This document shows positions 1 through 64,000 of a stretch of DNA of 64,000 nt, in pieces. A program made the translations under genes and the position numbers. Position 1 is the first letter of the stretch. Every line of letters starts with the position of its first letter. Below the pieces are notes generated by a model. That model was not told the origin of the DNA, searched no databases, and saw only the letters and a program-made list of their open reading frames with translations. Location: contig DXAV01000015.1 of assembly GCA_019116805.1 (NCBI GenBank), forward strand, positions 1 through 64,000, given 5' to 3'. Source of the stretch: Candidatus Bacteroides merdavium (lineage in GTDB: Bacteria; Bacteroidota; Bacteroidia; Bacteroidales; Bacteroidaceae).

Positions 1-74
1 TAACATTCCGATTTTCTTGAATTGTAACGAATTATAACCACGCAAAAGAGGTAGCGGGGAGTACAGGCCGGAAA

Positions 75-184
75 GTCTTTTTAGAGGAAAATGTTTCTAT
101 GTTTGAAACATAGGGGGCTTATGTTTGAAACATAGACCCCGAATGTTTGAAACATAAGCCCCTTGGGATTGAAACCCATCTTTT
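75..184. repeat. 22-bp-period degenerate palindromic array (array A)
   Basis: CTATGTTTGAAACATAG at 97, TTATGTTTGAAACATAG at 119 and GAATGTTTGAAACATAA at 141 are spaced exactly 22 bp; degenerate flanking unit at 163. Confidence 0.85.
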
Positions 185-234
185 CACGGCTTCGGGACCA
201 ACGGCCCGAGAAACCACTTATTTGTAAAATTTGT

Positions 235-1608
235 TCATCGATCAACTTCTTCGCCCAACAGCGTGGCCGAGCTGGAGCCGGTTATCCGAACCATTACCCG
301 GTCGCCCACGCGGTGCGTACCACGGTCGAACACCACCACGCGGTTCTGCTCCGTGCGGCCGAAAAGCTGGTCGCGGCTGCGCTTCGACACGCCCTCGACC
401 AGCACCTCATAAGTCTTGCCCACACAACGGGCGTTGGCTTCGGCCGAGAGGCGGTTCTGCAAGGCGATGATTTCGTTCAGACGACGGATTTTCACCTCTT
501 CGGGAATGTCGTCGGGCAGGTGCTTGGAGGCATAGGTACCGGGGCGCTCGCTGTACTTGAACATAAAGGCGGAATCGTAGGCACACTCCTCCATCAGCGA
601 AAGCGACATCTGATGGTCTTCCTCCGTCTCGCTATGAAAACCGCTGAAGATGTCGGTCGAAAGGCCGCAGTCGGGGATGATACGGCGGATGGCGGCCACA
701 CGCTCCAGGTACCACTCGCGGTCGTACTTGCGGTTCATCAGCTTCAGGATGCGGCTGCTGCCACTCTGCACGGGCAGGTGGATGTGGCGGCACACGTTGG
801 GCTCCTCGGCAATGACGTGCAGCGTCTCGTCGCTCATGTCTTTGGGATGCGAGGTGGTGAAGCGGATGCGCATCGAAGGAGCGGCCTGAGCCACCGTGCG
901 CAGCAATGTGGGGAAGGTGATGACTTCGCCGTCGGGCCGCTCGAAGCGGTAGGAGTTGACGTTCTGCCCCAGCAGGGTCACTTCCTTGTAGCCTTTCTGT
1001 TGCAGGTCGGCCACTTCGCGCAGGATGCTCTCCACGTCGCGGCTGCGTTCGCGTCCGCGGGTGTAGGGCACGATGCAGTAGGTGCAGAAGTTGTTGCACC
1101 CGCGCATGATGGACACGAAGCCCGAAATGTGGTTGCCGCAGATGCGCGAGGGGATGACGTCGCGATAGGTTTCCGTCGTCGAAAGCTCCACGTTGATGGC
1201 CTTCTCGCCCGCCTCGACGGAGGCAATCAGTTCGGGCAACGTCAGGTAGGCGTCGGGACCTACGACAAGGTCCACATGATGATGTTCGATGAGGTCGTCC
1301 TTCACACGCTCGGCCATACAGCCCAGGACACCCACAATGAGGTGCGGCCGTTTCTTCTTGAGCGAATGGAAGAACTCCAGCCGGTTCAATATCTTCTGCT
1401 CGGCGTTGTCGCGGATGGAGCAGGTGTTCATGAACACCGCGTCGGCATCGTCCAGCGTCTCGGCCATGCTATACCCTGCCATCTGCATCACAGAGGCAAT
1501 CACTTCACTGTCGGCCACGTTCATCTGGCAGCCGTACGTCTCAATAAACAGTTTCTTTTCACTGTCGGCAGTCGCAGATTTAAAGTCTGCTCCCATCTTT
1601 TTTTCCAT
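235..1608 (-). CDS. miaB: tRNA-2-methylthio-N6-dimethylallyladenosine synthase MiaB
   Basis: KKLFIETYGCQMNVADSEVI N-terminus, radical-SAM motif RGCNNFCTYCIVPYTRG, TRAM-like C-terminus. Confidence 0.95.
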   Translation of the reverse strand: MEKKMGADFKSATADSEKKLFIETYGCQMNVADSEVIASVMQMAGYSMAETLDDADAVFMNTCSIRDNAEQKILNRLEFFHSLKKKRPHLIVGVLGCMAERVKDDLIEHHHVDLVVGPDAYLTLPELIASVEAGEKAINVELSTTETYRDVIPSRICGNHISGFVSIMRGCNNFCTYCIVPYTRGRERSRDVESILREVADLQQKGYKEVTLLGQNVNSYRFERPDGEVITFPTLLRTVAQAAPSMRIRFTTSHPKDMSDETLHVIAEEPNVCRHIHLPVQSGSSRILKLMNRKYDREWYLERVAAIRRIIPDCGLSTDIFSGFHSETEEDHQMSLSLMEECAYDSAFMFKYSERPGTYASKHLPDDIPEEVKIRRLNEIIALQNRLSAEANARCVGKTYEVLVEGVSKRSRDQLFGRTEQNRVVVFDRGTHRVGDRVMVRITGSSSATLLGEEVDR

Positions 1609-1707
1609 ATAAATAAATGTATATTAGTTTATTCGGCTGCAAAGATACGAAAATAGTCGGCATTTCCATTCCTAACTCTCCATCTTACATCTCTATGCTT
1701 TACACCC

Positions 1708-1752
1708 AAGAAAGCATTGGGATCGCAGGAAGAAAACAATGCTTTCATCGCA
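1708..1752. repeat. two-unit remnant of the 22-bp array family (array X)
   Basis: GAAAGCATTG at 1710 and GAAAACAATG at 1732, exactly 22 bp apart; same unit order as the arrays at 9140 and 41824. Confidence 0.6.
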
Positions 1753-3025
1753 ACATCCGACCCTTTTGTCTCCAATAGGCCAAATGTTTCGGACTGCCCA
1801 ACACCTGCGAGGTGTAGATGCCTGTATGACCTGAAAACAGATAGGCCGTGACGCAAGCCACACCCAAGTAGATGCCTGCCTCCGCTCCAAAGAGCTCGAT
1901 GCCCATCAACGTGCAGGCTATTGGGGTATTGGTAGCCCCTGCAAAAACGGCCACAAAGCCCAATCCCGCCAGGAAGGATACAGGTAGAGGCAACAGGGCG
2001 GAAAGCGCGCTGCCCAACGTAGCACCGACAAAGAAGAGCGGCGTCACCTCTCCCCCCTTGAAACCAAATCCGATGGTAAACGTCGTGAGCAACAATTTCA
2101 GCAGGAAATCATACCACATCTGTACCTCAGTGAAGGAAGCCACAATGGTAGGGACACCCAATCCGATGTACTTCGTGGTGCCCAGCATCCACACGCACAA
2201 CGCGATACAGACTCCTCCCAGCAGCGGGCGGAAAGGCGGATAGGCGACACAACGCTTGGCCAACTGCCCCCACAAAACGATGGAGCGGGAGAAAACCGAT
2301 GCCACCAACCCGAATACCAAGCTGGCCAATAAGACCCACAACAATACGACGATATCCAATCCCGGTACCTCCGACATGCAATAAGACGTGTGCGCTATCC
2401 CCCAGGCATGGCAGGCAAAGTGGGCGAAAAAGGCCGAAAGAAAGATGGGGAAGATAGCATCGTAGCGCATACGCCCCACCACAATCACTTCCAATCCGAA
2501 CACGGCACCCGCCAACGGCGTGCCGAAGATGGAGGCGAAGCCGGCACTGATGCCTATCTGCACCATGATTTTGCGGTCGTAAGGATGCATCCTGAACAGG
2601 CGCGACATCCAGTCGGCAATGGCTCCACCCATCTGTACGCCCGTCCCCTCGCGCCCCGCAGAGCCTCCGAACAGATGCGTCAGGACCGTACCCACATACA
2701 CCAGCGGCGCCATCTTGAAAGGGATGATGTTGCGCGAAGAGCGGATCTCCTCTATTAGAAAATTGTTTCCCTTTGCCGCCGTTCCTGCTCAATAATGGTA
2801 CATCAATCCGATGAGCAAGCCGCCCAAAGGCAGGCAGGCAATGATCCACAGATGACTTTCCCTGTAATCGGTCGCCCAATTGAGCGACGCCAACAACAAA
2901 GCAGAGGCAGAGCCTATCAACGCACCTGCCACGGCGGTGATGCAAATCCATTTCAGCAGATACTCCAAGATGGGAAACTGCTCGAAACGGGTCATCCAAA
3001 CATTTCTTCCAGACTTTTCTTTCAT
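1745..3025 (-). pseudogene. ClC-family voltage-gated chloride channel, interrupted by one in-frame TGA
   Basis: ORFs 2789..3025 and 1745..2713 are in the same frame; reading through gives ...GLLIGLMYHY*AGTAAKGNNFLIEEIRSSRNIIPFKMAPLVYVGTVLTHLFGGSAGREGTGVQMGG...; GREG motif present. Confidence 0.8.
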
Positions 3026-3417
3026 ATCCGACCCAATATTACCAAATTTTACAAACAGGAAAGGCTACCAAAAGAATACCTAAGAACAGAGTGTCCGCAA
3101 CAACCGTAGCCATACACTCCTTCTACAGACAACTCGTCAAGGAGGCCCGTCCACAAACAGGAACTATCAGCTACTCAATTAGCGGTTTATAACAGGGAAG
3201 TCCCATTCCCTCCGATTAAATCGGCCGCAAAAATACACGTTTTCCCCGACACGTGCAACAAAAGAAATTCCTGAGTAAAGAAAATGTATTCCATCCTGCT
3301 TCCCTCTAAAAGCCTGACGAATTATTAATAAAACCATAAACCCGCTAATACATGTTATAAAACATAAGATTTCCGCCCGATTATTTGCAGATTTCCCAGA
3401 AGTCCGTACCTTTGCAT

Positions 3418-3484
3418 CGTGTTTTTCATAGTATTAGATTTTAAGGTTAACAAAGGTTGGAGTACAGCGGTACTCCTTTTTTTA
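3418..3484 (+). ncRNA. multicopy small RNA-like unit, copy 1
   Basis: -33 TTTGCAG (3384), -7 TACCTTTG (3407-3414), conserved GTGTTTTTCATAGTATTAGATTTTAAGGTTAACAAAGGTT, terminator GGAGTAC-AGCG-GTACTCC-T7. Confidence 0.8.
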
Positions 3485-3515
3485 TGCCCATACGTCAACA
3501 AGTCTTCCCGCCGGC

Positions 3516-4445
3516 TCATTCTTCTTTCCTGTCCATAACCATCGGCACAGCCGCCTCGCGCCACAACCTTTTCCTGAATCCCAACGGCGTTTCGCCCGCA
3601 TTCCGTCGGAAAAACTTGCAGAAAGCAGATGTGTCGCTGAAATTGAGCCTGACCGCTACATCGCTCACCGCCAGACTGCGGTTGCCCAGCAAAGTACGAG
3701 CCTCCATCAGCAGCAGCTCGCTGATGATGCCGTTCACCGTCTTGCCCGTCCCCGTCCGTACGATGCGCGACAGGTATTGTTCGCTGATAGCCAGCTCGCG
3801 AGCATAGAAAGCCACAAAATGCTCTTCGCGGAAATGGCGGGTGACGAGGGCATAGAATTCCTGCAACACATGCTCCTTGGGACTCAGATGCCGGCGGATG
3901 GGTGTTTTGCGCGAAAGAAAATCTGCCACATCAAGCAAAAGTGCGTTGCAGGCCGCCTGCAGACGTCGAAAAAGGAAATGATGGTCAGAGGTAAGCAAAC
4001 CCATCAACACATCAAGCTGGGCATGCAATACCTCCACCTCACCTGCAGTGAGAGTCAGTGTATATTGCCTGTTCTGTCGCAAAGTAGCCAATAAGAGAGC
4101 AGCCGTCTGTGTCAGATAAGAATCTTTGGTCAGCATTCCTTCCGAAATGGAAAGAGTAATGAAACGGATATCTTTGGAAGAAAACAGATGTTCGGTCAGG
4201 AAGTCCGCACCATGTACCAGCAATGTACCTGCCTCCATCGCCATATATTCCCCGTTGAGCAATATTTCCGAACGTCCTTCCAAAAACAGGATAAGATAAA
4301 GTTCACGGTTGAGATAAGCCTCACCAGAAGGATAATTGCGGTCGTTATATCTGCTTTCGAAACAGACCACGTCTTCCTTGTAATGAGGAATATCAGGACG
4401 TTCTCTCAACATCCCTGCATTGTCGAATATACATGATTTTACCAT
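3516..4445 (-). CDS. AraC-family transcriptional regulator
   Basis: C-terminal double HTH: FYARELAISEQYLSRIVRTGTGKTVNGII...VAVRLNFSDTSAFCKFFRRNAGETPLGFRKR. Confidence 0.9.
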   Translation of the reverse strand: MVKSCIFDNAGMLRERPDIPHYKEDVVCFESRYNDRNYPSGEAYLNRELYLILFLEGRSEILLNGEYMAMEAGTLLVHGADFLTEHLFSSKDIRFITLSISEGMLTKDSYLTQTAALLLATLRQNRQYTLTLTAGEVEVLHAQLDVLMGLLTSDHHFLFRRLQAACNALLLDVADFLSRKTPIRRHLSPKEHVLQEFYALVTRHFREEHFVAFYARELAISEQYLSRIVRTGTGKTVNGIISELLLMEARTLLGNRSLAVSDVAVRLNFSDTSAFCKFFRRNAGETPLGFRKRLWREAAVPMVMDRKEE

Positions 4446-4575
4446 TTCAATCCCCTAATATACCCACAAAAATAATATTTGTTTCGTAATATACAAAAAA
4501 TGAATTGAATTGGATAATCCAATGCAAATAAAAAAGAAGAACTTTGCACCCTGAAAAAGGTAGAAAGATTCGGAT

Positions 4576-5280
4576 ATGAAAAGTTTGTTCAAAAGATATC
4601 TGGTGTTTGTGGCCGGATTGTATTTCCTGGCCGCTGGTGTAGTACTTATCGTACGTTCGGCTTTGGGTACAACACCCATCTCAAGCGTCAACTATGTCAT
4701 GAGTTTGCATACACCGCTTACATTAGGCACTTGCACGTTCCTCATCAACCTGATTCTCATTGCAGGACAATTCTGGTTGGTACGTGGAAACGGACATCGA
4801 CAGGACATTGTCGAAATTCTGCTCCAAATACCCTTTTCATTTGTATTTTCAGCCTTTATCGACTTGAATATGCTCCTTGCTACAGACATACGTCCGGCCA
4901 ACTATACAATGTCTATCGCTCTGTTATTGCTGGGATGCATCATACAATCTGTAGGAGTAGTACTCGAGCTGAAGCCCCGTGTAGCCATGATGAGTGCCGA
5001 AGGATTCGTCAAATATGCTTCCAGCCGCTTTCATCAAGATTTTGGACGTACCAAAGTATGTTTCGACGTTTCACTGGTCATACTGGCTGTATTGCTTTCC
5101 TTATTCTGTGCACAGACCATCGAAGGGGTACGTGAGGGAACTTTGATTGCAGCTGCCATAACGGGATATATCGTCAATTTCCTCAACCATAAAATCATGA
5201 CACGCCATAATCTTTATCGCCTGGTACCCGTGCTAAGACCTGCTACCAACAAGAAACGAGAAACTCTAGAGGCCTGCTAA
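4576..5280 (+). CDS. YczE/YitT-like integral membrane protein
   Basis: Multi-TM protein, VRSALGTTPISSVNYVMSLHTPLTLGT signature. Confidence 0.65.
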   Translation: MKSLFKRYLVFVAGLYFLAAGVVLIVRSALGTTPISSVNYVMSLHTPLTLGTCTFLINLILIAGQFWLVRGNGHRQDIVEILLQIPFSFVFSAFIDLNMLLATDIRPANYTMSIALLLLGCIIQSVGVVLELKPRVAMMSAEGFVKYASSRFHQDFGRTKVCFDVSLVILAVLLSLFCAQTIEGVREGTLIAAAITGYIVNFLNHKIMTRHNLYRLVPVLRPATNKKRETLEAC

Positions 5281-5387
5281 AGACTTTTTTTACTTAACAA
5301 CCGTATGCAAGGCCTAAAATATATTATAAAACAGGCTTTTTTATTTGCATTATTTGCAGATTTCCCTAAAGTTCGTACCTTTGCATT

Positions 5388-5452
5388 GTGTTTTTCATAG
5401 TATTAGATTTTAAGGTTAACAAAGGTTGGAGTACAGCGGTACTCCTTTTTTT
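5388..5452 (+). ncRNA. multicopy small RNA-like unit, copy 2
   Basis: -7 TACCTTTG 5376-5383; same body; same GGAGTAC-AGCG-GTACTCC-T7 terminator (5428-5452). Confidence 0.8.
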
Positions 5453-5580
5453 ATGCCCATACGTTTCCTCTCCATTCTTCCCCTGTCAACAAAATAATTT
5501 TTCCCGGTCAGAAAAAAATCGAAGTCAGCCTGTAACTAATCGGAAACCTCGGACGACCAACTGAACAAAAAGCCGGAAAA

Positions 5581-6066
5581 ATGACAGACAAAAGCAAGGA
5601 AAAAGAATTCACCGACCTGCTGCTGCAACACCAAGCCATTGTTTACAAAGTGTGCCTGCTGTATGCGCAAGACAAGGAAGACCTCGCCGACCTCTACCAG
5701 GAGACGGTGTACAACCTGTGGAAAAGCTACGGGACATTTGAAAACAGAAGCAGTTTCGGCACCTGGGTCTATCGCATCGCGCTGAACACCTGCATCACCG
5801 ACTTGCGCCGCAGAAAACGCCATGAGTACGTACCCCTGAGCCTGACGGATACTGACTTGACGAACGACGACCCGCAGGACGAGATGCTGAACGACCTCTA
5901 CAGCCTCATCCGCCGTCTGAATAAGCTGGACCGCATGTACATCGTCCTCTGGCTGGACGGAAAGACCTACGAAGAGATAGCCGAAATCATCGGTACCAAC
6001 CGCAACCAAGTGGCCGTCAGGCTACACCGCATTAAAGAGAAACTGAAAACCATGTCCAACCTTTAA
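5581..6066 (+). CDS. ECF-type RNA polymerase sigma factor
   Basis: Sigma-70 region 2 (DLYQETVYNLWKSYGTFENRSSFGTWVYRIALNTCI) and region 4 (GKTYEEIAEIIGTNRNQVAVRLHRIKEKL). Confidence 0.92.
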   Translation: MTDKSKEKEFTDLLLQHQAIVYKVCLLYAQDKEDLADLYQETVYNLWKSYGTFENRSSFGTWVYRIALNTCITDLRRRKRHEYVPLSLTDTDLTNDDPQDEMLNDLYSLIRRLNKLDRMYIVLWLDGKTYEEIAEIIGTNRNQVAVRLHRIKEKLKTMSNL

Positions 6067-6078
6067 CTTTACATTATC

Positions 6079-6654
6079 ATGAATCTGGAAGAAATGCAAC
6101 AAGCGTGGAAAGAACTCAACGAACGGGTCGCACGCAACGAAATCCTGCATCGGGAAGAAGTAAAGAGAATCCTGAACACACGCAAGGAGAGCCAATTGGA
6201 GAAACTGATGAGACTGGAGAAAACAGGACTGCTGACCATCGTAGCCTTGTGTCTGTTCTGTATCTATGCCTGGACAACGTTCCCCGGCTACCACCTGCCT
6301 ATCAACATCACAGCAGCCATTCTGCTCGTCGGCAGCCTCGTCTTACAGGCAGGCCGACTACGCCAGCTGACCAGCATGAAGCGGGCAGAAAACCTGGAAA
6401 TGCAAATCCGATACGCTCTGCGCTACAAAGCCGCCTACAACCGCACCTATCTGATTCTCTATCCAATTATCATTCTTTTTGCCATTATGCTCGTCGTCAA
6501 CTTCCACACGCTGTTCAACCGCACCCTCATCCTATTGCTACTGGCCGTCTGCCTCATAGCCGACTATTTCATATTCCACTACACGCACGGCCGGGTGAAG
6601 CAAATGATTGAGGCCAATCGCGAGCTCAAGCAGATAGAAGAGGAAAAGAACTGA
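6079..6654 (+). CDS. membrane protein, putative sigma-factor partner
   Basis: Starts 12 nt after the sigma-factor stop; N-terminal coiled segment and TM helices. Confidence 0.6.
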   Translation: MNLEEMQQAWKELNERVARNEILHREEVKRILNTRKESQLEKLMRLEKTGLLTIVALCLFCIYAWTTFPGYHLPINITAAILLVGSLVLQAGRLRQLTSMKRAENLEMQIRYALRYKAAYNRTYLILYPIIILFAIMLVVNFHTLFNRTLILLLLAVCLIADYFIFHYTHGRVKQMIEANRELKQIEEEKN

Positions 6655-6734
6655 AACAGGAGGAAAGAGCATAGGCAGCGCAGGAGTACTCCTTTTTAGC
6701 CTGTACGAGAACACCCTCCACGTCACACAATTTT

Positions 6735-8204
6735 TCATTCAGCCTTCAGCCGGTCTATCTGGACAGCTGTCTGTGGCCAACTGGGGCGGATGGCCGAACC
6801 GTAGTTCACAATTACCCCCTCCTTATTCACCAACAGGAAGAAAGGTATGCTATCTTGCCCCAGATGCTTGGACATTTTCTGCAAGACATCACGCCCGGCA
6901 AAGTCTTCCCAGTGCAAGCACTCCAACGCCGTTTCCTTGAGTGAAAAACGTTGCAATATCCGTTCGTAATCGGTGCGTTTCCCGCTGACGCAGAGGCTGA
7001 CCATCGCCACGTCGTTCGTACTGTATCGGGCACGCAGCTTCTTCAACGGTTCCATCTCGGCCAGGCAGGGAGGGCAGAATACACCCCAAAAGTCAATGTA
7101 GAGCACCTTGCCCCGATACTTGTCTATCAGCGAACGCAAGGGCGCCATATACTGTTCCGCCTCGGGAGTATCAACATCGCCATGCAACAGGTAACGGGAA
7201 AAGACTTCGGGACGACGCAAATAATCGGCCGTCCGCCGATAAAGCAGGTTCAAAGAGTGGCGGAGTACAGGTACCTGCACCAGCCCATCATATTCCCGAC
7301 GGGCAGAATCCCAAGCCACCGTATCGTTGACTGCCAGTGAGGTACCCAGCAAGTCGGCCAGCAGGAACTGGGCCACCCTTTTTCCCTTCTGTTCATCAAC
7401 CAAATCCTTGCCGGTGAAATCAAGGTCGCCCGCCGCAGCACGCCTATATCTCAAATAAAAAGTCAAATCACGAACCAGGCGGAAATGAGCGGACGTAATA
7501 ATTTTGTCGCCCAGCAACGCGTCCACCTCGGGCATCAACGCCTCGCAGGCAGCCGTTTCCTTCTGCCAGTCCACCTGCTTTTGGTCATAAAGCCTCCTGA
7601 TGCGTTGCTGCGTATAACGGAAACGCTCGGCGTAATAGTCGGCCAGCAACAGACGCTCCGTCAGTTCAGCCACATCACTGATGGGACGGTAACGCTCCAG
7701 AAACTCCTCCCGCTTCTGCTTCCGAAGCGCATATTCCTTCTGCACGGCCTTTTCAAACACCTCTACCGATGAGTTTACATCGTCCATATAAACATAATCC
7801 GGCTGATAGAAACCTCCTTCCGTAAAAGCCAGCATCCCCTGGTTCAAGGCAGCCGAAGTCCCCTCCACTACCGGATGAAGCAAGTCATTAAAATCAATCT
7901 GCAAATAGAGGCTATCGCCCGGCGCCAGATACAGACGGGGCGCATAATTCCGAAGAGAAAACTCGCACACCGCCTCGCAGAGCGGCACGCTAAACGAGAA
8001 GGTGTCGTCCTCCCTGATAGAAGCCTTATACACCGTTTCCTGTTTGGCGTTAAAAGAAACCAGTACCAGCTCCAATTCCTTCTCATTGGGATAAACTCCT
8101 CTATTCAGAATACGGCCCTGCACTACAGCTGTTTCATGACCATCGGCCCAAAGACTGCCAAAGCTGCATAGAAACAGACAGATTACAAAAAACAGATGCT
8201 TCAT
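6735..8204 (-). CDS. TlpA/AhpC-like thioredoxin-fold lipoprotein or secreted protein
   Basis: FWGVFCPPCLAEMEPLKKL motif; signal peptide MKHLFFVICLFLCSFGSLWADG; start trimmed from 8324. Confidence 0.85.
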   Translation of the reverse strand: MKHLFFVICLFLCSFGSLWADGHETAVVQGRILNRGVYPNEKELELVLVSFNAKQETVYKASIREDDTFSFSVPLCEAVCEFSLRNYAPRLYLAPGDSLYLQIDFNDLLHPVVEGTSAALNQGMLAFTEGGFYQPDYVYMDDVNSSVEVFEKAVQKEYALRKQKREEFLERYRPISDVAELTERLLLADYYAERFRYTQQRIRRLYDQKQVDWQKETAACEALMPEVDALLGDKIITSAHFRLVRDLTFYLRYRRAAAGDLDFTGKDLVDEQKGKRVAQFLLADLLGTSLAVNDTVAWDSARREYDGLVQVPVLRHSLNLLYRRTADYLRRPEVFSRYLLHGDVDTPEAEQYMAPLRSLIDKYRGKVLYIDFWGVFCPPCLAEMEPLKKLRARYSTNDVAMVSLCVSGKRTDYERILQRFSLKETALECLHWEDFAGRDVLQKMSKHLGQDSIPFFLLVNKEGVIVNYGSAIRPSWPQTAVQIDRLKAE

Positions 8205-8414
8205 AGACAATTGCATAAATCGTTGGATATAATTATTCGCTGCCATAGCGAGATGCAGCAAATATAAGAAAAACGAATATTTCGGAGATGCAAACAGATG
8301 CTTAAAAGAGAAATTCTTATTCAAATAAATCTGTAAGGATTTTAATACATGTTATAAAATAGCCTGTTTCACCTCCAAAATTTGCAGATTTCCCCAAAGT
8401 CCGTACCTTTGCAA

Positions 8415-8478
8415 TGTGTTTTTCATAGTATTAGATTTAAGGTTAACAAAAGGTTGGGCTCAGCGGAGCCCTTTTTTT
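8415..8478 (+). ncRNA. multicopy small RNA-like unit, copy 3 (variant terminator stem)
   Basis: -33 TTTGCAG 8381, -7 TACCTTTG 8404-8411; terminator GGGCTC-AGCG-GAGCCC-T7 covaries with the other copies. Confidence 0.8.
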
Positions 8479-8515
8479 ATGCTTTATTTCGAACAAATCC
8501 CTAAAACAAAGACCA

Positions 8516-8911
8516 ATGATCAAACAAGACTACCTGATACGCATGATACAGCAGATTGTCTCCATGATTGTGGAAGCCCTGCTGCACAAGAAGAAAATCC
8601 GCCAGAAGGAATGGGAAGACTACGACCACCTGACGCGGCAGATACTGGGGACAGACACCCGCGACCTGCTCAACACCAGTGCCGACGAGCTGACAGCCCG
8701 CTATGCCAGCACACCCGACGGCATGGAGAAGCTTGAGCTGGCCGCCGTCAACATGCTGAAGCTGGCCGAAGAAGTGGACGAGGACAATCCGCTGCTGAAG
8801 TCACGCCTCCGTCAGGAAGGTGTCCAAGTACTGAAATACATCCAGCAGCACAGCGGCAACTATTCGCTCCAGCGCGAATTCCTCATCGGCCTGTTGGAAA
8901 CAAACCATTGA
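8516..8911 (+). CDS. hypothetical protein (DUF6483-like)
   Basis: Intact 131-aa ORF, soluble and helical; MIKQDYLIRMIQQIVSMIVEALLHKK. Confidence 0.7.
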   Translation: MIKQDYLIRMIQQIVSMIVEALLHKKKIRQKEWEDYDHLTRQILGTDTRDLLNTSADELTARYASTPDGMEKLELAAVNMLKLAEEVDEDNPLLKSRLRQEGVQVLKYIQQHSGNYSLQREFLIGLLETNH

Positions 8912-8927
8912 TTTAACCCTCTTACAT

Positions 8928-9295
8928 TTTGACACTTTGCCATCCCAATCGCCTGAGAATCGCGTATTTCGACCCGAAGGAAAGGTCAATGAAAAAGAAT
9001 GAAATGCTGAAGGGGTTTCTTTCTCACTACCAGTACGATATCGAAATCTTTACAAATAATCTGGAAGAAAAACAGGGTAAAATGCCGACTTCACAAGAAG
9101 AGAAAGTCCGAAAAACAGAGATTTCAAAGCCCAAAAGCTGGGAAAGCATTGCTTTTTCCCTCGGAAAACAATGCTTTTGTTGAGGGAAAACATACGATTT
9201 GTCGAGGGAAAACATATAGCTTGACGTGGGAAAACCAACGTTTTACCCTGCTTAAACAAGCATTTCAGCCCGCTCAAGCTTTCTAATTGGTGTGT
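8928..9295 (+). repeat. ~360-bp dispersed element, copy 1, carrying a 22-bp array (array B, 9140-9271)
   Basis: Unit starts at 9140, 9162, 9184, 9206, 9228, 9250; left flank (CGCCTGAGAATCGC...GAAATC.TTACAAA..TCTGGAAGAAAAAC.GGG) is shared with 41680-42040. Confidence 0.85.
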
Positions 9296-9378
9296 TTTCA
9301 AAAAGGGATGTGCAAGCAAAAACAAGGATTTCCCTGCAAAAAGAAAGCTAATGGAAAGGAATAATGACACACCATCCT

Positions 9379-10257
9379 TTACTTCTTCCCCGCCAGATAG
9401 ACGCCGCACAACACGCAGGCAGCACCCAGCAAAGCCATGGGTGTCAGCGGTTCGCCCAAGAAAAGCAGGGCACCCATGGACGTAAAAATGGGGTTCAGGT
9501 AGATGTAATTGGAAACGCGGACAGTACCCAACTGCTTCAGAATGAAGTTCCATACCACGAAGCACACCAGTGAAGCCAGCACACTGAGGAACAACAGGTT
9601 CATCCAGACGGCAGGCCGCGCAAACGCCTCCAACGGAAATTGCCAGGGACGCACCACGAAAGCGGGAAGTATGGTGAGCAAGCCATAGAAAAAGACCTTG
9701 CGGGTAATGAAGACCGTGGAGTAACGTTCGGCCACCTGACGCATAATCAGGCTATAGAAAGCCCAGCAAAGGGCAGCCGTCAGTGAGAGTACGTCGCCCA
9801 AAGGGGAAAGCTTCAGCACGAAATTGCCATTGAAAATGACGAGCCCCACACCCACCAAGGCCAGCAACGAACCGCATACCAACCGCCACGTGGCCCGCTC
9901 GCTCCGATAGAAGAGCCGAGCCAGCAGCAGGGTAAGCAGGGGGGTGCTGCACACAATGAAAGCCACATTTGTGGTAAGCGTCACTTCAAGTGCCGTATTC
10001 TCCGTCAGGAAGTAAAGCGAACCGCCCGTCACGCCCGCCAGCAGCATCCAGCCTTCGTCGCGCCAGGTGCGGCAAAACAAGGTTCGGGGCGAAATGAACC
10101 AGATGCCCACATAAGCTATGAGGAAACGCAACAGGAAAATCTCCTGCGGCGTAAGCCCGTTCTCTATCAGCACACGGGTCGAAATGAACGTCATGCCCCA
10201 GATGCCTACCACCACGATGGCCGTCAGGTGCCACTTGAAATCCTTGCCGCCTTTCAT
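9379..10257 (-). CDS. EamA/DMT-family transporter
   Basis: ~10 TM helices, two EamA repeats (WGMTFISTRVLIENGLTPQEIFLLRF). Confidence 0.9.
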   Translation of the reverse strand: MKGGKDFKWHLTAIVVVGIWGMTFISTRVLIENGLTPQEIFLLRFLIAYVGIWFISPRTLFCRTWRDEGWMLLAGVTGGSLYFLTENTALEVTLTTNVAFIVCSTPLLTLLLARLFYRSERATWRLVCGSLLALVGVGLVIFNGNFVLKLSPLGDVLSLTAALCWAFYSLIMRQVAERYSTVFITRKVFFYGLLTILPAFVVRPWQFPLEAFARPAVWMNLLFLSVLASLVCFVVWNFILKQLGTVRVSNYIYLNPIFTSMGALLFLGEPLTPMALLGAACVLCGVYLAGKK

Positions 10258-10273
10258 CGCCCTCTCTCCTACT

Positions 10274-11233
10274 CTACTTTTTGTTCATGTTTTTCGCCTG
10301 CTTCTCCGCCTCATAAGCCTCCATTTCAGCACGGCTCTTGCTGGAAGTCACCAACCATACACCACCGAAAATCATCACGACGGAAAGTATCTTCGTCAAG
10401 TTGAAGCTGTCCATACCCCAACAGATGGCCACAATCGTGGCAACCAGCGGCTGGATATAGTTGTACATGCCTGCCACCGTCGGCCGCAGGTTCTTCTGCC
10501 CTACGATAATCAGGATATAGCTAAGGAACGTGGCGCCCACCACCACGAAGAGGATGGAAGCGATGCGTGCCCCGTCAAGGGCCAGCCAGTCGGTTGCAAG
10601 CAAACTGCTATACGAGAAAGGCAGCAGGCAGATGAAAGCATAGGTGAACATCCACTTCATCACCGTCACCGCCGAATACTTGGCTACGAAATTCTTGAAC
10701 AACACAAAATAGAAGGCATAACTGCACTGCGCCAGGAGTACGAACAGGTCGCCCAACACAGGATTGTCGCCCTTCGGTGCCGAACCGGCTGCCGCTTGCG
10801 AACTTCCCAAGATGAGCAGCAACGCGCCCGATGCGCCCACGGCAATGCCCAATATCTTCCGACCCGTGATAGGTTCCTTCAGGAAGATGGCCGCCAGTAT
10901 CATGGCGATGAGCGGCATGCTGGTCGTGATGATGGAAGCATCGACAGGCGAAGTCAAGCCTACGCCGAAGATATAGCTTCCCTGGTTGAAGACGATGGCC
11001 AGAAGCGAAGCTACGAAGAGCTTCATCAGATCCTTGTGACCCACATGTTCGGGCTTCTGGAAGAAAGAAAAGACCCAAAAGAGAACCATCGCGCCGAAGA
11101 CGCGCAAGTCGGTCATCACCAGCGAACTGACTGCCCCTCCTATCATGACGAACTTGGCCAGCGGAGCCATCAGCCCCCACATGCTGTTGGCCGCCAACAT
11201 CGCGGCATGACCTTTCAATTTTGCTGTATCCAT
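10274..11233 (-). CDS. EamA/DMT-family transporter
   Basis: MLAANSMWGLMAPLAKF...two EamA repeats; start trimmed to MDTAKLKG. Confidence 0.9.
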   Translation of the reverse strand: MDTAKLKGHAAMLAANSMWGLMAPLAKFVMIGGAVSSLVMTDLRVFGAMVLFWVFSFFQKPEHVGHKDLMKLFVASLLAIVFNQGSYIFGVGLTSPVDASIITTSMPLIAMILAAIFLKEPITGRKILGIAVGASGALLLILGSSQAAAGSAPKGDNPVLGDLFVLLAQCSYAFYFVLFKNFVAKYSAVTVMKWMFTYAFICLLPFSYSSLLATDWLALDGARIASILFVVVGATFLSYILIIVGQKNLRPTVAGMYNYIQPLVATIVAICWGMDSFNLTKILSVVMIFGGVWLVTSSKSRAEMEAYEAEKQAKNMNKK

Positions 11234-11428
11234 AACTGAATATTTCAATTTCGGGCGCAAAATTACGAGAAAAGTAAGCAACGTATCCCCACAACCCAAT
11301 GTTTTTTATCGGCTTGATGAACAAATCTGAAAATAAACCTGTAAATTTGCAACGGTTTATTAACCGCATTATAAACCGAAACAAGAAGATATAAACACGT
11401 TTTCAATAAATTATTAACAGACATCAGT

Positions 11429-14266
11429 ATGGAATACAATTTCAGGGAGATTGAAAAGAAATGGCAGAAACGATGGGTGGACAACAAAACCTATCAAGTA
11501 ACGGAAGACGACACAAAACAGAAATTCTATGTACTGAACATGTTCCCCTACCCCTCGGGTGCAGGCTTGCACGTGGGACATCCGCTGGGCTACATCGCTT
11601 CGGACATCTACGCCCGCTACAAACGACTGCAAGGTTTCAACGTACTGAACCCCATGGGCTACGACGCCTACGGCCTGCCCGCCGAACAGTATGCCATCCA
11701 GACCGGCCAACACCCTGCAATTACTACTTCCGCTAATATCAACCGCTATCGCGAACAGCTCGACAAGATAGGCTTCTCGTTCGACTGGAGTCGTGAGATA
11801 CGCACCTGCGACCCCGAATACTACCACTGGACGCAATGGGCCTTCCAGAAGATGTTCCAGAGCTACTACGACAACAAGTTGCAGAAGGCACAACCCATCA
11901 CCCAACTGGTGAAGGCTTTCGAAGCCAACGGCACCGAAGGACTGGACGCGGCTTGTAGCGAGGAATTGAGCTTCACAGCCGACGAGTGGAAGGCCATGAA
12001 CGAAAAGCAGCAGCAGGAGACACTGATGAACTACCGCATCGCCTATCTGGGTGAAACGATGGTGAACTGGTGTCCTCAGCTGGGTACCGTACTGGCCAAC
12101 GACGAAGTGGTGGACGGCGTATCGGAGCGTGGCGGTTATCCCGTTGTACAGAAGAAGATGCGCCAATGGTGTCTGCGCGTGTCGGCCTATGCCCAGCGTC
12201 TGCTCGACGGACTGGAGACCATCGACTGGACCGACTCGCTGAAAGAAACACAACGCAACTGGATTGGCCGCTCGGAAGGTACCGAAGTTCAGTTCAAGGT
12301 GAAGGACAGCGACCTCGAGTTCACCATCTTTACAACTCGTGCCGATACGATGTTCGGTGTAACGTTCATGGTGCTGGCGCCTGAAAGCGAACTGGTTCCG
12401 CAGGTGACAACCGAAGCCCAGAAGGCCGAAGTGGAAGCCTATCTGGACCGTACCAAGAAGCGTACAGAGCGCGAACGCATCAGCGACCGCAGCGTGACGG
12501 GTGTCTTCTCAGGTTCGTATGCCATCAATCCTTTCACGGGCGAAGCAGTGCCCATCTGGATCAGCGACTACGTGCTGGCCGGATATGGTACGGGTGCCAT
12601 CATGGCCGTACCTGCCCATGACTCGCGCGACTACGCCTTTGCCAAGCACTTCGGTCTGGAAATCCGTCCGCTGGTCGAAGGTTGTGACGTTTCCGAAGAA
12701 AGCTTCGACGCCAAGGAAGGCATCGTCTGCAACTCGCCGAAGGCCGGCGCCACTCCCTATTGCGACCTGTCGCTGAATGGACTTACCATCAAGGAAGCCA
12801 TCGCCGCTACCAAGAAATACGTCAAGGAACACCACCTGGGCCGCGTCAAGGTGAACTACCGCCTGCGCGACGCCATCTTCAGCCGCCAGCGCTACTGGGG
12901 CGAACCGTTCCCTGTTTACTATAAGGACAACATGCCCTACATGATTCCTGAAAGCTGCCTGCCGCTGGAGCTGCCCGAAGTGGCCAAGTTCCTGCCTACC
13001 GAAACAGGCGAACCGCCATTGGGACATGCCACGAAGTGGGCTTGGGACACGGTGAACAACTGTGTCGTTGAGAACAGCAAGATTGATAACCAGACCGTCT
13101 TCCCGCTCGAACTGAACACCATGCCGGGCTTTGCAGGCTCCAGCGCCTACTACCTGCGCTACATGGATCCGCGCAACCACACGGCACTGGTTTCCAAGAA
13201 AGCCGACGAATACTGGCGCAACGTAGACCTCTATGTAGGCGGTACGGAGCACGCCACCGGCCACTTAATCTACTCCCGCTTCTGGAACAAGTTCCTGCAC
13301 GACCTGGGCATCTCCGTTGTGGAAGAACCGTTCCAAAAGCTGGTGAACCAGGGCATGATCCAGGGACGAAGCAACTTCGTGTACCGCATCAAGGATACCA
13401 ACACCTTCGTGTCGCTGGGCCTGAAAGACCAGTACGACACCACCCCACTCCACGTGGATGTGAACATCGTATCGAACGATGTGCTCGACGTGGAAGCTTT
13501 CAAGGCATGGCGTCCTGAATACAACAACGCCGAATTCATCCTCGAAGACGGCAAATACATCTGCGGCTGGGCGGTTGAAAAGATGTCGAAGTCGATGTTC
13601 AACGTCGTAAACCCCGACATGATTGTCGAGAAGTATGGTGCCGATACGCTTCGTATGTACGAAATGTTCCTCGGCCCGGTAGAGCAGTCCAAGCCCTGGG
13701 ATACGAATGGTATCGACGGCGTACACCGCTTCCTCAAGAAATTCTGGTCGCTCTTCTACGACCGCTCGGGCCAGTACCTCGTGACCGACGAAGCCGCCAC
13801 AAAGGACGAACTGAAGTCACTCCACAAGCTCATCAAAAAGGTGACAGGCGACATCGAGACCTTCTCATATAACACCAGCATCAGTGCCTTCATGATTTGT
13901 GTCAACGAACTGACCGGTCTGAAGTGCTACAAGAAGGAAATCCTGAACCCGCTGGTAGTTGTGCTGGCTCCCTTCGCTCCCCACGTCAGCGAAGAGTTGT
14001 GGGAGACGCTGGGCAATGCAGGTTCCGTATGCGATGCCCACTGGCCGGCCTACAACGAGGAATATCTGGTGGAAAACACCGTCAACTACACCATCTCCTT
14101 CAACGGCAAGGCCCGCTTCAACAAGGAATTCCCCGTTGACGCCACTTCCGAAACCATCCAGGCAGAAGTGCTGGCCGACGAACGTTCGTCCAAATGGATG
14201 GAAGGCAAGTCGGTTGTAAAGGTCATCGTCGTGCCGAAGAAGATTGTGAACGTGGTAGTGAAGTAA
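11429..14266 (+). CDS. leuS: leucyl-tRNA synthetase
   Basis: [17 protein letters not shown] (HIGH region) and KMSKS motif; 945 aa. Confidence 0.98.
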
Positions 14267-14279
14267 ATCTAATTGAACT

Positions 14280-15182
14280 ATGCATATCAGTAAACCAAGT
14301 AAAACAGCATTGATGAGGGAGCTGAAAGATTACATCGTAATCACCCTCGGACTTATCAGCTATTCGCTGGCATGGGCGGCTTTTCTGATTCCCTACCAGA
14401 TAACAACGGGTGGAACGACAGGTATCGGTGCCATTATCTATTATGCCACCGGCTTTCCCATCCAATGGTCCTACTTCATCATCAATGCTGTACTGATGAC
14501 TTTTGCCATCAAGATACTGGGTCCCAAATTCAGCATCAAGACGACCTATGCCATCTTCATGCTGACATTCCTGTTATGGCTGTTCCAAAAGCTGGTGAAT
14601 GGCCCTGACGGCATCCCGCCCCAGATTCTGGGACCCGGACAGGACTTCATGGCCTGCCTCATCGGTGCCTCGATGTGCGGTGTCGGCCTGGGTGTAGTGT
14701 TCAACTGCAACGGAAGTACCGGCGGAACGGATATCATCGCCGCCATCATCAACAAGTACCGTGACGTAACACTGGGACGCATGATCATGGCTTGTGATGT
14801 GGTCATCATCAGTTCGTGCTACTTCATCTTCCACGACTGGCGCCGCGTGATATTCGGCTTTGTGACGCTGTTCGTCATCGGTTTTGTACTCGACTACATC
14901 GTAAACAGTGCCCGCCAGTCGGTCCAGTTCCTCATCTTCTCCAAAGAATACGAGAAGATAGCCGACCGTATCACCAAGGAAACCCATCGCGGCGTAACGA
15001 TACTCGACGGTACGGGCTGGTACAGCAAGGGGCACGTCAAGGTGCTGGTAGTCCTGGCCTACAAGCGCCAGTCGGTCGAAATCTTCCGTCTGGTCAAGGA
15101 CATCGACCCCAATGCCTTCATCTCGCAAAGCTCCGTCATCGGTGTATATGGTGAAGGCTTCGACAAACTGAAAGTAAAATAA
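14280..15182 (+). CDS. YitT-family membrane protein (DUF2179 C-terminus)
   Basis: LIPYQITTGGTTGIGAI; NCNGSTGGTDIIA; C-terminal GVTILDGTGWYSKGHVKVL. Confidence 0.9.
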   Translation: MHISKPSKTALMRELKDYIVITLGLISYSLAWAAFLIPYQITTGGTTGIGAIIYYATGFPIQWSYFIINAVLMTFAIKILGPKFSIKTTYAIFMLTFLLWLFQKLVNGPDGIPPQILGPGQDFMACLIGASMCGVGLGVVFNCNGSTGGTDIIAAIINKYRDVTLGRMIMACDVVIISSCYFIFHDWRRVIFGFVTLFVIGFVLDYIVNSARQSVQFLIFSKEYEKIADRITKETHRGVTILDGTGWYSKGHVKVLVVLAYKRQSVEIFRLVKDIDPNAFISQSSVIGVYGEGFDKLKVK

Positions 15183-15194
15183 TTCTATCGCGAT

Positions 15195-15773
15195 ATGAAG
15201 AAATTTGTCTTTGCAACCAACAATGCCCACAAGCTGGAAGAAGTGAAAGACATCTTAGGTGACAAGATAGAACTTCTCAGCATGAAGGACATCAACTGCC
15301 AGGCAGACATTCCCGAAACAGCTGATACCCTGGCAGGAAACGCCTTGATAAAGGCAAGATACATTTATGACAATTACCACCTGAACTGCTTTGCCGACGA
15401 TACCGGCCTCGAAGTGGAAGCGCTGAACGGGGCGCCGGGCGTCTACTCGGCCCGCTATGCAGGCGATACCCACAACTCCGAAGCCAACATGAAGAAGCTG
15501 CTTCATGACTTGGAAGGCGTGGAAAACCGCAAGGCACAGTTCCGCACCGTCTTCGCCCTGATTATCGACGGAAAGGAACATCTGTTCGAAGGCATCGTCA
15601 AGGGTGAGATTGTCAAAGCACGGAAAGGGACTTCCGGCTTCGGCTACGACCCCATCTTCGTGCCCGAAGGCTATACCCAGACCTTTGCGGAAATGGGCAA
15701 TGCCGAAAAGAACAAGATCAGCCACCGGGCCAAAGCTACGCAGAAGCTCTGCAAGTTCCTAAAATCCATCTGA
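15195..15773 (+). CDS. rdgB: non-canonical purine NTP pyrophosphatase (RdgB/HAM1)
   Basis: [46 protein letters not shown]. Confidence 0.95.
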
Positions 15774-15800
15774 AACAACACAAAATAAAAACCTGTCATT

Positions 15801-17651
15801 ATGTGGATTACCGTAAGCATCCTCGCCCTCTCAGCCATATTTTTTGTAAACGGTAAAATCCGTTCCGACTTAGTAGCCTTATGCTCTCTCGTAGCCTTGC
15901 TGATATTTCAGATTTTGACTCCGGAAGAAGCGTTGTCGGGATTTTCAAGCTCGGTGGTCATCATGATGATAGGATTGTTCGTAGTAGGCGGTGCTATTTT
16001 TCAGACTGGACTGGCCCGGATGATAAGCTCGCACCTACTCAAATTTGCGGGAAACAGTGAAACCAAACTGTTCCTGCTTGTCATACTAGTCACTTCTGCC
16101 ATCGGGGCGTTTGTAAGCAATACCGGTACCGTAGCATTGATGCTTCCCATCGTAGTAAGCCTGGCCGTCAGCGCAGAAATATCTTCCAGCCGCCTACTCA
16201 TGCCGTTAGCCTTTGCCAGTAGCATGGGAGGCATGATGACTCTTATCGGTACGCCACCCAATCTGGTCATACAGGATACATTGGTATCAGCCGGATACGA
16301 ATCACTTTCCTTCTTTTCTTTCCTGCCTGTCGGCATTGTCTGCGTCATTGTGGGCATCATCGTATTGATGCCGCTCAGTAAAATTTTTCTTTCGAAAAGA
16401 AAGAAAGAAGAAAAGAACCAAAGTGGAAAGTCACTACAGGAACTGGTAAACGAATATGGATTATCGACCAATCTCTTCCGCTTGCAGGTGAAAGAAAATT
16501 CAAATCTGCTAGGAAAGACCATCATCGAACTGGATATACGCCGAAAATATGAACTGAACATATTGGAAGTGAGACGCAAGGACTTATCAAAACATCGCTT
16601 CCTGAAGACTATCACACAAAAACTGGCCGACCCGGATACGAAACTCAACGAAGGAGATATTCTCTACGTGACAGGAGATTTCCACAAAATCAAGCAATTC
16701 GCTGAAGAACACCTGTTAAACTTACTAGACGGACACGCTTCGGAAGAGACTAATGGGAACTCACTCGACTTCTATGACATAGGCATCGCGGAAATCGTAC
16801 TAATGCCTACCTCGAACCTGATAAACCGCACAGTGAAGGAAGCCGGATTCAGAGACAAATTCAACGTCAACGTACTGGGCATCCGACGCAAACGTGAATA
16901 TCTGTTACAGGACTTGGGAAACAAATCCATACACAGCGGCGACGTACTGCTGGTACAAGGAACATGGGGAAATATCGCCCGTTTGAACAAAGATGAAAAC
17001 GACTGGGTGGTATTAGGACAACCTCTCGCCGAAGCAGCCAAGGTGACATTGGATTACAAAGCACCGGTAGCCGCCCTCATCATGTTACTAATGATAGCCA
17101 TGATGGTCTTCGACTTCATACCTGTCGCGCCGGTTACAGCCGTCATGATAGCCGGCATCCTGATGGTACTCACCGGATGTTTCCGCAACGTAGAAGCCGC
17201 CTACAAAACCATCAACTGGGAAAGTATCGTGTTAATAGCCGCCATGCTGCCCATGTCGCAAGCGCTGGAAAAGACAGGTGTATCAGATTTCGTATCAGAC
17301 TCGTTGGTGCAAGGACTGGGCACATACGGACCTTTCGCCTTGATGGCAGGCATCTATTTCACTACCTCGCTACTCACCATGTTTATCAGCAATACGGCAA
17401 CGGCTGTGCTCCTGGCTCCCATTGCATTACATAGCGCCGTGCAAATAGAAGCCAGTCCTGTGCCTTTCCTTTTCGCCGTAGCCGTAGGCGCCAGCATGTG
17501 TTTTGCCTCGCCTTTCTCCACCCCGCCCAACGCACTGGTGATGCCGGCCGGCCAATACACGTTCATGGATTACATCAAAGTAGGCCTGCCGTTACAAATC
17601 ATCATGGGCATTGTCATGGTGTTTGTACTCCCTCTCCTATTCCCGTTCTGA
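15801..17651 (+). CDS. SLC13/DASS-family permease with two TrkA-C domains
   Basis: GNTGTVALMLPI/ASSMGGMMTLIGTPPNL motifs and central RCK-C repeats. Confidence 0.9.
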   Translation: MWITVSILALSAIFFVNGKIRSDLVALCSLVALLIFQILTPEEALSGFSSSVVIMMIGLFVVGGAIFQTGLARMISSHLLKFAGNSETKLFLLVILVTSAIGAFVSNTGTVALMLPIVVSLAVSAEISSSRLLMPLAFASSMGGMMTLIGTPPNLVIQDTLVSAGYESLSFFSFLPVGIVCVIVGIIVLMPLSKIFLSKRKKEEKNQSGKSLQELVNEYGLSTNLFRLQVKENSNLLGKTIIELDIRRKYELNILEVRRKDLSKHRFLKTITQKLADPDTKLNEGDILYVTGDFHKIKQFAEEHLLNLLDGHASEETNGNSLDFYDIGIAEIVLMPTSNLINRTVKEAGFRDKFNVNVLGIRRKREYLLQDLGNKSIHSGDVLLVQGTWGNIARLNKDENDWVVLGQPLAEAAKVTLDYKAPVAALIMLLMIAMMVFDFIPVAPVTAVMIAGILMVLTGCFRNVEAAYKTINWESIVLIAAMLPMSQALEKTGVSDFVSDSLVQGLGTYGPFALMAGIYFTTSLLTMFISNTATAVLLAPIALHSAVQIEASPVPFLFAVAVGASMCFASPFSTPPNALVMPAGQYTFMDYIKVGLPLQIIMGIVMVFVLPLLFPF

Positions 17652-17661
17652 CAGACGGAAT

Positions 17662-18600
17662 TTACAGCCCTAATTGTGCCGATATCTCCAGCATACGTCT
17701 AATGGGACGAACCGCCTTCTCGGCAATAGCGAAATCAACGGTAATCTCTGGAGTTTCGTTCTTAAGGCAGTTGTAGAGCTTTTCCATCGTGTTCAGACGC
17801 ATGAAGTTGCATTCATTGCATCCGCAGGTGCTGTCCACGGGAGGAGCTGGGATGAAGGTGGTCTGCGGACACTTCTTACGCATTTCGTGCAAGATACCCG
17901 CTTCGGTAGCCACGATGTATTCTTTCTCCGGATGCGCTACGGCATACTTCAACAAAGCAGCGGTAGAACCTACGACATCGGCCAATTTCAGCACAGCACC
18001 CTTGCATTCGGGATGAGCCAAAATGACGGCCCGGGGGTGCTGTTTTTTTATTTCAACCATCTTTTCGACCGAGAACTGCTCGTGCACATGGCAAGCTCCA
18101 TCCCATATCAGCATATTGCGACCTGTAACAGAGTTGATATAACTGCCCAAATTCCTGTCCGGACCAAAGATTATTTTCTCATCTTTTGGGAAGCTCTCCA
18201 CGATTTGACGGGCATTGGTGGAAGTAACGACCACGTCAGTCAACGCCTTGACGGCTGCTGTCGTGTTAACGTATGAAATGACGGTATAGCCCGGATGTTC
18301 CTTGACGAACTGCTCGAACTTGTCGGCCGGACAGCTGTCGGCCAGCGAACAGCCGGCTGCCATGTCGGGCACCAGCACTTTCTTTTCAGGGCAGAGCACC
18401 TTGGCCGTCTCGCCCATGAAGTGAACACCACACATTACAATGATGTCGGCCGTCGTCTTGGCGGCCTGCTGGGCCAGAGCCAAACTGTCGCCGATGTAGT
18501 CGGCAATATCCTGTATTTCACTGCGCTGGTAGTAGTGGCCCATGATCAGGGCATTCTTCTCTTTCTTGAGCTGCTCGATGGCTTGTATCAGATTTTCCAT
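17662..18600 (-). CDS. nadA: quinolinate synthase
   Basis: MGHYYQRSEIQDIADYIGDSLALAQQA; CGVHFMGETAKVL; CGCNECNFMRLNT. Confidence 0.95.
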   Translation of the reverse strand: MENLIQAIEQLKKEKNALIMGHYYQRSEIQDIADYIGDSLALAQQAAKTTADIIVMCGVHFMGETAKVLCPEKKVLVPDMAAGCSLADSCPADKFEQFVKEHPGYTVISYVNTTAAVKALTDVVVTSTNARQIVESFPKDEKIIFGPDRNLGSYINSVTGRNMLIWDGACHVHEQFSVEKMVEIKKQHPRAVILAHPECKGAVLKLADVVGSTAALLKYAVAHPEKEYIVATEAGILHEMRKKCPQTTFIPAPPVDSTCGCNECNFMRLNTMEKLYNCLKNETPEITVDFAIAEKAVRPIRRMLEISAQLGL

Positions 18601-18629
18601 AATCGTTAGTAATTTGTTCAGATGCAAAG

Positions 18630-19919
18630 TTAATAACTTTGGCAGACACCTGCTATATGTTTCCGTACAAATTCTATTTGCGTATCGCGCCCGTGCATGA
18701 AATCGGCTACGGTAGAAGGTACCACGTAGTGGGGAACGATTCCCTCTCCTTCCAGCGGAAAGCCATGATGCGAACGGTCCGGCTCACGGGTGGGGATGCG
18801 CAGCCAAATGCCGTGTGAGGTACAGAAATTCTTCGGTCCGTTGCCCGTATCTCCAGCGGTAGGTTCACCCACCAGCGTTACGTTACCGCTCTCCTTCATG
18901 TCCAAAGTAAAACTCTCGGCAGCCGAAAAAGTATCAGGTCCCGTCAACAGAAATACCTTTCCACGGTAAGCGTCTTGAGCGGGCTCCAACTGACGGGAAT
19001 CGGAAAGGCAATGAAGCTGCGGACGGTTGATGAAATATTCGCACAGGAGTGCACCGTTGGCGCTGCTTCCGCCTCCGTTGTCGCGAACGTCGACGATGAG
19101 ATAAGGCAGGTGGTTCACCGTAGGATAACACGTTGCAAACTCTTCCATGACGGGAGGCATCATGGTGTTGATGGCCAGGTAACCGATGCTGTCGTCCAAC
19201 ACTCTGGCCGCAACGGCAGGCTGTTCTTCATAGGAGACACAATCGTTCCGCCGTAACGGCAAGTTCCGTGTCAGCGTGTCGGTACCGCGCTGAACGGTGT
19301 AGCTGACCAGTGTATCGACATAACTGCGGAAAATGCTCCGTGCCGAACGGTAATGACGGTCGGAAGCCGTGGAGCCGCAGGCATATTTCTCGTGCTCGGC
19401 CACCCATTGTCCGACGGGGATGCCGTTAATGGCCGTAATGCGATCTTTATCACAAAAGCCGGCAGCACGCAGGTACTCGTTGGGCTTGCTTATGAACAAC
19501 GAATCGTTGATAACCTTGGGTGCAGTAGCAGCCGTATATTTGCTGAAGAAACTGTTAGCGTGTCCTGCCCCCAAAGCAGCTATATATTCCTGTACCAACA
19601 GAACATATTCAGCCGGCTGCCTGGCAGCACCAATCCGAGGTGCAAAAACACGGTAAAGCGAATCCATGTCCAATCCCTTCTGACGGTAGAGCGAATAGTT
19701 GTCCACCACAATCTGATGGATTTCATCAAAGTCGGCAACATATTGGTCGGGAGTCAACGGGAGTTCGTCCGCATAATACCATACACCGGTACGGGAGTTA
19801 TCCTTCTTATACGTATAATAGGCATAACCCACCAGTCCGCCAAACGCCAGCAGAAGCACCAGCACAACAATTCCTGCGATTTTCAATACCTTTTTCCAAA
19901 TAAGACCATTGTTTTCCAT
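18630..19919 (-). CDS. S41-family C-terminal processing peptidase
   Basis: TM anchor, PDZ-like segment, [14 protein letters not shown] and [16 protein letters not shown]; start trimmed to [10 protein letters not shown]. Confidence 0.85.
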
Positions 19920-20475
19920 CGATAGTAGCTTTTTATCATTAAAAATTTTATTTCTCTTTTTTCTTTTTAAATCCCCATGGTGGTAATAATAGGCGGTTGA
20001 TACGGTGGAAAAGAAAATCCGTTTTTTCTTGCAGAAATGGGTTATGAGTCTCCTGCCTCCGGTTATCACCAGCTTATCAACGGACGAAGACGAGGTGAAA
20101 GGCTGATAATAAGCCCTCTTCCGTCTGTTATCAACATTCTGTTTATAACGTGCAAAGTTAATAACTTTCGTAAAATAACCTGCGGAAAAGATGCTGAAAA
20201 ACCGGTTGAAGAATGGAGAGAAAAAAATGGCTATCTTTTTTGCATTATTCATAACTGGCAGCGCATATAGTTTCTTTTGAATCGTGCAAGAAAAAGTTTT
20301 CATTTTCTTTTCATCGAGTTTCCACATGTTTTCAACGGTTGTTAACCGCTCTATAAACGGAAAAGGGGCGCTTTGAACAAGACGGGCCGCACTTCGGTAG
20401 AATATTCGGGCGAGCTTGATGTTTCTGCCCTTGATTTGTCGTATCTTTGTGCAGCAATTTTAATACATTCAACTT

Positions 20476-21015
20476 ATGGAGCATCGTAAACTGAAGATTA
20501 CCGAACTGAACCGCATCAGTGCCGAAGAGTTCAAGAGGGCCGACAAACTGCCTCTGGTTTTGATACTTGACAACGTGCGCAGCCTGCACAACATCGGTTC
20601 GGTTTTCCGTACGTCCGATGCTTTCCGTGTGGAGTGCATCTATCTGTGCGGCATTACGGCCACTCCTCCCCATCCCGAGATGCACAAGACGGCGTTGGGA
20701 GCCGAATTTACGGTCGACTGGAAGTATGTTAATAACGCGGTTGAAGCTGTTGATAACTTGCGCAGGGAAGGCTACGTCGTGTTTTCGGTGGAGCAGGCCG
20801 AAAACAGCATCATGCTGGAAGACATGCGGTTGAAGCAGGGGAAACGCTATGCCGTGGTGTTGGGCAACGAAGTGAAGGGTGTCCAACAGGAAGTGATTGA
20901 CCATAGCGACGGTTGCATCGAAATCCCCCAATATGGCACCAAGCATTCGCTGAACGTGTCGGTAACGGCAGGTATCGTTATTTGGGACTTGTTCAAACAA
21001 CTTAAAACATTGTAA
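20476..21015 (+). CDS. SpoU/TrmH-family RNA methyltransferase
   Basis: LDNVRSLHNIGSVFRTSDAF, VLGNEVKGV, IPQYGTKHSLNVSVTAGIVIWDL. Confidence 0.93.
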   Translation: MEHRKLKITELNRISAEEFKRADKLPLVLILDNVRSLHNIGSVFRTSDAFRVECIYLCGITATPPHPEMHKTALGAEFTVDWKYVNNAVEAVDNLRREGYVVFSVEQAENSIMLEDMRLKQGKRYAVVLGNEVKGVQQEVIDHSDGCIEIPQYGTKHSLNVSVTAGIVIWDLFKQLKTL

Positions 21016-21078
21016 TTTTCTGTCTCTTTATAGGAAGATCATCTGAGATATCTTACTAAGTGAAGCTTGTTCCCAATA

Positions 21079-21180
21079 GAGGAAACAGTTGTTACCTTTA
21101 TAAGGTAACGGTCGTTTCCTATAATGGTAACGGCTGTTTCCAAATGCTGGAAACGATTGTTTCTATGTATAGGGAACGGA
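21079..21180. repeat. 22-23-bp-period degenerate palindromic array (array D)
   Basis: GGAAACagttGTTACC / GGTAACggtcGTTTCC / GGTAACggctGTTTCC / GGAAACgattGTTTC, spacing 22-23 bp. Confidence 0.8.
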
Positions 21181-21310
21181 GGAAAGAAGCCGCTTGTAGG
21201 GGGCAGCATGGTTCATAAGTTATGAACAGAACTAATCATTTGATTTATAGCGAACTGTTTTCTTCTTATTTGAATAGTTAACCGCTGTTTCAACAAGATA
21301 TAAACATGAA

Positions 21311-21931
21311 TCAGAGTTGTCCGCTCTCTACCAGCAGAATGACACGTTCGGTCAGAGCATCATCGCCTGTAGCATCGTATTCCTTCTTCAGACTGGCACC
21401 GAAGAGGGCGGCAAACGTCTGATAGAAACCTGCACGGAAAGTGCCAAGAAAAGCTTTCACCAGTTCATAACCTGTGGAGTGGGTTTGTCTGTCCACCAGC
21501 TTTATCAACAGCTTTCCTTGCGAGAAGGTGAGCTTCTTCATGCGGGGCATGTATTGTTCCTTCAGGCTTTTTTCAACCCGCTTCAGGTGTTTCGATCTTT
21601 CTTTGGGAGGAAGTGTCTGCAGGTATTCATAGGTTTCGATGACAATCTTGTTGACTTCTTTGGCAATGGGTAAAACCTTTTTGACATCGCGTACCAGTTT
21701 GTAGTATTGCGTGCGTGCTCTTTTATTCTTGAATTTTAAAGGTTTGAATATATAGACGGTTGGCAACTTTATATAAGGGATGGTGTCGCCTTCGTAAACG
21801 GTCATGGGGGTGAGATACACCTTGTTGGGTTGTTGGTTCTTCTGTTGGGCATAACTGCTGAAGGTGGCAGTTATCAACAGGATAAGGGTTAATATGAAAA
21901 GTTTTCCGTTCACGCTACAAAAGTACACCAT
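21311..21931 (-). CDS. DUF4294 domain-containing protein
   Basis: Signal peptide; GDTIPYIKLPTVYIFKPLKFKNKRARTQYYKLVRDVKKVLPIAKEV. Confidence 0.8.
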   Translation of the reverse strand: MVYFCSVNGKLFILTLILLITATFSSYAQQKNQQPNKVYLTPMTVYEGDTIPYIKLPTVYIFKPLKFKNKRARTQYYKLVRDVKKVLPIAKEVNKIVIETYEYLQTLPPKERSKHLKRVEKSLKEQYMPRMKKLTFSQGKLLIKLVDRQTHSTGYELVKAFLGTFRAGFYQTFAALFGASLKKEYDATGDDALTERVILLVESGQL

Positions 21932-22029
21932 TCTTTGAAATCTTTTTTGAATACCTTTCTTTTTCCTTGCATTGTTAACTTATTTAAGGTAACTTCGTTG
22001 GCGCATAAACAAAAAAATACATCGGTCCT

Positions 22030-24039
22030 ATGAAAAACATAAAGATAGGGATGTGGTTGCTGATAGGATTGATTACTTCTGCCGTAAAGGCACAGAATAC
22101 CAATCTGATGCTTTGGGAGGAGAACTTGGAGCAGCTGGCTACCGAAGTTGGAAGTACGGATTGGGAGGACGAACTGGAGGAACTTTCCCATCGGCTGACT
22201 CAGAAACTGAACTTAAACACGGCTACACGACAACAGCTGGAGATGTTTCCTTTCCTGTCGGACATTCAGGTGGAAAACCTGTTGGCATACGTGTATGTGC
22301 ATGGCGATATGCAGACGTTGTACGAACTCCAACTGGTGGAGGAGATGGACAAGGCGACTATTGAACGGCTGCTTCCTTTCGTCTGTGTGGCTCCTTCACG
22401 TAAGGAAGAGAGGTTTCCTTCGTTAAGGCGTATTTTGAAGTATGGAAAACACGAGGTGACGGCTCGCTTCGATGTGCCTTTCTATACGCGCAAGGGGTAT
22501 GAGAAAAATTATTTGGGGCCGTCGCTCTATCATTCGTTACGTTACAGTTTCCGTTATGGCGACCGTCTGCAAGTGGGTGTGACGGGCGAGAAAGATGCAG
22601 GCGAACCTTTCTTTGCCTTGCACGACCGTCAGGGATACGACTATTATTCCTTCTATCTGCTGATGAAGGATTGCGGACGCTTGCAGACCTTGGCCGTGGG
22701 CAACTATAAAGCCAGCTTCGGACAGGGATTGGTGTTGGGCAATAGTTTCGGATTGGGCAAGACTTTCTCGCTGGCAACCACTGAAAATCGTGCGGAAGGT
22801 TTTCGCAAGCACAGCTCGTCGGACGAATACAATTACTTCAGAGGGGTGGGGGCTACCGTCCGTCTGGCTTCCCGTTGGCAGGCATCGGCTTTCTATTCGC
22901 ATCGGCGGATGGACGGCGTCGTGGAGGACGGTGAAATCACTTCCATTTATAAGACAGGCTTGCATCGCACGGAAAGCGAGGCGGCCAAGAAGCATGCCTT
23001 CGTGATGCAGGTAGCAGGAGGAAACGTTTCTTACGAAAATGCTCATCTGAAAGTGGGCATGACGGGTGTATATTATTTCTTTGACCGTCCTTATGAACCG
23101 AATTTAAGAAAATACGCCCGCTATAATTTGCGAGGCAATCATTTCTATAACGTGGGTATGGATTATAAACTTCGTTTGGGCAGGTTTGCTTGGGTAGGGG
23201 AGGCGGCCAAAGGAAAACAGGGTTATGCTTTTCTCAATCAGTTGCGCTATCAGGTGGCCAGTAACTATAAAGTGATGCTTATCCATCGCTTCTATTCCTA
23301 CGACTATTGGGGGATGTTTGCCCATTCGTTTGGAGAAAGCAGTGCTTTGCAGAACGAAAACGGCTGGTTTCTGGGCGGCGAAGCATCGCTTTTCGCCCGA
23401 TGGCGTTTCTTTGGTGCGATCGACCTCTTTTCGTTTCCCTGGTGGAAGTATCGCATCAGCAAGCCTTCGCAAGGAGTGGACGGCCTGTTTCAAGCTACGT
23501 TCACACCCAACAAGCGATGGTCGATGTATGCTAACTATCGCTTCAAGCGGAAAGAAAGGGACGTGACGGGTAGCGGAGGAGAAACTATATTGCCCACTTA
23601 TCATCACAAAGTGCGCTATCGACTCAACTACGCGCAAGGCATTTGGAGCTTGCGTACCACGCTTGATTACAATCATTTCAGACAGCCTTCACTCCAATAT
23701 AGCCAAGGATGGCAGGCGACGCAATCGTGTAGTGTACGATTGCCTTTCTTTCCTTTGGCCGCTTCGTTGCAAGGCACCTATTTCCATACCGACGATTATG
23801 ATTCGCGCGTCTATGCCTACGAGAAAGGATTGCTCTATACCTTCTATACGCCTTCGTTCTATGGTCGCGGCTTTCGTTTCTCTGCTCACTTGCGCTATGA
23901 TGTCCGTGACTGGCTGATGGTGATAGCCAAGTTCGGACAAACCATTTATCAGGACAGAAATGAGATAAGTTCGGGCAACGACCTGATACGTGGAAATAAA
24001 AAGTCGGACCTGCAAGTGCAAGTCCGACTGAAATTCTAA
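22030..24039 (+). CDS. outer-membrane beta-barrel protein with N-terminal helix-hairpin-helix
   Basis: LNLNTATRQQLEMFPFLSDIQVENLLAY HhH; aromatic barrel-like strands to the C-terminal F. Confidence 0.75.
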   Translation: MKNIKIGMWLLIGLITSAVKAQNTNLMLWEENLEQLATEVGSTDWEDELEELSHRLTQKLNLNTATRQQLEMFPFLSDIQVENLLAYVYVHGDMQTLYELQLVEEMDKATIERLLPFVCVAPSRKEERFPSLRRILKYGKHEVTARFDVPFYTRKGYEKNYLGPSLYHSLRYSFRYGDRLQVGVTGEKDAGEPFFALHDRQGYDYYSFYLLMKDCGRLQTLAVGNYKASFGQGLVLGNSFGLGKTFSLATTENRAEGFRKHSSSDEYNYFRGVGATVRLASRWQASAFYSHRRMDGVVEDGEITSIYKTGLHRTESEAAKKHAFVMQVAGGNVSYENAHLKVGMTGVYYFFDRPYEPNLRKYARYNLRGNHFYNVGMDYKLRLGRFAWVGEAAKGKQGYAFLNQLRYQVASNYKVMLIHRFYSYDYWGMFAHSFGESSALQNENGWFLGGEASLFARWRFFGAIDLFSFPWWKYRISKPSQGVDGLFQATFTPNKRWSMYANYRFKRKERDVTGSGGETILPTYHHKVRYRLNYAQGIWSLRTTLDYNHFRQPSLQYSQGWQATQSCSVRLPFFPLAASLQGTYFHTDDYDSRVYAYEKGLLYTFYTPSFYGRGFRFSAHLRYDVRDWLMVIAKFGQTIYQDRNEISSGNDLIRGNKKSDLQVQVRLKF

Positions 24040-24055
24040 CGCATGAAGAGCATGT

Positions 24056-24487
24056 TTATTTCTTCAAGAAATCATCTCTGTATGGGCTGAAGCAATCAAT
24101 GAGAAGGCCTGGTTCGAGGCATACGCAACCATGCATCACGTTGGGCTCCATGTAGAGTGCGTCGCCAGCCTTTACCACTTTCTTTTCGTCGCCGATGGTA
24201 AATTCGAATGCACCGCTTGCCACATAAGTCACTTGTGTGTGCTTATGAGTATGAGCTGTTCCGATACCTCCTTTTTCAAATTTAACCTTGACCATCATGA
24301 TGTCTTCGTTGTAACCTACAATCTGGCGGGTTACACCTTCGCCTGCAGGTTCCCATTCCATGTCATTTTCGTACATGAATACGTTGCTGTGATTGTTCAT
24401 TTCTTTTTGATTTTGTTGTTGCGTACAGCTGCTTGTGGCAAACAGAGCCGACAAGGCGAATACGGATACAAGTGTTTTGATTTTCAT
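24056..24487 (-). CDS. cupin-domain lipoprotein or secreted protein
   Basis: GTAHTHKHTQVTYVASGAFEFTIG and DALYMEPNVMHGCV; lipobox-like ATSSC. Confidence 0.85.
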   Translation of the reverse strand: MKIKTLVSVFALSALFATSSCTQQQNQKEMNNHSNVFMYENDMEWEPAGEGVTRQIVGYNEDIMMVKVKFEKGGIGTAHTHKHTQVTYVASGAFEFTIGDEKKVVKAGDALYMEPNVMHGCVCLEPGLLIDCFSPYRDDFLKK

Positions 24488-24784
24488 AATAGTATGTATT
24501 TAAAATAAGAATTTGAAACTTGTGTGTCTTTTCTATGAAGTCCGGATGTAGTGCATGTATCCTCATTTGATGAAATAAAACATGAAGATAATCCAATGGG
24601 TGTGACAAATGACAGAAGATAATCTTTTGTGTATTTCATTTCTTTCTAAATAAGCGTATTATCAATTAGTTGCAAATGAACGAATAATATTGCATCTTTC
24701 CAAGGTTTCTCTTCTTTTATAGATTTTTTTTTGTGATTTTTTTTAAGTTATCTATCTTTGCTTCATTGTTAATGTTGAGTTTAT

Positions 24785-25558
24785 ATGACTGTTATCTATC
24801 CTTCGCCCATCTTCGGGCCTGTTCACTCCCGCCGCTTGGGAGTGTCGCTGGGTATCAACCTGATGCCTGCCGACGGTAAGTTGTGTACGTTCAACTGCAT
24901 TTATTGCGAATGTGGCTTCAATGAAGATTTCCGTCCGAAGCTTCCCCGTCCGACGCGTGAGGAAGTGCGCCAGGCGCTCGAAGCCCGCCTGCAGGATATG
25001 AAGGCCAACGGTCCTGCGCCCGATGTACTGACCTTTGCCGGCAACGGAGAGCCGACGGCCCATCCTCACTTTGCCGAAATTATCGACGATACGCTGGCTC
25101 TGCGCGACCGCTATTTTCCGAATGCCAAAGTCAGTGTGCTCAGCAACTCCACCTTTATCCACAAGCCTGCTGTCTTTGCCGCGCTCAACAAGATAGACAA
25201 CAACATCTTGAAGCTCGACACGGTGGATGAGGACTACATCCGCGACCTCGACCGTCCGACGGGCAAGTATGCCGTGGCTGACATCATCGAGGGCATGAAG
25301 GCGTTCAAAGGCCGCTGCATCATTCAGACGATGTTCCTCAAGGGAGGTTATCAGGGCAGGGATATGGACAACACGTCCGACAAATACGTGCTTCCCTGGC
25401 TGGAGAAGGTAAAGGAGATAGCTCCCCGCCAGGTGATGATTTATACTATCGACCGCGAAACACCCGACCACGACCTGCTGAAAGCTACACACGAAGAGCT
25501 CGACCGCATTGCCGCACTGGTAAAGGAAGCGGGGATTGAGGTGAGTGTTTCGTACTGA
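24785..25558 (+). CDS. radical SAM protein
   Basis: CTFNCIYCECGFN, GNGEPTAHPHF. Confidence 0.9.
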   Translation: MTVIYPSPIFGPVHSRRLGVSLGINLMPADGKLCTFNCIYCECGFNEDFRPKLPRPTREEVRQALEARLQDMKANGPAPDVLTFAGNGEPTAHPHFAEIIDDTLALRDRYFPNAKVSVLSNSTFIHKPAVFAALNKIDNNILKLDTVDEDYIRDLDRPTGKYAVADIIEGMKAFKGRCIIQTMFLKGGYQGRDMDNTSDKYVLPWLEKVKEIAPRQVMIYTIDRETPDHDLLKATHEELDRIAALVKEAGIEVSVSY

Positions 25559-25565
25559 GTCTTTA

Positions 25566-26456
25566 TTAGTTCCACTCTTTCCAATTGTATGTGGCTTCCA
25601 CTCGTTTCTCCATATCGTCGGGCAAGGCGGGGAAGAAGTCGATACCTGTGATACGCTCCACTTGGTCAACGGAGTTGATGTAGCTGTCCAGCGGATGGTT
25701 GCCCGAGGTGTTCTTGTAGATGAAACCAATGGCACGAGGAGGGCGGCTGTCAGCGCACAGGATGACCTTGAAGAAGGCTTCGGGCACGGTCACTTTGTGC
25801 TCTTTTCCGATGGTGCGATGTTTCTGATTGTAGAGGATAGGGCCGCAAACGATGTAGATGTGTCCTTCCTGTTCGGCCCACACGCGGCAGCAGTCTTCCA
25901 GTTCTTTCCAGTCGCCGCGGTTCAGGTTGTGGTGCTGGGGACAGATGTTGGTCATATAGAAACTCTCCTGCATGGCACGCCAATGCCAGCGGTTGTCGGC
26001 GGCGGGGCACATGTGGCCGCGGTCCCAGCCCGAACCTTTGTAGTCGTCGGTAGTGACGGCCTCACTCTCGGGCAGGTTGGGGTCGGGCAGGAATTTGTCT
26101 GTGCGGCTTTCGCGCTCCACTAGCTTGTCGCGGTTCAGCTCCCACGCCACCCAGTTGGGCAAATTCAATGTACGGTTATAAGATACGGTATATCCTTTGC
26201 GCTTCAGGATAGTTTCATCCGCGCCTTTCATCGGGGCGGGGATTTCAAGGCCTTGGGCGTCGGAGAGGTTTGTTTGTGTTTCAGATTTGTCTGTCTGTAC
26301 GGCAGACTTTATACCTTCCGGCAGGTGGTCGAGGCTGATGAGCCCCGATTGCCAGGCATTGCTCAGCGGGCCGTAACCGATGAAGGCGGCACACACCAGC
26401 AGGATGAGGTACAGCAGACCTTTGGAGTCTTTCTTCTTCGTTTTTCTTTTGGGCAT
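25566..26456 (-). CDS. DNA/RNA non-specific endonuclease (NUC1-like)
   Basis: WDRGHMCPAADNRW catalytic DRGH motif; MTNICPQHHNLNRGDWKELE. Confidence 0.93.
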   Translation of the reverse strand: MPKRKTKKKDSKGLLYLILLVCAAFIGYGPLSNAWQSGLISLDHLPEGIKSAVQTDKSETQTNLSDAQGLEIPAPMKGADETILKRKGYTVSYNRTLNLPNWVAWELNRDKLVERESRTDKFLPDPNLPESEAVTTDDYKGSGWDRGHMCPAADNRWHWRAMQESFYMTNICPQHHNLNRGDWKELEDCCRVWAEQEGHIYIVCGPILYNQKHRTIGKEHKVTVPEAFFKVILCADSRPPRAIGFIYKNTSGNHPLDSYINSVDQVERITGIDFFPALPDDMEKRVEATYNWKEWN

Positions 26457-26557
26457 GACGATGAGTTTGTTCAGGCTCCAAAGGTAGTGAAAGTCGAAAG
26501 CAGAAAAAACAAGCTTGCTTGATTTTTTTGTTGAGGTGCATAAGGGTCAATTTTAAT

Positions 26558-26632
26558 GTCATCCTGAACGAAGTGAAGGATCTCAATACACAAACAACTG
26601 CTTTCGAGATTCTTCGCTTTGCTCAGAATGAC
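26558..26632. repeat. dispersed inverted repeat, 27-bp arms (GTCATYCTGA...GATCTC family)
   Basis: GTCATCCTGAACGAAGTGAAGGATCTC (26558-26584) opposite GAGATTCTTCGCTTTGCTCAGAATGAC (26606-26632). Confidence 0.85.
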
Positions 26633-26667
26633 AAAATGTTAGATTTGAGGTATCCTCAACATTTGCG

Positions 26668-27552
26668 TCACTTCATCGGCTCCACCGTGTATCCTTGAGC
26701 TTCGAGCAGCTTCAACAGGCCGCGGGAGCCGGGCAGATGGCCGGCGCCTACCACGAACAGGGTGGGGGCCTGCTTCATGATGTTGGGTAACTGGCGGGCC
26801 CAGTCGGCATTGCGGTCGAATATCAGTGCATCTTCCTCTTGGGGGGTGCTGTCGCAGGAGTCGTTTTGTTTCTCTTCCATGATTTCAAGTAGGGTGTCAA
26901 GGTCCTGGTTCATATACGCCTTTGTCATACGTTGGGCCTGCAGGATGGCGTAGTCGATGGTGGTAGCCGCACAATAGAGCAGGTGGGCCTGGCGTTGCAA
27001 GCTCTGCGAACGGTAGAGGATATCTATCTGTTGCTCCATGCTCTCCAGCCCTCCTACCTTCTTTCCAGCTTGCTTGGCCTGCGCCTGAAACCAGGTGTCG
27101 AGTTGTTCTTGCGGATTAAAACCTTTTACGGACTTGGCGGCCAGTGCTACGGACAGCTGGGTAGTGAGGGCGGCGGGTTTCAGCTTGTCGAACAGAGCAA
27201 GGTCCATGCCGATGTATGTCTTCACGACCGAAGCGATGCTGTCGTATTCGGCCGGTGCGAAGAGGCTTTTCAGCGTGGTGTCGGCTGGCAGCATCATGGC
27301 CTGCTGCATCTTCATCAGCATGTCGGGCTTCATGGCGTTCTCCATAATGAGTTCGCCATAGACCTGTTGCGTTTCGTCCATTGCCTGCTTCATGCCTGCG
27401 ATGCTGTCTTTGATGCTGAGGGGAGCCAGGTGGTGCGTACCCATGACGTACGAGGGTCGGTCGAGGCCGTTGCCCGATATTTTCCATAACAGTTGCGCCT
27501 GGGCGCCGAGGGCGATGCAAAGGAGCATCACAAGTACGAGTGTCTTTTTCAT
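26668..27552 (-). CDS. TraB/GumN-family protein
   Basis: LLWKISGNGLDRPSYVMGTHHL...LFVVGAGHLPGSRGLLKLLEAQGYTVEP. Confidence 0.9.
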   Translation of the reverse strand: MKKTLVLVMLLCIALGAQAQLLWKISGNGLDRPSYVMGTHHLAPLSIKDSIAGMKQAMDETQQVYGELIMENAMKPDMLMKMQQAMMLPADTTLKSLFAPAEYDSIASVVKTYIGMDLALFDKLKPAALTTQLSVALAAKSVKGFNPQEQLDTWFQAQAKQAGKKVGGLESMEQQIDILYRSQSLQRQAHLLYCAATTIDYAILQAQRMTKAYMNQDLDTLLEIMEEKQNDSCDSTPQEEDALIFDRNADWARQLPNIMKQAPTLFVVGAGHLPGSRGLLKLLEAQGYTVEPMK

Positions 27553-27633
27553 TATAGTGTTCTTTGGGGATTAATGGTTCTTTTTATAGATTGGTCGCAG
27601 AAGAGAGAGGTTTCTTGCAACTTCTCCGGCTTT

Positions 27634-27909
27634 TTATTTCAGCGCTTCGTTCGGGTTGAAGCTTTCCGTCTGTTGGAGAATATAGTCCTGGCGGGCGTCG
27701 CTCCACACGTAGGTCTTCTTGTCCGTCACCTGTCCCTGCGCGTTGTAGGTGAAGTCCATCTTGAAGAGGCGCTTCAAGTATTTGCCGTCTTCCACACTGA
27801 ACACTTCCTTGTTCGTCAGCCGGTTGTTTTCCATCTTTACGTTATATACTAAGTTGGTAGATACGCCTGCGGCCGAAATCAGTGAGGCCATGATGAGATT
27901 GGTAATCAT
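27634..27909 (-). CDS. small DUF3836-like secreted protein
   Basis: 91-aa ORF with signal peptide; KTYVWSDARQDYILQQTESFN. Confidence 0.6.
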   Translation of the reverse strand: MITNLIMASLISAAGVSTNLVYNVKMENNRLTNKEVFSVEDGKYLKRLFKMDFTYNAQGQVTDKKTYVWSDARQDYILQQTESFNPNEALK

Positions 27910-28035
27910 ATTCGTTTCAGTTTTATGAGTTAGACATTTCTATTTCTTTGTTTCGATGTCGCAAAGGTAGGGCGGCGCGGTGGGGATTCAGGTTAACGTT
28001 ACGTTAAGTTTAGGTTAAGGTTGTTGTCTGTGAAA

Positions 28036-28126
28036 GGCGGCTTTGTTTTCTGTCAGGACATTGCTTTCTTTGGTGCAAAGCATTGCTTTCTTTGATGGAA
28101 AACATTGCTTCTTTTTCGGGAAGTCA
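28036..28126. repeat. 22-bp-period array related to arrays B and C (array F)
   Basis: GCTTTC at 28063 and 28085, GCTTC at 28106; AAAGCATTGCTTTC and GGAAAACATTGC units. Confidence 0.6.
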
Positions 28127-28231
28127 TTTAATTTGCTTTTCGGCTTCATGGGAGGGAAAATGATAAAAAATCGCCGGCCGCGTATAGTTTTCGGGCCGCA
28201 TTGTGGTCTAACAAGTAAAAACAGCAACGGA

Positions 28232-28714
28232 ATGAATGCGAAAGAACAACAATTCATAACTGTCATCCGAGAGCATGAGCGGACCATCTACACCGTCTGC
28301 TACATGTTTTCGAGTGATACGGATGAGGTGAACGACCTCTATCAGGACATCCTCGTCCGCTTATGGCAGGGCTTCGATGCCTTCGAGGGGAAGAGCGACA
28401 TCAAGACGTGGATTTACCGCGTCAGTCTGAACTATTGTATCAACTTCAGCAACCGTCGGAAGAAGCGGCGCGAACGGCTGGACTTGGGCGCAGGTTTCCC
28501 TTCGGAAGGAAGAAGTCTGGAAAAGAATTTGCAAATAAAGCAGCTTTATAAGCGGATCAATGCACTGGGACTGGTGGACAGAAGCGTGGTCCTGTTGTGG
28601 CTCGAAGGCCTGAGCTACGACGAGATTGGCGCTATCCTGGGCATTTCTGTCAAGAACGTCTCGTTCAAGCTGGTCCGTATCAAGGAACAACTCAAAAAAA
28701 TGTCTAACATCTAA
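28232..28714 (+). CDS. ECF-type RNA polymerase sigma factor
   Basis: VNDLYQDILVRLWQGFDAFEGKSDIKTWIYRVSLNYCI; GLSYDEIGAILGISVKNVSFKLVRIKEQL; start trimmed to MNAKEQQ. Confidence 0.9.
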   Translation: MNAKEQQFITVIREHERTIYTVCYMFSSDTDEVNDLYQDILVRLWQGFDAFEGKSDIKTWIYRVSLNYCINFSNRRKKRRERLDLGAGFPSEGRSLEKNLQIKQLYKRINALGLVDRSVVLLWLEGLSYDEIGAILGISVKNVSFKLVRIKEQLKKMSNI

Positions 28715-28718
28715 AAGT

Positions 28719-29306
28719 ATGAATCGTATGGAAATCAATATCGAAAAAGAAATTCAGACGCTGAAATCGGAGTATAACGTGTTTAAGGAAGGGCTGGAAA
28801 AACAGGAAATGCTGAACGAAAAGTTCTTCAAATCCCTTAGAAGGCGCCCTGCGATGGCTATCAGCAAGGAAATCAAGGACCGGATGTTGGGTGATATCGT
28901 GACAATACCCACGATTATCGTGATTTGTATCAACATAGACTGGCCCCTGCTGTTTGGCATATTGGTGTCGTTGTGGGCTTTGATTGATTTGGGTGTCAGC
29001 CTGTGGGTCAGTCGCAAGCTGGGTATGGATCATCTGCTGGACGACGATGTGCGGACGGTGACAGGCAAGATTGCCGGTTATCGCAAATTCTATGCAGGGT
29101 CACTCATTGCCGCCATAATTCCCCTGACGGCTATGGTCACCTATATCTTTATGCGCTTGTATGCCTTGGCGGACGATGCTGCTACCGTACAGCTCATCAC
29201 CGTGTCGGGCATTGTTTCCATCCTTGTTGCCATTGCGATAACCCTATTGCAATATAAAAAGCACGTGAGAAAGTGCAGGGAACTGCTGGATCAGTTCGAG
29301 GAATAG
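28719..29306 (+). CDS. membrane protein, putative sigma-factor partner
   Basis: Immediately downstream of the sigma factor; N-terminal helical segment plus TM helices; start trimmed to MNRMEIN. Confidence 0.6.
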   Translation: MNRMEINIEKEIQTLKSEYNVFKEGLEKQEMLNEKFFKSLRRRPAMAISKEIKDRMLGDIVTIPTIIVICINIDWPLLFGILVSLWALIDLGVSLWVSRKLGMDHLLDDDVRTVTGKIAGYRKFYAGSLIAAIIPLTAMVTYIFMRLYALADDAATVQLITVSGIVSILVAIAITLLQYKKHVRKCRELLDQFEE

Positions 29307-29352
29307 TGGTCGATATAGAAATCTTTTCTATGGGATGGTTATGGATCTTCTC

Positions 29353-29517
29353 AAAAAAGAAGAGGATGTATCAAATATAGATAGACTGACTTCCTGTTAT
29401 TTTAGGCACGGATTACGCGGAAAAACGGGGAATATGTATAGATATTAATCCGTGAAATCCGTGTAATCCGTGCCTAAAGAAAGCGAACTCCCATTTTGAT
29501 ACATCTTCTTCTTTTTT
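29353..29517. mobile_element. MITE-like nested inverted repeat (~165 bp)
   Basis: Outer 23-bp arms AAAAAAGAAGAGGATGTATCAAA/TTTGATACATCTTCTTCTTTTTT (1 mismatch); inner arms TTTAGGCACGGATTACGCGGA/TCCGTGTAATCCGTGCCTAAA (1 mismatch). Confidence 0.75.
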
Positions 29518-29536
29518 ATATGCAGAGGTCGTCTGT

Positions 29537-31213
29537 TTACAACAGCTTCTTGGCCCGCTCCAATGCTACGTTGATGTTGGGGCAGATGTTCTCCTCACCC
29601 AGCAGTTCGTAGAAGCCCGATTTTTCCAGTACCTTGTGTACCTTCTCGTTGACGCCTGAGAGGACGATGGTTATCTTTTCCTTCTGCGACATGCGGCAGA
29701 GGCTTTCCAGGTTGTGGATACCCGTAGAGTCGATGAACGGCACCTTACGCATGCGGATGACCCGTACCTTGGGCCGGTCGCCTAATTGGGCCATGGTTTC
29801 TTCAAACTTGGTGGCGATGCCGAAGAAGTAGGGGCCGTTAATTTCATATACTTCCACACCTTTCGGAATTATCAGATGCTCCTCGTGAGTGGCGATATCC
29901 GATTCCTTGCTGGGGTCTATCTCGTCTTTGATGACCGAGATTTCCGTTGTTTCCATCACGCGGCGCATGAAGAGCACGCAGGCAATGACCAGACCTATCT
30001 CGATGGCCACGGTCAGGTCGAAAATGACAGTCAGGAAGAAGGTGATGAGCAGTACCGTGACATCCGACTTCGGATTGCGGAGCAGTGCTTTGAACGTGCG
30101 CCAGCCGCTCATGTTGTAGGATACTACAACCAGTACGCCCGCCAGACAGCCCATGGGGATGTATTGGGCCAGCGGCATGAGCAGCAGCAGGATGAGCAGC
30201 AATACCAACGCATGTATCATGCCGGCTACGGGCGACTTACCGCCGTTGTTAATGTTGGCCATCGTACGTGCAATGGCTCCCGTAGCGGGGATACCGCCGA
30301 AGAGCGGTGTTACCATATTGGCTACACCCTGGGCAATGAGTTCGGTGTTCGAGTCATGTTTGTCGCCAATCATACCGTCGGCTACAGCAGCCGAGAGCAG
30401 CGACTCGATGGCGCCCAGCACAGCAATGGTCACGGCTACAGGAAAGAGGTTCTTCACCGCCTCCCAATCCAATGCAGGGATAGCAGCGTCGGGCAGCTCG
30501 GCGCGGATGCTGAAACGGTCGCCGATGGTGTCGATGCAGGTGATGCCGCCGTAAGTCTTCATCAGCCAGACGGCCACGGTTACCACCACGATGGCGATGA
30601 GTGAGCCGGGTATTTTCTTCGAGAACTTGGGCGTCAGGGCAATGATGGCGATGCTCACCACGCTCACCAGCGTATTCCACCAGTTCACTGTGTCGAAGTG
30701 ACGGAAGTACACCAGCCATTTGCCTACGAAGTCGCCCGGTACCTTTTCACCACCAAACTGAAGGCCGAATACATCGGCCACCTGTGTGGTGAAGATAGTG
30801 ACGGCGATACCGCTCGTAAAGCCCACGATGATGGGATAGGGGATGAACTTGATGACCGCTCCCAGCTTGAATACACCCAGCAGCACCAGGATGACACCTG
30901 CCATCAGTGTGGCCACGATGAGGCCTGCTTCACCATATTGTTGGATGATGCCGTAGATGATGACGATGAACGCACCTGTAGGTCCGCCAATCTGTACCTT
31001 GCTGCCACCCAGCAGGGAGATGATGAAACCCGCGATGATGGCGGTTACAATACCTTTCTCGGGCGATACACCCGACGCAATGCCGAAAGCAATGGCTAAT
31101 GGAAGGGCTACGATGCCCACAATGATACCGGCCATGAGGTCGGCCATAAACATTTCTTTAGAATAATTCTTCAGCGCCGTATAGAGTTTCGGCTTGAATT
31201 CGAACGCTTTCAT
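29537..31213 (-). CDS. SulP-family inorganic anion transporter with STAS domain
   Basis: ALPLAIAFGIASGVSPEKGIVTAIIAGF; C-terminal STAS VPFIDSTGIHNLE. Confidence 0.95.
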   Translation of the reverse strand: MKAFEFKPKLYTALKNYSKEMFMADLMAGIIVGIVALPLAIAFGIASGVSPEKGIVTAIIAGFIISLLGGSKVQIGGPTGAFIVIIYGIIQQYGEAGLIVATLMAGVILVLLGVFKLGAVIKFIPYPIIVGFTSGIAVTIFTTQVADVFGLQFGGEKVPGDFVGKWLVYFRHFDTVNWWNTLVSVVSIAIIALTPKFSKKIPGSLIAIVVVTVAVWLMKTYGGITCIDTIGDRFSIRAELPDAAIPALDWEAVKNLFPVAVTIAVLGAIESLLSAAVADGMIGDKHDSNTELIAQGVANMVTPLFGGIPATGAIARTMANINNGGKSPVAGMIHALVLLLILLLLMPLAQYIPMGCLAGVLVVVSYNMSGWRTFKALLRNPKSDVTVLLITFFLTVIFDLTVAIEIGLVIACVLFMRRVMETTEISVIKDEIDPSKESDIATHEEHLIIPKGVEVYEINGPYFFGIATKFEETMAQLGDRPKVRVIRMRKVPFIDSTGIHNLESLCRMSQKEKITIVLSGVNEKVHKVLEKSGFYELLGEENICPNINVALERAKKLL

Positions 31214-31575
31214 TTTCTGTTTAATAGAAATTTATTTTACCTATTGAGTTTGTTGTGATTTCAAAAAAACAGGTTGCAAATTTAGGTAAAATAAAGCAAA
31301 TAGTTGCTATTGCTCCGCTTTTTTTGTGAATATACAGCCGATAGTATCTGTTTTGTGTAGAAGATTGGGGTATTTTTGTGAACTTTAAATGGGTTTCGTT
31401 TGTTTGTTTAATAATCTGGTTAGGAGTGTAAATCATAACTTGCCTCCTGATAGATTTTATTTATGAAGTGATAGAAAAATCCGATAGATAGTTGTGAGAG
31501 GTATTTGAAGTCTTTTTCCTACATTTGCAACATAAGAAATCAACAAGAACAAAATATTAACCCTTTTAAAACTGA

Positions 31576-32160
31576 ATGATTATGACTAAGAGTATCAAAG
31601 GAACCCGCACAGAGAAGAATCTGATGACTTCGTTTGCCGGCGAATCGCAGGCACGTATGCGTTACACTTACTTTGCCAGTGTAGCCAAGAAGGAAGGTTA
31701 CGAACAGATTGCCGCTATCTTCATGGAGACAGCCGATCAGGAGAAGGAGCACGCCAAGCGCATGTTCAAGTGGCTCGAAGGCGGTATGGTAGAGATTACG
31801 GCCAGCTATCCCGCAGGAGTTATCGGTACAACACTTGAAAATCTTCAGGCAGCCGCTGCCGGCGAGCACGAAGAGTGGTCGCTCGACTATCCCAAGTTTG
31901 CCGACATTGCTGACGAAGAAGGTTTCCCCGAAATCGCCTTGATGTACCGCAACATCGCCGTAGCCGAGAAGGGACACGAAGAGCGCTATCAGGCATTTGT
32001 AAACAACATCCAGAACGCTACTGTATTCGCCAAGGAAGGTGAAGTGGTTTGGCAGTGCCGCAACTGCGGATTCATCTATGTAGGCAAGGAAGCTCCCGAG
32101 CTGTGCCCCGCCTGCCAGCACCCGCAGGCTTATTTCGAGGTAAAGAAGGAAAACTGGTAA
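31576..32160 (+). CDS. rbr: rubrerythrin
   Basis: Diiron EXXH motifs and C-terminal rubredoxin domain WQCRNCGFIYVGKEAPELCPACQHPQAYF. Confidence 0.95.
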   Translation: MIMTKSIKGTRTEKNLMTSFAGESQARMRYTYFASVAKKEGYEQIAAIFMETADQEKEHAKRMFKWLEGGMVEITASYPAGVIGTTLENLQAAAAGEHEEWSLDYPKFADIADEEGFPEIALMYRNIAVAEKGHEERYQAFVNNIQNATVFAKEGEVVWQCRNCGFIYVGKEAPELCPACQHPQAYFEVKKENW

Positions 32161-32178
32161 TGCTGAAATAGTTATAAG

Positions 32179-32222
32179 AAAAAAGTGCCAAGAGACTTGT
32201 ATTGGGTTCTTGGCACTTTTTT
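32179..32222. terminator. bidirectional intrinsic terminator
   Basis: AAAAAAGTGCCAAGA ... TCTTGGCACTTTTTT between convergent genes. Confidence 0.9.
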
Positions 32223-32223
32223 C

Positions 32224-34167
32224 TTATTCTATCACACCGGCCCATCCGCCATTGCGTACTAATTTCAGAGTCATTTTTGTGGAATGGTTAACTTCTATTT
32301 CCTTCTTTTTATAGTCCATGGCCTGTCTGTCTGCGTTAATGCCGTCTTCAAAATAGGTAAGATGCCGTCTTTCACCTTTGGGAAGGAAGTCTAAATTGAG
32401 CTCCAACGAACGTCCTTCATCATTCGTAATGGCGCCTATGTACCATTTATCACCACTACGGCGGGCTATCAATACATATTCGCCCACTTTCGCATCAAGT
32501 ACCTTTGTCTCATCCCAAACAACCGGAACATTGGCAATAAACTCTGTACATGGACGCTCGCGATAGTAATAAACCGGATTATCCGCCAACATTTGAAGTC
32601 CACTTTCAAACACGACAAACAACGCCATCTGATAAGCGCGGGTTCCCGAACCCATGGCATTGGCCCGCGTGGAACGGTTGTCTTCAGGCTGGGCGGAGAA
32701 CATGGAACCGGGAGTAAAATCCATCGGGCCGACGGTGTTGCGCATGAAAGGTAAGTAAATGCTATTAGCAGGTTTGCAATTGCCTCCTTGCTCCATTCCC
32801 AATACTCCTTCATAAGACAATACATTGGGGTATCGGCGTTCCAATCCGGCCGGCTTGAAAGCACCATGGAAGTCTATGACCAATTTATGCTTGGCCGCTT
32901 CTTTAGCTACCCGTTCATAAAAGTTTACCATCCATTGGTCACTGCGGTCCATAAAATCAATCTTCAGCCCTGCAATTCCCCACTCTGCCAGGGTCTTGAA
33001 TAAATTAAAATGATTTTCTACAGTCAACCAAGTCATCCATAAGATGATTTTTACGTTGCGTTCTTTCCCATATCGGATTAGTTCCTTGAGGTCTATCGTG
33101 GGATTGGGCGTGAATGGGTCTCGGGTGCTTTTGGCCCAGCCCTCATCCATAATGATGTAGGGTATGCCAAACGTTGACGCGAAATCAATATAATATTTAT
33201 AAGAATCCATGTTATAGCCTGAACGGAAGTCTACTCCATACAGGCGGGCGTCATGCCACCATTCCCAACTGACTTGTCCAGGATTTATCCAACTGAAGTC
33301 TTCCAACTCGCAAGGGGAGGATAAGTTATAGACCATTTCGTTGGAGACAATCTCTCGGTCGTCGTTCGTGATTACAAACAGTCGCCACGGGAAGTTCCGG
33401 GTGCCGGAAGTCTTGGCGATGTAGTTGGCTTCCTTTAAAATCTTTAGACTGCGGTCTCCGTCTTCACCGAATTCCAACGGATATTTCGGGAATAGCGAGT
33501 GCATTCCGTTGGTTCCCGTACTTTTCAGAAACATACATGGATAATCTTGCAGGTCGGCTTCTGAGATCAGAACCTTGTAGCCGGTTTTTGCCTCCAGCAA
33601 AACCGGCAGGTAACTCATGCGGTCCGTCTCTTTATAATCTTTGGTGTGAATATGCGTATAGGGGTATTCGTAGGATGTCTTGAAACTTTCCGGTTGTGAC
33701 AAATGTGCCAGATAGTCGCCGGGAAAATGAATGGTGAGATCTTCATTCAGCACCTTTATCTCGCCCTTTTTATCGAGTATGAAGCGATAGGCTACACCTG
33801 TGTCGAATACCCGGAACTCTACGGCATAGTTTCCGGCAAAACTCATGCGCAAGGTGTTGCAATGGTTTCTTACGAAAGCATTCTTCAACGGGATTTCCCG
33901 TTTTACGGTTTCATCTATCGCGCCGCGCTTCACGCGCCGTAATTTCGGGTTTTCTCCTAATGTTTCATCGGAGAGGTGCAAAGTCAAGGAGCAGTTTTGA
34001 AGAATTAATTCATCGCCTGCGTAAATGGAATAATAGATTTTGTCGCTTACGTTGATAGTTACATTCAGGTTCCCGTCAGGAGATTGGACGTTGATAGGCT
34101 TGGCTATCGCGCTACTTGAAATCAGCCCGATGAGGAAGGTGGTCAATGATATAATAATCTTATTCAT
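32224..34167 (-). CDS. glycoside hydrolase family 97 protein
   Basis: SPDGNLNVTINVSDKIYYSI; SWEWWHDARLYGVDFRSGYNMDSYKYYIDFA; GLKIDFMDRSDQWMVNFYERV; PFMRNTVGPMDFTPG. Confidence 0.93.
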   Translation of the reverse strand: MNKIIISLTTFLIGLISSSAIAKPINVQSPDGNLNVTINVSDKIYYSIYAGDELILQNCSLTLHLSDETLGENPKLRRVKRGAIDETVKREIPLKNAFVRNHCNTLRMSFAGNYAVEFRVFDTGVAYRFILDKKGEIKVLNEDLTIHFPGDYLAHLSQPESFKTSYEYPYTHIHTKDYKETDRMSYLPVLLEAKTGYKVLISEADLQDYPCMFLKSTGTNGMHSLFPKYPLEFGEDGDRSLKILKEANYIAKTSGTRNFPWRLFVITNDDREIVSNEMVYNLSSPCELEDFSWINPGQVSWEWWHDARLYGVDFRSGYNMDSYKYYIDFASTFGIPYIIMDEGWAKSTRDPFTPNPTIDLKELIRYGKERNVKIILWMTWLTVENHFNLFKTLAEWGIAGLKIDFMDRSDQWMVNFYERVAKEAAKHKLVIDFHGAFKPAGLERRYPNVLSYEGVLGMEQGGNCKPANSIYLPFMRNTVGPMDFTPGSMFSAQPEDNRSTRANAMGSGTRAYQMALFVVFESGLQMLADNPVYYYRERPCTEFIANVPVVWDETKVLDAKVGEYVLIARRSGDKWYIGAITNDEGRSLELNLDFLPKGERRHLTYFEDGINADRQAMDYKKKEIEVNHSTKMTLKLVRNGGWAGVIE

Positions 34168-34288
34168 AATTTATAGGTTAAAAAAAGATTTGCCAGCCAA
34201 TGGGTGGTTTTCATGATATGTTTAAATTTGTTTTTATAAATGAAGGGAATGTTTTTGGCTGATTGCGATTAATGTTTACAATCGGCTG

Positions 34289-35881
34289 TCATTTCTTCTT
34301 TCCGTCGGCCTCGTCGGCATGGTGCGGATAGTCGATGGTGTAGTGCAGGCCGCGGCTCTCCTTGCGCTCCATGGCCTGCTTCGTGATGAGATAGCCCACG
34401 TTGATCATGTTGCGCAGTTCGCACAGCTCGCGCGTGGCCTTGCAGCGCTTGAAGAGGCGTTCGGTCTCCTCGTAGAGGATGTCCAGGCGGTTCCAGGCGC
34501 GGGTGAGGCGCACGTTGCTGCGCACGATGCCCACGTACGACTCCATAATCTGGTTCACCTCCTTCATGCTCTGCGTGATGAGCACGCGTTCCTCGCCCGT
34601 GATGGTACCCTCATCGTTCCATTCGGGGATGTCTTCGTTGAAGTCGTAACGCTCCAGCACGCTCAGGGCATGCTTGGCAGCCGCGTCGGCATAGACCACG
34701 GCTTCGATGAGCGAGTTCGAGGCCAGGCGGTTGCCACCGTGCAGGCCCGTGCACGAACATTCACCGATGGCGTAGAGGCGGCGGATGCTGCTCTGCCCGT
34801 CGAGGTCCACCTTGATGCCTCCGCAGAGGTAGTGGGCGGCGGGCGCTACGGGGATGTAGTCCTTCGTGATGTCAATGCCGATGCTGAGGCACTTCTGGTA
34901 GATGTTGGGGAAGTGGCGCTTCGTCTCTTCCGGGTCCTTGTGGGTAACGTCCAGATAGACGTGGTCCTCGCCGCGGAGCTTCATCTCGTTGTCGATGGCG
35001 CGGGCCACGATGTCGCGCGGGGCGAGCGACAGGCGCGGGTCATACTTCTGCATGAACTCCTTGCCGTCCATCGTGCGGAGCACGCCGCCGTAGCCGCGCA
35101 TGGCCTCGGTGATGAGGAACGAGGGGCGGTCGCCCGGATGGTAGAGGGCCGTGGGGTGGAACTGGATGAACTCCATGTCCTTCACCGCTCCCTTGGCGCG
35201 ATAGACCATGGCGATACCGTCGCCCGTGGCCACCAGCGGGTTGGTGGTGTGGCGGTAAACGGCCTCACAACCTCCCGTAGCCATGACGGTGATTTTGGAG
35301 AGGAAGGTGTCCACCTCGCCCGTGGCTTCGTTCAGCACATAGGCGCCATAGCACTTGATGCCCGGCGTGTAGCGCGTCACGATGATGCCCAGATGATGCT
35401 GCGTGATGATTTCCACCGCATAGTGGTCGGTGAATATGCTGATGTTGGGATGCCGCTTCACGGCTTCGATGAGCGAAGTCTGTATCTCGGCTCCCGTGTT
35501 GTCCTTGTGGTGCAGGATGCGGAACTCCGAGTGCCCGCCTTCCTTGTGCAGGTCGAAGGTTCCGTCTTCCTTCTTGTCGAAGTTCACCCCCCAGTTGATG
35601 AGCTCCTTGATCTGTTCGGGTGCGTTGCGCACCACCTTCTCCACGGCGGCGCGGTCGCTGATCCAGTCGCCCGCTATCATGGTGTCTTCGATGTGCTTGT
35701 CGAAGTTGTCCACGGCCAGATTGGTCACCGAGGCGATACCTCCCTGTGCAAAATACGTGTTGGCCTCTTCCATTCCGGCCTTACAGATGAGGGCTACCGT
35801 CCCCTTTTCCGCCACTTTCAGGGCGAAGCTCATACCGGCTATTCCAGAGCCGATGACGAGGAAATCGAACTTTCTTACCAT
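34289..35881 (-). CDS. nadB: L-aspartate oxidase
   Basis: FLVIGSGIAGMSFALKVAEKG; HKEGGHSEFRILHHKD; FIQFHPTALYHPG; start trimmed to MVRKFDF. Confidence 0.95.
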   Translation of the reverse strand: MVRKFDFLVIGSGIAGMSFALKVAEKGTVALICKAGMEEANTYFAQGGIASVTNLAVDNFDKHIEDTMIAGDWISDRAAVEKVVRNAPEQIKELINWGVNFDKKEDGTFDLHKEGGHSEFRILHHKDNTGAEIQTSLIEAVKRHPNISIFTDHYAVEIITQHHLGIIVTRYTPGIKCYGAYVLNEATGEVDTFLSKITVMATGGCEAVYRHTTNPLVATGDGIAMVYRAKGAVKDMEFIQFHPTALYHPGDRPSFLITEAMRGYGGVLRTMDGKEFMQKYDPRLSLAPRDIVARAIDNEMKLRGEDHVYLDVTHKDPEETKRHFPNIYQKCLSIGIDITKDYIPVAPAAHYLCGGIKVDLDGQSSIRRLYAIGECSCTGLHGGNRLASNSLIEAVVYADAAAKHALSVLERYDFNEDIPEWNDEGTITGEERVLITQSMKEVNQIMESYVGIVRSNVRLTRAWNRLDILYEETERLFKRCKATRELCELRNMINVGYLITKQAMERKESRGLHYTIDYPHHADEADGKKK

Positions 35882-35980
35882 AGTAGTATATATTAGCAAT
35901 TGCAAATCTACAAAATAAGTGCGTTGTTTGTGCGCTTTGCCGCCGAAAATCCATACCTTTACCGCAAAAAAGGAGAAACG

Positions 35981-36385
35981 ATGGACAGAGTATTCCATGC
36001 CCGTGTGGGTGCGGCCCGTTATCTGGCGCTGCTTATGTTTACGTTCATGCTGGTTTATTGCCTGTGGGTGAAGTACATCTTGATAGCTGTGCTATGGGGT
36101 ATCCTGTTGCTCCATTTCATCGAAAAGATCATTCATACCACCTATACGCTGACTGCCGACGGGCGGCTGTTCGTTTACGAAGGCCGTTTCTCACGCCGTC
36201 GTGAGCGCTCGCTGGCCGAGGTGGTGTCGGTGGAGCGCCGTTCGTCCATGCAGGTGGCGGGCCGTGCGCTGGTGCGCTATGTGCTGGTAGTCTATAAAGA
36301 TGGCAGGCACGATGCTCTCCAGCCCGTCAACGAAGAAGAATTCATACGTGCGTTGGAGAAGAGGAAGCGGGAGATGGCTTCCTGA
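35981..36385 (+). CDS. small PH-domain-like membrane protein
   Basis: Two TM helices then beta-rich YTLTADGRLFVYEGRFSRRRERSLAEVVSVERR. Confidence 0.6.
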   Translation: MDRVFHARVGAARYLALLMFTFMLVYCLWVKYILIAVLWGILLLHFIEKIIHTTYTLTADGRLFVYEGRFSRRRERSLAEVVSVERRSSMQVAGRALVRYVLVVYKDGRHDALQPVNEEEFIRALEKRKREMAS

Positions 36386-36503
36386 CACGGTGCTTCCTGA
36401 CCTCCTGACACAGTGCTTTCTCAGGGTGTCAGGAAGTGCTTTCTTAGGAGGTGACGAAGCACTGCGTGAGACCCTCAGGAAGCACTTCGTCAGAAAGCCC
36501 CGC
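36381..36503. repeat. 23-bp-period degenerate palindromic array (array E)
   Basis: TGC/CAC core landmarks at 391, 414, 437, 460 and 483 (+36000), exactly 23 bp apart; CCTGACAC/GTGTCAGG and GAAGTGC/GCACTTC dyads. Confidence 0.8.
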
Positions 36504-36597
36504 CGGCTTCATTTCATAAAGAGTTTTAATTTGTGCCTTTTGTCGAGCAGTTTTTTTACAGTCCGTACGTCTATTTTTTAAAACAAGTCATACGGAT

Positions 36598-37341
36598 ATG
36601 AATTTGAATTGTGCCATTTTGCATGCTGATGGAGAGGTTGTACGTAGGTTGGAGGAATATATCGGCAAGGTGCCATTTCTGTCCTTACGCGGTACGTATG
36701 ACAATCCGCTCGAAGCATTGAAAGATTATTATGAAGTGAAGGTCGAAGTCTATTTCATCGGTATCTGTGCCGCCGAGGAAGGCGGGATAGGGGGAATGGA
36801 CTTCAGCCGGATGTTGTCTTTGCCCACCCGTGTCATCTTTGTGGCCGACACTGACCGCTATGCCGCCGAGTGTTTCCGCCTCGACGCGCTTGATTACCTG
36901 ACGGGTTGTTTCGACTTTTCGGTCTTTTTCCAGTCGGTCAGCAAGGCGGCCCGTTGGTTTACCCTCCAGTCGGAACCCTCGGCAGGAAGTGGAAAGAAGC
37001 CGGTAACCGACGCACCGCAAGTGCTTTATGTGAGGTCCGACAGCCGCATCGTGAGGCTGACGTTCAAGGAAATCCGCTACATCGAGGCCTTGGGCGATTA
37101 TGTAAAGATTTACACGCAGACGGATGCAAGGGCTATCATGAGTCTCTGTAGCATGAAGTGTATGGAGGAGCGGCTTCCGGAGGGTGAATTCATCCGTGTG
37201 CACCGTTCTTTCATCGTGCGCAAGAGTTATATCGACACCATCGGTTCCAATACTGTTGTGGTGGGAGGTAAGGAGATTCCCATTGGCAACGCCTATCGTG
37301 AACAGGTGAAACGTTATGTGGCAAGGCTCTCTGTCCTGTAG
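36598..37341 (+). CDS. LytTR-family response regulator
   Basis: REC-like N-terminus and LytTR: LYVRSDSRIVRLTFKEIRYIEALGDYVKIYT...FIRVHRSFIVRKSYID. Confidence 0.9.
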   Translation: MNLNCAILHADGEVVRRLEEYIGKVPFLSLRGTYDNPLEALKDYYEVKVEVYFIGICAAEEGGIGGMDFSRMLSLPTRVIFVADTDRYAAECFRLDALDYLTGCFDFSVFFQSVSKAARWFTLQSEPSAGSGKKPVTDAPQVLYVRSDSRIVRLTFKEIRYIEALGDYVKIYTQTDARAIMSLCSMKCMEERLPEGEFIRVHRSFIVRKSYIDTIGSNTVVVGGKEIPIGNAYREQVKRYVARLSVL

Positions 37342-37358
37342 CCTGTCTTTTCCGTATC

Positions 37359-38570
37359 TTATTTTATTTTGGTCCTGATTATCCTTTCTTCGAATGTCAG
37401 GTTCAGGTTCAGGCTGAAGCGGCTTTCTTGCATCAGATTGTCGCGCAGATTGACTTGCTGGCGCCAGGTAGCTCCCAGCGACAGGAATGAATAGCGCACG
37501 GGAAAACTGACTCCGATGTTGCCCTCCAGATAGTACATCTTTCCTCCTTTCAAGTTGATATATGAATTGCTGATACCGATGCCTGCCATCAGTTCGGTAG
37601 AGCGCGGTTTCCGTGGTTCGGTGAGGTAGATGGTGCCGACATTCAGCTTATGTTGGTTTTCGTATTTCATTGAGGTATAGGCCGACGTGTTGCGACTCCA
37701 GTCCACATAGTTGTAGTCCATTGTGACAGTCCAGTGTTCGCTGCTGGTGGTCAGTCCGGCACCGATGTGCATGGGCAGGTACTGCGTACGGCTGTGGTAA
37801 CTTTTGTCCATATCCTCACTGGTTGACGAGTTGGAGTAGGTCAGGCGGTTGTCGTGCCCTATCTTCAGCGAGGGGGCAAACACTGCTCCCACTTCCCAGC
37901 TTCTACCCGGGCCGCCGAAACGGTAGTGCAGGCCGAAGTCTGTATAAAACGCCCGCTTGGACGATTCGTAGCTGACTGTGGCGTTCTCCTGCGTTTCGCT
38001 CTGCGTCACTGTTCCCAGTATCATGCCCAGGTTGATGCCTATCGAGAGGTGTCGTGTCAGGGCGAAGGCATTGGTCACGTAGCATCGGTAGAGCCCACCC
38101 GTGCCCTCGAAGGTCGAGTAGAGATACTCGCCCGGCATACCTTCCACTTCTTCTTCGGTCTGGATGAGATAACCCACACTGCTGTAGGGTGCGGCGCCTA
38201 TCAGGGCGTACCAGCGGGGCAGGACGCGGAAGCCCAAGCTCAGGCGGTTGGGGTTTCCCGTCAGGTTCGAGCTGTGGTCACTCAGGAAGGAGTAGCGGGC
38301 ATAGGATGCCGACAGTCCGATGTTGAAAGTAAAGCAGGCGGTATCCATGGCTGTGATGGCGGCGGGGTTCAGGGTATTCTGGAAGCCGGGTCGGTTCAAG
38401 GCAATGCCTATGTTGCCCAAGCCGGCGTAGCGTCCGCCATCGGCAGAACACAGTTCACCTACGCCGTACATGGATGTGGGCAGGTTGGTGGTGTTTTGCG
38501 CCAGAAGGTTCAGATGGGGTAACAGGCAGGCAAAAAGCCATAGGGTCATTCGGATGTGGTTATGTTTCAT
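37359..38570 (-). CDS. outer-membrane beta-barrel protein, PorV/FadL-like
   Basis: Signal peptide, GLGNIGIALNRPGFQNTLNPAAITAMD, barrel-like C-terminus. Confidence 0.65.
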   Translation of the reverse strand: MKHNHIRMTLWLFACLLPHLNLLAQNTTNLPTSMYGVGELCSADGGRYAGLGNIGIALNRPGFQNTLNPAAITAMDTACFTFNIGLSASYARYSFLSDHSSNLTGNPNRLSLGFRVLPRWYALIGAAPYSSVGYLIQTEEEVEGMPGEYLYSTFEGTGGLYRCYVTNAFALTRHLSIGINLGMILGTVTQSETQENATVSYESSKRAFYTDFGLHYRFGGPGRSWEVGAVFAPSLKIGHDNRLTYSNSSTSEDMDKSYHSRTQYLPMHIGAGLTTSSEHWTVTMDYNYVDWSRNTSAYTSMKYENQHKLNVGTIYLTEPRKPRSTELMAGIGISNSYINLKGGKMYYLEGNIGVSFPVRYSFLSLGATWRQQVNLRDNLMQESRFSLNLNLTFEERIIRTKIK

Positions 38571-39883
38571 TGTTCGTTGTATATTTTGAGTCTTACATCA
38601 AGTCGGCACTGTCGGTCTTGGCCGGGAAGGGCGGTGAAGACCACCTGATTGAAGGTAGTGGCCATTTCTTCATCGGTCAGGCTCATGAGGAGTTTTTGTC
38701 GGCGGGTGCCTGAGGTGCCGAAGTTGTTGCGGATGAACTCGGTCAGGTCAAAGCTGTAGTAGGTTTCGCGTCCATACATCTCATCAATGGTCAGGTTACC
38801 GGTTTGCACCGTTACTCCATCGCTGCCATAGACATAGTCTTCAAGTACGTTGTTCTCGTCGGTGATGTAGATGCGCACTTCTTCGGGCAGCTGGCTCACT
38901 TCATTGTAGCTTCGGGCCAGCGGGTAGAGGTAGAGCGTGGCGCTCTCTACGGACACGATTTCTCCCTTGCTTTGCAGTTCGTTGAGATCGGGGAATTCAA
39001 TCTGGTTGTAATAGCCCGTCAGTCCTTGCAGGTAGGCACGGTTACCCATGCTGCTGGCGTGTATCAGGTTCTCGATGCCGCTCTGGAGGTTGTCGAGTGC
39101 GGTACCTGTCGGGTTGTGACGTACGCCCGTATAAGCATATTCGGTGTTGACACTGAAGATCAGCTCGCTTTCGGTGGTTTGGTTGGAGATGTCGCGGTAG
39201 TGGAGGTTGAGGGTCATCGAAGAGTCGTTCACCAGAAAACCGGTGATACAGCTGCCGCTTGTTTCTGCTACGAGAGCCAGGCCAGGGAAGACCTTCTTGA
39301 AGCTTTCCTGCGTATCAAGATAAGTGTCCTCAACCAGAATGTCAGTGAGGAGTTGTCGGCCCATGGCGTCGGGCAGGCGCACCTCCACTTCGCGCTGGCG
39401 GCCGGGCTGGGGCAGGTAACTGAAGCGGGTCAGGGGTACGTCCTCCGTGGCCATGACGGTGGTGTTGTACAGGTCTTCGTCGTTGTCCAGCACGATGGGT
39501 TGCTTCAGGCGATAGACGGAGATGTATTGGGGGGTCAGAGTGTCGCCCCAATAGTGGCCGCTGGGCGTCATGCTCAGTACGAGCGAGTCGAACTGGTAGT
39601 CGTGGCCGTCGGTGGTGCTGAAGGTGTTCTTCGTAAATTCGGCATAGTAGGTGGCCGTCACTTCGCCCCAAAGGGTGTCGGCGTAGTGACCGAAATGGCC
39701 GATGGTATCCTCGCGCGTCTCAATGGAGTCCAGCAGGATGGTACTCAGATCTACGGTACAACTATTGGTGAAGACATTGTAGAACGAACTTTCCACCAGG
39801 CTGCTACCCAAACTCGAATTGTTGTCCTGGCAGGCATAGCAGGCGAGGAGGCCTGCCAGCAGGCTATACAGTATTTTTCTCAT
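38567..39883 (-). CDS. DUF4270 domain-containing lipoprotein
   Basis: Lipobox LLACYACQD; DLSTILLDSIETREDTIGHFGHYADTLWG; 4-nt overlap with the downstream gene. Confidence 0.8.
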   Translation of the reverse strand: MRKILYSLLAGLLACYACQDNNSSLGSSLVESSFYNVFTNSCTVDLSTILLDSIETREDTIGHFGHYADTLWGEVTATYYAEFTKNTFSTTDGHDYQFDSLVLSMTPSGHYWGDTLTPQYISVYRLKQPIVLDNDEDLYNTTVMATEDVPLTRFSYLPQPGRQREVEVRLPDAMGRQLLTDILVEDTYLDTQESFKKVFPGLALVAETSGSCITGFLVNDSSMTLNLHYRDISNQTTESELIFSVNTEYAYTGVRHNPTGTALDNLQSGIENLIHASSMGNRAYLQGLTGYYNQIEFPDLNELQSKGEIVSVESATLYLYPLARSYNEVSQLPEEVRIYITDENNVLEDYVYGSDGVTVQTGNLTIDEMYGRETYYSFDLTEFIRNNFGTSGTRRQKLLMSLTDEEMATTFNQVVFTALPGQDRQCRLDVRLKIYNEQ

Positions 39884-40109
39884 GACGCTTGGTTTTTCTA
39901 TTTTTCCGCAAAGGAAAGGGAAAAGCCGGGTATGTTCCTATCAAAATCGGCGGTTGGGACGTTTTTGCCGTTGAATGCTTTCGGCAGCCCCTGAAAGTGC
40001 GTTTGTCGGATATTGGGCGCTGTTGGTCGGTTCTTTTTGCATACATCCGTCTCGTGACCTATTTTCGCCCCGAATAACGACGGAAAAACAGTTATCAAAC
40101 ACTTTTAGT

Positions 40110-41183
40110 ATGTATATGAATCGATTATTATTGGGAATGATGCTGCCGCTGGTTCTCCTGGCTGGCAGCAGCTGTACGGACGATGACGAGTACACGCAAG
40201 GACAATGGATCAAGCGTTCGGGCTTCGAGGCCGAGCCGCGCGCCTATGCCTGCAGCTTTACCATCGGAGAAAAGGGATACCTGTGCGGAGGTTTCCGCGG
40301 AGCGAACAAGGAATATATGAACGACCTCTGGGTATATGACATGAACAACAACAACTGGGAACAGCTGGCCGACATGCCGACTGCGGGTCGCAAGTATGCC
40401 ACGGCCTTCGCTCTGAACGGCAAGGGATATGTGACTACGGGCTCTGTGAAAGACGGCAGCTACTCGAACTATGTGGCCGACACGTGGGAGTACGACCCCT
40501 CGTCGGACGCATGGACGCAGAAGGACGACTTCAAGGGCGGTCCGCGCGACGGAGCCTTGTCTTTCGTCGTGGGCGGTTATGCCTACGTGGGTACGGGCTA
40601 TAACGAAGATACGCAGGGCAGCTACAAGGACTTCTATCGCTTTGACCCCAATGCGGCGGCCGGCTCGCAATGGACCAAGGATGCGGGCAATGGCGGTGGT
40701 CCCGAAAAGCGGGCTTACGGCACGGCTTTCGTCATCAATGATGTGGCCTACGTATGTTGTGGTACAGACAATAGTACCAGCTTGAGCGACTTCTGGAAGT
40801 TCGACGGCTCGACGTGGACGCAGCTGCGCGATATTGCCAACACCAACGACGACGAAGATTATGACGACGACTACAACATTGTCCGCTACAGCACGGTGTC
40901 GTTCGTCATCGACGGCTATGCCTACATTGCCACCGGCTATCGGAGCGGTGTGACAGCCGACTATTGGAAGTACGACCCCGACCAGGACCTGTGGTATGGT
41001 GACTCGGACGACGACTTTACACCGCTGACCGATGTGCACAACAACTACTCGGGTGCCTCTTCGCGCGATGGGGCGGTGTCTTTCTCCAACGGCGAGCGGG
41101 GTTTCGTCCTGACCGGACAGTCGGGCGGAAGCTATTTCGACGATGTTTATGAACTGCTCCCCGACGAACAGGAAGAAGTGTGA
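40110..41183 (+). CDS. Kelch-repeat lipoprotein
   Basis: Repeated NDLWVYDMNNNNWEQLADMPTAGRKYATAFALNGKGYV units; lipobox LLAGSSC. Confidence 0.9.
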   Translation: MYMNRLLLGMMLPLVLLAGSSCTDDDEYTQGQWIKRSGFEAEPRAYACSFTIGEKGYLCGGFRGANKEYMNDLWVYDMNNNNWEQLADMPTAGRKYATAFALNGKGYVTTGSVKDGSYSNYVADTWEYDPSSDAWTQKDDFKGGPRDGALSFVVGGYAYVGTGYNEDTQGSYKDFYRFDPNAAAGSQWTKDAGNGGGPEKRAYGTAFVINDVAYVCCGTDNSTSLSDFWKFDGSTWTQLRDIANTNDDEDYDDDYNIVRYSTVSFVIDGYAYIATGYRSGVTADYWKYDPDQDLWYGDSDDDFTPLTDVHNNYSGASSRDGAVSFSNGERGFVLTGQSGGSYFDDVYELLPDEQEEV

Positions 41184-41217
41184 TTTCATCCACTGGATAC
41201 AAGGTATAAATTAGGTT

Positions 41218-41547
41218 ATGAATAAAGTTTGGTGGATAATTAGGACAGGCGTGCTGCTCTTCGTGGCGGTATGCCTGTCCGTTTGTCGGGGCGGCACGTC
41301 GTCCGACAGGCAGAGTGTGTGGAAATGCAGGTTGCTGGAGGTGGAGGGTGGCTATGGCTACGCTATCCTGCGCGGCCACGACACGCTGATACGCCAGTCG
41401 TGCATCCCCGCCATCGGTGAGCGGAAGCCTTTCGCCACGCGCGAGGATGCCCTGAAGATAGGGCATATCGTTCGCGACAGGCTGGAGGCGGGCCAGTCGC
41501 CCACGGTGGGTTGCAAGGAGGTGCGGCAGATTTTGGGCGATGACTGA
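41218..41547 (+). CDS. DUF4907-like protein
   Basis: GYGYAILRGHDTLIRQSCIPAIGERKPFATREDALKIGHIVRDRLEAGQSPTV. Confidence 0.75.
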   Translation: MNKVWWIIRTGVLLFVAVCLSVCRGGTSSDRQSVWKCRLLEVEGGYGYAILRGHDTLIRQSCIPAIGERKPFATREDALKIGHIVRDRLEAGQSPTVGCKEVRQILGDD

Positions 41548-41679
41548 ACGCATCTTTCCGCCATGAATCACCGTGTCATGTTTTCCGCTCTCCGGCAGGC
41601 AGAATGTCGGCAAAAGCGGCTTTGGGCTGACAGCACCTTTCTTCAAGCCGTGCAAACGGGAGGGGAAAACAGGGTGCCG

Positions 41680-42040
41680 GCAGCCTTTTTTGATGGGAAA
41701 ACGTACGTTTAAGCGGGGCAAAGCGTCGGTTTTCCCACATCAGAACGCAGGTTTTCCCTCGCCAAACCATATGTTTTCCCTCGACAAAAGCATTGTTTTC
41801 CGAGGGCAAAGGCAATGCTTTCCCTGCTTTCGGGCATCGGGGCTTCTGTTTTCGGGCTTCCGAAGCCTTGAAGGATGGCTTTTTGCCCCGTTTTTCTTCC
41901 AGAATTTTTGTAAGGATTTCGCTATCGGCTTGTCGATGAGCAGGTAAGCCCTTCTGCGCTCCGTTCTTTTCCATCGGCCTTGCCTTCGGGCTGAAACAAG
42001 CGATTCTCAGGCGGTCGGCGTGTCAAAGTGTCAATTTGTC
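41680..42040 (-). repeat. ~360-bp dispersed element, copy 2, carrying a 22-bp array (array C, 41693-41824)
   Basis: TTTTCCC unit ends at 41736, 41758, 41780, 41802, 41824; same unit order as array B in reverse orientation; shared left flank. Confidence 0.85.
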
Positions 42041-42142
42041 AATAGACGTTGGACAGAAGTCGGCCGATTTTTATTCGCTTCCGATGTATGTGTCAAGCAA
42101 ATATTCTCACTATATTTGTAGCAACATTAAATCGAAACCATT

Positions 42143-44041
42143 ATGCACAACAAGATTGCCTTCCTGACGGCAGCTGCAGCCCTGTGGCTGGCCGCCTCGT
42201 GCACGCAACGGGACAAATGCGTGGAGAACCCCCTGATTGAGTCGGCCAACACCATGACGCTCGACATTTCCAAAGTCGAACTGAACGACACGACCACCGT
42301 GCTCTATACGGATGCCTATTTCCATCCGGGCTATTGGATCAGGATCAGTTCCGAATCTTACCTGTTGGCTGACGGCAAACGCTATGCCTTGACCGGCACG
42401 GAAGGCATCGATGCCGATTCGCTCTTCTGGATGCCCAAGTCGGGAGAGGCTTCTTTCCAGCTGACTTTCGAACCGTTGCCGCGCGGCACGCGCTCGTTCG
42501 ATTTCATCGAGGGTGATTGCGAGGATTGCTTCAAGCTGTTCGGTGTCGACCTGACGGGCAAGAAGGCTTTCGACCGCCTTTCTGACATCCCTGCCGACGT
42601 CATCCGTGCTTCGGAAACCGCTCCCGATGCCGTGCCCGAACCTCAGTTCAAGGTGGGCGAAACGGTGGTACACATGCACCTTTCGGGCTATCGGAAGGAG
42701 CTGGCCAAGGAAGCTAATATTTACCTCAATACGCTGATGAACGGCCAGCAGCCCTATACAGCTGCTATCGACTCTGCAACGGGTAGGGCCGAATTCAAGT
42801 TCTGGCAATACGGACCTGCACAGGCTTTGGTCAGCGTAGGCATGGCAAATGGACAAATATGGCTGGCGCCGGGCGAGGAGATAGACCTCTACGTGGATAT
42901 GCGGCGTAGCGGGCAGTATATTCTGAAGCGTCGGGCTGAAAAGAAACAGTTGCCGGCATTCGAGAGCATTCCCTTCTGTTACTTCTCGGGCACATACGCG
43001 GGTCTGTCGGCGCCGTCTTTGTATTCGGATAAGTATTATGGTATGAATTTATATACAGGCGAGTTTGCCGACTACAAGATGACGGCTGCCGAATACACAA
43101 AGCATGTCATCGGCCGTTATCAGGCCCTCTCGGACAGCATCGCCCAAAGCAAGCTGCCGCCCGCAGGCAAGGAACTGGCCTTGATCAATCTGAAGCAGGA
43201 GGCGGTCGAGGCCATGGCACAAGGCGACTTCTTCCGCGAACACAATTACAGAAGGATACATAACCAATGGGACCGCTCCAAACCTCTGGACCTCAAAATC
43301 GACCCGCTGACGGCTGAGAACCGCGCGGAGCTGTGCAAGCTCTTCTCCATTGCCGACCCCAAGTTGCTGATGGGGCAGCATGCGATGGAGTATGCATCGG
43401 CTGTAGCTAATCCCCGAATCGCATGGCCCAAGGAAGCGGGCCTGGAAGGTACCTTCGCTTCCGCACTGAAGCTGGCGTTGCCTCTGGTACAGAAAGCCTC
43501 GAACGCCGCCCTCACCGAAGCCGACCTGAAGACGCTGGACGGCGTACAGAACCCCTTCTGGCGCGAAGCCCTGCTGAAGATGCAGGAGAACACGCTGGCT
43601 CTGCTCAAGGCCGTCGAAGGAAAAGCCGTCATCGAGCAGACGCCCGATGTGCCTGTGGAGAAGCTTTTCGATGCCATCATTGCCCCCCACAAGGGCAAGG
43701 TCATCCTCGTGGACTTCTGGAATACCTGGTGCGCGCCCTGCCGCATGGCCATCAAAGCCAACGAGCCGCTGAAGGACGGCGAGCTGAAGAGCGACAACCT
43801 GGTGTGGATCTACATCGCCAACCAGACCTCCCCGCTCGTCAAGTACAAGGAGATGATACCCGGCATCAAGGGCAAGCACTATCGCCTCACCGACAAGCAG
43901 TGGGCTTACCTCTGCGATAAGTTCAAGATAGACGGCATCCCCTCGTATGTGCTGGTGGACAAGCAGGGCAAGTACGGCCTCCGCAACGACTTCCGCGACC
44001 ACGGGAAGATGAAGGATACGTTGAAGGGAATGATTGAGTAA
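42143..44041 (+). CDS. TlpA-like thioredoxin-fold lipoprotein
   Basis: Lipobox LAASCTQ; VDFWNTWCAPCRMAIKANEPLK. Confidence 0.88.
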   Translation: MHNKIAFLTAAAALWLAASCTQRDKCVENPLIESANTMTLDISKVELNDTTTVLYTDAYFHPGYWIRISSESYLLADGKRYALTGTEGIDADSLFWMPKSGEASFQLTFEPLPRGTRSFDFIEGDCEDCFKLFGVDLTGKKAFDRLSDIPADVIRASETAPDAVPEPQFKVGETVVHMHLSGYRKELAKEANIYLNTLMNGQQPYTAAIDSATGRAEFKFWQYGPAQALVSVGMANGQIWLAPGEEIDLYVDMRRSGQYILKRRAEKKQLPAFESIPFCYFSGTYAGLSAPSLYSDKYYGMNLYTGEFADYKMTAAEYTKHVIGRYQALSDSIAQSKLPPAGKELALINLKQEAVEAMAQGDFFREHNYRRIHNQWDRSKPLDLKIDPLTAENRAELCKLFSIADPKLLMGQHAMEYASAVANPRIAWPKEAGLEGTFASALKLALPLVQKASNAALTEADLKTLDGVQNPFWREALLKMQENTLALLKAVEGKAVIEQTPDVPVEKLFDAIIAPHKGKVILVDFWNTWCAPCRMAIKANEPLKDGELKSDNLVWIYIANQTSPLVKYKEMIPGIKGKHYRLTDKQWAYLCDKFKIDGIPSYVLVDKQGKYGLRNDFRDHGKMKDTLKGMIE

Positions 44042-44069
44042 TCCTCTATATAAATTAAAGAACAACACC

Positions 44070-45419
44070 ATGGAAAGATATCAAGTTGCCATTATCGGCG
44101 GAGGCCCTGCGGGCTATACCGCCGCCGAAGCTGCCGGACGGGCAGGACTGAGCGTTGTGCTCTTTGAGAAGAACAGCCTGGGAGGCGTCTGCCTGAACGA
44201 GGGCTGCATCCCCACCAAGACGTTGTTGTATTCGGCCAAGACCTACGACGGCGCGCGCCATGCGTCGAAGTATGCCGTGTCGGCCGAGAACGTGGGCTTC
44301 GACCTGCCCAAAATCATCGCCCGCAAGCAGAAGGTGGTGCGCAAGCTGGTGCTGGGCGTCAAGGCCAAGCTGACGGCCCACAATGTAAAGATCGTGACAG
44401 GCACGGCCGAAGTGGTGGACAAGAACCACATACGCTGCGGCGAAGAGGTGTATGAGTGCGACAACCTGCTGCTCTGCACCGGTTCGGAGACGTTCATTCC
44501 GCCTATCGCAGGCGTGGACACTGTGCCCTACTGGACGCATCGCGACGCGCTCGACAACAAGGAGCTACCCCAGTCGCTGGCCATCATCGGCGGCGGAGTC
44601 ATCGGCATGGAGTTCGCCTCGTTCTTCAACAGCCTGGGCGTGCAGGTGACGGTCATCGAGATGGTGGACGAGATACTGGGCGGCATGGACAAGGAACTCG
44701 CCGCCCTCCTGCGGGCCGACTATGCCAAGCGCGGCGTGAAGTTCATGCTCAGCACGAAGGTCGTTTCGCTGGCCGTGGCCGAAGGCGGGCAGGTACAGGT
44801 GGGGTATGAGAATGCCGAGGGTGCAGGCTCTGTCGTGGCCGAACGGCTGCTGATGAGCGTGGGTCGCCGCCCCGTGACGAAGGGTTTCGGGCTGGAGAAC
44901 CTCGACCTGCAGAAGACCGAACGCGGCAGCATTGTGGTGGACGAACACATGCAGACCTCCCTGCCCGGTGTCTATGTCTGCGGTGACCTGACGGGCTTCT
45001 CGCTCCTGGCCCATACCGCCGTGCGCGAGGCCGAAGTGGCCGTGAACCATATTGCAGGCAAGGAAGACGCGATGAGTTATCGTGCCATCCCCGGCGTGGT
45101 ATATACCAATCCTGAGATTGCAGGTGTGGGCGAGACGGAAGAGTCGTTGCAGCGGAAAGGCATTGCCTGCCGTGTGGTCAAGCTGCCTATGGCCTATAGC
45201 GGCCGCTTCGTAGCCGAGAACGAAGGCGTGAACGGCCTCTGCAAGCTCATCCTGGCCGAGGACGACACTATTCTTGGAGCACATGTGCTGGGCAATCCCG
45301 CCAGTGAGATCATTACCCTGGCCGGTATGGCCGTCGAGCTGAAGCTCAAGATCAAGGAGTGGAAGAAGGTAGTCTTCCCGCATCCCACGGTGGGTGAGAT
45401 TTTCCGTGAAGCGTTGTAA
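44070..45419 (+). CDS. lpdA: dihydrolipoyl dehydrogenase
   Basis: IIGGGPAGYTAAEAAGRAGLSVVLFEKNSLGGVCLNEGCIPTKTLL; C-terminal FPHPTVGEIFREAL. Confidence 0.93.
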   Translation: MERYQVAIIGGGPAGYTAAEAAGRAGLSVVLFEKNSLGGVCLNEGCIPTKTLLYSAKTYDGARHASKYAVSAENVGFDLPKIIARKQKVVRKLVLGVKAKLTAHNVKIVTGTAEVVDKNHIRCGEEVYECDNLLLCTGSETFIPPIAGVDTVPYWTHRDALDNKELPQSLAIIGGGVIGMEFASFFNSLGVQVTVIEMVDEILGGMDKELAALLRADYAKRGVKFMLSTKVVSLAVAEGGQVQVGYENAEGAGSVVAERLLMSVGRRPVTKGFGLENLDLQKTERGSIVVDEHMQTSLPGVYVCGDLTGFSLLAHTAVREAEVAVNHIAGKEDAMSYRAIPGVVYTNPEIAGVGETEESLQRKGIACRVVKLPMAYSGRFVAENEGVNGLCKLILAEDDTILGAHVLGNPASEIITLAGMAVELKLKIKEWKKVVFPHPTVGEIFREAL

Positions 45420-45449
45420 TGTCTGTGTCCCAAATATAATATTCAATTT

Positions 45450-45518
45450 GTCATTCCGAGCGCAGTTGGGGAATCTTTTTCCTGTACAAGGAGATTCCTC
45501 AACTCCGTTCGGAATGAC
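45450..45518. repeat. dispersed inverted repeat, 27-bp arms (GTCATTCCGAGCG... family)
   Basis: GTCATTCCGAGCGCAGTTGGGGAATCT opposite AGATTCCTCAACTCCGTTCGGAATGAC. Confidence 0.85.
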
Positions 45519-45597
45519 AGTTTCTTTTTGATACATCTCCTTTCTTTTTTCCGATGCCCGCTTTTTGCCTATCTTTGCAGCCGGAACAAACACACGT

Positions 45598-47082
45598 ATG
45601 CCCATGATGAAGACCATCCTCCTGTTCTCCCTGCTGCTCCTGACCAGCCTGTGCGACCTGCGGGGGCAAAATCCGCTGTCGGCTGATAGCTTACTGCGCG
45701 CACGCCTCGACACGATTGTGAAACATGACCTGCCGCTGGGCGGCAACGCGGGTATCTGTATCTACGACCTGACGGCCGGACGCATGCTCTACGAACATCA
45801 GGCCGACAAGCTGTCGCGTCCCGCCTCGACCATGAAGGTGATGACGGCCATCACGGCGCTGGCACAACCGGGAGCCATGGAGCCGTTCCGCACGGAGCTG
45901 TGGACCACGGGCCGCGTGGCGGGCGACACGCTGCGGGGCGACCTCTACGTGGTGGGCGGCTTCGACCCCGAGTTCGACACGGACGACCTGGAGGAGCTTA
46001 TCGGCGGCCTGACGCGGCGGGGCATCCGCGTGGTGGACGGCCGTATCGTGGGCGACGTGTCGATGAAGGACTCGCTCTACTGGGGCTCGGGCTGGCTGTG
46101 GGACGACGCTCCTGCCGCCTATCAGCCCTACCTCTCGCCGCTGATGCTGAACAAGGGTGTGCTCCAGCTATCCATACTTCCCGACGAGCGGGGGCTCTCG
46201 GCGCTGGTCATCGGCAACCCTTCTTCCTCTTATTATACGATAGAGAACCACACGCGCAGCCACTGGCCCGCCGCGGGGCCGCTGCGCGTGACGCGCAACT
46301 GGATGGAGAACGGCAACCGCATTATCCTGCAGGGCAATGTGCGGGCGGCGGAGGGACGCTCGTTCAGCCTCTTCGACTCGGGCCGCATGTTCATGCACGT
46401 CTTTGTGGAGCGGCTGCTGGAGGCGGGCATCCGCTGTACGGCCGTCACAGACAGCGCCCGTGCGGGTATCGAGGCGGCCTACTGCTTCGGTGAGCTGCCC
46501 CGCGACGAGGGACGGACGAGGCTGGCTACGCACGAGACTCCCCTGCAGGCCGTGCTCGACGAGATGCTCAAGGAGAGTGACAACCTGAACGCCGAAGCCA
46601 TGCTCTGCCGGGCGGGCGTGCTGGCTTCGGGCGGCAAGAAGCGGGTGTCGGCCAAGGACGGACTAGATGCCATGCGGACCCTCATCAGGCGCGTCGGGCT
46701 GAACCCGAAGCACTACAGCCTGGCCGACGGGTGCGGCCTGTCGCACTACGACTACCTCTCGCCCGAACTGCTGGTGGCCATGCTTCGCTATGCCTACTCG
46801 CGCAGCGACATCTTCTCGCCGCTCTACAAGGCCCTGCCCGTGAGCGGGGTGGACGGCACGCTGAAGTACCGCATGGGTTACGGCACGCCCGCCTTCCGGC
46901 AGGTGCATGCCAAGACCGGCTCCTATACGGGCATCAATGCGCTGGCGGGTTATTTGAAGACCACTGAGGGGCATTGGGTGGCCTTCGCCATCATGACGCA
47001 GAACGTGCTTTCGGGTCGCCAGGCACGGGCTTTTCAGGATGCCGTGTGTCTGGAGGTGGTGAAGGCTTCCATCAAGAAATAA
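45598..47082 (+). CDS. dacB: D-alanyl-D-alanine carboxypeptidase/endopeptidase (PBP4 family)
   Basis: RPASTMKVMTAITAL (SxxK), SDNLNAEAML (SxN), HAKTGSYTG (KTG). Confidence 0.93.
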   Translation: MPMMKTILLFSLLLLTSLCDLRGQNPLSADSLLRARLDTIVKHDLPLGGNAGICIYDLTAGRMLYEHQADKLSRPASTMKVMTAITALAQPGAMEPFRTELWTTGRVAGDTLRGDLYVVGGFDPEFDTDDLEELIGGLTRRGIRVVDGRIVGDVSMKDSLYWGSGWLWDDAPAAYQPYLSPLMLNKGVLQLSILPDERGLSALVIGNPSSSYYTIENHTRSHWPAAGPLRVTRNWMENGNRIILQGNVRAAEGRSFSLFDSGRMFMHVFVERLLEAGIRCTAVTDSARAGIEAAYCFGELPRDEGRTRLATHETPLQAVLDEMLKESDNLNAEAMLCRAGVLASGGKKRVSAKDGLDAMRTLIRRVGLNPKHYSLADGCGLSHYDYLSPELLVAMLRYAYSRSDIFSPLYKALPVSGVDGTLKYRMGYGTPAFRQVHAKTGSYTGINALAGYLKTTEGHWVAFAIMTQNVLSGRQARAFQDAVCLEVVKASIKK

Positions 47083-47085
47083 TAA

Positions 47086-47865
47086 CTAATCCTTTGTCAA
47101 CGCTTCTTTCAGCCGGGCGATGGCCAGAGCCGCGTCGCCCCCGGCCTCGCTGAGCAGGGTAACTAACCGGCTGCCGATGATGGCGCCCGACGAGGCCCTG
47201 CAGGCCGCTTCGAACGTGGCCTTGTTGGAGATGCCAAAGCCCACCAGCCGCGGATGCTTCAGTCTCAGGCTGTCGATGCGGCGGAAGTAGGCCTGCTTCT
47301 GCTCGTCGAACGAACGCTGGGCTCCCGTCACGGCTGCCGACGACACCATGTAGATGAAGCCTCCCGTGTGTCGGTCGATCTCTCGTACTCGTTCGTCGCT
47401 CGTCTCGGGCGTGACGAGCATCACCACGTGCAGGTCGTAACGTTCGGCCGTGGCCTGGTAGTGCTCGCGGTATTCGCGCAGGGGCAGGTCGGGGATGATG
47501 AGGCCGTCGATGCCGCACGCCCGGCAGCGCTGGCAGAAGGCCTCGAAGCCGAACTGGAGGATGGGGTTAAGGTAGCCCATCAGCAGCAGGGGGATGTGCA
47601 CTGTGCGGCGGATGTCGGCCAGCTGGTCGAAGAGGCGGCGCAGGCTCATGCCGTTGCGCAGGGCAGTAGTGGCAGCCTGCTGGATGACGGGGCCATCGGC
47701 CAGGGGGTCGCTGAAGGGGATGCCTATCTCGATCATGTCCACACCTGCGTCCTGCAGGGCCTGGATAGTGGCGGCGGTGCCGTCGGGGGTGGGGCAGCCG
47801 GCACAGAAGTAGATGGAGAGGATGCGGCTGCTCTTGGTCTGGAAAAGTTGGTCTATACGGTTCAT
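47086..47865 (-). CDS. trpA: tryptophan synthase alpha chain
   Basis: GVDMIEIGIPFSDPLADGPVIQQA; DGLIIPDLPLREY; GFGISNKATF. Confidence 0.96.
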   Translation of the reverse strand: MNRIDQLFQTKSSRILSIYFCAGCPTPDGTAATIQALQDAGVDMIEIGIPFSDPLADGPVIQQAATTALRNGMSLRRLFDQLADIRRTVHIPLLLMGYLNPILQFGFEAFCQRCRACGIDGLIIPDLPLREYREHYQATAERYDLHVVMLVTPETSDERVREIDRHTGGFIYMVSSAAVTGAQRSFDEQKQAYFRRIDSLRLKHPRLVGFGISNKATFEAACRASSGAIIGSRLVTLLSEAGGDAALAIARLKEALTKD

Positions 47866-47889
47866 GGTTTTCTTGTTTATATTTCTTGT

Positions 47890-48885
47890 CTATCGGTTTA
47901 TTTCAATGAATTTCTTCAGTGTCTTGAGTGCCTGCCCGCTTTCCAGCGAACGGCGGGCGATGTCGATGCACTCGCCTATCTCCTTGTCCGGCTCCATGAG
48001 CTGGATGGCGAAGGCGGCGTTCACCAGTACACAGTGCTTCTGGGCCGGCGTGGCGCGGTTGGTGAGCACGGCGTCGAAGATGCGGCTCGCGTCCTCGCGG
48101 TTCCGGCCCCCTTGCAGGTCGGTGGGGCGTGCGGGTTCGAAGCCCAGCTCCTGCGGGCGGTAGATGCGCTCGTCGCGGCGGGTCATTACCTTGAACTCGT
48201 CGGTCAGGGAGATTTCGTCGTAGTTGTCAAGGCTGTTGACCACGGCAAACTCCACGCCCGCCTTGCAGAATACGTAGGTGTAGAGGCGCATCAGCGACAA
48301 CTGGCTGACGCCCAGCAGCTGGTAGGCCGGGCGGCAGGGGTTGACGAGCGGTCCCAGCAGGTTGAACAGGGTACGCACGCCCAACGACTTGCGCACGGCG
48401 GCCACCGACTTCATGGCGGGGTTGAAGAGCTGGGCATGCAGGTAGGCCAGGTTGCATTCGTCCATACTGCGGCGCAGGGTGTCGAGATTGGCAGTGAAGC
48501 GGATGCCGTGCTCCTCGATGACGTCGCTCGCGCCGCTTACCGACGTGGCGCCATAGTTGCCGTGCTTGGCCACCTTGTAGCCCGCGCCTGCCACGACGAA
48601 GCAGGCGCAGGTGGAGATGTTGAACGTGTTCTTGCCATCGCCTCCGGTGCCCACGATGTCGATGGGGCGGTAGGGGGCGAAGTCGATGGGTACGCGTGTC
48701 TGCATCAGCGCCTCGCGGAAGCCGGTCAGCTCGTCCACGGTGATGTCGCGCATGCGGAAGGCCGTCAGCAGGGCAGCCACCTGTGCGTCGGGGTAGCGGC
48801 CGGCCGTGATGTCGAGCAGCAGCTGGCGGGCCTCGGCCTCGCTCAGGTGCTCGTGGTTGAAGAGTCGGGAAAGTATCTGTTTCAT
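47890..48885 (-). CDS. trpD: anthranilate phosphoribosyltransferase
   Basis: DIVGTGGDGKNTFNISTCACFVVAGAGYKVAKHGN; FNLLGPLVNPCRP. Confidence 0.96.
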   Translation of the reverse strand: MKQILSRLFNHEHLSEAEARQLLLDITAGRYPDAQVAALLTAFRMRDITVDELTGFREALMQTRVPIDFAPYRPIDIVGTGGDGKNTFNISTCACFVVAGAGYKVAKHGNYGATSVSGASDVIEEHGIRFTANLDTLRRSMDECNLAYLHAQLFNPAMKSVAAVRKSLGVRTLFNLLGPLVNPCRPAYQLLGVSQLSLMRLYTYVFCKAGVEFAVVNSLDNYDEISLTDEFKVMTRRDERIYRPQELGFEPARPTDLQGGRNREDASRIFDAVLTNRATPAQKHCVLVNAAFAIQLMEPDKEIGECIDIARRSLESGQALKTLKKFIEINR

Positions 48886-48905
48886 GAGTGGTTGATGGTT
48901 AGTGG

Positions 48906-49484
<579 letters not shown>

Positions 49485-49511
49485 GAGAATGTAAGTCTTT
49501 AAATCATTCAG

Positions 49512-50129
49512 TTATTTGGTTAACTCTTGCAGGAAGCCGCGCAGCCGCTCCACGTCCTTCAGGCCGGGAGTCGTCTCGAAGCGGCTGTTGAGGTCGATGC
49601 CTGCCAGCTGCGGATGATGGAACTGACGGATGGCATTTGCGCTGCCTGCGTTGAGCCCTCCGCTTAGGAAGAACGGTGTGTGGCCGACGTAGCGGTGGAG
49701 CAAGCTCCAATCGAACTGCCGTCCCGTGCCGCCCAATTGGGGCGTCTTACTCTCGAAGAGAAAGTAGTCGCAGGCGCCGTGGTAGGCCTCCGTGGCAGCC
49801 ACGTCTCGCGGATTAGCCAGATGGAGGGCTTTGATGACCTTCAGCCCGTGGCCTTCGCGCAATGATTGGCAGTACAGAGGTGATTCCTTGCCGTGCAGTT
49901 GCACATAGTCCAGCTCGAAACGGTCGGCATATGTTAGTACGGTTTCCTTGGTTTCGTTGACGAATACTCCGATGCGTCGGGCCCGGCAGGGCAGGTAGTC
50001 GGGCATCTGATAGACGAAGCGGGGCGAGCGGGGGTAGAACACGAAGCCGATGAAATCCACGCCCAGCTCTTCGACTTGGCGGATGTTCTCGCCGTCGGTC
50101 ATACCGCATACTTTGACAAGAAGGTTCAT
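49512..50129 (-). CDS. trpF: phosphoribosylanthranilate isomerase
   Basis: KVCGMTDGENIRQVEELGVDFIGFVFYPRSPR; FFLSGGLNAGSANAI; GIDLNSRFETTPGLKD. Confidence 0.96.
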   Translation of the reverse strand: MNLLVKVCGMTDGENIRQVEELGVDFIGFVFYPRSPRFVYQMPDYLPCRARRIGVFVNETKETVLTYADRFELDYVQLHGKESPLYCQSLREGHGLKVIKALHLANPRDVAATEAYHGACDYFLFESKTPQLGGTGRQFDWSLLHRYVGHTPFFLSGGLNAGSANAIRQFHHPQLAGIDLNSRFETTPGLKDVERLRGFLQELTK

Positions 50130-50962
50130 AAGGCGGAGGAAGTTTGGAGGTGAGACATCTGTTGGATGAAGGTGTGTAGCTCGTCGCCCGGGCGTTCGCT
50201 CCGCATGAAGCGTTCGCCGATGAGCAGTCCGCGGTAGCCATGGCGGCGCAGCAGGCAGGCCGTCTCGGCATCGTGGATGCCGCTTTCGGCCACCATTAGC
50301 GGGTGATGCTCCGTGCTTGCCGTGGCTTGTGCCAAGGCTTCAGCCAGGTCGATGGCATGCGAGGCATCGGTGTGGAAGGTACCCAGGCTGCGGTTGTTCA
50401 CCCCTACGAGGTCGGGGCGGCAGTCCAGATAGTCCAGTTCGTCGGGGGCGTGCAGCTCGAGCAAGATTTCCAGCCCCAGTTCGTGGGCCTGCTGTGCCAG
50501 TTCGCTGCACTGGTTTCGGTCGAGGCAGGCGGCGATGAGCAGCACGGCATCTGCTTCGACTACGCGTGCCTGCAACAACTGGTAAGGGTCGATGACGAAG
50601 TCCTTGCGCAGGATGGGTAGGCTGGTGAGCGGCCGTGCGGTAGTGAGGTCACCCAGCCTGCCGGCAAAGAAAGCCTCGTCCGTCAGGATGGAAAGGGCGG
50701 CGGCTCCTGCGGCCTCGTATTGGGGAATTACCTCGTCAGGTCGTGCCTCGCGGTTGATCCAGCCCTTCGACGGCGAGCGGCGTTTGAACTCGGTGATGAT
50801 GCCCGTGGACGAGGTGGCCAAGGCCTGTCTCAGGCTATGGGCAGTCCGTTGTCTCCTTTCGTCGGCTATGGCTGCCAGAAGGTCGGCAGTGAGGTGGCGT
50901 TTTTGCGTCTCCACCTCTTCGCGTTTGTGTGCGATGATTTCTTTCAGAATGTCTCTTTCCAT
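50126..50962 (-). CDS. trpC: indole-3-glycerol-phosphate synthase
   Basis: EFKRRSPSKGWIN; LPILRKDFVIDPYQL; VGVNNRSLGTFHTD; start trimmed to MERDILKE. Confidence 0.96.
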   Translation of the reverse strand: MERDILKEIIAHKREEVETQKRHLTADLLAAIADERRQRTAHSLRQALATSSTGIITEFKRRSPSKGWINREARPDEVIPQYEAAGAAALSILTDEAFFAGRLGDLTTARPLTSLPILRKDFVIDPYQLLQARVVEADAVLLIAACLDRNQCSELAQQAHELGLEILLELHAPDELDYLDCRPDLVGVNNRSLGTFHTDASHAIDLAEALAQATASTEHHPLMVAESGIHDAETACLLRRHGYRGLLIGERFMRSERPGDELHTFIQQMSHLQTSSAL

Positions 50963-50979
50963 TGTCATGTCTCCTTGGG

Positions 50980-52377
50980 CTAAAAGTTTTGTGCCAGTTC
51001 GATGGCGCGGCGCAGGGCCGCCAGCTTGTTGTTCACTTCCTGCAATTCGTTTTCTACGTTGCTCTTGGCTACGATTCCGCCGCCTGCCTGGAACCACAAT
51101 ACGCTGTTTCGGCTCACGAAAGTGCGGATGGTGATGGCCTGGTTGAGCGAGCCGTCCAACCCGATGAAGCCGATGCATCCGCCGTAGGCACCGCGGTTGT
51201 GCGGTTCCAGTTCGCTGATGAGCTGCATGGCCCGTACTTTGGGCGCACCGCTCAACGTGCCGGCGGGGAAAGTATCGAGGAAGGTCTTTACGGCATTGGC
51301 TTCCGGTCGCAGGTCGCCGCTGACGCGGCTGACGAGGTGGATGACGTGGCTGTACAGCTGTGGTTCACGGAAGAAGTCCACACGTACGTCGGTGCAGTTG
51401 CGTGCCAGATCGTTGCGTGCCAGATCGACGAGCATCACGTGTTCGGCGTTCTCCTTGGGGTCGTCCAGCAGACGTCGGGTAGCCGCTTCGTCTTCCTCGC
51501 GGTTGCCTGTGCGTCGGGTGGTACCTGCTATAGGGTCGATGTAGGCCCGTCCGTCGGCGATGCGGCAGTGCGTCTCGGGCGAGGAGCCGAAGATGCGGAA
51601 GCCTCCGAAATCGAAATAGAAGAGGTAGGGCGAAGGGTTGACGCTGCGCAGGGCACGGTAGAGGTTGAAGTCGTCGCCTTCGAACCGTTGCTCGAAGCGG
51701 CGCGACAATACCATCTGGAATACGTCGCCCCGCAGGCAGTGGGCAATGGCACGGCGGATGTTGGCGCGGTGTTCGTCGTCGGTCAGTGTGGAGGTCACTT
51801 CTCCCGTTGGGTGGAAACCATACGTAGGAAAGTTGCGGTTCATTACGGCGGTCTGTACCTGGTCCAGGCCACTGGTCTCACCTTCGCCCAGCATCTCGAC
51901 GAACATCAGTTCGTGGTTGAAGTCATTGAAGACGATGAGGTATCGGTAGAGGATATAGAGGGCGTCGGGAGCATCGTTGCGTTCCTGGCGGCTGTCCTTC
52001 ACGGCAATGCCTTCAAGGTAGCGCACGGCGTTGAACGAGGTGTAGCCGTAAAGACCACAGTAACGGCTTCCTTCGCCTGTAACCTGGAAGCGGGACAGGA
52101 AGTGATTCAGGGCCGACGCCATGTCCCCTTCGGCTTCCAGTGTGCTTTCCCGCCGTGAGCCGTCGGGCATTCGGGTTACGACGGTGCCATGCTCGATACT
52201 GATAGAGGCGATAGGGCAGAGGCCGATGAAGGAGCGGCCGTTCTCGCCTCCATGGTAATCAGAGCTCTCCATGAGGGCACTTTGCGGGAAGAGGTCGCGC
52301 AGTTTCAGGTACGTGCTGACCGGGGTGTGGATGTCGCTAGGCAGGGTACGTGTTTGGGTAGTGTAACGGTAAGTCAT
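50980..52377 (-). CDS. trpE: anthranilate synthase component I
   Basis: SPETHCRIADGRAYIDPIAGTTRR; HVMLVDLARNDLARNC; GTLSGAPKVRAMQLISELE. Confidence 0.96.
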   Translation of the reverse strand: MTYRYTTQTRTLPSDIHTPVSTYLKLRDLFPQSALMESSDYHGGENGRSFIGLCPIASISIEHGTVVTRMPDGSRRESTLEAEGDMASALNHFLSRFQVTGEGSRYCGLYGYTSFNAVRYLEGIAVKDSRQERNDAPDALYILYRYLIVFNDFNHELMFVEMLGEGETSGLDQVQTAVMNRNFPTYGFHPTGEVTSTLTDDEHRANIRRAIAHCLRGDVFQMVLSRRFEQRFEGDDFNLYRALRSVNPSPYLFYFDFGGFRIFGSSPETHCRIADGRAYIDPIAGTTRRTGNREEDEAATRRLLDDPKENAEHVMLVDLARNDLARNCTDVRVDFFREPQLYSHVIHLVSRVSGDLRPEANAVKTFLDTFPAGTLSGAPKVRAMQLISELEPHNRGAYGGCIGFIGLDGSLNQAITIRTFVSRNSVLWFQAGGGIVAKSNVENELQEVNNKLAALRRAIELAQNF

Positions 52378-53564
52378 AAGTTGTATTCGTTTTGATGTTT
52401 CAGATAGGTGTCCATGTCTTTGTCGCCACGCCCCGATACGGTGATGACGACTACATCGTCGGGCTTGGTCTGGAGGCGGGGCAGCACGGCCAGTGCGTGA
52501 GCGCTCTCCAGTGCGGGGATGATGCCTTCCAGCCGGGTCAGCTCATAGGCGGCACGCAGGGCTTCGTCATCGTTGACGGCCAGAACATCGGCCCGCTTCG
52601 TGGCGGCCAGGTGGGCGTGCAGAGGGCCGATGCCCGGGTAGTCCAGTCCGGCGGAGATGGAGTAAGGCTCGGTTACTTGTCCGTCCTCGTCTTGGATGAC
52701 ATAGGTGCGTGCGCCGTGCAGGATGCCCGTGCGTCCCAGTGCCAATGTAGCTGCCGTCTTGCCAGAATCCACGCCTAATCCGCCAGCTTCGGCCAGTACG
52801 ATGTGTACCCGTGGGTCGTCCAGGAACCTTAGCAGGGTACCGGCAGCATTGCTGCCTCCGCCCACGCAGGCTATCAGGTGGTCGGGCTGTTCGCGGCCTT
52901 CGAGTTCGGTCAGCTGGCGGGCAATCTCCTCGCCGATGACTGACTGCAGGTGGGCCACCAGTTGCGGGTAAGGATGCGGGCCTACGGTAGAACCTATCAG
53001 GTAATAGGTATCGTCGGGATGGCAGCACCAGTAGCGGATAGCCTCGTTGGTGGCATCCTTCAGTGTGGCGTTACCCGAAGTGACAGATACTACCTGCGCA
53101 CCCAGCATCTTCATTTTTTCCACATTGACATGCTGGCGTTCGATATCGGTTTTTCCCATGAATACAAGGCATTCCATGCCGGCCAAGGCACAGACGGTAG
53201 CGGCTGCCACGCCGTGCTGTCCGGCACCTGTTTCAGCAATGATGCGCCGCTTACCCATGCGGCGGGCCAGCAGCATCTGGCCTACAGCGTTGTTGATCTT
53301 ATGAGCCCCCGTGTGGTTTAGGTCTTCCCGCTTCAGATAGATTTTGCAGCCGTATTTCTCGGACAGGCGGCGGGTATGGTAGAGCGGCGACGGGCGACCT
53401 ACGTAATGCCGAAGCAGGTCTTCGAATTCGCGTTTGAAATCATCGCTGGGCAGGATGGTGCGGCAGGCCTCCTGCAGTTGGCTGACGCAGCGATGCAGGA
53501 TTTCGGGGATATAAGCTCCGCCGAACTCACCGTAGTAGCCGTTTGAATCAATTGAGTAGTTCAT
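52374..53564 (-). CDS. trpB: tryptophan synthase beta chain
   Basis: YGEFGGAYIPEIL; KREDLNHTGAHKINNAVGQMLLARRMGKRRIIAETGAGQHG; start trimmed to MNYSIDSNG, downstream of the attenuator. Confidence 0.96.
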   Translation of the reverse strand: MNYSIDSNGYYGEFGGAYIPEILHRCVSQLQEACRTILPSDDFKREFEDLLRHYVGRPSPLYHTRRLSEKYGCKIYLKREDLNHTGAHKINNAVGQMLLARRMGKRRIIAETGAGQHGVAAATVCALAGMECLVFMGKTDIERQHVNVEKMKMLGAQVVSVTSGNATLKDATNEAIRYWCCHPDDTYYLIGSTVGPHPYPQLVAHLQSVIGEEIARQLTELEGREQPDHLIACVGGGSNAAGTLLRFLDDPRVHIVLAEAGGLGVDSGKTAATLALGRTGILHGARTYVIQDEDGQVTEPYSISAGLDYPGIGPLHAHLAATKRADVLAVNDDEALRAAYELTRLEGIIPALESAHALAVLPRLQTKPDDVVVITVSGRGDKDMDTYLKHQNEYNL

Positions 53565-53605
53565 TGTTGCAATGTATTTTGAGGTTATTGTTTTTAGGGT
53601 TGGGA

Positions 53606-53650
53606 TAAAAAGAAAAGAGCTCCGTCGCAAGTTGCGGCGAAGCTCTTTTC
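53606..53650 (-). terminator. trp operon attenuator terminator hairpin
   Basis: On the minus strand GAAAAGAGCTTCGCCGCAA-CTTGCGACGGAGCTCTTTTC followed by TTTTT, between leader peptide and trpB. Confidence 0.85.
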
Positions 53651-53702
53651 TTTGCTTGTCCTTTCCAGCTGTCCTGATCCTTTCGGAAGATGGAAGCAGG
53701 TA

Positions 53703-53795
53703 TCAATGACTGCATATACGAGTGTTGCCCCCTTTACGACTTTGTATGAGTTGTAACGGTTGCCACCACCAATATTTATGCAGGTTAATAATCAT
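53703..53795 (-). CDS. trpL: putative trp leader peptide MIINLHKYWWWQPLQLIQSRKGGNTRICSH
   Basis: ATG at 53795, three consecutive TGG codons, stop at 53703; upstream of the terminator hairpin and trpB. Confidence 0.8.
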   Translation of the reverse strand: MIINLHKYWWWQPLQLIQSRKGGNTRICSH

Positions 53796-53826
53796 GCTTT
53801 ATTTACGTTTTAATGTTTTATGTGGG

Positions 53827-53856
53827 CAAATGTATGCATTTTAATTGGAAACGCAA
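53827..53856 (-). promoter_or_regulatory. putative trp operon promoter (Bacteroidetes -33/-7)
   Basis: Minus strand TTGC (53856-53853) and TACATTTG (53834-53827) upstream of the leader peptide. Confidence 0.55.
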
Positions 53857-53893
53857 GCTTTCTCTTGAAAAAAGTTATGTAGTGGAAGCATTT

Positions 53894-54856
53894 TTAAGAT
53901 TCGGTTTGTGGGCTGTCTTGTTCCTCGCTGTCCGAATGAACACGATATCGGGCTGGAGACATGCCTATATGAGCCTTTACATATTTGCCAAAAAAAGACT
54001 GGTTGGGGAAGTTGAACATCTCTGCTATTTCTTTGATAGACTTCTCTGAATGTTTCAACTGGTATTTTATTTGTTCGATGGCATATTCATTGATCCATTC
54101 AGTCGGAGTATGGCCATTGACTTCCTTAATGGCCCCCGAGATGTATTTGGCTGAATAGCACAGTCGGTCGGCATAGTAGCTTACAGAGCGGTGTATTCCT
54201 CCGTCAGCAGTCAGTTCTTCCATGAACAGTTTGAAGATATGCTTGCTTCGTTTGGCTTCTATTCCTGTCTCTTCGGTTTCATCGGAGTGTTTCTGGATGC
54301 CTGCCAGCATTTCATGGAACAGGGCAGAGAAGAGATATTCCAGAATTTCTTGGCGATAACGGTGTAAGGAATCACTGATTTTGTCCATAATCAGCTGACA
54401 ATACAGATTGAAATTCTGGTTTTCTTTTGTTTTTTCTTCCGGCGATTTGGCAAATACGGGATTCTTATAGAGATAATACAAGGCTTTTTCTGCTGCCTTT
54501 TCCCGTTTTACCGTCTGTTGCAGGAATTTGGTTGAAAAGCCTATCAGGCTGACTTTGTGCTGTGGACTAAGGAGCATGTTGCTTATAATCATGGTTGGCA
54601 GACAGACGAATGCTTCTCCTGCCTGTAACTGATAGTCCTTTTTGTTGATGTTCAGTTGCATTTTTCCTTCAATACAGGCAACAATGATGAAAAGATTCAG
54701 TCTTATCATCCGGTTGGAGTAGGGAAGTTTCTCCATGTGACGTGCCACTATGACATTATCATCTACATAATCTATATATTCTCCCTTCGTTTCTTCTTTG
54801 TATTTCTTGAAATCATCGATATCAACTGTGATGATTGTTTTTTCGTTCGTATACAT
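53894..54856 (-). CDS. AraC-family transcriptional regulator
   Basis: YYADRLCYSAKYISGAIKEVNGHTPTEWINEYAIEQIKYQLKHSEKSIKEIAEMFNFPNQSFFGKYVKAHIGMSPARYR. Confidence 0.92.
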   Translation of the reverse strand: MYTNEKTIITVDIDDFKKYKEETKGEYIDYVDDNVIVARHMEKLPYSNRMIRLNLFIIVACIEGKMQLNINKKDYQLQAGEAFVCLPTMIISNMLLSPQHKVSLIGFSTKFLQQTVKREKAAEKALYYLYKNPVFAKSPEEKTKENQNFNLYCQLIMDKISDSLHRYRQEILEYLFSALFHEMLAGIQKHSDETEETGIEAKRSKHIFKLFMEELTADGGIHRSVSYYADRLCYSAKYISGAIKEVNGHTPTEWINEYAIEQIKYQLKHSEKSIKEIAEMFNFPNQSFFGKYVKAHIGMSPARYRVHSDSEEQDSPQTES

Positions 54857-54980
54857 ATTATATTTATTAGAATTACATAATTTCATCTGGCGCTGTGAAT
54901 GACATAATATATAAAGTGTTCCAAGTACTCCAGTTTATGGGTCGGTAATCCGGAAGTCTGTTCTTTTCTCCCGTTGCAAA

Positions 54981-55134
54981 GTTGGGGAATATTGGTAGAA
55001 TTGAGTTGTTCTATTTCTCATAAAGGCTGTTCTATTATTCTTTATGTAATATTTTTTAAGTATGAGGTGGGGAATATGGAACATCTATACGGGAATTTAG
55101 ATAACATATGGCTTGTTCTATTCTTCTATCTTTG
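54981..55134. promoter_or_regulatory. efflux operon promoter region with 86-bp-spaced repeated motifs
   Basis: TATCTTTG -7 at 55127-55134; GGGGAATAT and TTCTATT motifs recur with 86-bp spacing. Confidence 0.5.
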
Positions 55135-55161
55135 TGCCAATTTTAAATCAATTAGTTGGAC

Positions 55162-56271
55162 ATGAAAAAGTTTAAGATCAGACAGATGCGACTGATGACA
55201 CTTATCGGTTGTACAGTTTTTGGATTGGCATCGTGCAAACAGGCACCGAATGCCGCTATGCAATCTTCTTCTTACGAGACTATGACGGTGGGTACCATCG
55301 ACAAGGAACTTTCTACTTCTTATTCCGCTACCATTCGTGGAAGGCAGGACATTGACATCTACCCGCAGGTATCGGGTACTATTGTACGTCTTTGTGTGAC
55401 CGAAGGTGAAGTGGTACGTCGGGGGCAGTTACTCTTTGTTATCGATCAAGTACCCTATAGGGCGGCTTTGAAAACAGCTGAAGCCAATGTGGAAACGGCC
55501 CGTGCGTCTTTGGCCACCGCTCAGCTGAATTATGACAGTCAGAAGGAATTGCATACACAGAAGGTTGTATCGGAATTCAGTTTGAAGACTGCTGAAAATA
55601 ATTTCCTTACAGCCAAGGCACAGCTGGCACAGGCCGAGGCGCAGGAAGTGAATGCCCGCAATAACCTTTCGTATACCGAGGTGAAAAGTCCCAGTGACGG
55701 TGTGGTTGGTGCTTTACCCTACCGTGTCGGTGCGTTGGTAAGTTCGGCCATGGCACAACCTCTTACGACAGTGAGTGATAACAGCACGATGTATGTCTAT
55801 TTTTCCATGACTGAGAACCAGCTATTATCTCTTACTCGTGAATATGGCTCAATGGATGAGGCCTTGAAGAGCATGCCTGAGGTAACATTGAAACTGAATG
55901 ATAATTCTATTTATGGGGAGAAGGGAAAAATTGAATCTATCAGTGGCGTTATCGATCGTCAGACGGGTACAGTTATTGCACGTGCTGTGTTCCCCAATGA
56001 AGCACGTTTGCTGCATAGTGGAGCCTCTGGCAGTGTCTCTATTCCCAGTGTCTATAAGGACTGCATTGTTATTCCTCAGGGAGCTGCCGTGCAGATGCAA
56101 GACAAATATCTGGTATATAAGGTAGTGGACGGAAAAGCTGCTTCTACGCTGGTTTCGGTTGCTCCGATAAGCGATGGGCGTGAGTTTGTAGTGATGGATG
56201 GCTTGAAACCGGGTGAAGAGATTGTGGCTAAAGGAGCCGGATTGTTGAGAGAGGGTATGCAGATAAAATAA
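55162..56271 (+). CDS. RND efflux periplasmic adaptor (MFP) subunit
   Basis: DIYPQVSGTIVRLCVTEGEVVRRGQLLFVID; lipobox LASC. Confidence 0.93.
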   Translation: MKKFKIRQMRLMTLIGCTVFGLASCKQAPNAAMQSSSYETMTVGTIDKELSTSYSATIRGRQDIDIYPQVSGTIVRLCVTEGEVVRRGQLLFVIDQVPYRAALKTAEANVETARASLATAQLNYDSQKELHTQKVVSEFSLKTAENNFLTAKAQLAQAEAQEVNARNNLSYTEVKSPSDGVVGALPYRVGALVSSAMAQPLTTVSDNSTMYVYFSMTENQLLSLTREYGSMDEALKSMPEVTLKLNDNSIYGEKGKIESISGVIDRQTGTVIARAVFPNEARLLHSGASGSVSIPSVYKDCIVIPQGAAVQMQDKYLVYKVVDGKAASTLVSVAPISDGREFVVMDGLKPGEEIVAKGAGLLREGMQIK

Positions 56272-56363
56272 CTCGGGTTTCTCCTTGGGAAAAACTCTCG
56301 GGAGCTGAAGGAGGGAAAGGAAAATATTCTTTCACTTCCTGACTCCGATAAACTATAAATATT

Positions 56364-59300
56364 ATGAAAGGAAATATATTCATTAAACGGCCGGTGATGG
56401 CTATCTCCATCTCCGTTCTAATTTTTGCTATCGGCCTTATCTCACTCTTTACGCTGCCTGTAGAGCAGTATCCTGATATTGCACCACCTACGGTATATGT
56501 ATCTGCTACTTATACAGGTGCCGATGCCGATGCTGTGATGAACGGTGTCATTATGCCGCTGGAAGAGAGTATCAATGGTGTGGAGAACATGATTTACATG
56601 ACCTCTACAGCTACCAATAACGGTTCGGCTACCATACAAGTTTATTTTAAACAGGGTACTGATCCTGACATGGCTGCGGTGAATGTACAGAACCGTGTGA
56701 CACAAGCTCAGGGTTTGTTACCTGTTGAGGTTACTCAAATTGGTGTGACTACGCAGAAACGGCAAACCAGTTTTTTGCAAATCAATTCGCTGGTTTGTAC
56801 CAATGGACGTTATGATCAGGCTTTTATAGGTAATTACCTTGATATTAATGTCATACCTCAAATCAAGCGTATTGCCGGTGTAGGTGACGTGATGGCAATG
56901 AATGCGCCTTATAGTATCCGTATCTGGATGAAGCCCGATCGCATGGCACAATATGGTTTAGTGCCTTCGGATATCAGTGCCGTACTGGCCATGCAGAACT
57001 TGGAGGCGCCCACAGGTTCTTTAGGTGAAAACTCTGATAATGTATATCAGCTTACAATGAAGTATCGGGGTCGTCTGAAGGAAGTTGCAGATTTTGAGAA
57101 CATCGTAGTTCGCGCGCAAGAAGACGGTTCCATTCTTCGTTTGAAGGATGTAGCCGAAGTAGAATTAGGAGCGCTAAGCTACAGTTATGAGGGTGAAATG
57201 GATGGTAAGACGGCTATTGCATTCATGGCTTTCCAAACGGCCGGTTCAAATGCTACAGCCGTTAACGCTGAAATCACAGCTTTGCTTGATGAGCTGTCGA
57301 AGGATTTGCCTGAAGGGTTGGAGTTTGTTAATCTGATGAGTTCCAATGACTTTTTGTATGCCTCTATTTATAGTATTGTAGAGACATTGGTGATTGCCAT
57401 CATTCTGGTAATTCTGGTTGTGTATTTCTTCCTGCAGGATTTCAAAAGTACCCTCATTCCATCTATCTCTATCATAGTTTCCCTGGTAGGTACATTTGCT
57501 TGTCTGATTGCTGCCGGATTCAGTTTGAACATTCTGACAATGTTCGCTTTGGTACTGGCCATCGGTACGGTAGTGGACGATGCCATCGTAGTGGTCGAAG
57601 CTGTACAAGAGAAGTTTGATTCTGGTTACAAGTCGCCTTACCTTGCTACAAAAGATGCGATGGGCGATGTAACAATGGCTATTATTTCCTGTACTTGTGT
57701 ATTCATGGCGGTATTTATCCCTGTGACCTTCATGGGTGGTACATCCGGTATTTTCTATACACAGTTTGGTATCACTATGGCCACTTCTGTAGGTTTGTCT
57801 ATGATTTGTGCCTTGACGCTATGCCCGGCTTTATGTGCTTTATTGATGCGTCCTGCATCGGGTACGAAGAGCGCCAAGAGTATCAATGGCCGCGTACGTG
57901 CCGCCTACAATGCTTCGTACACCGCTTTGTTGGGCAAGTATAAGCGAGGGGTGATGTTTGCTATCCATCATCGTTGGATGTGTTGGGCTGCGCTGGTAGC
58001 TGCTGTTGTGTTGTTGGTATTCTTTATGAACACTACCAAGACAGGACTTGTGCCGCAGGAAGACCAGGGTGTCATCATGGCCAATGTCAGTGCTGCTCCG
58101 GGTAGTACGTTGAAAGAGACTACCCAAGTATTGGACAAGGTGGATGCCATTCTGACCAATACGCCCGAAGTAGCCCATTATCAGCGTGTAGCGGGTTATG
58201 GCTTCCTTTCCGGACAGGGTACTTCTTATGGTATGATTATCGTTCGACTGAAAGATTGGAGTGAACGTAAAGGTAGCGAACATTCGGCAGAAGCTGTGAT
58301 GGGTAGGCTTAATGCACAGTTTGCCCAGATAAAAGATGCACAGATTTTCTGTTTCCAGTCGCCTATGATTCCTGGTTATGGTATGGGTAACTCGGTAGAA
58401 CTGAACATGCAGGATAAAACAGGTGGTGACATGACCACTTTCTACCACACAGTATTACAATATCTCGGTGCACTGAACCAGCGGCCTGAAGTTGCAATGG
58501 CCTATACGACCTATGCCGAGAACTTCCCGCAAATTTCGGTGGATGTGGATGCTGCCAAATGTATGCGTGCAGGCATTTCGCCGAACGAGGTGTTGAGTGT
58601 ATTGGGTAGTTATTGCGGCGGTTCGTATGTGTCCAACTATAATAAATTCGGTAAGATGTACCGTGTGATGCTTCAGGCCGACCCCAAATACAGGCTGAAC
58701 CAAATGGATTTGAGTAATATGTTCGTACGTAATGGTACGGAGATGGCTCCTCTCAGCCAGTTCGTTACGTTGACTAAGACCGAAGGTGCTGAAATTAAAA
58801 ACCGTTTTAATCTGTTTAGTTCTATTTCAGTAAATGTAAATGTGGCAGAAGGTTATTCGACTGGTGAGGTACAGAAGGCAATCGCCGAAGTGGCCGAACA
58901 GATGCTTCCTTCTGGCTACAGCTACGAGTACGGGGGTATTTCGCGTGAAGAGGCCAATACCGGTCAGTCGCAGACAATATTTATCTATACGATTTGTGTC
59001 TTTCTGATTTATCTGATATTGGCTTGTCTTTATGAGAGTTTTCTGGTTCCGTTCGCTGTTATCCTTTCCGTTCCTTTTGGTATGTTCGGTTCGTTCCTGT
59101 TTGCCAAACTTTTCGGACTGGAGAATAATATTTACATGCAGACGGGTATGATTATGCTCATCGGTTTGTTGGCCAAGACAGCCATCCTGATTACGGAGTT
59201 TGCCATTGAACGTCGGCGTAAGGGCATGGGGCTTATCGAGTCGGCTTATGCAGCAGCACAGGTACGTTTCCGTCCTATCCTGATGACGGTACTTACCATG

Positions 59301-59555
59301 ATTTTCGGTATGATTCCATTGATGTTCTCCAGTGGCGCAGGTGCCAACGGTAATTCATCGTTGGGTACTACCGTCGTGGGTGGTATGCTTATCGGAACCC
59401 TTGCGTTACTTTTCGTTGTGCCGGTATTCTACATTATTTTTGAGTATATGCAGGAGAAAATACGTCCTCATCAGGAACTGAAAGCCGATACTCAGATATT
59501 GTTGGAGCGCGAAAAGAGTTTGGCAGAACGTAGTGGGTTTAATGAGAAGAAATAA
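56364..59555 (+). CDS. RND efflux inner-membrane transporter (HAE1/AcrB-like)
   Basis: FIKRPVMAISISVLIFAIGLISLFTLPVEQYPDIAPPTV; GTVVDDAIVVVEAV; 1063 aa. Confidence 0.97.
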   Translation: MKGNIFIKRPVMAISISVLIFAIGLISLFTLPVEQYPDIAPPTVYVSATYTGADADAVMNGVIMPLEESINGVENMIYMTSTATNNGSATIQVYFKQGTDPDMAAVNVQNRVTQAQGLLPVEVTQIGVTTQKRQTSFLQINSLVCTNGRYDQAFIGNYLDINVIPQIKRIAGVGDVMAMNAPYSIRIWMKPDRMAQYGLVPSDISAVLAMQNLEAPTGSLGENSDNVYQLTMKYRGRLKEVADFENIVVRAQEDGSILRLKDVAEVELGALSYSYEGEMDGKTAIAFMAFQTAGSNATAVNAEITALLDELSKDLPEGLEFVNLMSSNDFLYASIYSIVETLVIAIILVILVVYFFLQDFKSTLIPSISIIVSLVGTFACLIAAGFSLNILTMFALVLAIGTVVDDAIVVVEAVQEKFDSGYKSPYLATKDAMGDVTMAIISCTCVFMAVFIPVTFMGGTSGIFYTQFGITMATSVGLSMICALTLCPALCALLMRPASGTKSAKSINGRVRAAYNASYTALLGKYKRGVMFAIHHRWMCWAALVAAVVLLVFFMNTTKTGLVPQEDQGVIMANVSAAPGSTLKETTQVLDKVDAILTNTPEVAHYQRVAGYGFLSGQGTSYGMIIVRLKDWSERKGSEHSAEAVMGRLNAQFAQIKDAQIFCFQSPMIPGYGMGNSVELNMQDKTGGDMTTFYHTVLQYLGALNQRPEVAMAYTTYAENFPQISVDVDAAKCMRAGISPNEVLSVLGSYCGGSYVSNYNKFGKMYRVMLQADPKYRLNQMDLSNMFVRNGTEMAPLSQFVTLTKTEGAEIKNRFNLFSSISVNVNVAEGYSTGEVQKAIAEVAEQMLPSGYSYEYGGISREEANTGQSQTIFIYTICVFLIYLILACLYESFLVPFAVILSVPFGMFGSFLFAKLFGLENNIYMQTGMIMLIGLLAKTAILITEFAIERRRKGMGLIESAYAAAQVRFRPILMTVLTMIFGMIPLMFSSGAGANGNSSLGTTVVGGMLIGTLALLFVVPVFYIIFEYMQEKIRPHQELKADTQILLEREKSLAERSGFNEKK

Positions 59556-59586
59556 TCATTCTTAAAAAAGTAATCCATCAACAAAT

Positions 59587-60948
59587 ATGAAGAAACTTAT
59601 TTTATTGTCAACCGCTGCTGCTCTGTTGAGCAGCTGCGGTATATATACCAAGTATAAACCGGCCGAAAGCGTACCCGATAATCTTTATGGGGAAGAGTTC
59701 ATCACCGAAGACACTACCAGCATTGGTGGTATGGACTGGCATGAAGTTTTTACGGATCCCCAGTTGCAGGCTTATATCGAACAGGGTTTGCGGAATAATA
59801 CTGATTATCTGTCTGCTCAACTTCGTATAGAAGAGGCCGAAGCTACTTTGCTTTCTTCCAAGCTGGCCTTTCTGCCTTCTTTTGCATTAAGTCCACAGGG
59901 AACTGTGAGTAGTTTTGATGGAGGAAAGGCTACACAGACCTATTCGTTGCCCGTCGTTGCCAGTTGGGAACTGGATATTTTCGGTAAGATGCGTAACAGT
60001 AAACGGCAGGCACAAGCTCTCTATGCTCAAAGTCAGGATTACAAGCAGGCCGTTCGCACACAACTTATAGCCAACATTGCAAATACTTATTATACGTTGT
60101 TGATGCTTGATGAACAACTCTCCCTTTCACAAGAGACGGCTAAGGCTTGGGAAGAAACCGTTCGTTCCACTCGTGCTTTGATGAATGCTGGAAAGGCTGA
60201 TGAAGCTGCTGTGGCACAGATGGAAGCTGCCTGTTACGAAGTACAGGTCTCTGTACTCGACTTGAAAGAACAAATCAATCAAACGGAAAATAGCTTTGCT
60301 TTATTGTTGGCCGAAACACCCCGTTCTTATGAACGAGGTACACTGGTTGATATGCAAATGCCTGGCGAATTATCAGTAGGTGTTCCCATGCAGATGCTTG
60401 CCAATCGTCCTGATGTTCGCATGGCTGAACGTTCTCTGGAATCGGCTTTCTATGCTACCAATGCAGCACGCTCGGCTTTTTATCCATCCATTACATTGAG
60501 TGGAAGTGCAGGGTGGACAAACTCAGCAGGCGCTATGATAGTCAATCCCGGCAAATTTCTTGCTTCGGCCGTAGGTTCGCTTACACAGCCGCTATTTGCA
60601 CGTGGGCAATTGCTTGGTCAGCTTAAAATCAGCAAGGCACAACAGGAAGAAGCTTCACTTGCTTTCCAACAGACGTTGCTGAATGCTGGTAGTGAAGTAA
60701 ATGATGCACTGACTGCTTGGCAAACTAGTCGCGACAAAAGCTTGTTGTTGGATAAACAGATAGCATCCTTGCAGAGAGCCGTAAAAAGTACTTCTTTGCT
60801 TATGGAACATGGTACTACAACTTATTTGGAAGTACTGACTGCAAAGCAAAATCTGCTTATGGCTCAGCTGACTCAAACAGGTAACCGCTTCACTGAGATA
60901 CAGAGCGTAATCACTCTTTATCGTGCGTTGGGTGGAGGAAAGGAATAA
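59587..60948 (+). CDS. RND efflux outer-membrane factor (NodT/OprM-like)
   Basis: Lipobox LLSSC; SWELDIFGKMRNSKRQAQA; NRPDVRMAERSLESA. Confidence 0.95.
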   Translation: MKKLILLSTAAALLSSCGIYTKYKPAESVPDNLYGEEFITEDTTSIGGMDWHEVFTDPQLQAYIEQGLRNNTDYLSAQLRIEEAEATLLSSKLAFLPSFALSPQGTVSSFDGGKATQTYSLPVVASWELDIFGKMRNSKRQAQALYAQSQDYKQAVRTQLIANIANTYYTLLMLDEQLSLSQETAKAWEETVRSTRALMNAGKADEAAVAQMEAACYEVQVSVLDLKEQINQTENSFALLLAETPRSYERGTLVDMQMPGELSVGVPMQMLANRPDVRMAERSLESAFYATNAARSAFYPSITLSGSAGWTNSAGAMIVNPGKFLASAVGSLTQPLFARGQLLGQLKISKAQQEEASLAFQQTLLNAGSEVNDALTAWQTSRDKSLLLDKQIASLQRAVKSTSLLMEHGTTTYLEVLTAKQNLLMAQLTQTGNRFTEIQSVITLYRALGGGKE

Positions 60949-60981
60949 ACCAATTCTCTTTATACTTATTTATATGAAAAT

Positions 60982-61020
60982 GAGCCATTCCGAGAAGTGA
61001 TTTCTAGGAATGGCTCTCTT
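60982..61020. terminator. intrinsic terminator
   Basis: GAGCCATTCC...GGAATGGCTC, T-rich 3' side. Confidence 0.7.
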
Positions 61021-61043
61021 GTTATTTTCTTTGTGGAAGTGGG

Positions 61044-62540
61044 TTATTGATATTGTGCCCAGTCGGTATTCCGCATATCACCGCTCTTGGCCAGTTCGGC
61101 GTGCATGCCCAGGGCGGCACGGATGGCGTGCGGAGTCTGCGACTTGCCGTCGGTCAGCTTCAGGTAATCCCACAACAGGTTCTTGTAGTCGGGATGTACA
61201 CAGTTTTCGATGATGGCCTGTGCACGTTCCTTCGGGCTCTTGCCGCGCAGGTCGGCCACACCTTGTTCGGTCACGATGATGTTGACGTCGTGTTCCGTAT
61301 GGTCGTGGTGTGAAACCATCGGTACAATGGCGCTGATCTTGCCTTCCTTGGCCACAGAGGGACAGGTGAAGATGGAGATGTAGGCGTTGCGTGTGAAGTC
61401 ACCGCTGCCGCCGATGCCGTTCATCATCTTGGTACCTCCGATGTGTGTGGAGTTGACGTTGCCGTAAAGGTCGGCCTCGATGGCAGTATTGATGGAGATG
61501 ATGCCCAGGCGGCGTACCACTTCGGGGCTGTTGGAAATTTCGGACGGGCGGAGTACCAGTTTGTCGCGGAAGAAGTCCATGTCGTCGTAGATGCCCTGCA
61601 GGCAGTCGTTGGTGACGGTGAGCGAGCAGGCGCTGCCGAACTTGATGCGTCCTTCGCGGATGAGGCCGATAACGGAGTTCTGGATAACCTCGGTGTACAT
61701 TTCGAAGGGCGGGATGGTCTTGTCGTGACCTAGGGCGCTGAGCACGGCATTGGCAATGTTTCCTACACCGCTCTGCAAAGGCAGGAAGGTGGAGGGGATG
61801 ATGCCCCGTTTCATATCAGCTACCAGGAAGTCGGCCACGTTCTGTCCGATTTTGTCGGTCAACGGATCGGGAGCGGCAAAACCACGGGCCTCGTCGGGCC
61901 AGTTGGTTTCTACTACACCCACAATCTTTTTGGGGTCCACCTGTATGTAGGGAGTTCCGATGCGGTCGCTGGGCTTGTAGATAGGTATTTCGCGACGGTA
62001 GGGCGGGTCGAGCGGCTCGTAAACGTCGTGCAGGCCCATGGCAGCCTTGCTGTGGGCAGCATTCAGTTCGACAATGATTTTATCAGCCATGCGGCAGACA
62101 GTAGGTGCGATACCTCCGGCAGCTGTCAGGTAGATTTTACCATCGGGAGTTACTTCGCAAGCTTCGATGATGGCCACATCTACTTTGCCCATAAAGCCGT
62201 AGCGCAGTTCCTGAGCCATCTGAGAAAGGTGAATGTCGTTGTAGGCTATTTCGCCGTTGTTCACAGCCTTGCGGAAGTCGGTGTTGGTTGTATAGGGGGC
62301 ACGGTAGCGGATGGCTTTGGCGCGCGACAATACGCCGTCGCACGAGTCACCTGTCGATGCACCTGTAAAGATTCCCACTTGGAAAGGATTTCCTTTGGCA
62401 TGTTCCGCTTCTGCGATTTTGGCCAGTTCGGCCGTAACGGCTTTGGCTGTACCTGCGGGCGTAAATCCACTCAGGCCGATATTATAGCCATGTTTGATGA
62501 GGCTGGCAGCTTCTGCTGCCGAAATGTAATTGAATGCCAT
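61044..62540 (-). CDS. acetyl-CoA hydrolase/CoA-transferase family protein (possibly succinate/propionate CoA transferase)
   Basis: GLSGFTPAGTAKAVTAEL; TGASTGDSCDGVLSRAKAIRYRAPYTTN; VTEQGVADLRGKSPKERA; start trimmed to MAFNYIS. Confidence 0.9.
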   Translation of the reverse strand: MAFNYISAAEAASLIKHGYNIGLSGFTPAGTAKAVTAELAKIAEAEHAKGNPFQVGIFTGASTGDSCDGVLSRAKAIRYRAPYTTNTDFRKAVNNGEIAYNDIHLSQMAQELRYGFMGKVDVAIIEACEVTPDGKIYLTAAGGIAPTVCRMADKIIVELNAAHSKAAMGLHDVYEPLDPPYRREIPIYKPSDRIGTPYIQVDPKKIVGVVETNWPDEARGFAAPDPLTDKIGQNVADFLVADMKRGIIPSTFLPLQSGVGNIANAVLSALGHDKTIPPFEMYTEVIQNSVIGLIREGRIKFGSACSLTVTNDCLQGIYDDMDFFRDKLVLRPSEISNSPEVVRRLGIISINTAIEADLYGNVNSTHIGGTKMMNGIGGSGDFTRNAYISIFTCPSVAKEGKISAIVPMVSHHDHTEHDVNIIVTEQGVADLRGKSPKERAQAIIENCVHPDYKNLLWDYLKLTDGKSQTPHAIRAALGMHAELAKSGDMRNTDWAQYQ

Positions 62541-62604
62541 AAATTCTATATCATTATTTTCTTTAAAATATTGTTTTGAGTTTTTTGTATCGTTGTTTCG
62601 TTCC

Positions 62605-63012
62605 TCAGTATTTTCTTTGTAAGATTTCCGACCAGATGATGCCTTTGCGTATTTCCTCTGCAGACTGTATGTTAACGGCAGGAGGTGCATCTTCCGTTTT
62701 TTGTGTTAGTGATGTTTGTGGAGCGGGTTCGTTATGGAGTCCCGTTTGCTTTGTCTGGTAATTTCTGGGTATAAAAGGTTTTGCTGTCTGCCTGTGCTTT
62801 TTGTCAGACTTTTGTGCCGTGTTCGTTGGTTGCAGTGGCTGAACAGGAATACCCTCCCAATTTTCTGGAAGCGGATGGGGAATATTAGGCTGGAACACAT
62901 CGTCGTCCTCCCTTGAAGGAGCCGAGGTGTTCTTGGCTTCCTTTTTGGCTTGTTTGACGAATCCGATGATGATGACGCCTGCCACTAACAGAAACTTTAA
63001 GATATCTTCCAT
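62605..63012 (-). CDS. hypothetical membrane-anchored protein
   Basis: MEDILKFLLVAGVIIIGFVKQAKKEAKN...; the track's upstream start at 63111 lies inside the sRNA-like unit. Confidence 0.6.
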   Translation of the reverse strand: MEDILKFLLVAGVIIIGFVKQAKKEAKNTSAPSREDDDVFQPNIPHPLPENWEGIPVQPLQPTNTAQKSDKKHRQTAKPFIPRNYQTKQTGLHNEPAPQTSLTQKTEDAPPAVNIQSAEEIRKGIIWSEILQRKY

Positions 63013-63081
63013 ACTCAGAATGTGTTTATTCCATCGCCAAAGGTAACCAAATAATCTGATTGTTGCCAATAAAATGGCAAT

Positions 63082-63155
63082 AAAAAAGGGCAGCTTCACA
63101 GCTCCCCTCATTTTTTTAACCTAAACCTTAACTATGAAAAAATCTAATGTTTTTT
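63082..63155 (-). ncRNA. divergent copy 5 of the small RNA-like unit
   Basis: Minus strand TTTTTTCATAGTTAAGGTTTAGGTTAAAAAAATGA then GGGgAGC-tgtgaa-GCTgCCC-T6. Confidence 0.5.
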
Positions 63156-63358
63156 TTCGATGTACAAATTTGTGAATTTTGTCGAATATTACCAAATGCA
63201 CTTTGCAAATTGTTTACTGGTTTATGGAATATTAACCTTTTTAAACTTTGAAAAAGCATTTTTGCTGTCAGATGTCAGGATAAGAAGTGATTGGTTTGTA
63301 TTTTTGCTTGATAGAGCGGAGTGTAACTGGGGTATAGGGGAGGTTTTGAGTACAGACA

Positions 63359-63423
63359 TAAAAAAAGGAGTACCGCTGTACTCCAACCTTTGTTAACCTT
63401 AAAATCTAATACTATGAAAAACA
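63359..63423 (-). ncRNA. multicopy small RNA-like unit, copy 4
   Basis: Minus strand -33 TTTGCAG, -7 TACCTTTG (63436-63429), identical body and GGAGTAC-AGCG-GTACTCC-T7 terminator. Confidence 0.8.
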
Positions 63424-63606
63424 CGATGCAAAGGTACGGACTTTTGGGAAATCTGCAAATTCTGCAAGAAAAAACTGATGTTATATAACATGTTTTATGA
63501 ATATGCGTTATTTTGTTAAGGGTTACTAAGGAATGGGAGCCCGCAGATGCTTGTTTTCTAAAAAAGATTTATCTTTGTTTCTGTTTAGTTTTTAAGCCGA
63601 AACCTC

Positions 63607-64000
63607 ATGAACGAAGATATTGTCCTTACACCGATGATGAAGCAGTTTCTCGACCTCAAGGCCAAGCACCCTGACGCCGTGATGCTGTTCCGTTGCGGAG
63701 ACTTCTATGAAACCTATTCGACTGATGCCATTGTGGCTTCCGAAATCCTGGGCATCACGCTGACCAAGCGTGCCAACGGCAAGGAGAAAACCATCGAGAT
63801 GGCCGGATTTCCCTATCATGCGCTCGATACGTACCTGCCGAAACTGATCCGTGCGGGCAAGCGCGTGGCCATCTGCGACCAGCTGGAAGATCCCAAGCTG
63901 ACCAGGAAACTGGTGAAGCGCGGCATCACGGAACTGGTGACGCCCGGTGTCAGCATCAACGACAACGTGCTGAACTACCGTGAGAACAACTTCTTGGCTG
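63607..64000 (+). CDS. mutS: DNA mismatch repair protein MutS (5' part, runs off the window)
   Basis: [49 protein letters not shown]. Confidence 0.95.

Follow-up and report, generated by a model that had tools for sequence, protein, structure and literature searches.

Intergenic DNA in this genome carries dispersed arrays of short palindromic units set at a pitch of 22 or 23 bp, and the period is shared across the order Bacteroidales while the unit sequence is shared by clade. Thus, the period is kept and the sequence is not, between lineages rather than between loci. The window is a 64-kb stretch (bases 1-64000 of contig C66) of a 2.94-Mb metagenome-assembled genome, G000, which is 85.6% complete. 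Its genus was sampled as 25 genomes, namely G000 and 24 relatives, and the nearest named loci belong to Bacteroides and Mediterranea.

Arrays of the window and their period in the order

Autocorrelation over lags 12-79 at a stringent cut-off returned arrays A, B, D, E and C as the sole tandem signals in the window, all at lag 22 or 23, in agreement with the spacing given by the initial annotation. A further array, X, is weaker and is visible by TRF and by eye. The initial annotation had counted seven arrays (A, X, B, D, F, E, C), of which these six were recovered, whereas array F was not found by looser scans or by reading several intergenic gaps at 24.4-32.3 kb. All six are intergenic:

86..179 (about): array A, a family I member with ATGTTTSAAACAT cores every 22 bp in a 4-unit plan, with the variant last core GGGATTGAAACCC
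9137..9250: array B, GGGAAAAC-type units every 22 bp
21080..21175 (about): array X, family V-like GGAAACG..CGTTTCC units with a weak period of 22
28040..28135: array D, CATTGCTTTCTTTG-type units every 22 bp
36374..36492: array E, a family II member with AGTGCT/AGCACT cores every 23 bp
41702..41836: array C, pitch 22, an inverted paralogous copy of B

A distance of about 56 bp separates the end of array A from the stop codon of a RimO/MiaB-type gene (235-1608, minus strand). Array A is kept one-to-one in the sister species G007 (99% identity in one window protein), as is array D, which lies between divergent genes for a TraB/GumN family protein and an ECF sigma factor. Array X is missing from the orthologous gap of G007, and array E lies upstream of a LytTR-domain gene (36598-37341, plus strand). 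Array B and its leader (about 8929-9136) make up one copy of a ~330-bp dispersed element; the leader recurs next to array C (about 41837-42042), and C represents the same element as an inverted paralogue of B. The idea that each array has its own unit therefore fails, since B and C are paralogous, the units of D are CATTGC-related to them, and A and E belong to families with many loci. Elsewhere in the window, a fluoride riboswitch (RF01734; 3151-3219, minus strand) is located upstream of a CLC-type channel gene (1745-2713, minus strand), the usual fluoride-exporter arrangement. Positions 29405-29480 hold an inverted CACGGATTACGCGG / AATCCGTGTAATCCGTG motif accompanied by a 9-bp tandem, and a similar GGCACGGATTGCGCGG stretch stands beside a family II array in both G000 and G007.

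The G000 sample amounts to 1.31 Mb, or 45% of the genome (the window and the first 20 kb of each of contigs C1-C81 without C66). Classified by fundamental period, its arrays have a period of 22 (50 arrays), 23 (13) or 21 (5); heptamers account for 11 more and every other period for at most 3, and Markov-shuffled sequence gave zero matches at 37/60 identity. The genome-wide excess of a 22/23-bp period expected from the initial annotation is thus present, and the shuffles and the period spectrum rule out chance or low complexity. The same periods recur in 0.88 Mb of G007 (22 in 30 arrays, 23 in 10, 21 in 3) and, heptamer repeats aside, in 1.44 Mb from 80 named Bacteroidales loci, all drawn with one RimO/MiaB query (22 in 27, 21 in 9, 23 in 6). 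Order-level sampling was confined to Bacteroidales, and a small out-group control, 50 kb of E. coli K-12, contained no arrays. Heptamer tandem arrays (e.g. TGAAGAG) are a separate feature, common in Prevotella/Bacteroidales loci (L117, L116, L106, L124, L095 and others), and produce spurious signal at lags 14, 21 and 28.

Unit families and constraint on cores and spacing

About 8-10 dispersed families account for the 63 arrays, apart from ten left unassigned. Each family has its own period, 23 for family II and 22 for nearly all others. The families, defined from the same arrays on which the tests below were then run, are typified by the following units:

Family I: ATGTTTSAAACAT, with 9-bp linkers
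Family II: AGCACT core, pitch 23
Family III: TTTAAGCTGGGNAAA
Family IV: TAAACT..CAGTTTA
Family V: GGAAACG..CGTTTCC
Family VI: AAGATG.CATCTT
Families VII and B/C: CATTGC/GGGAAAAC types
Family S: TTCAGGT

An array typically consists of 4-6 sites of 13-18 bp each, and dyad symmetry reaches p<0.05 against column-permuted units in 50 of the 63. Copies of families I and II are dispersed, have unrelated flanks and are confined to 3 of the 25 same-genus genomes. By exact pattern search, family I occurs at 23 places in G000, 15 in G007 and 2 in G024, and is missing from the remaining 22 genomes of the genus and from all 16 same-order genomes; family II is spread in the same way, save for a single match in G010 that looks like chance. 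The 17 family I copies examined all follow the 4-unit plan, in which the last core is a variant. Family II arrays comprise 5 (15 arrays), 6 (6), 4 (4) or 3 (1) units, i.e. 5±1 in 25 of 26, and display an overall dyad, with all minus-oriented cores before the plus-oriented ones in 19 of 26 where random orientation would give 5.2.

Within the 105 family II units, invariant positions are placed in mirror image (A at -4 in 103, T at +9 in 102) with freely varying positions between them. Covariation from arm to arm is absent from these units (|z| at most 1.2 in informative columns; offset 4, with z=6.7, is uninformative because its A-T pair is almost invariant) and also across two units, and it is weak in family I (p=0.06). 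For cores separated by 12-34 bp, the spacing is 22 in 22/22 cases for family I and 13/13 for family VII, and 23 in 79/87 for family II. Linkers are near saturation, yet the pitch is exact in families I and II. Between G000 and G007, background intergenic DNA shows 59 indels per 717 substitutions (0.082 per substitution), and we estimate, assuming a star phylogeny of units, that about one third of the linkers would have lost pitch without selection. Spacing appears to be under purifying selection. Together with the recurrence of the period across Bacteroidales with unrelated units, this exact spacing upholds the constraint on geometry that had been suggested at the outset. The ortholog test of cores against linkers rests on seven family I/II arrays, from a comparison that took in one G007 contig: 16/322 core positions (5.0%) have changed against 32/262 linker positions (12.2%; p=0.002), and 435/4568 positions in the flanks. 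The smaller change in cores speaks for selection acting at the present sites of the arrays.

The other process put forward initially, replication or repair making locus-specific arrays, finds no support in the units themselves. Non-core identity in family II is 0.587 both within and between arrays (z=0), and families I, IV and VII show no significant difference, on which locus-specific slippage arrays were rejected; homogenised units within arrays are limited to III, V and B/C. Phased curvature or gyrase-like wrapping was likewise rejected, as there is no 11-bp A/T autocorrelation.

Gene ends and rearrangement breakpoints

With genes called by a simple codon-bias script, 62 of the 63 arrays are intergenic. 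Convergent gaps are enriched among those that bear arrays (12 vs 5.8 expected) and divergent ones depleted (6 vs 13.4), while in co-directional gaps 26 of 30 arrays are nearer the upstream stop, at a median of 90 bp. The named relatives show the same 3' trend (11/16), which is not significant. Terminator-like hairpins were found at 26/49 array-bearing gene ends vs 100/260 elsewhere, and are thus called as frequent, or not rarer, near arrays; the hairpin stands only before the array at 11 gene ends and only after it at 9. These frequencies and positions indicate that the arrays are not mere substitutes for terminators, and many of them should lie outside the transcript of the upstream gene.

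Besides, arrays appear to mark rearrangement breakpoints. Relative to G007, an inner inversion (about 9150-41800 of the window) ends at arrays B and C, and an outer one nested around it (about 5400-63350) ends near FopS copies. Synteny is broken at 10/16 informative array sites vs 21/63 array-free gaps (p=0.045). Flanks that are both present but separated occur at 3/9 array sites vs 0/42 (p=0.004), and both comparisons rest on small numbers. The two sister species also differ by one missing array (X) and by exactly one 23-bp unit in a family II array, an instance of the unit gain or loss that the initial annotation had suggested looking for. A 5.2-kb stretch (36400-41613; LytTR regulator, DUF4270 protein and Kelch protein) is missing at the corresponding place of G007, and one of its junctions falls inside array E. 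The FopS paralogous sRNA family (RF04319) is present in four copies (3419-3486, 5388-5455 and 8416-8481, plus strand; 63357-63424, minus strand). Inverted copies lie near the endpoints of the outer inversion, and FopS genes may therefore also seed rearrangements.

Known repeat systems, an operator-like reading and its rivals

Like the arrays, REP/BIME elements (PMC3733652, PMC2817692) are short palindromic units, dispersed and intergenic, with several families per genome; they sit close to the 3' ends of genes and in convergent gaps and are often clustered in opposite orientations. The arrays have the placement of REPs, being intergenic, between convergent or co-directional genes and near 3' ends, but they differ by their strict 22/23-bp tandem lattice, their fixed unit number and the lack of arm covariation. 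The REP tetranucleotide GTAG or CGTC was in phase in at least 60% of units in 0/63 arrays. RAYT, the Y1 transposase expected for GTAG REPs (PF01797), had no match in G000, in 99%-complete G007 and G024 or in array-bearing G003, G017, G021 and G022. With neither transposase nor tags, RAYT-driven REPs were rejected, and the arrays cannot be filed under REPs.

BrickBuilt, a minisatellite-MITE of Porphyromonas gingivalis, is made of imperfect 23-nt tandem repeats without spacers at about 20 intergenic loci; it forms one species-specific family with a leader, a tail, IS5-like TIRs and up to 22.8 units, and units are gained and lost between strains (PMC4596501). It comes from the same order, is likewise intergenic with imperfect spacerless tandem units, and its 23-nt pitch matches family II. 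Judged by its description, BrickBuilt differs from the arrays, which form many families, mostly have 3-6 units and keep a pitch common to the order. Its TIR GAGACCTTTGCA has 5 matches in the window at up to 2 mismatches where 5.9 are expected by chance, none of them at arrays, and a BrickBuilt MITE was rejected on this count. The BrickBuilt authors also point to direct repeats of 22, 23 and 41 nt that had been reported before in P. gingivalis (PMC4596501). The initial label of an undescribed system is therefore largely right, with BrickBuilt and the 22/23-nt direct repeats as partial precedents; no description of an order-wide 22-bp rule was found in the open literature, most subscription journals being outside the search.

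CRISPR loci also consist of direct repeats in which conserved cores alternate with less conserved stretches. However, the linkers here measure 5-10 bp against spacers of about 30 bp, the contiguous units have degenerate cores and occupy dozens of loci, and Cas1 (PF01867) had no match in G000 or G007, so that a CRISPR remnant is ruled out, as first stated. B-type DNA had no match in phages or plasmids, E-type DNA none in plasmids and family I none in viral contigs. A family II-like pattern occurs in 12 viral contigs, of which only L247 carries a clear 23-bp array (616-818, near-perfect GTTAAGCAGTGCTTCAAGCAAAC tandem with a family II core at period 23). In view of the missing B-, E- and family I-type matches, and as L247 has no evident relation, a phage, plasmid or virus origin was rejected.

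We propose, at about even confidence, that the arrays are operator-like lattices of dyad sites for a predicted DNA-binding protein, with a boundary role between genes. The mirror-image constraint without covariation, the exact pitch of about two turns, the few fixed sites and the placement at gene ends, often beyond terminators, all point to this reading. Operator arrays likewise combine dyad-symmetric, base-specific constraint with fixed spacing. In phage lambda, OR and OL each contain several pseudo-palindromic sites of ~17-18 bp at a 23-24-bp pitch, where cI dimers bind cooperatively. The arrays resemble them in having several pseudo-palindromic sites at a similar pitch, and differ in lying near gene 3' ends at dozens of loci and not at one promoter; their sites are candidates and their repressor putative. 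From the observed period, dyads, families, 3' placement and constraint on cores and spacing, we infer the existence and nature of a cognate protein, its cooperativity and a boundary function. Dimers of this sequence-specific protein would bind adjacent sites cooperatively. At the DNA level, the complex may then form a boundary between neighbouring genes, by insulation or by handling supercoils between converging transcription; this is the part of the proposal held with least certainty. The families would be bound by proteins that differ or have diverged, with sequence turning over between lineages while the geometry stays. Some observations count against the proposal. The pitch of 22-23 bp approximates two helical turns, but 22 and 23 cannot both be exactly two turns and the data do not require strict same-face phasing. 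Moreover, B and C share a leader and look duplicated, as a mobile element would also give, and the units of III, V and B/C are homogenised within arrays.

It seems to us rather unlikely that the arrays are selfish REP/BIME- or MITE-like non-autonomous mobile repeats, whose lattice would provide subterminal transposase-binding sites and for which gene 3' ends would be the least harmful insertion points. Dispersed families with unrelated flanks, the full-element copies B and C with their common leader, the absence of X in G007 and the inverted site orientation across family II arrays, reminiscent of two transposon ends, all speak for it, together with the BrickBuilt precedent (PMC4596501) and the placement shared with REPs (PMC3733652). 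Against this stand the lack of Y1 transposase and in-phase tags and the chance-level TIR; neither target duplication nor an empty site was demonstrated, and, unlike in decaying copies, cores at their present sites have diverged less than linkers since the two species separated. Mobile origin and function may both be true, the arrays having been dispersed once and then kept for function.

RNA-level elements, i.e. arrays that would be part of 3' UTRs or small RNAs and form hairpin chains (terminators, stabilisers or protein sponges), are unlikely. The 3' placement and a strong predicted folding (median z of -3.9 vs -0.6 in control gaps) would suit them, and so would two compensatory-looking changes in orthologous arrays between G000 and G007, which fit a structural role and in that respect also count against an operator. 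Nonetheless, the larger set does not back these two changes, as covariation is absent or weak in families II and I. A terminator-like hairpin often precedes the array, the dyad-symmetric sites have no evident strand preference, and no window array reached an Rfam gathering score (B and E had only sub-threshold chance matches). The fixed RNA hairpin pitch initially envisaged is thus disfavoured, and an RNA hairpin array was rejected on the covariation tests. It is very unlikely that the arrays are functionless minisatellites born of replication slippage or template switching, with the 22-bp period as a mutational bias. The single 23-bp unit by which one array differs in the two sister species, the nearly identical units of certain other species and the homogenised III, V and B/C units are what this would give, but equal identity within and between arrays, fixed unit numbers and base-specific constraint with exact spacing are not, and no known cause of slippage accounts for a sharp 22-bp mode over unrelated units.

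Dispersed palindromic repeats are well studied in Proteobacteria and little described in Bacteroidales, the dominant gut order. Here, a spacing rule outlasts its sequence, and purifying selection is measurable on cores and pitch. Extending the operator-like reading, the arrays might represent an order-wide, undescribed class of Bacteroidales elements, two-turn nucleoprotein lattices whose sites are replaced by lineage as they co-evolve with fast-diversifying DNA-binding proteins, a tentative and still doubtful generalisation. If the cognate protein exists, its pull-down with family I or II DNA should be easy and would bring to light a factor that organises gene ends generally in these bacteria.
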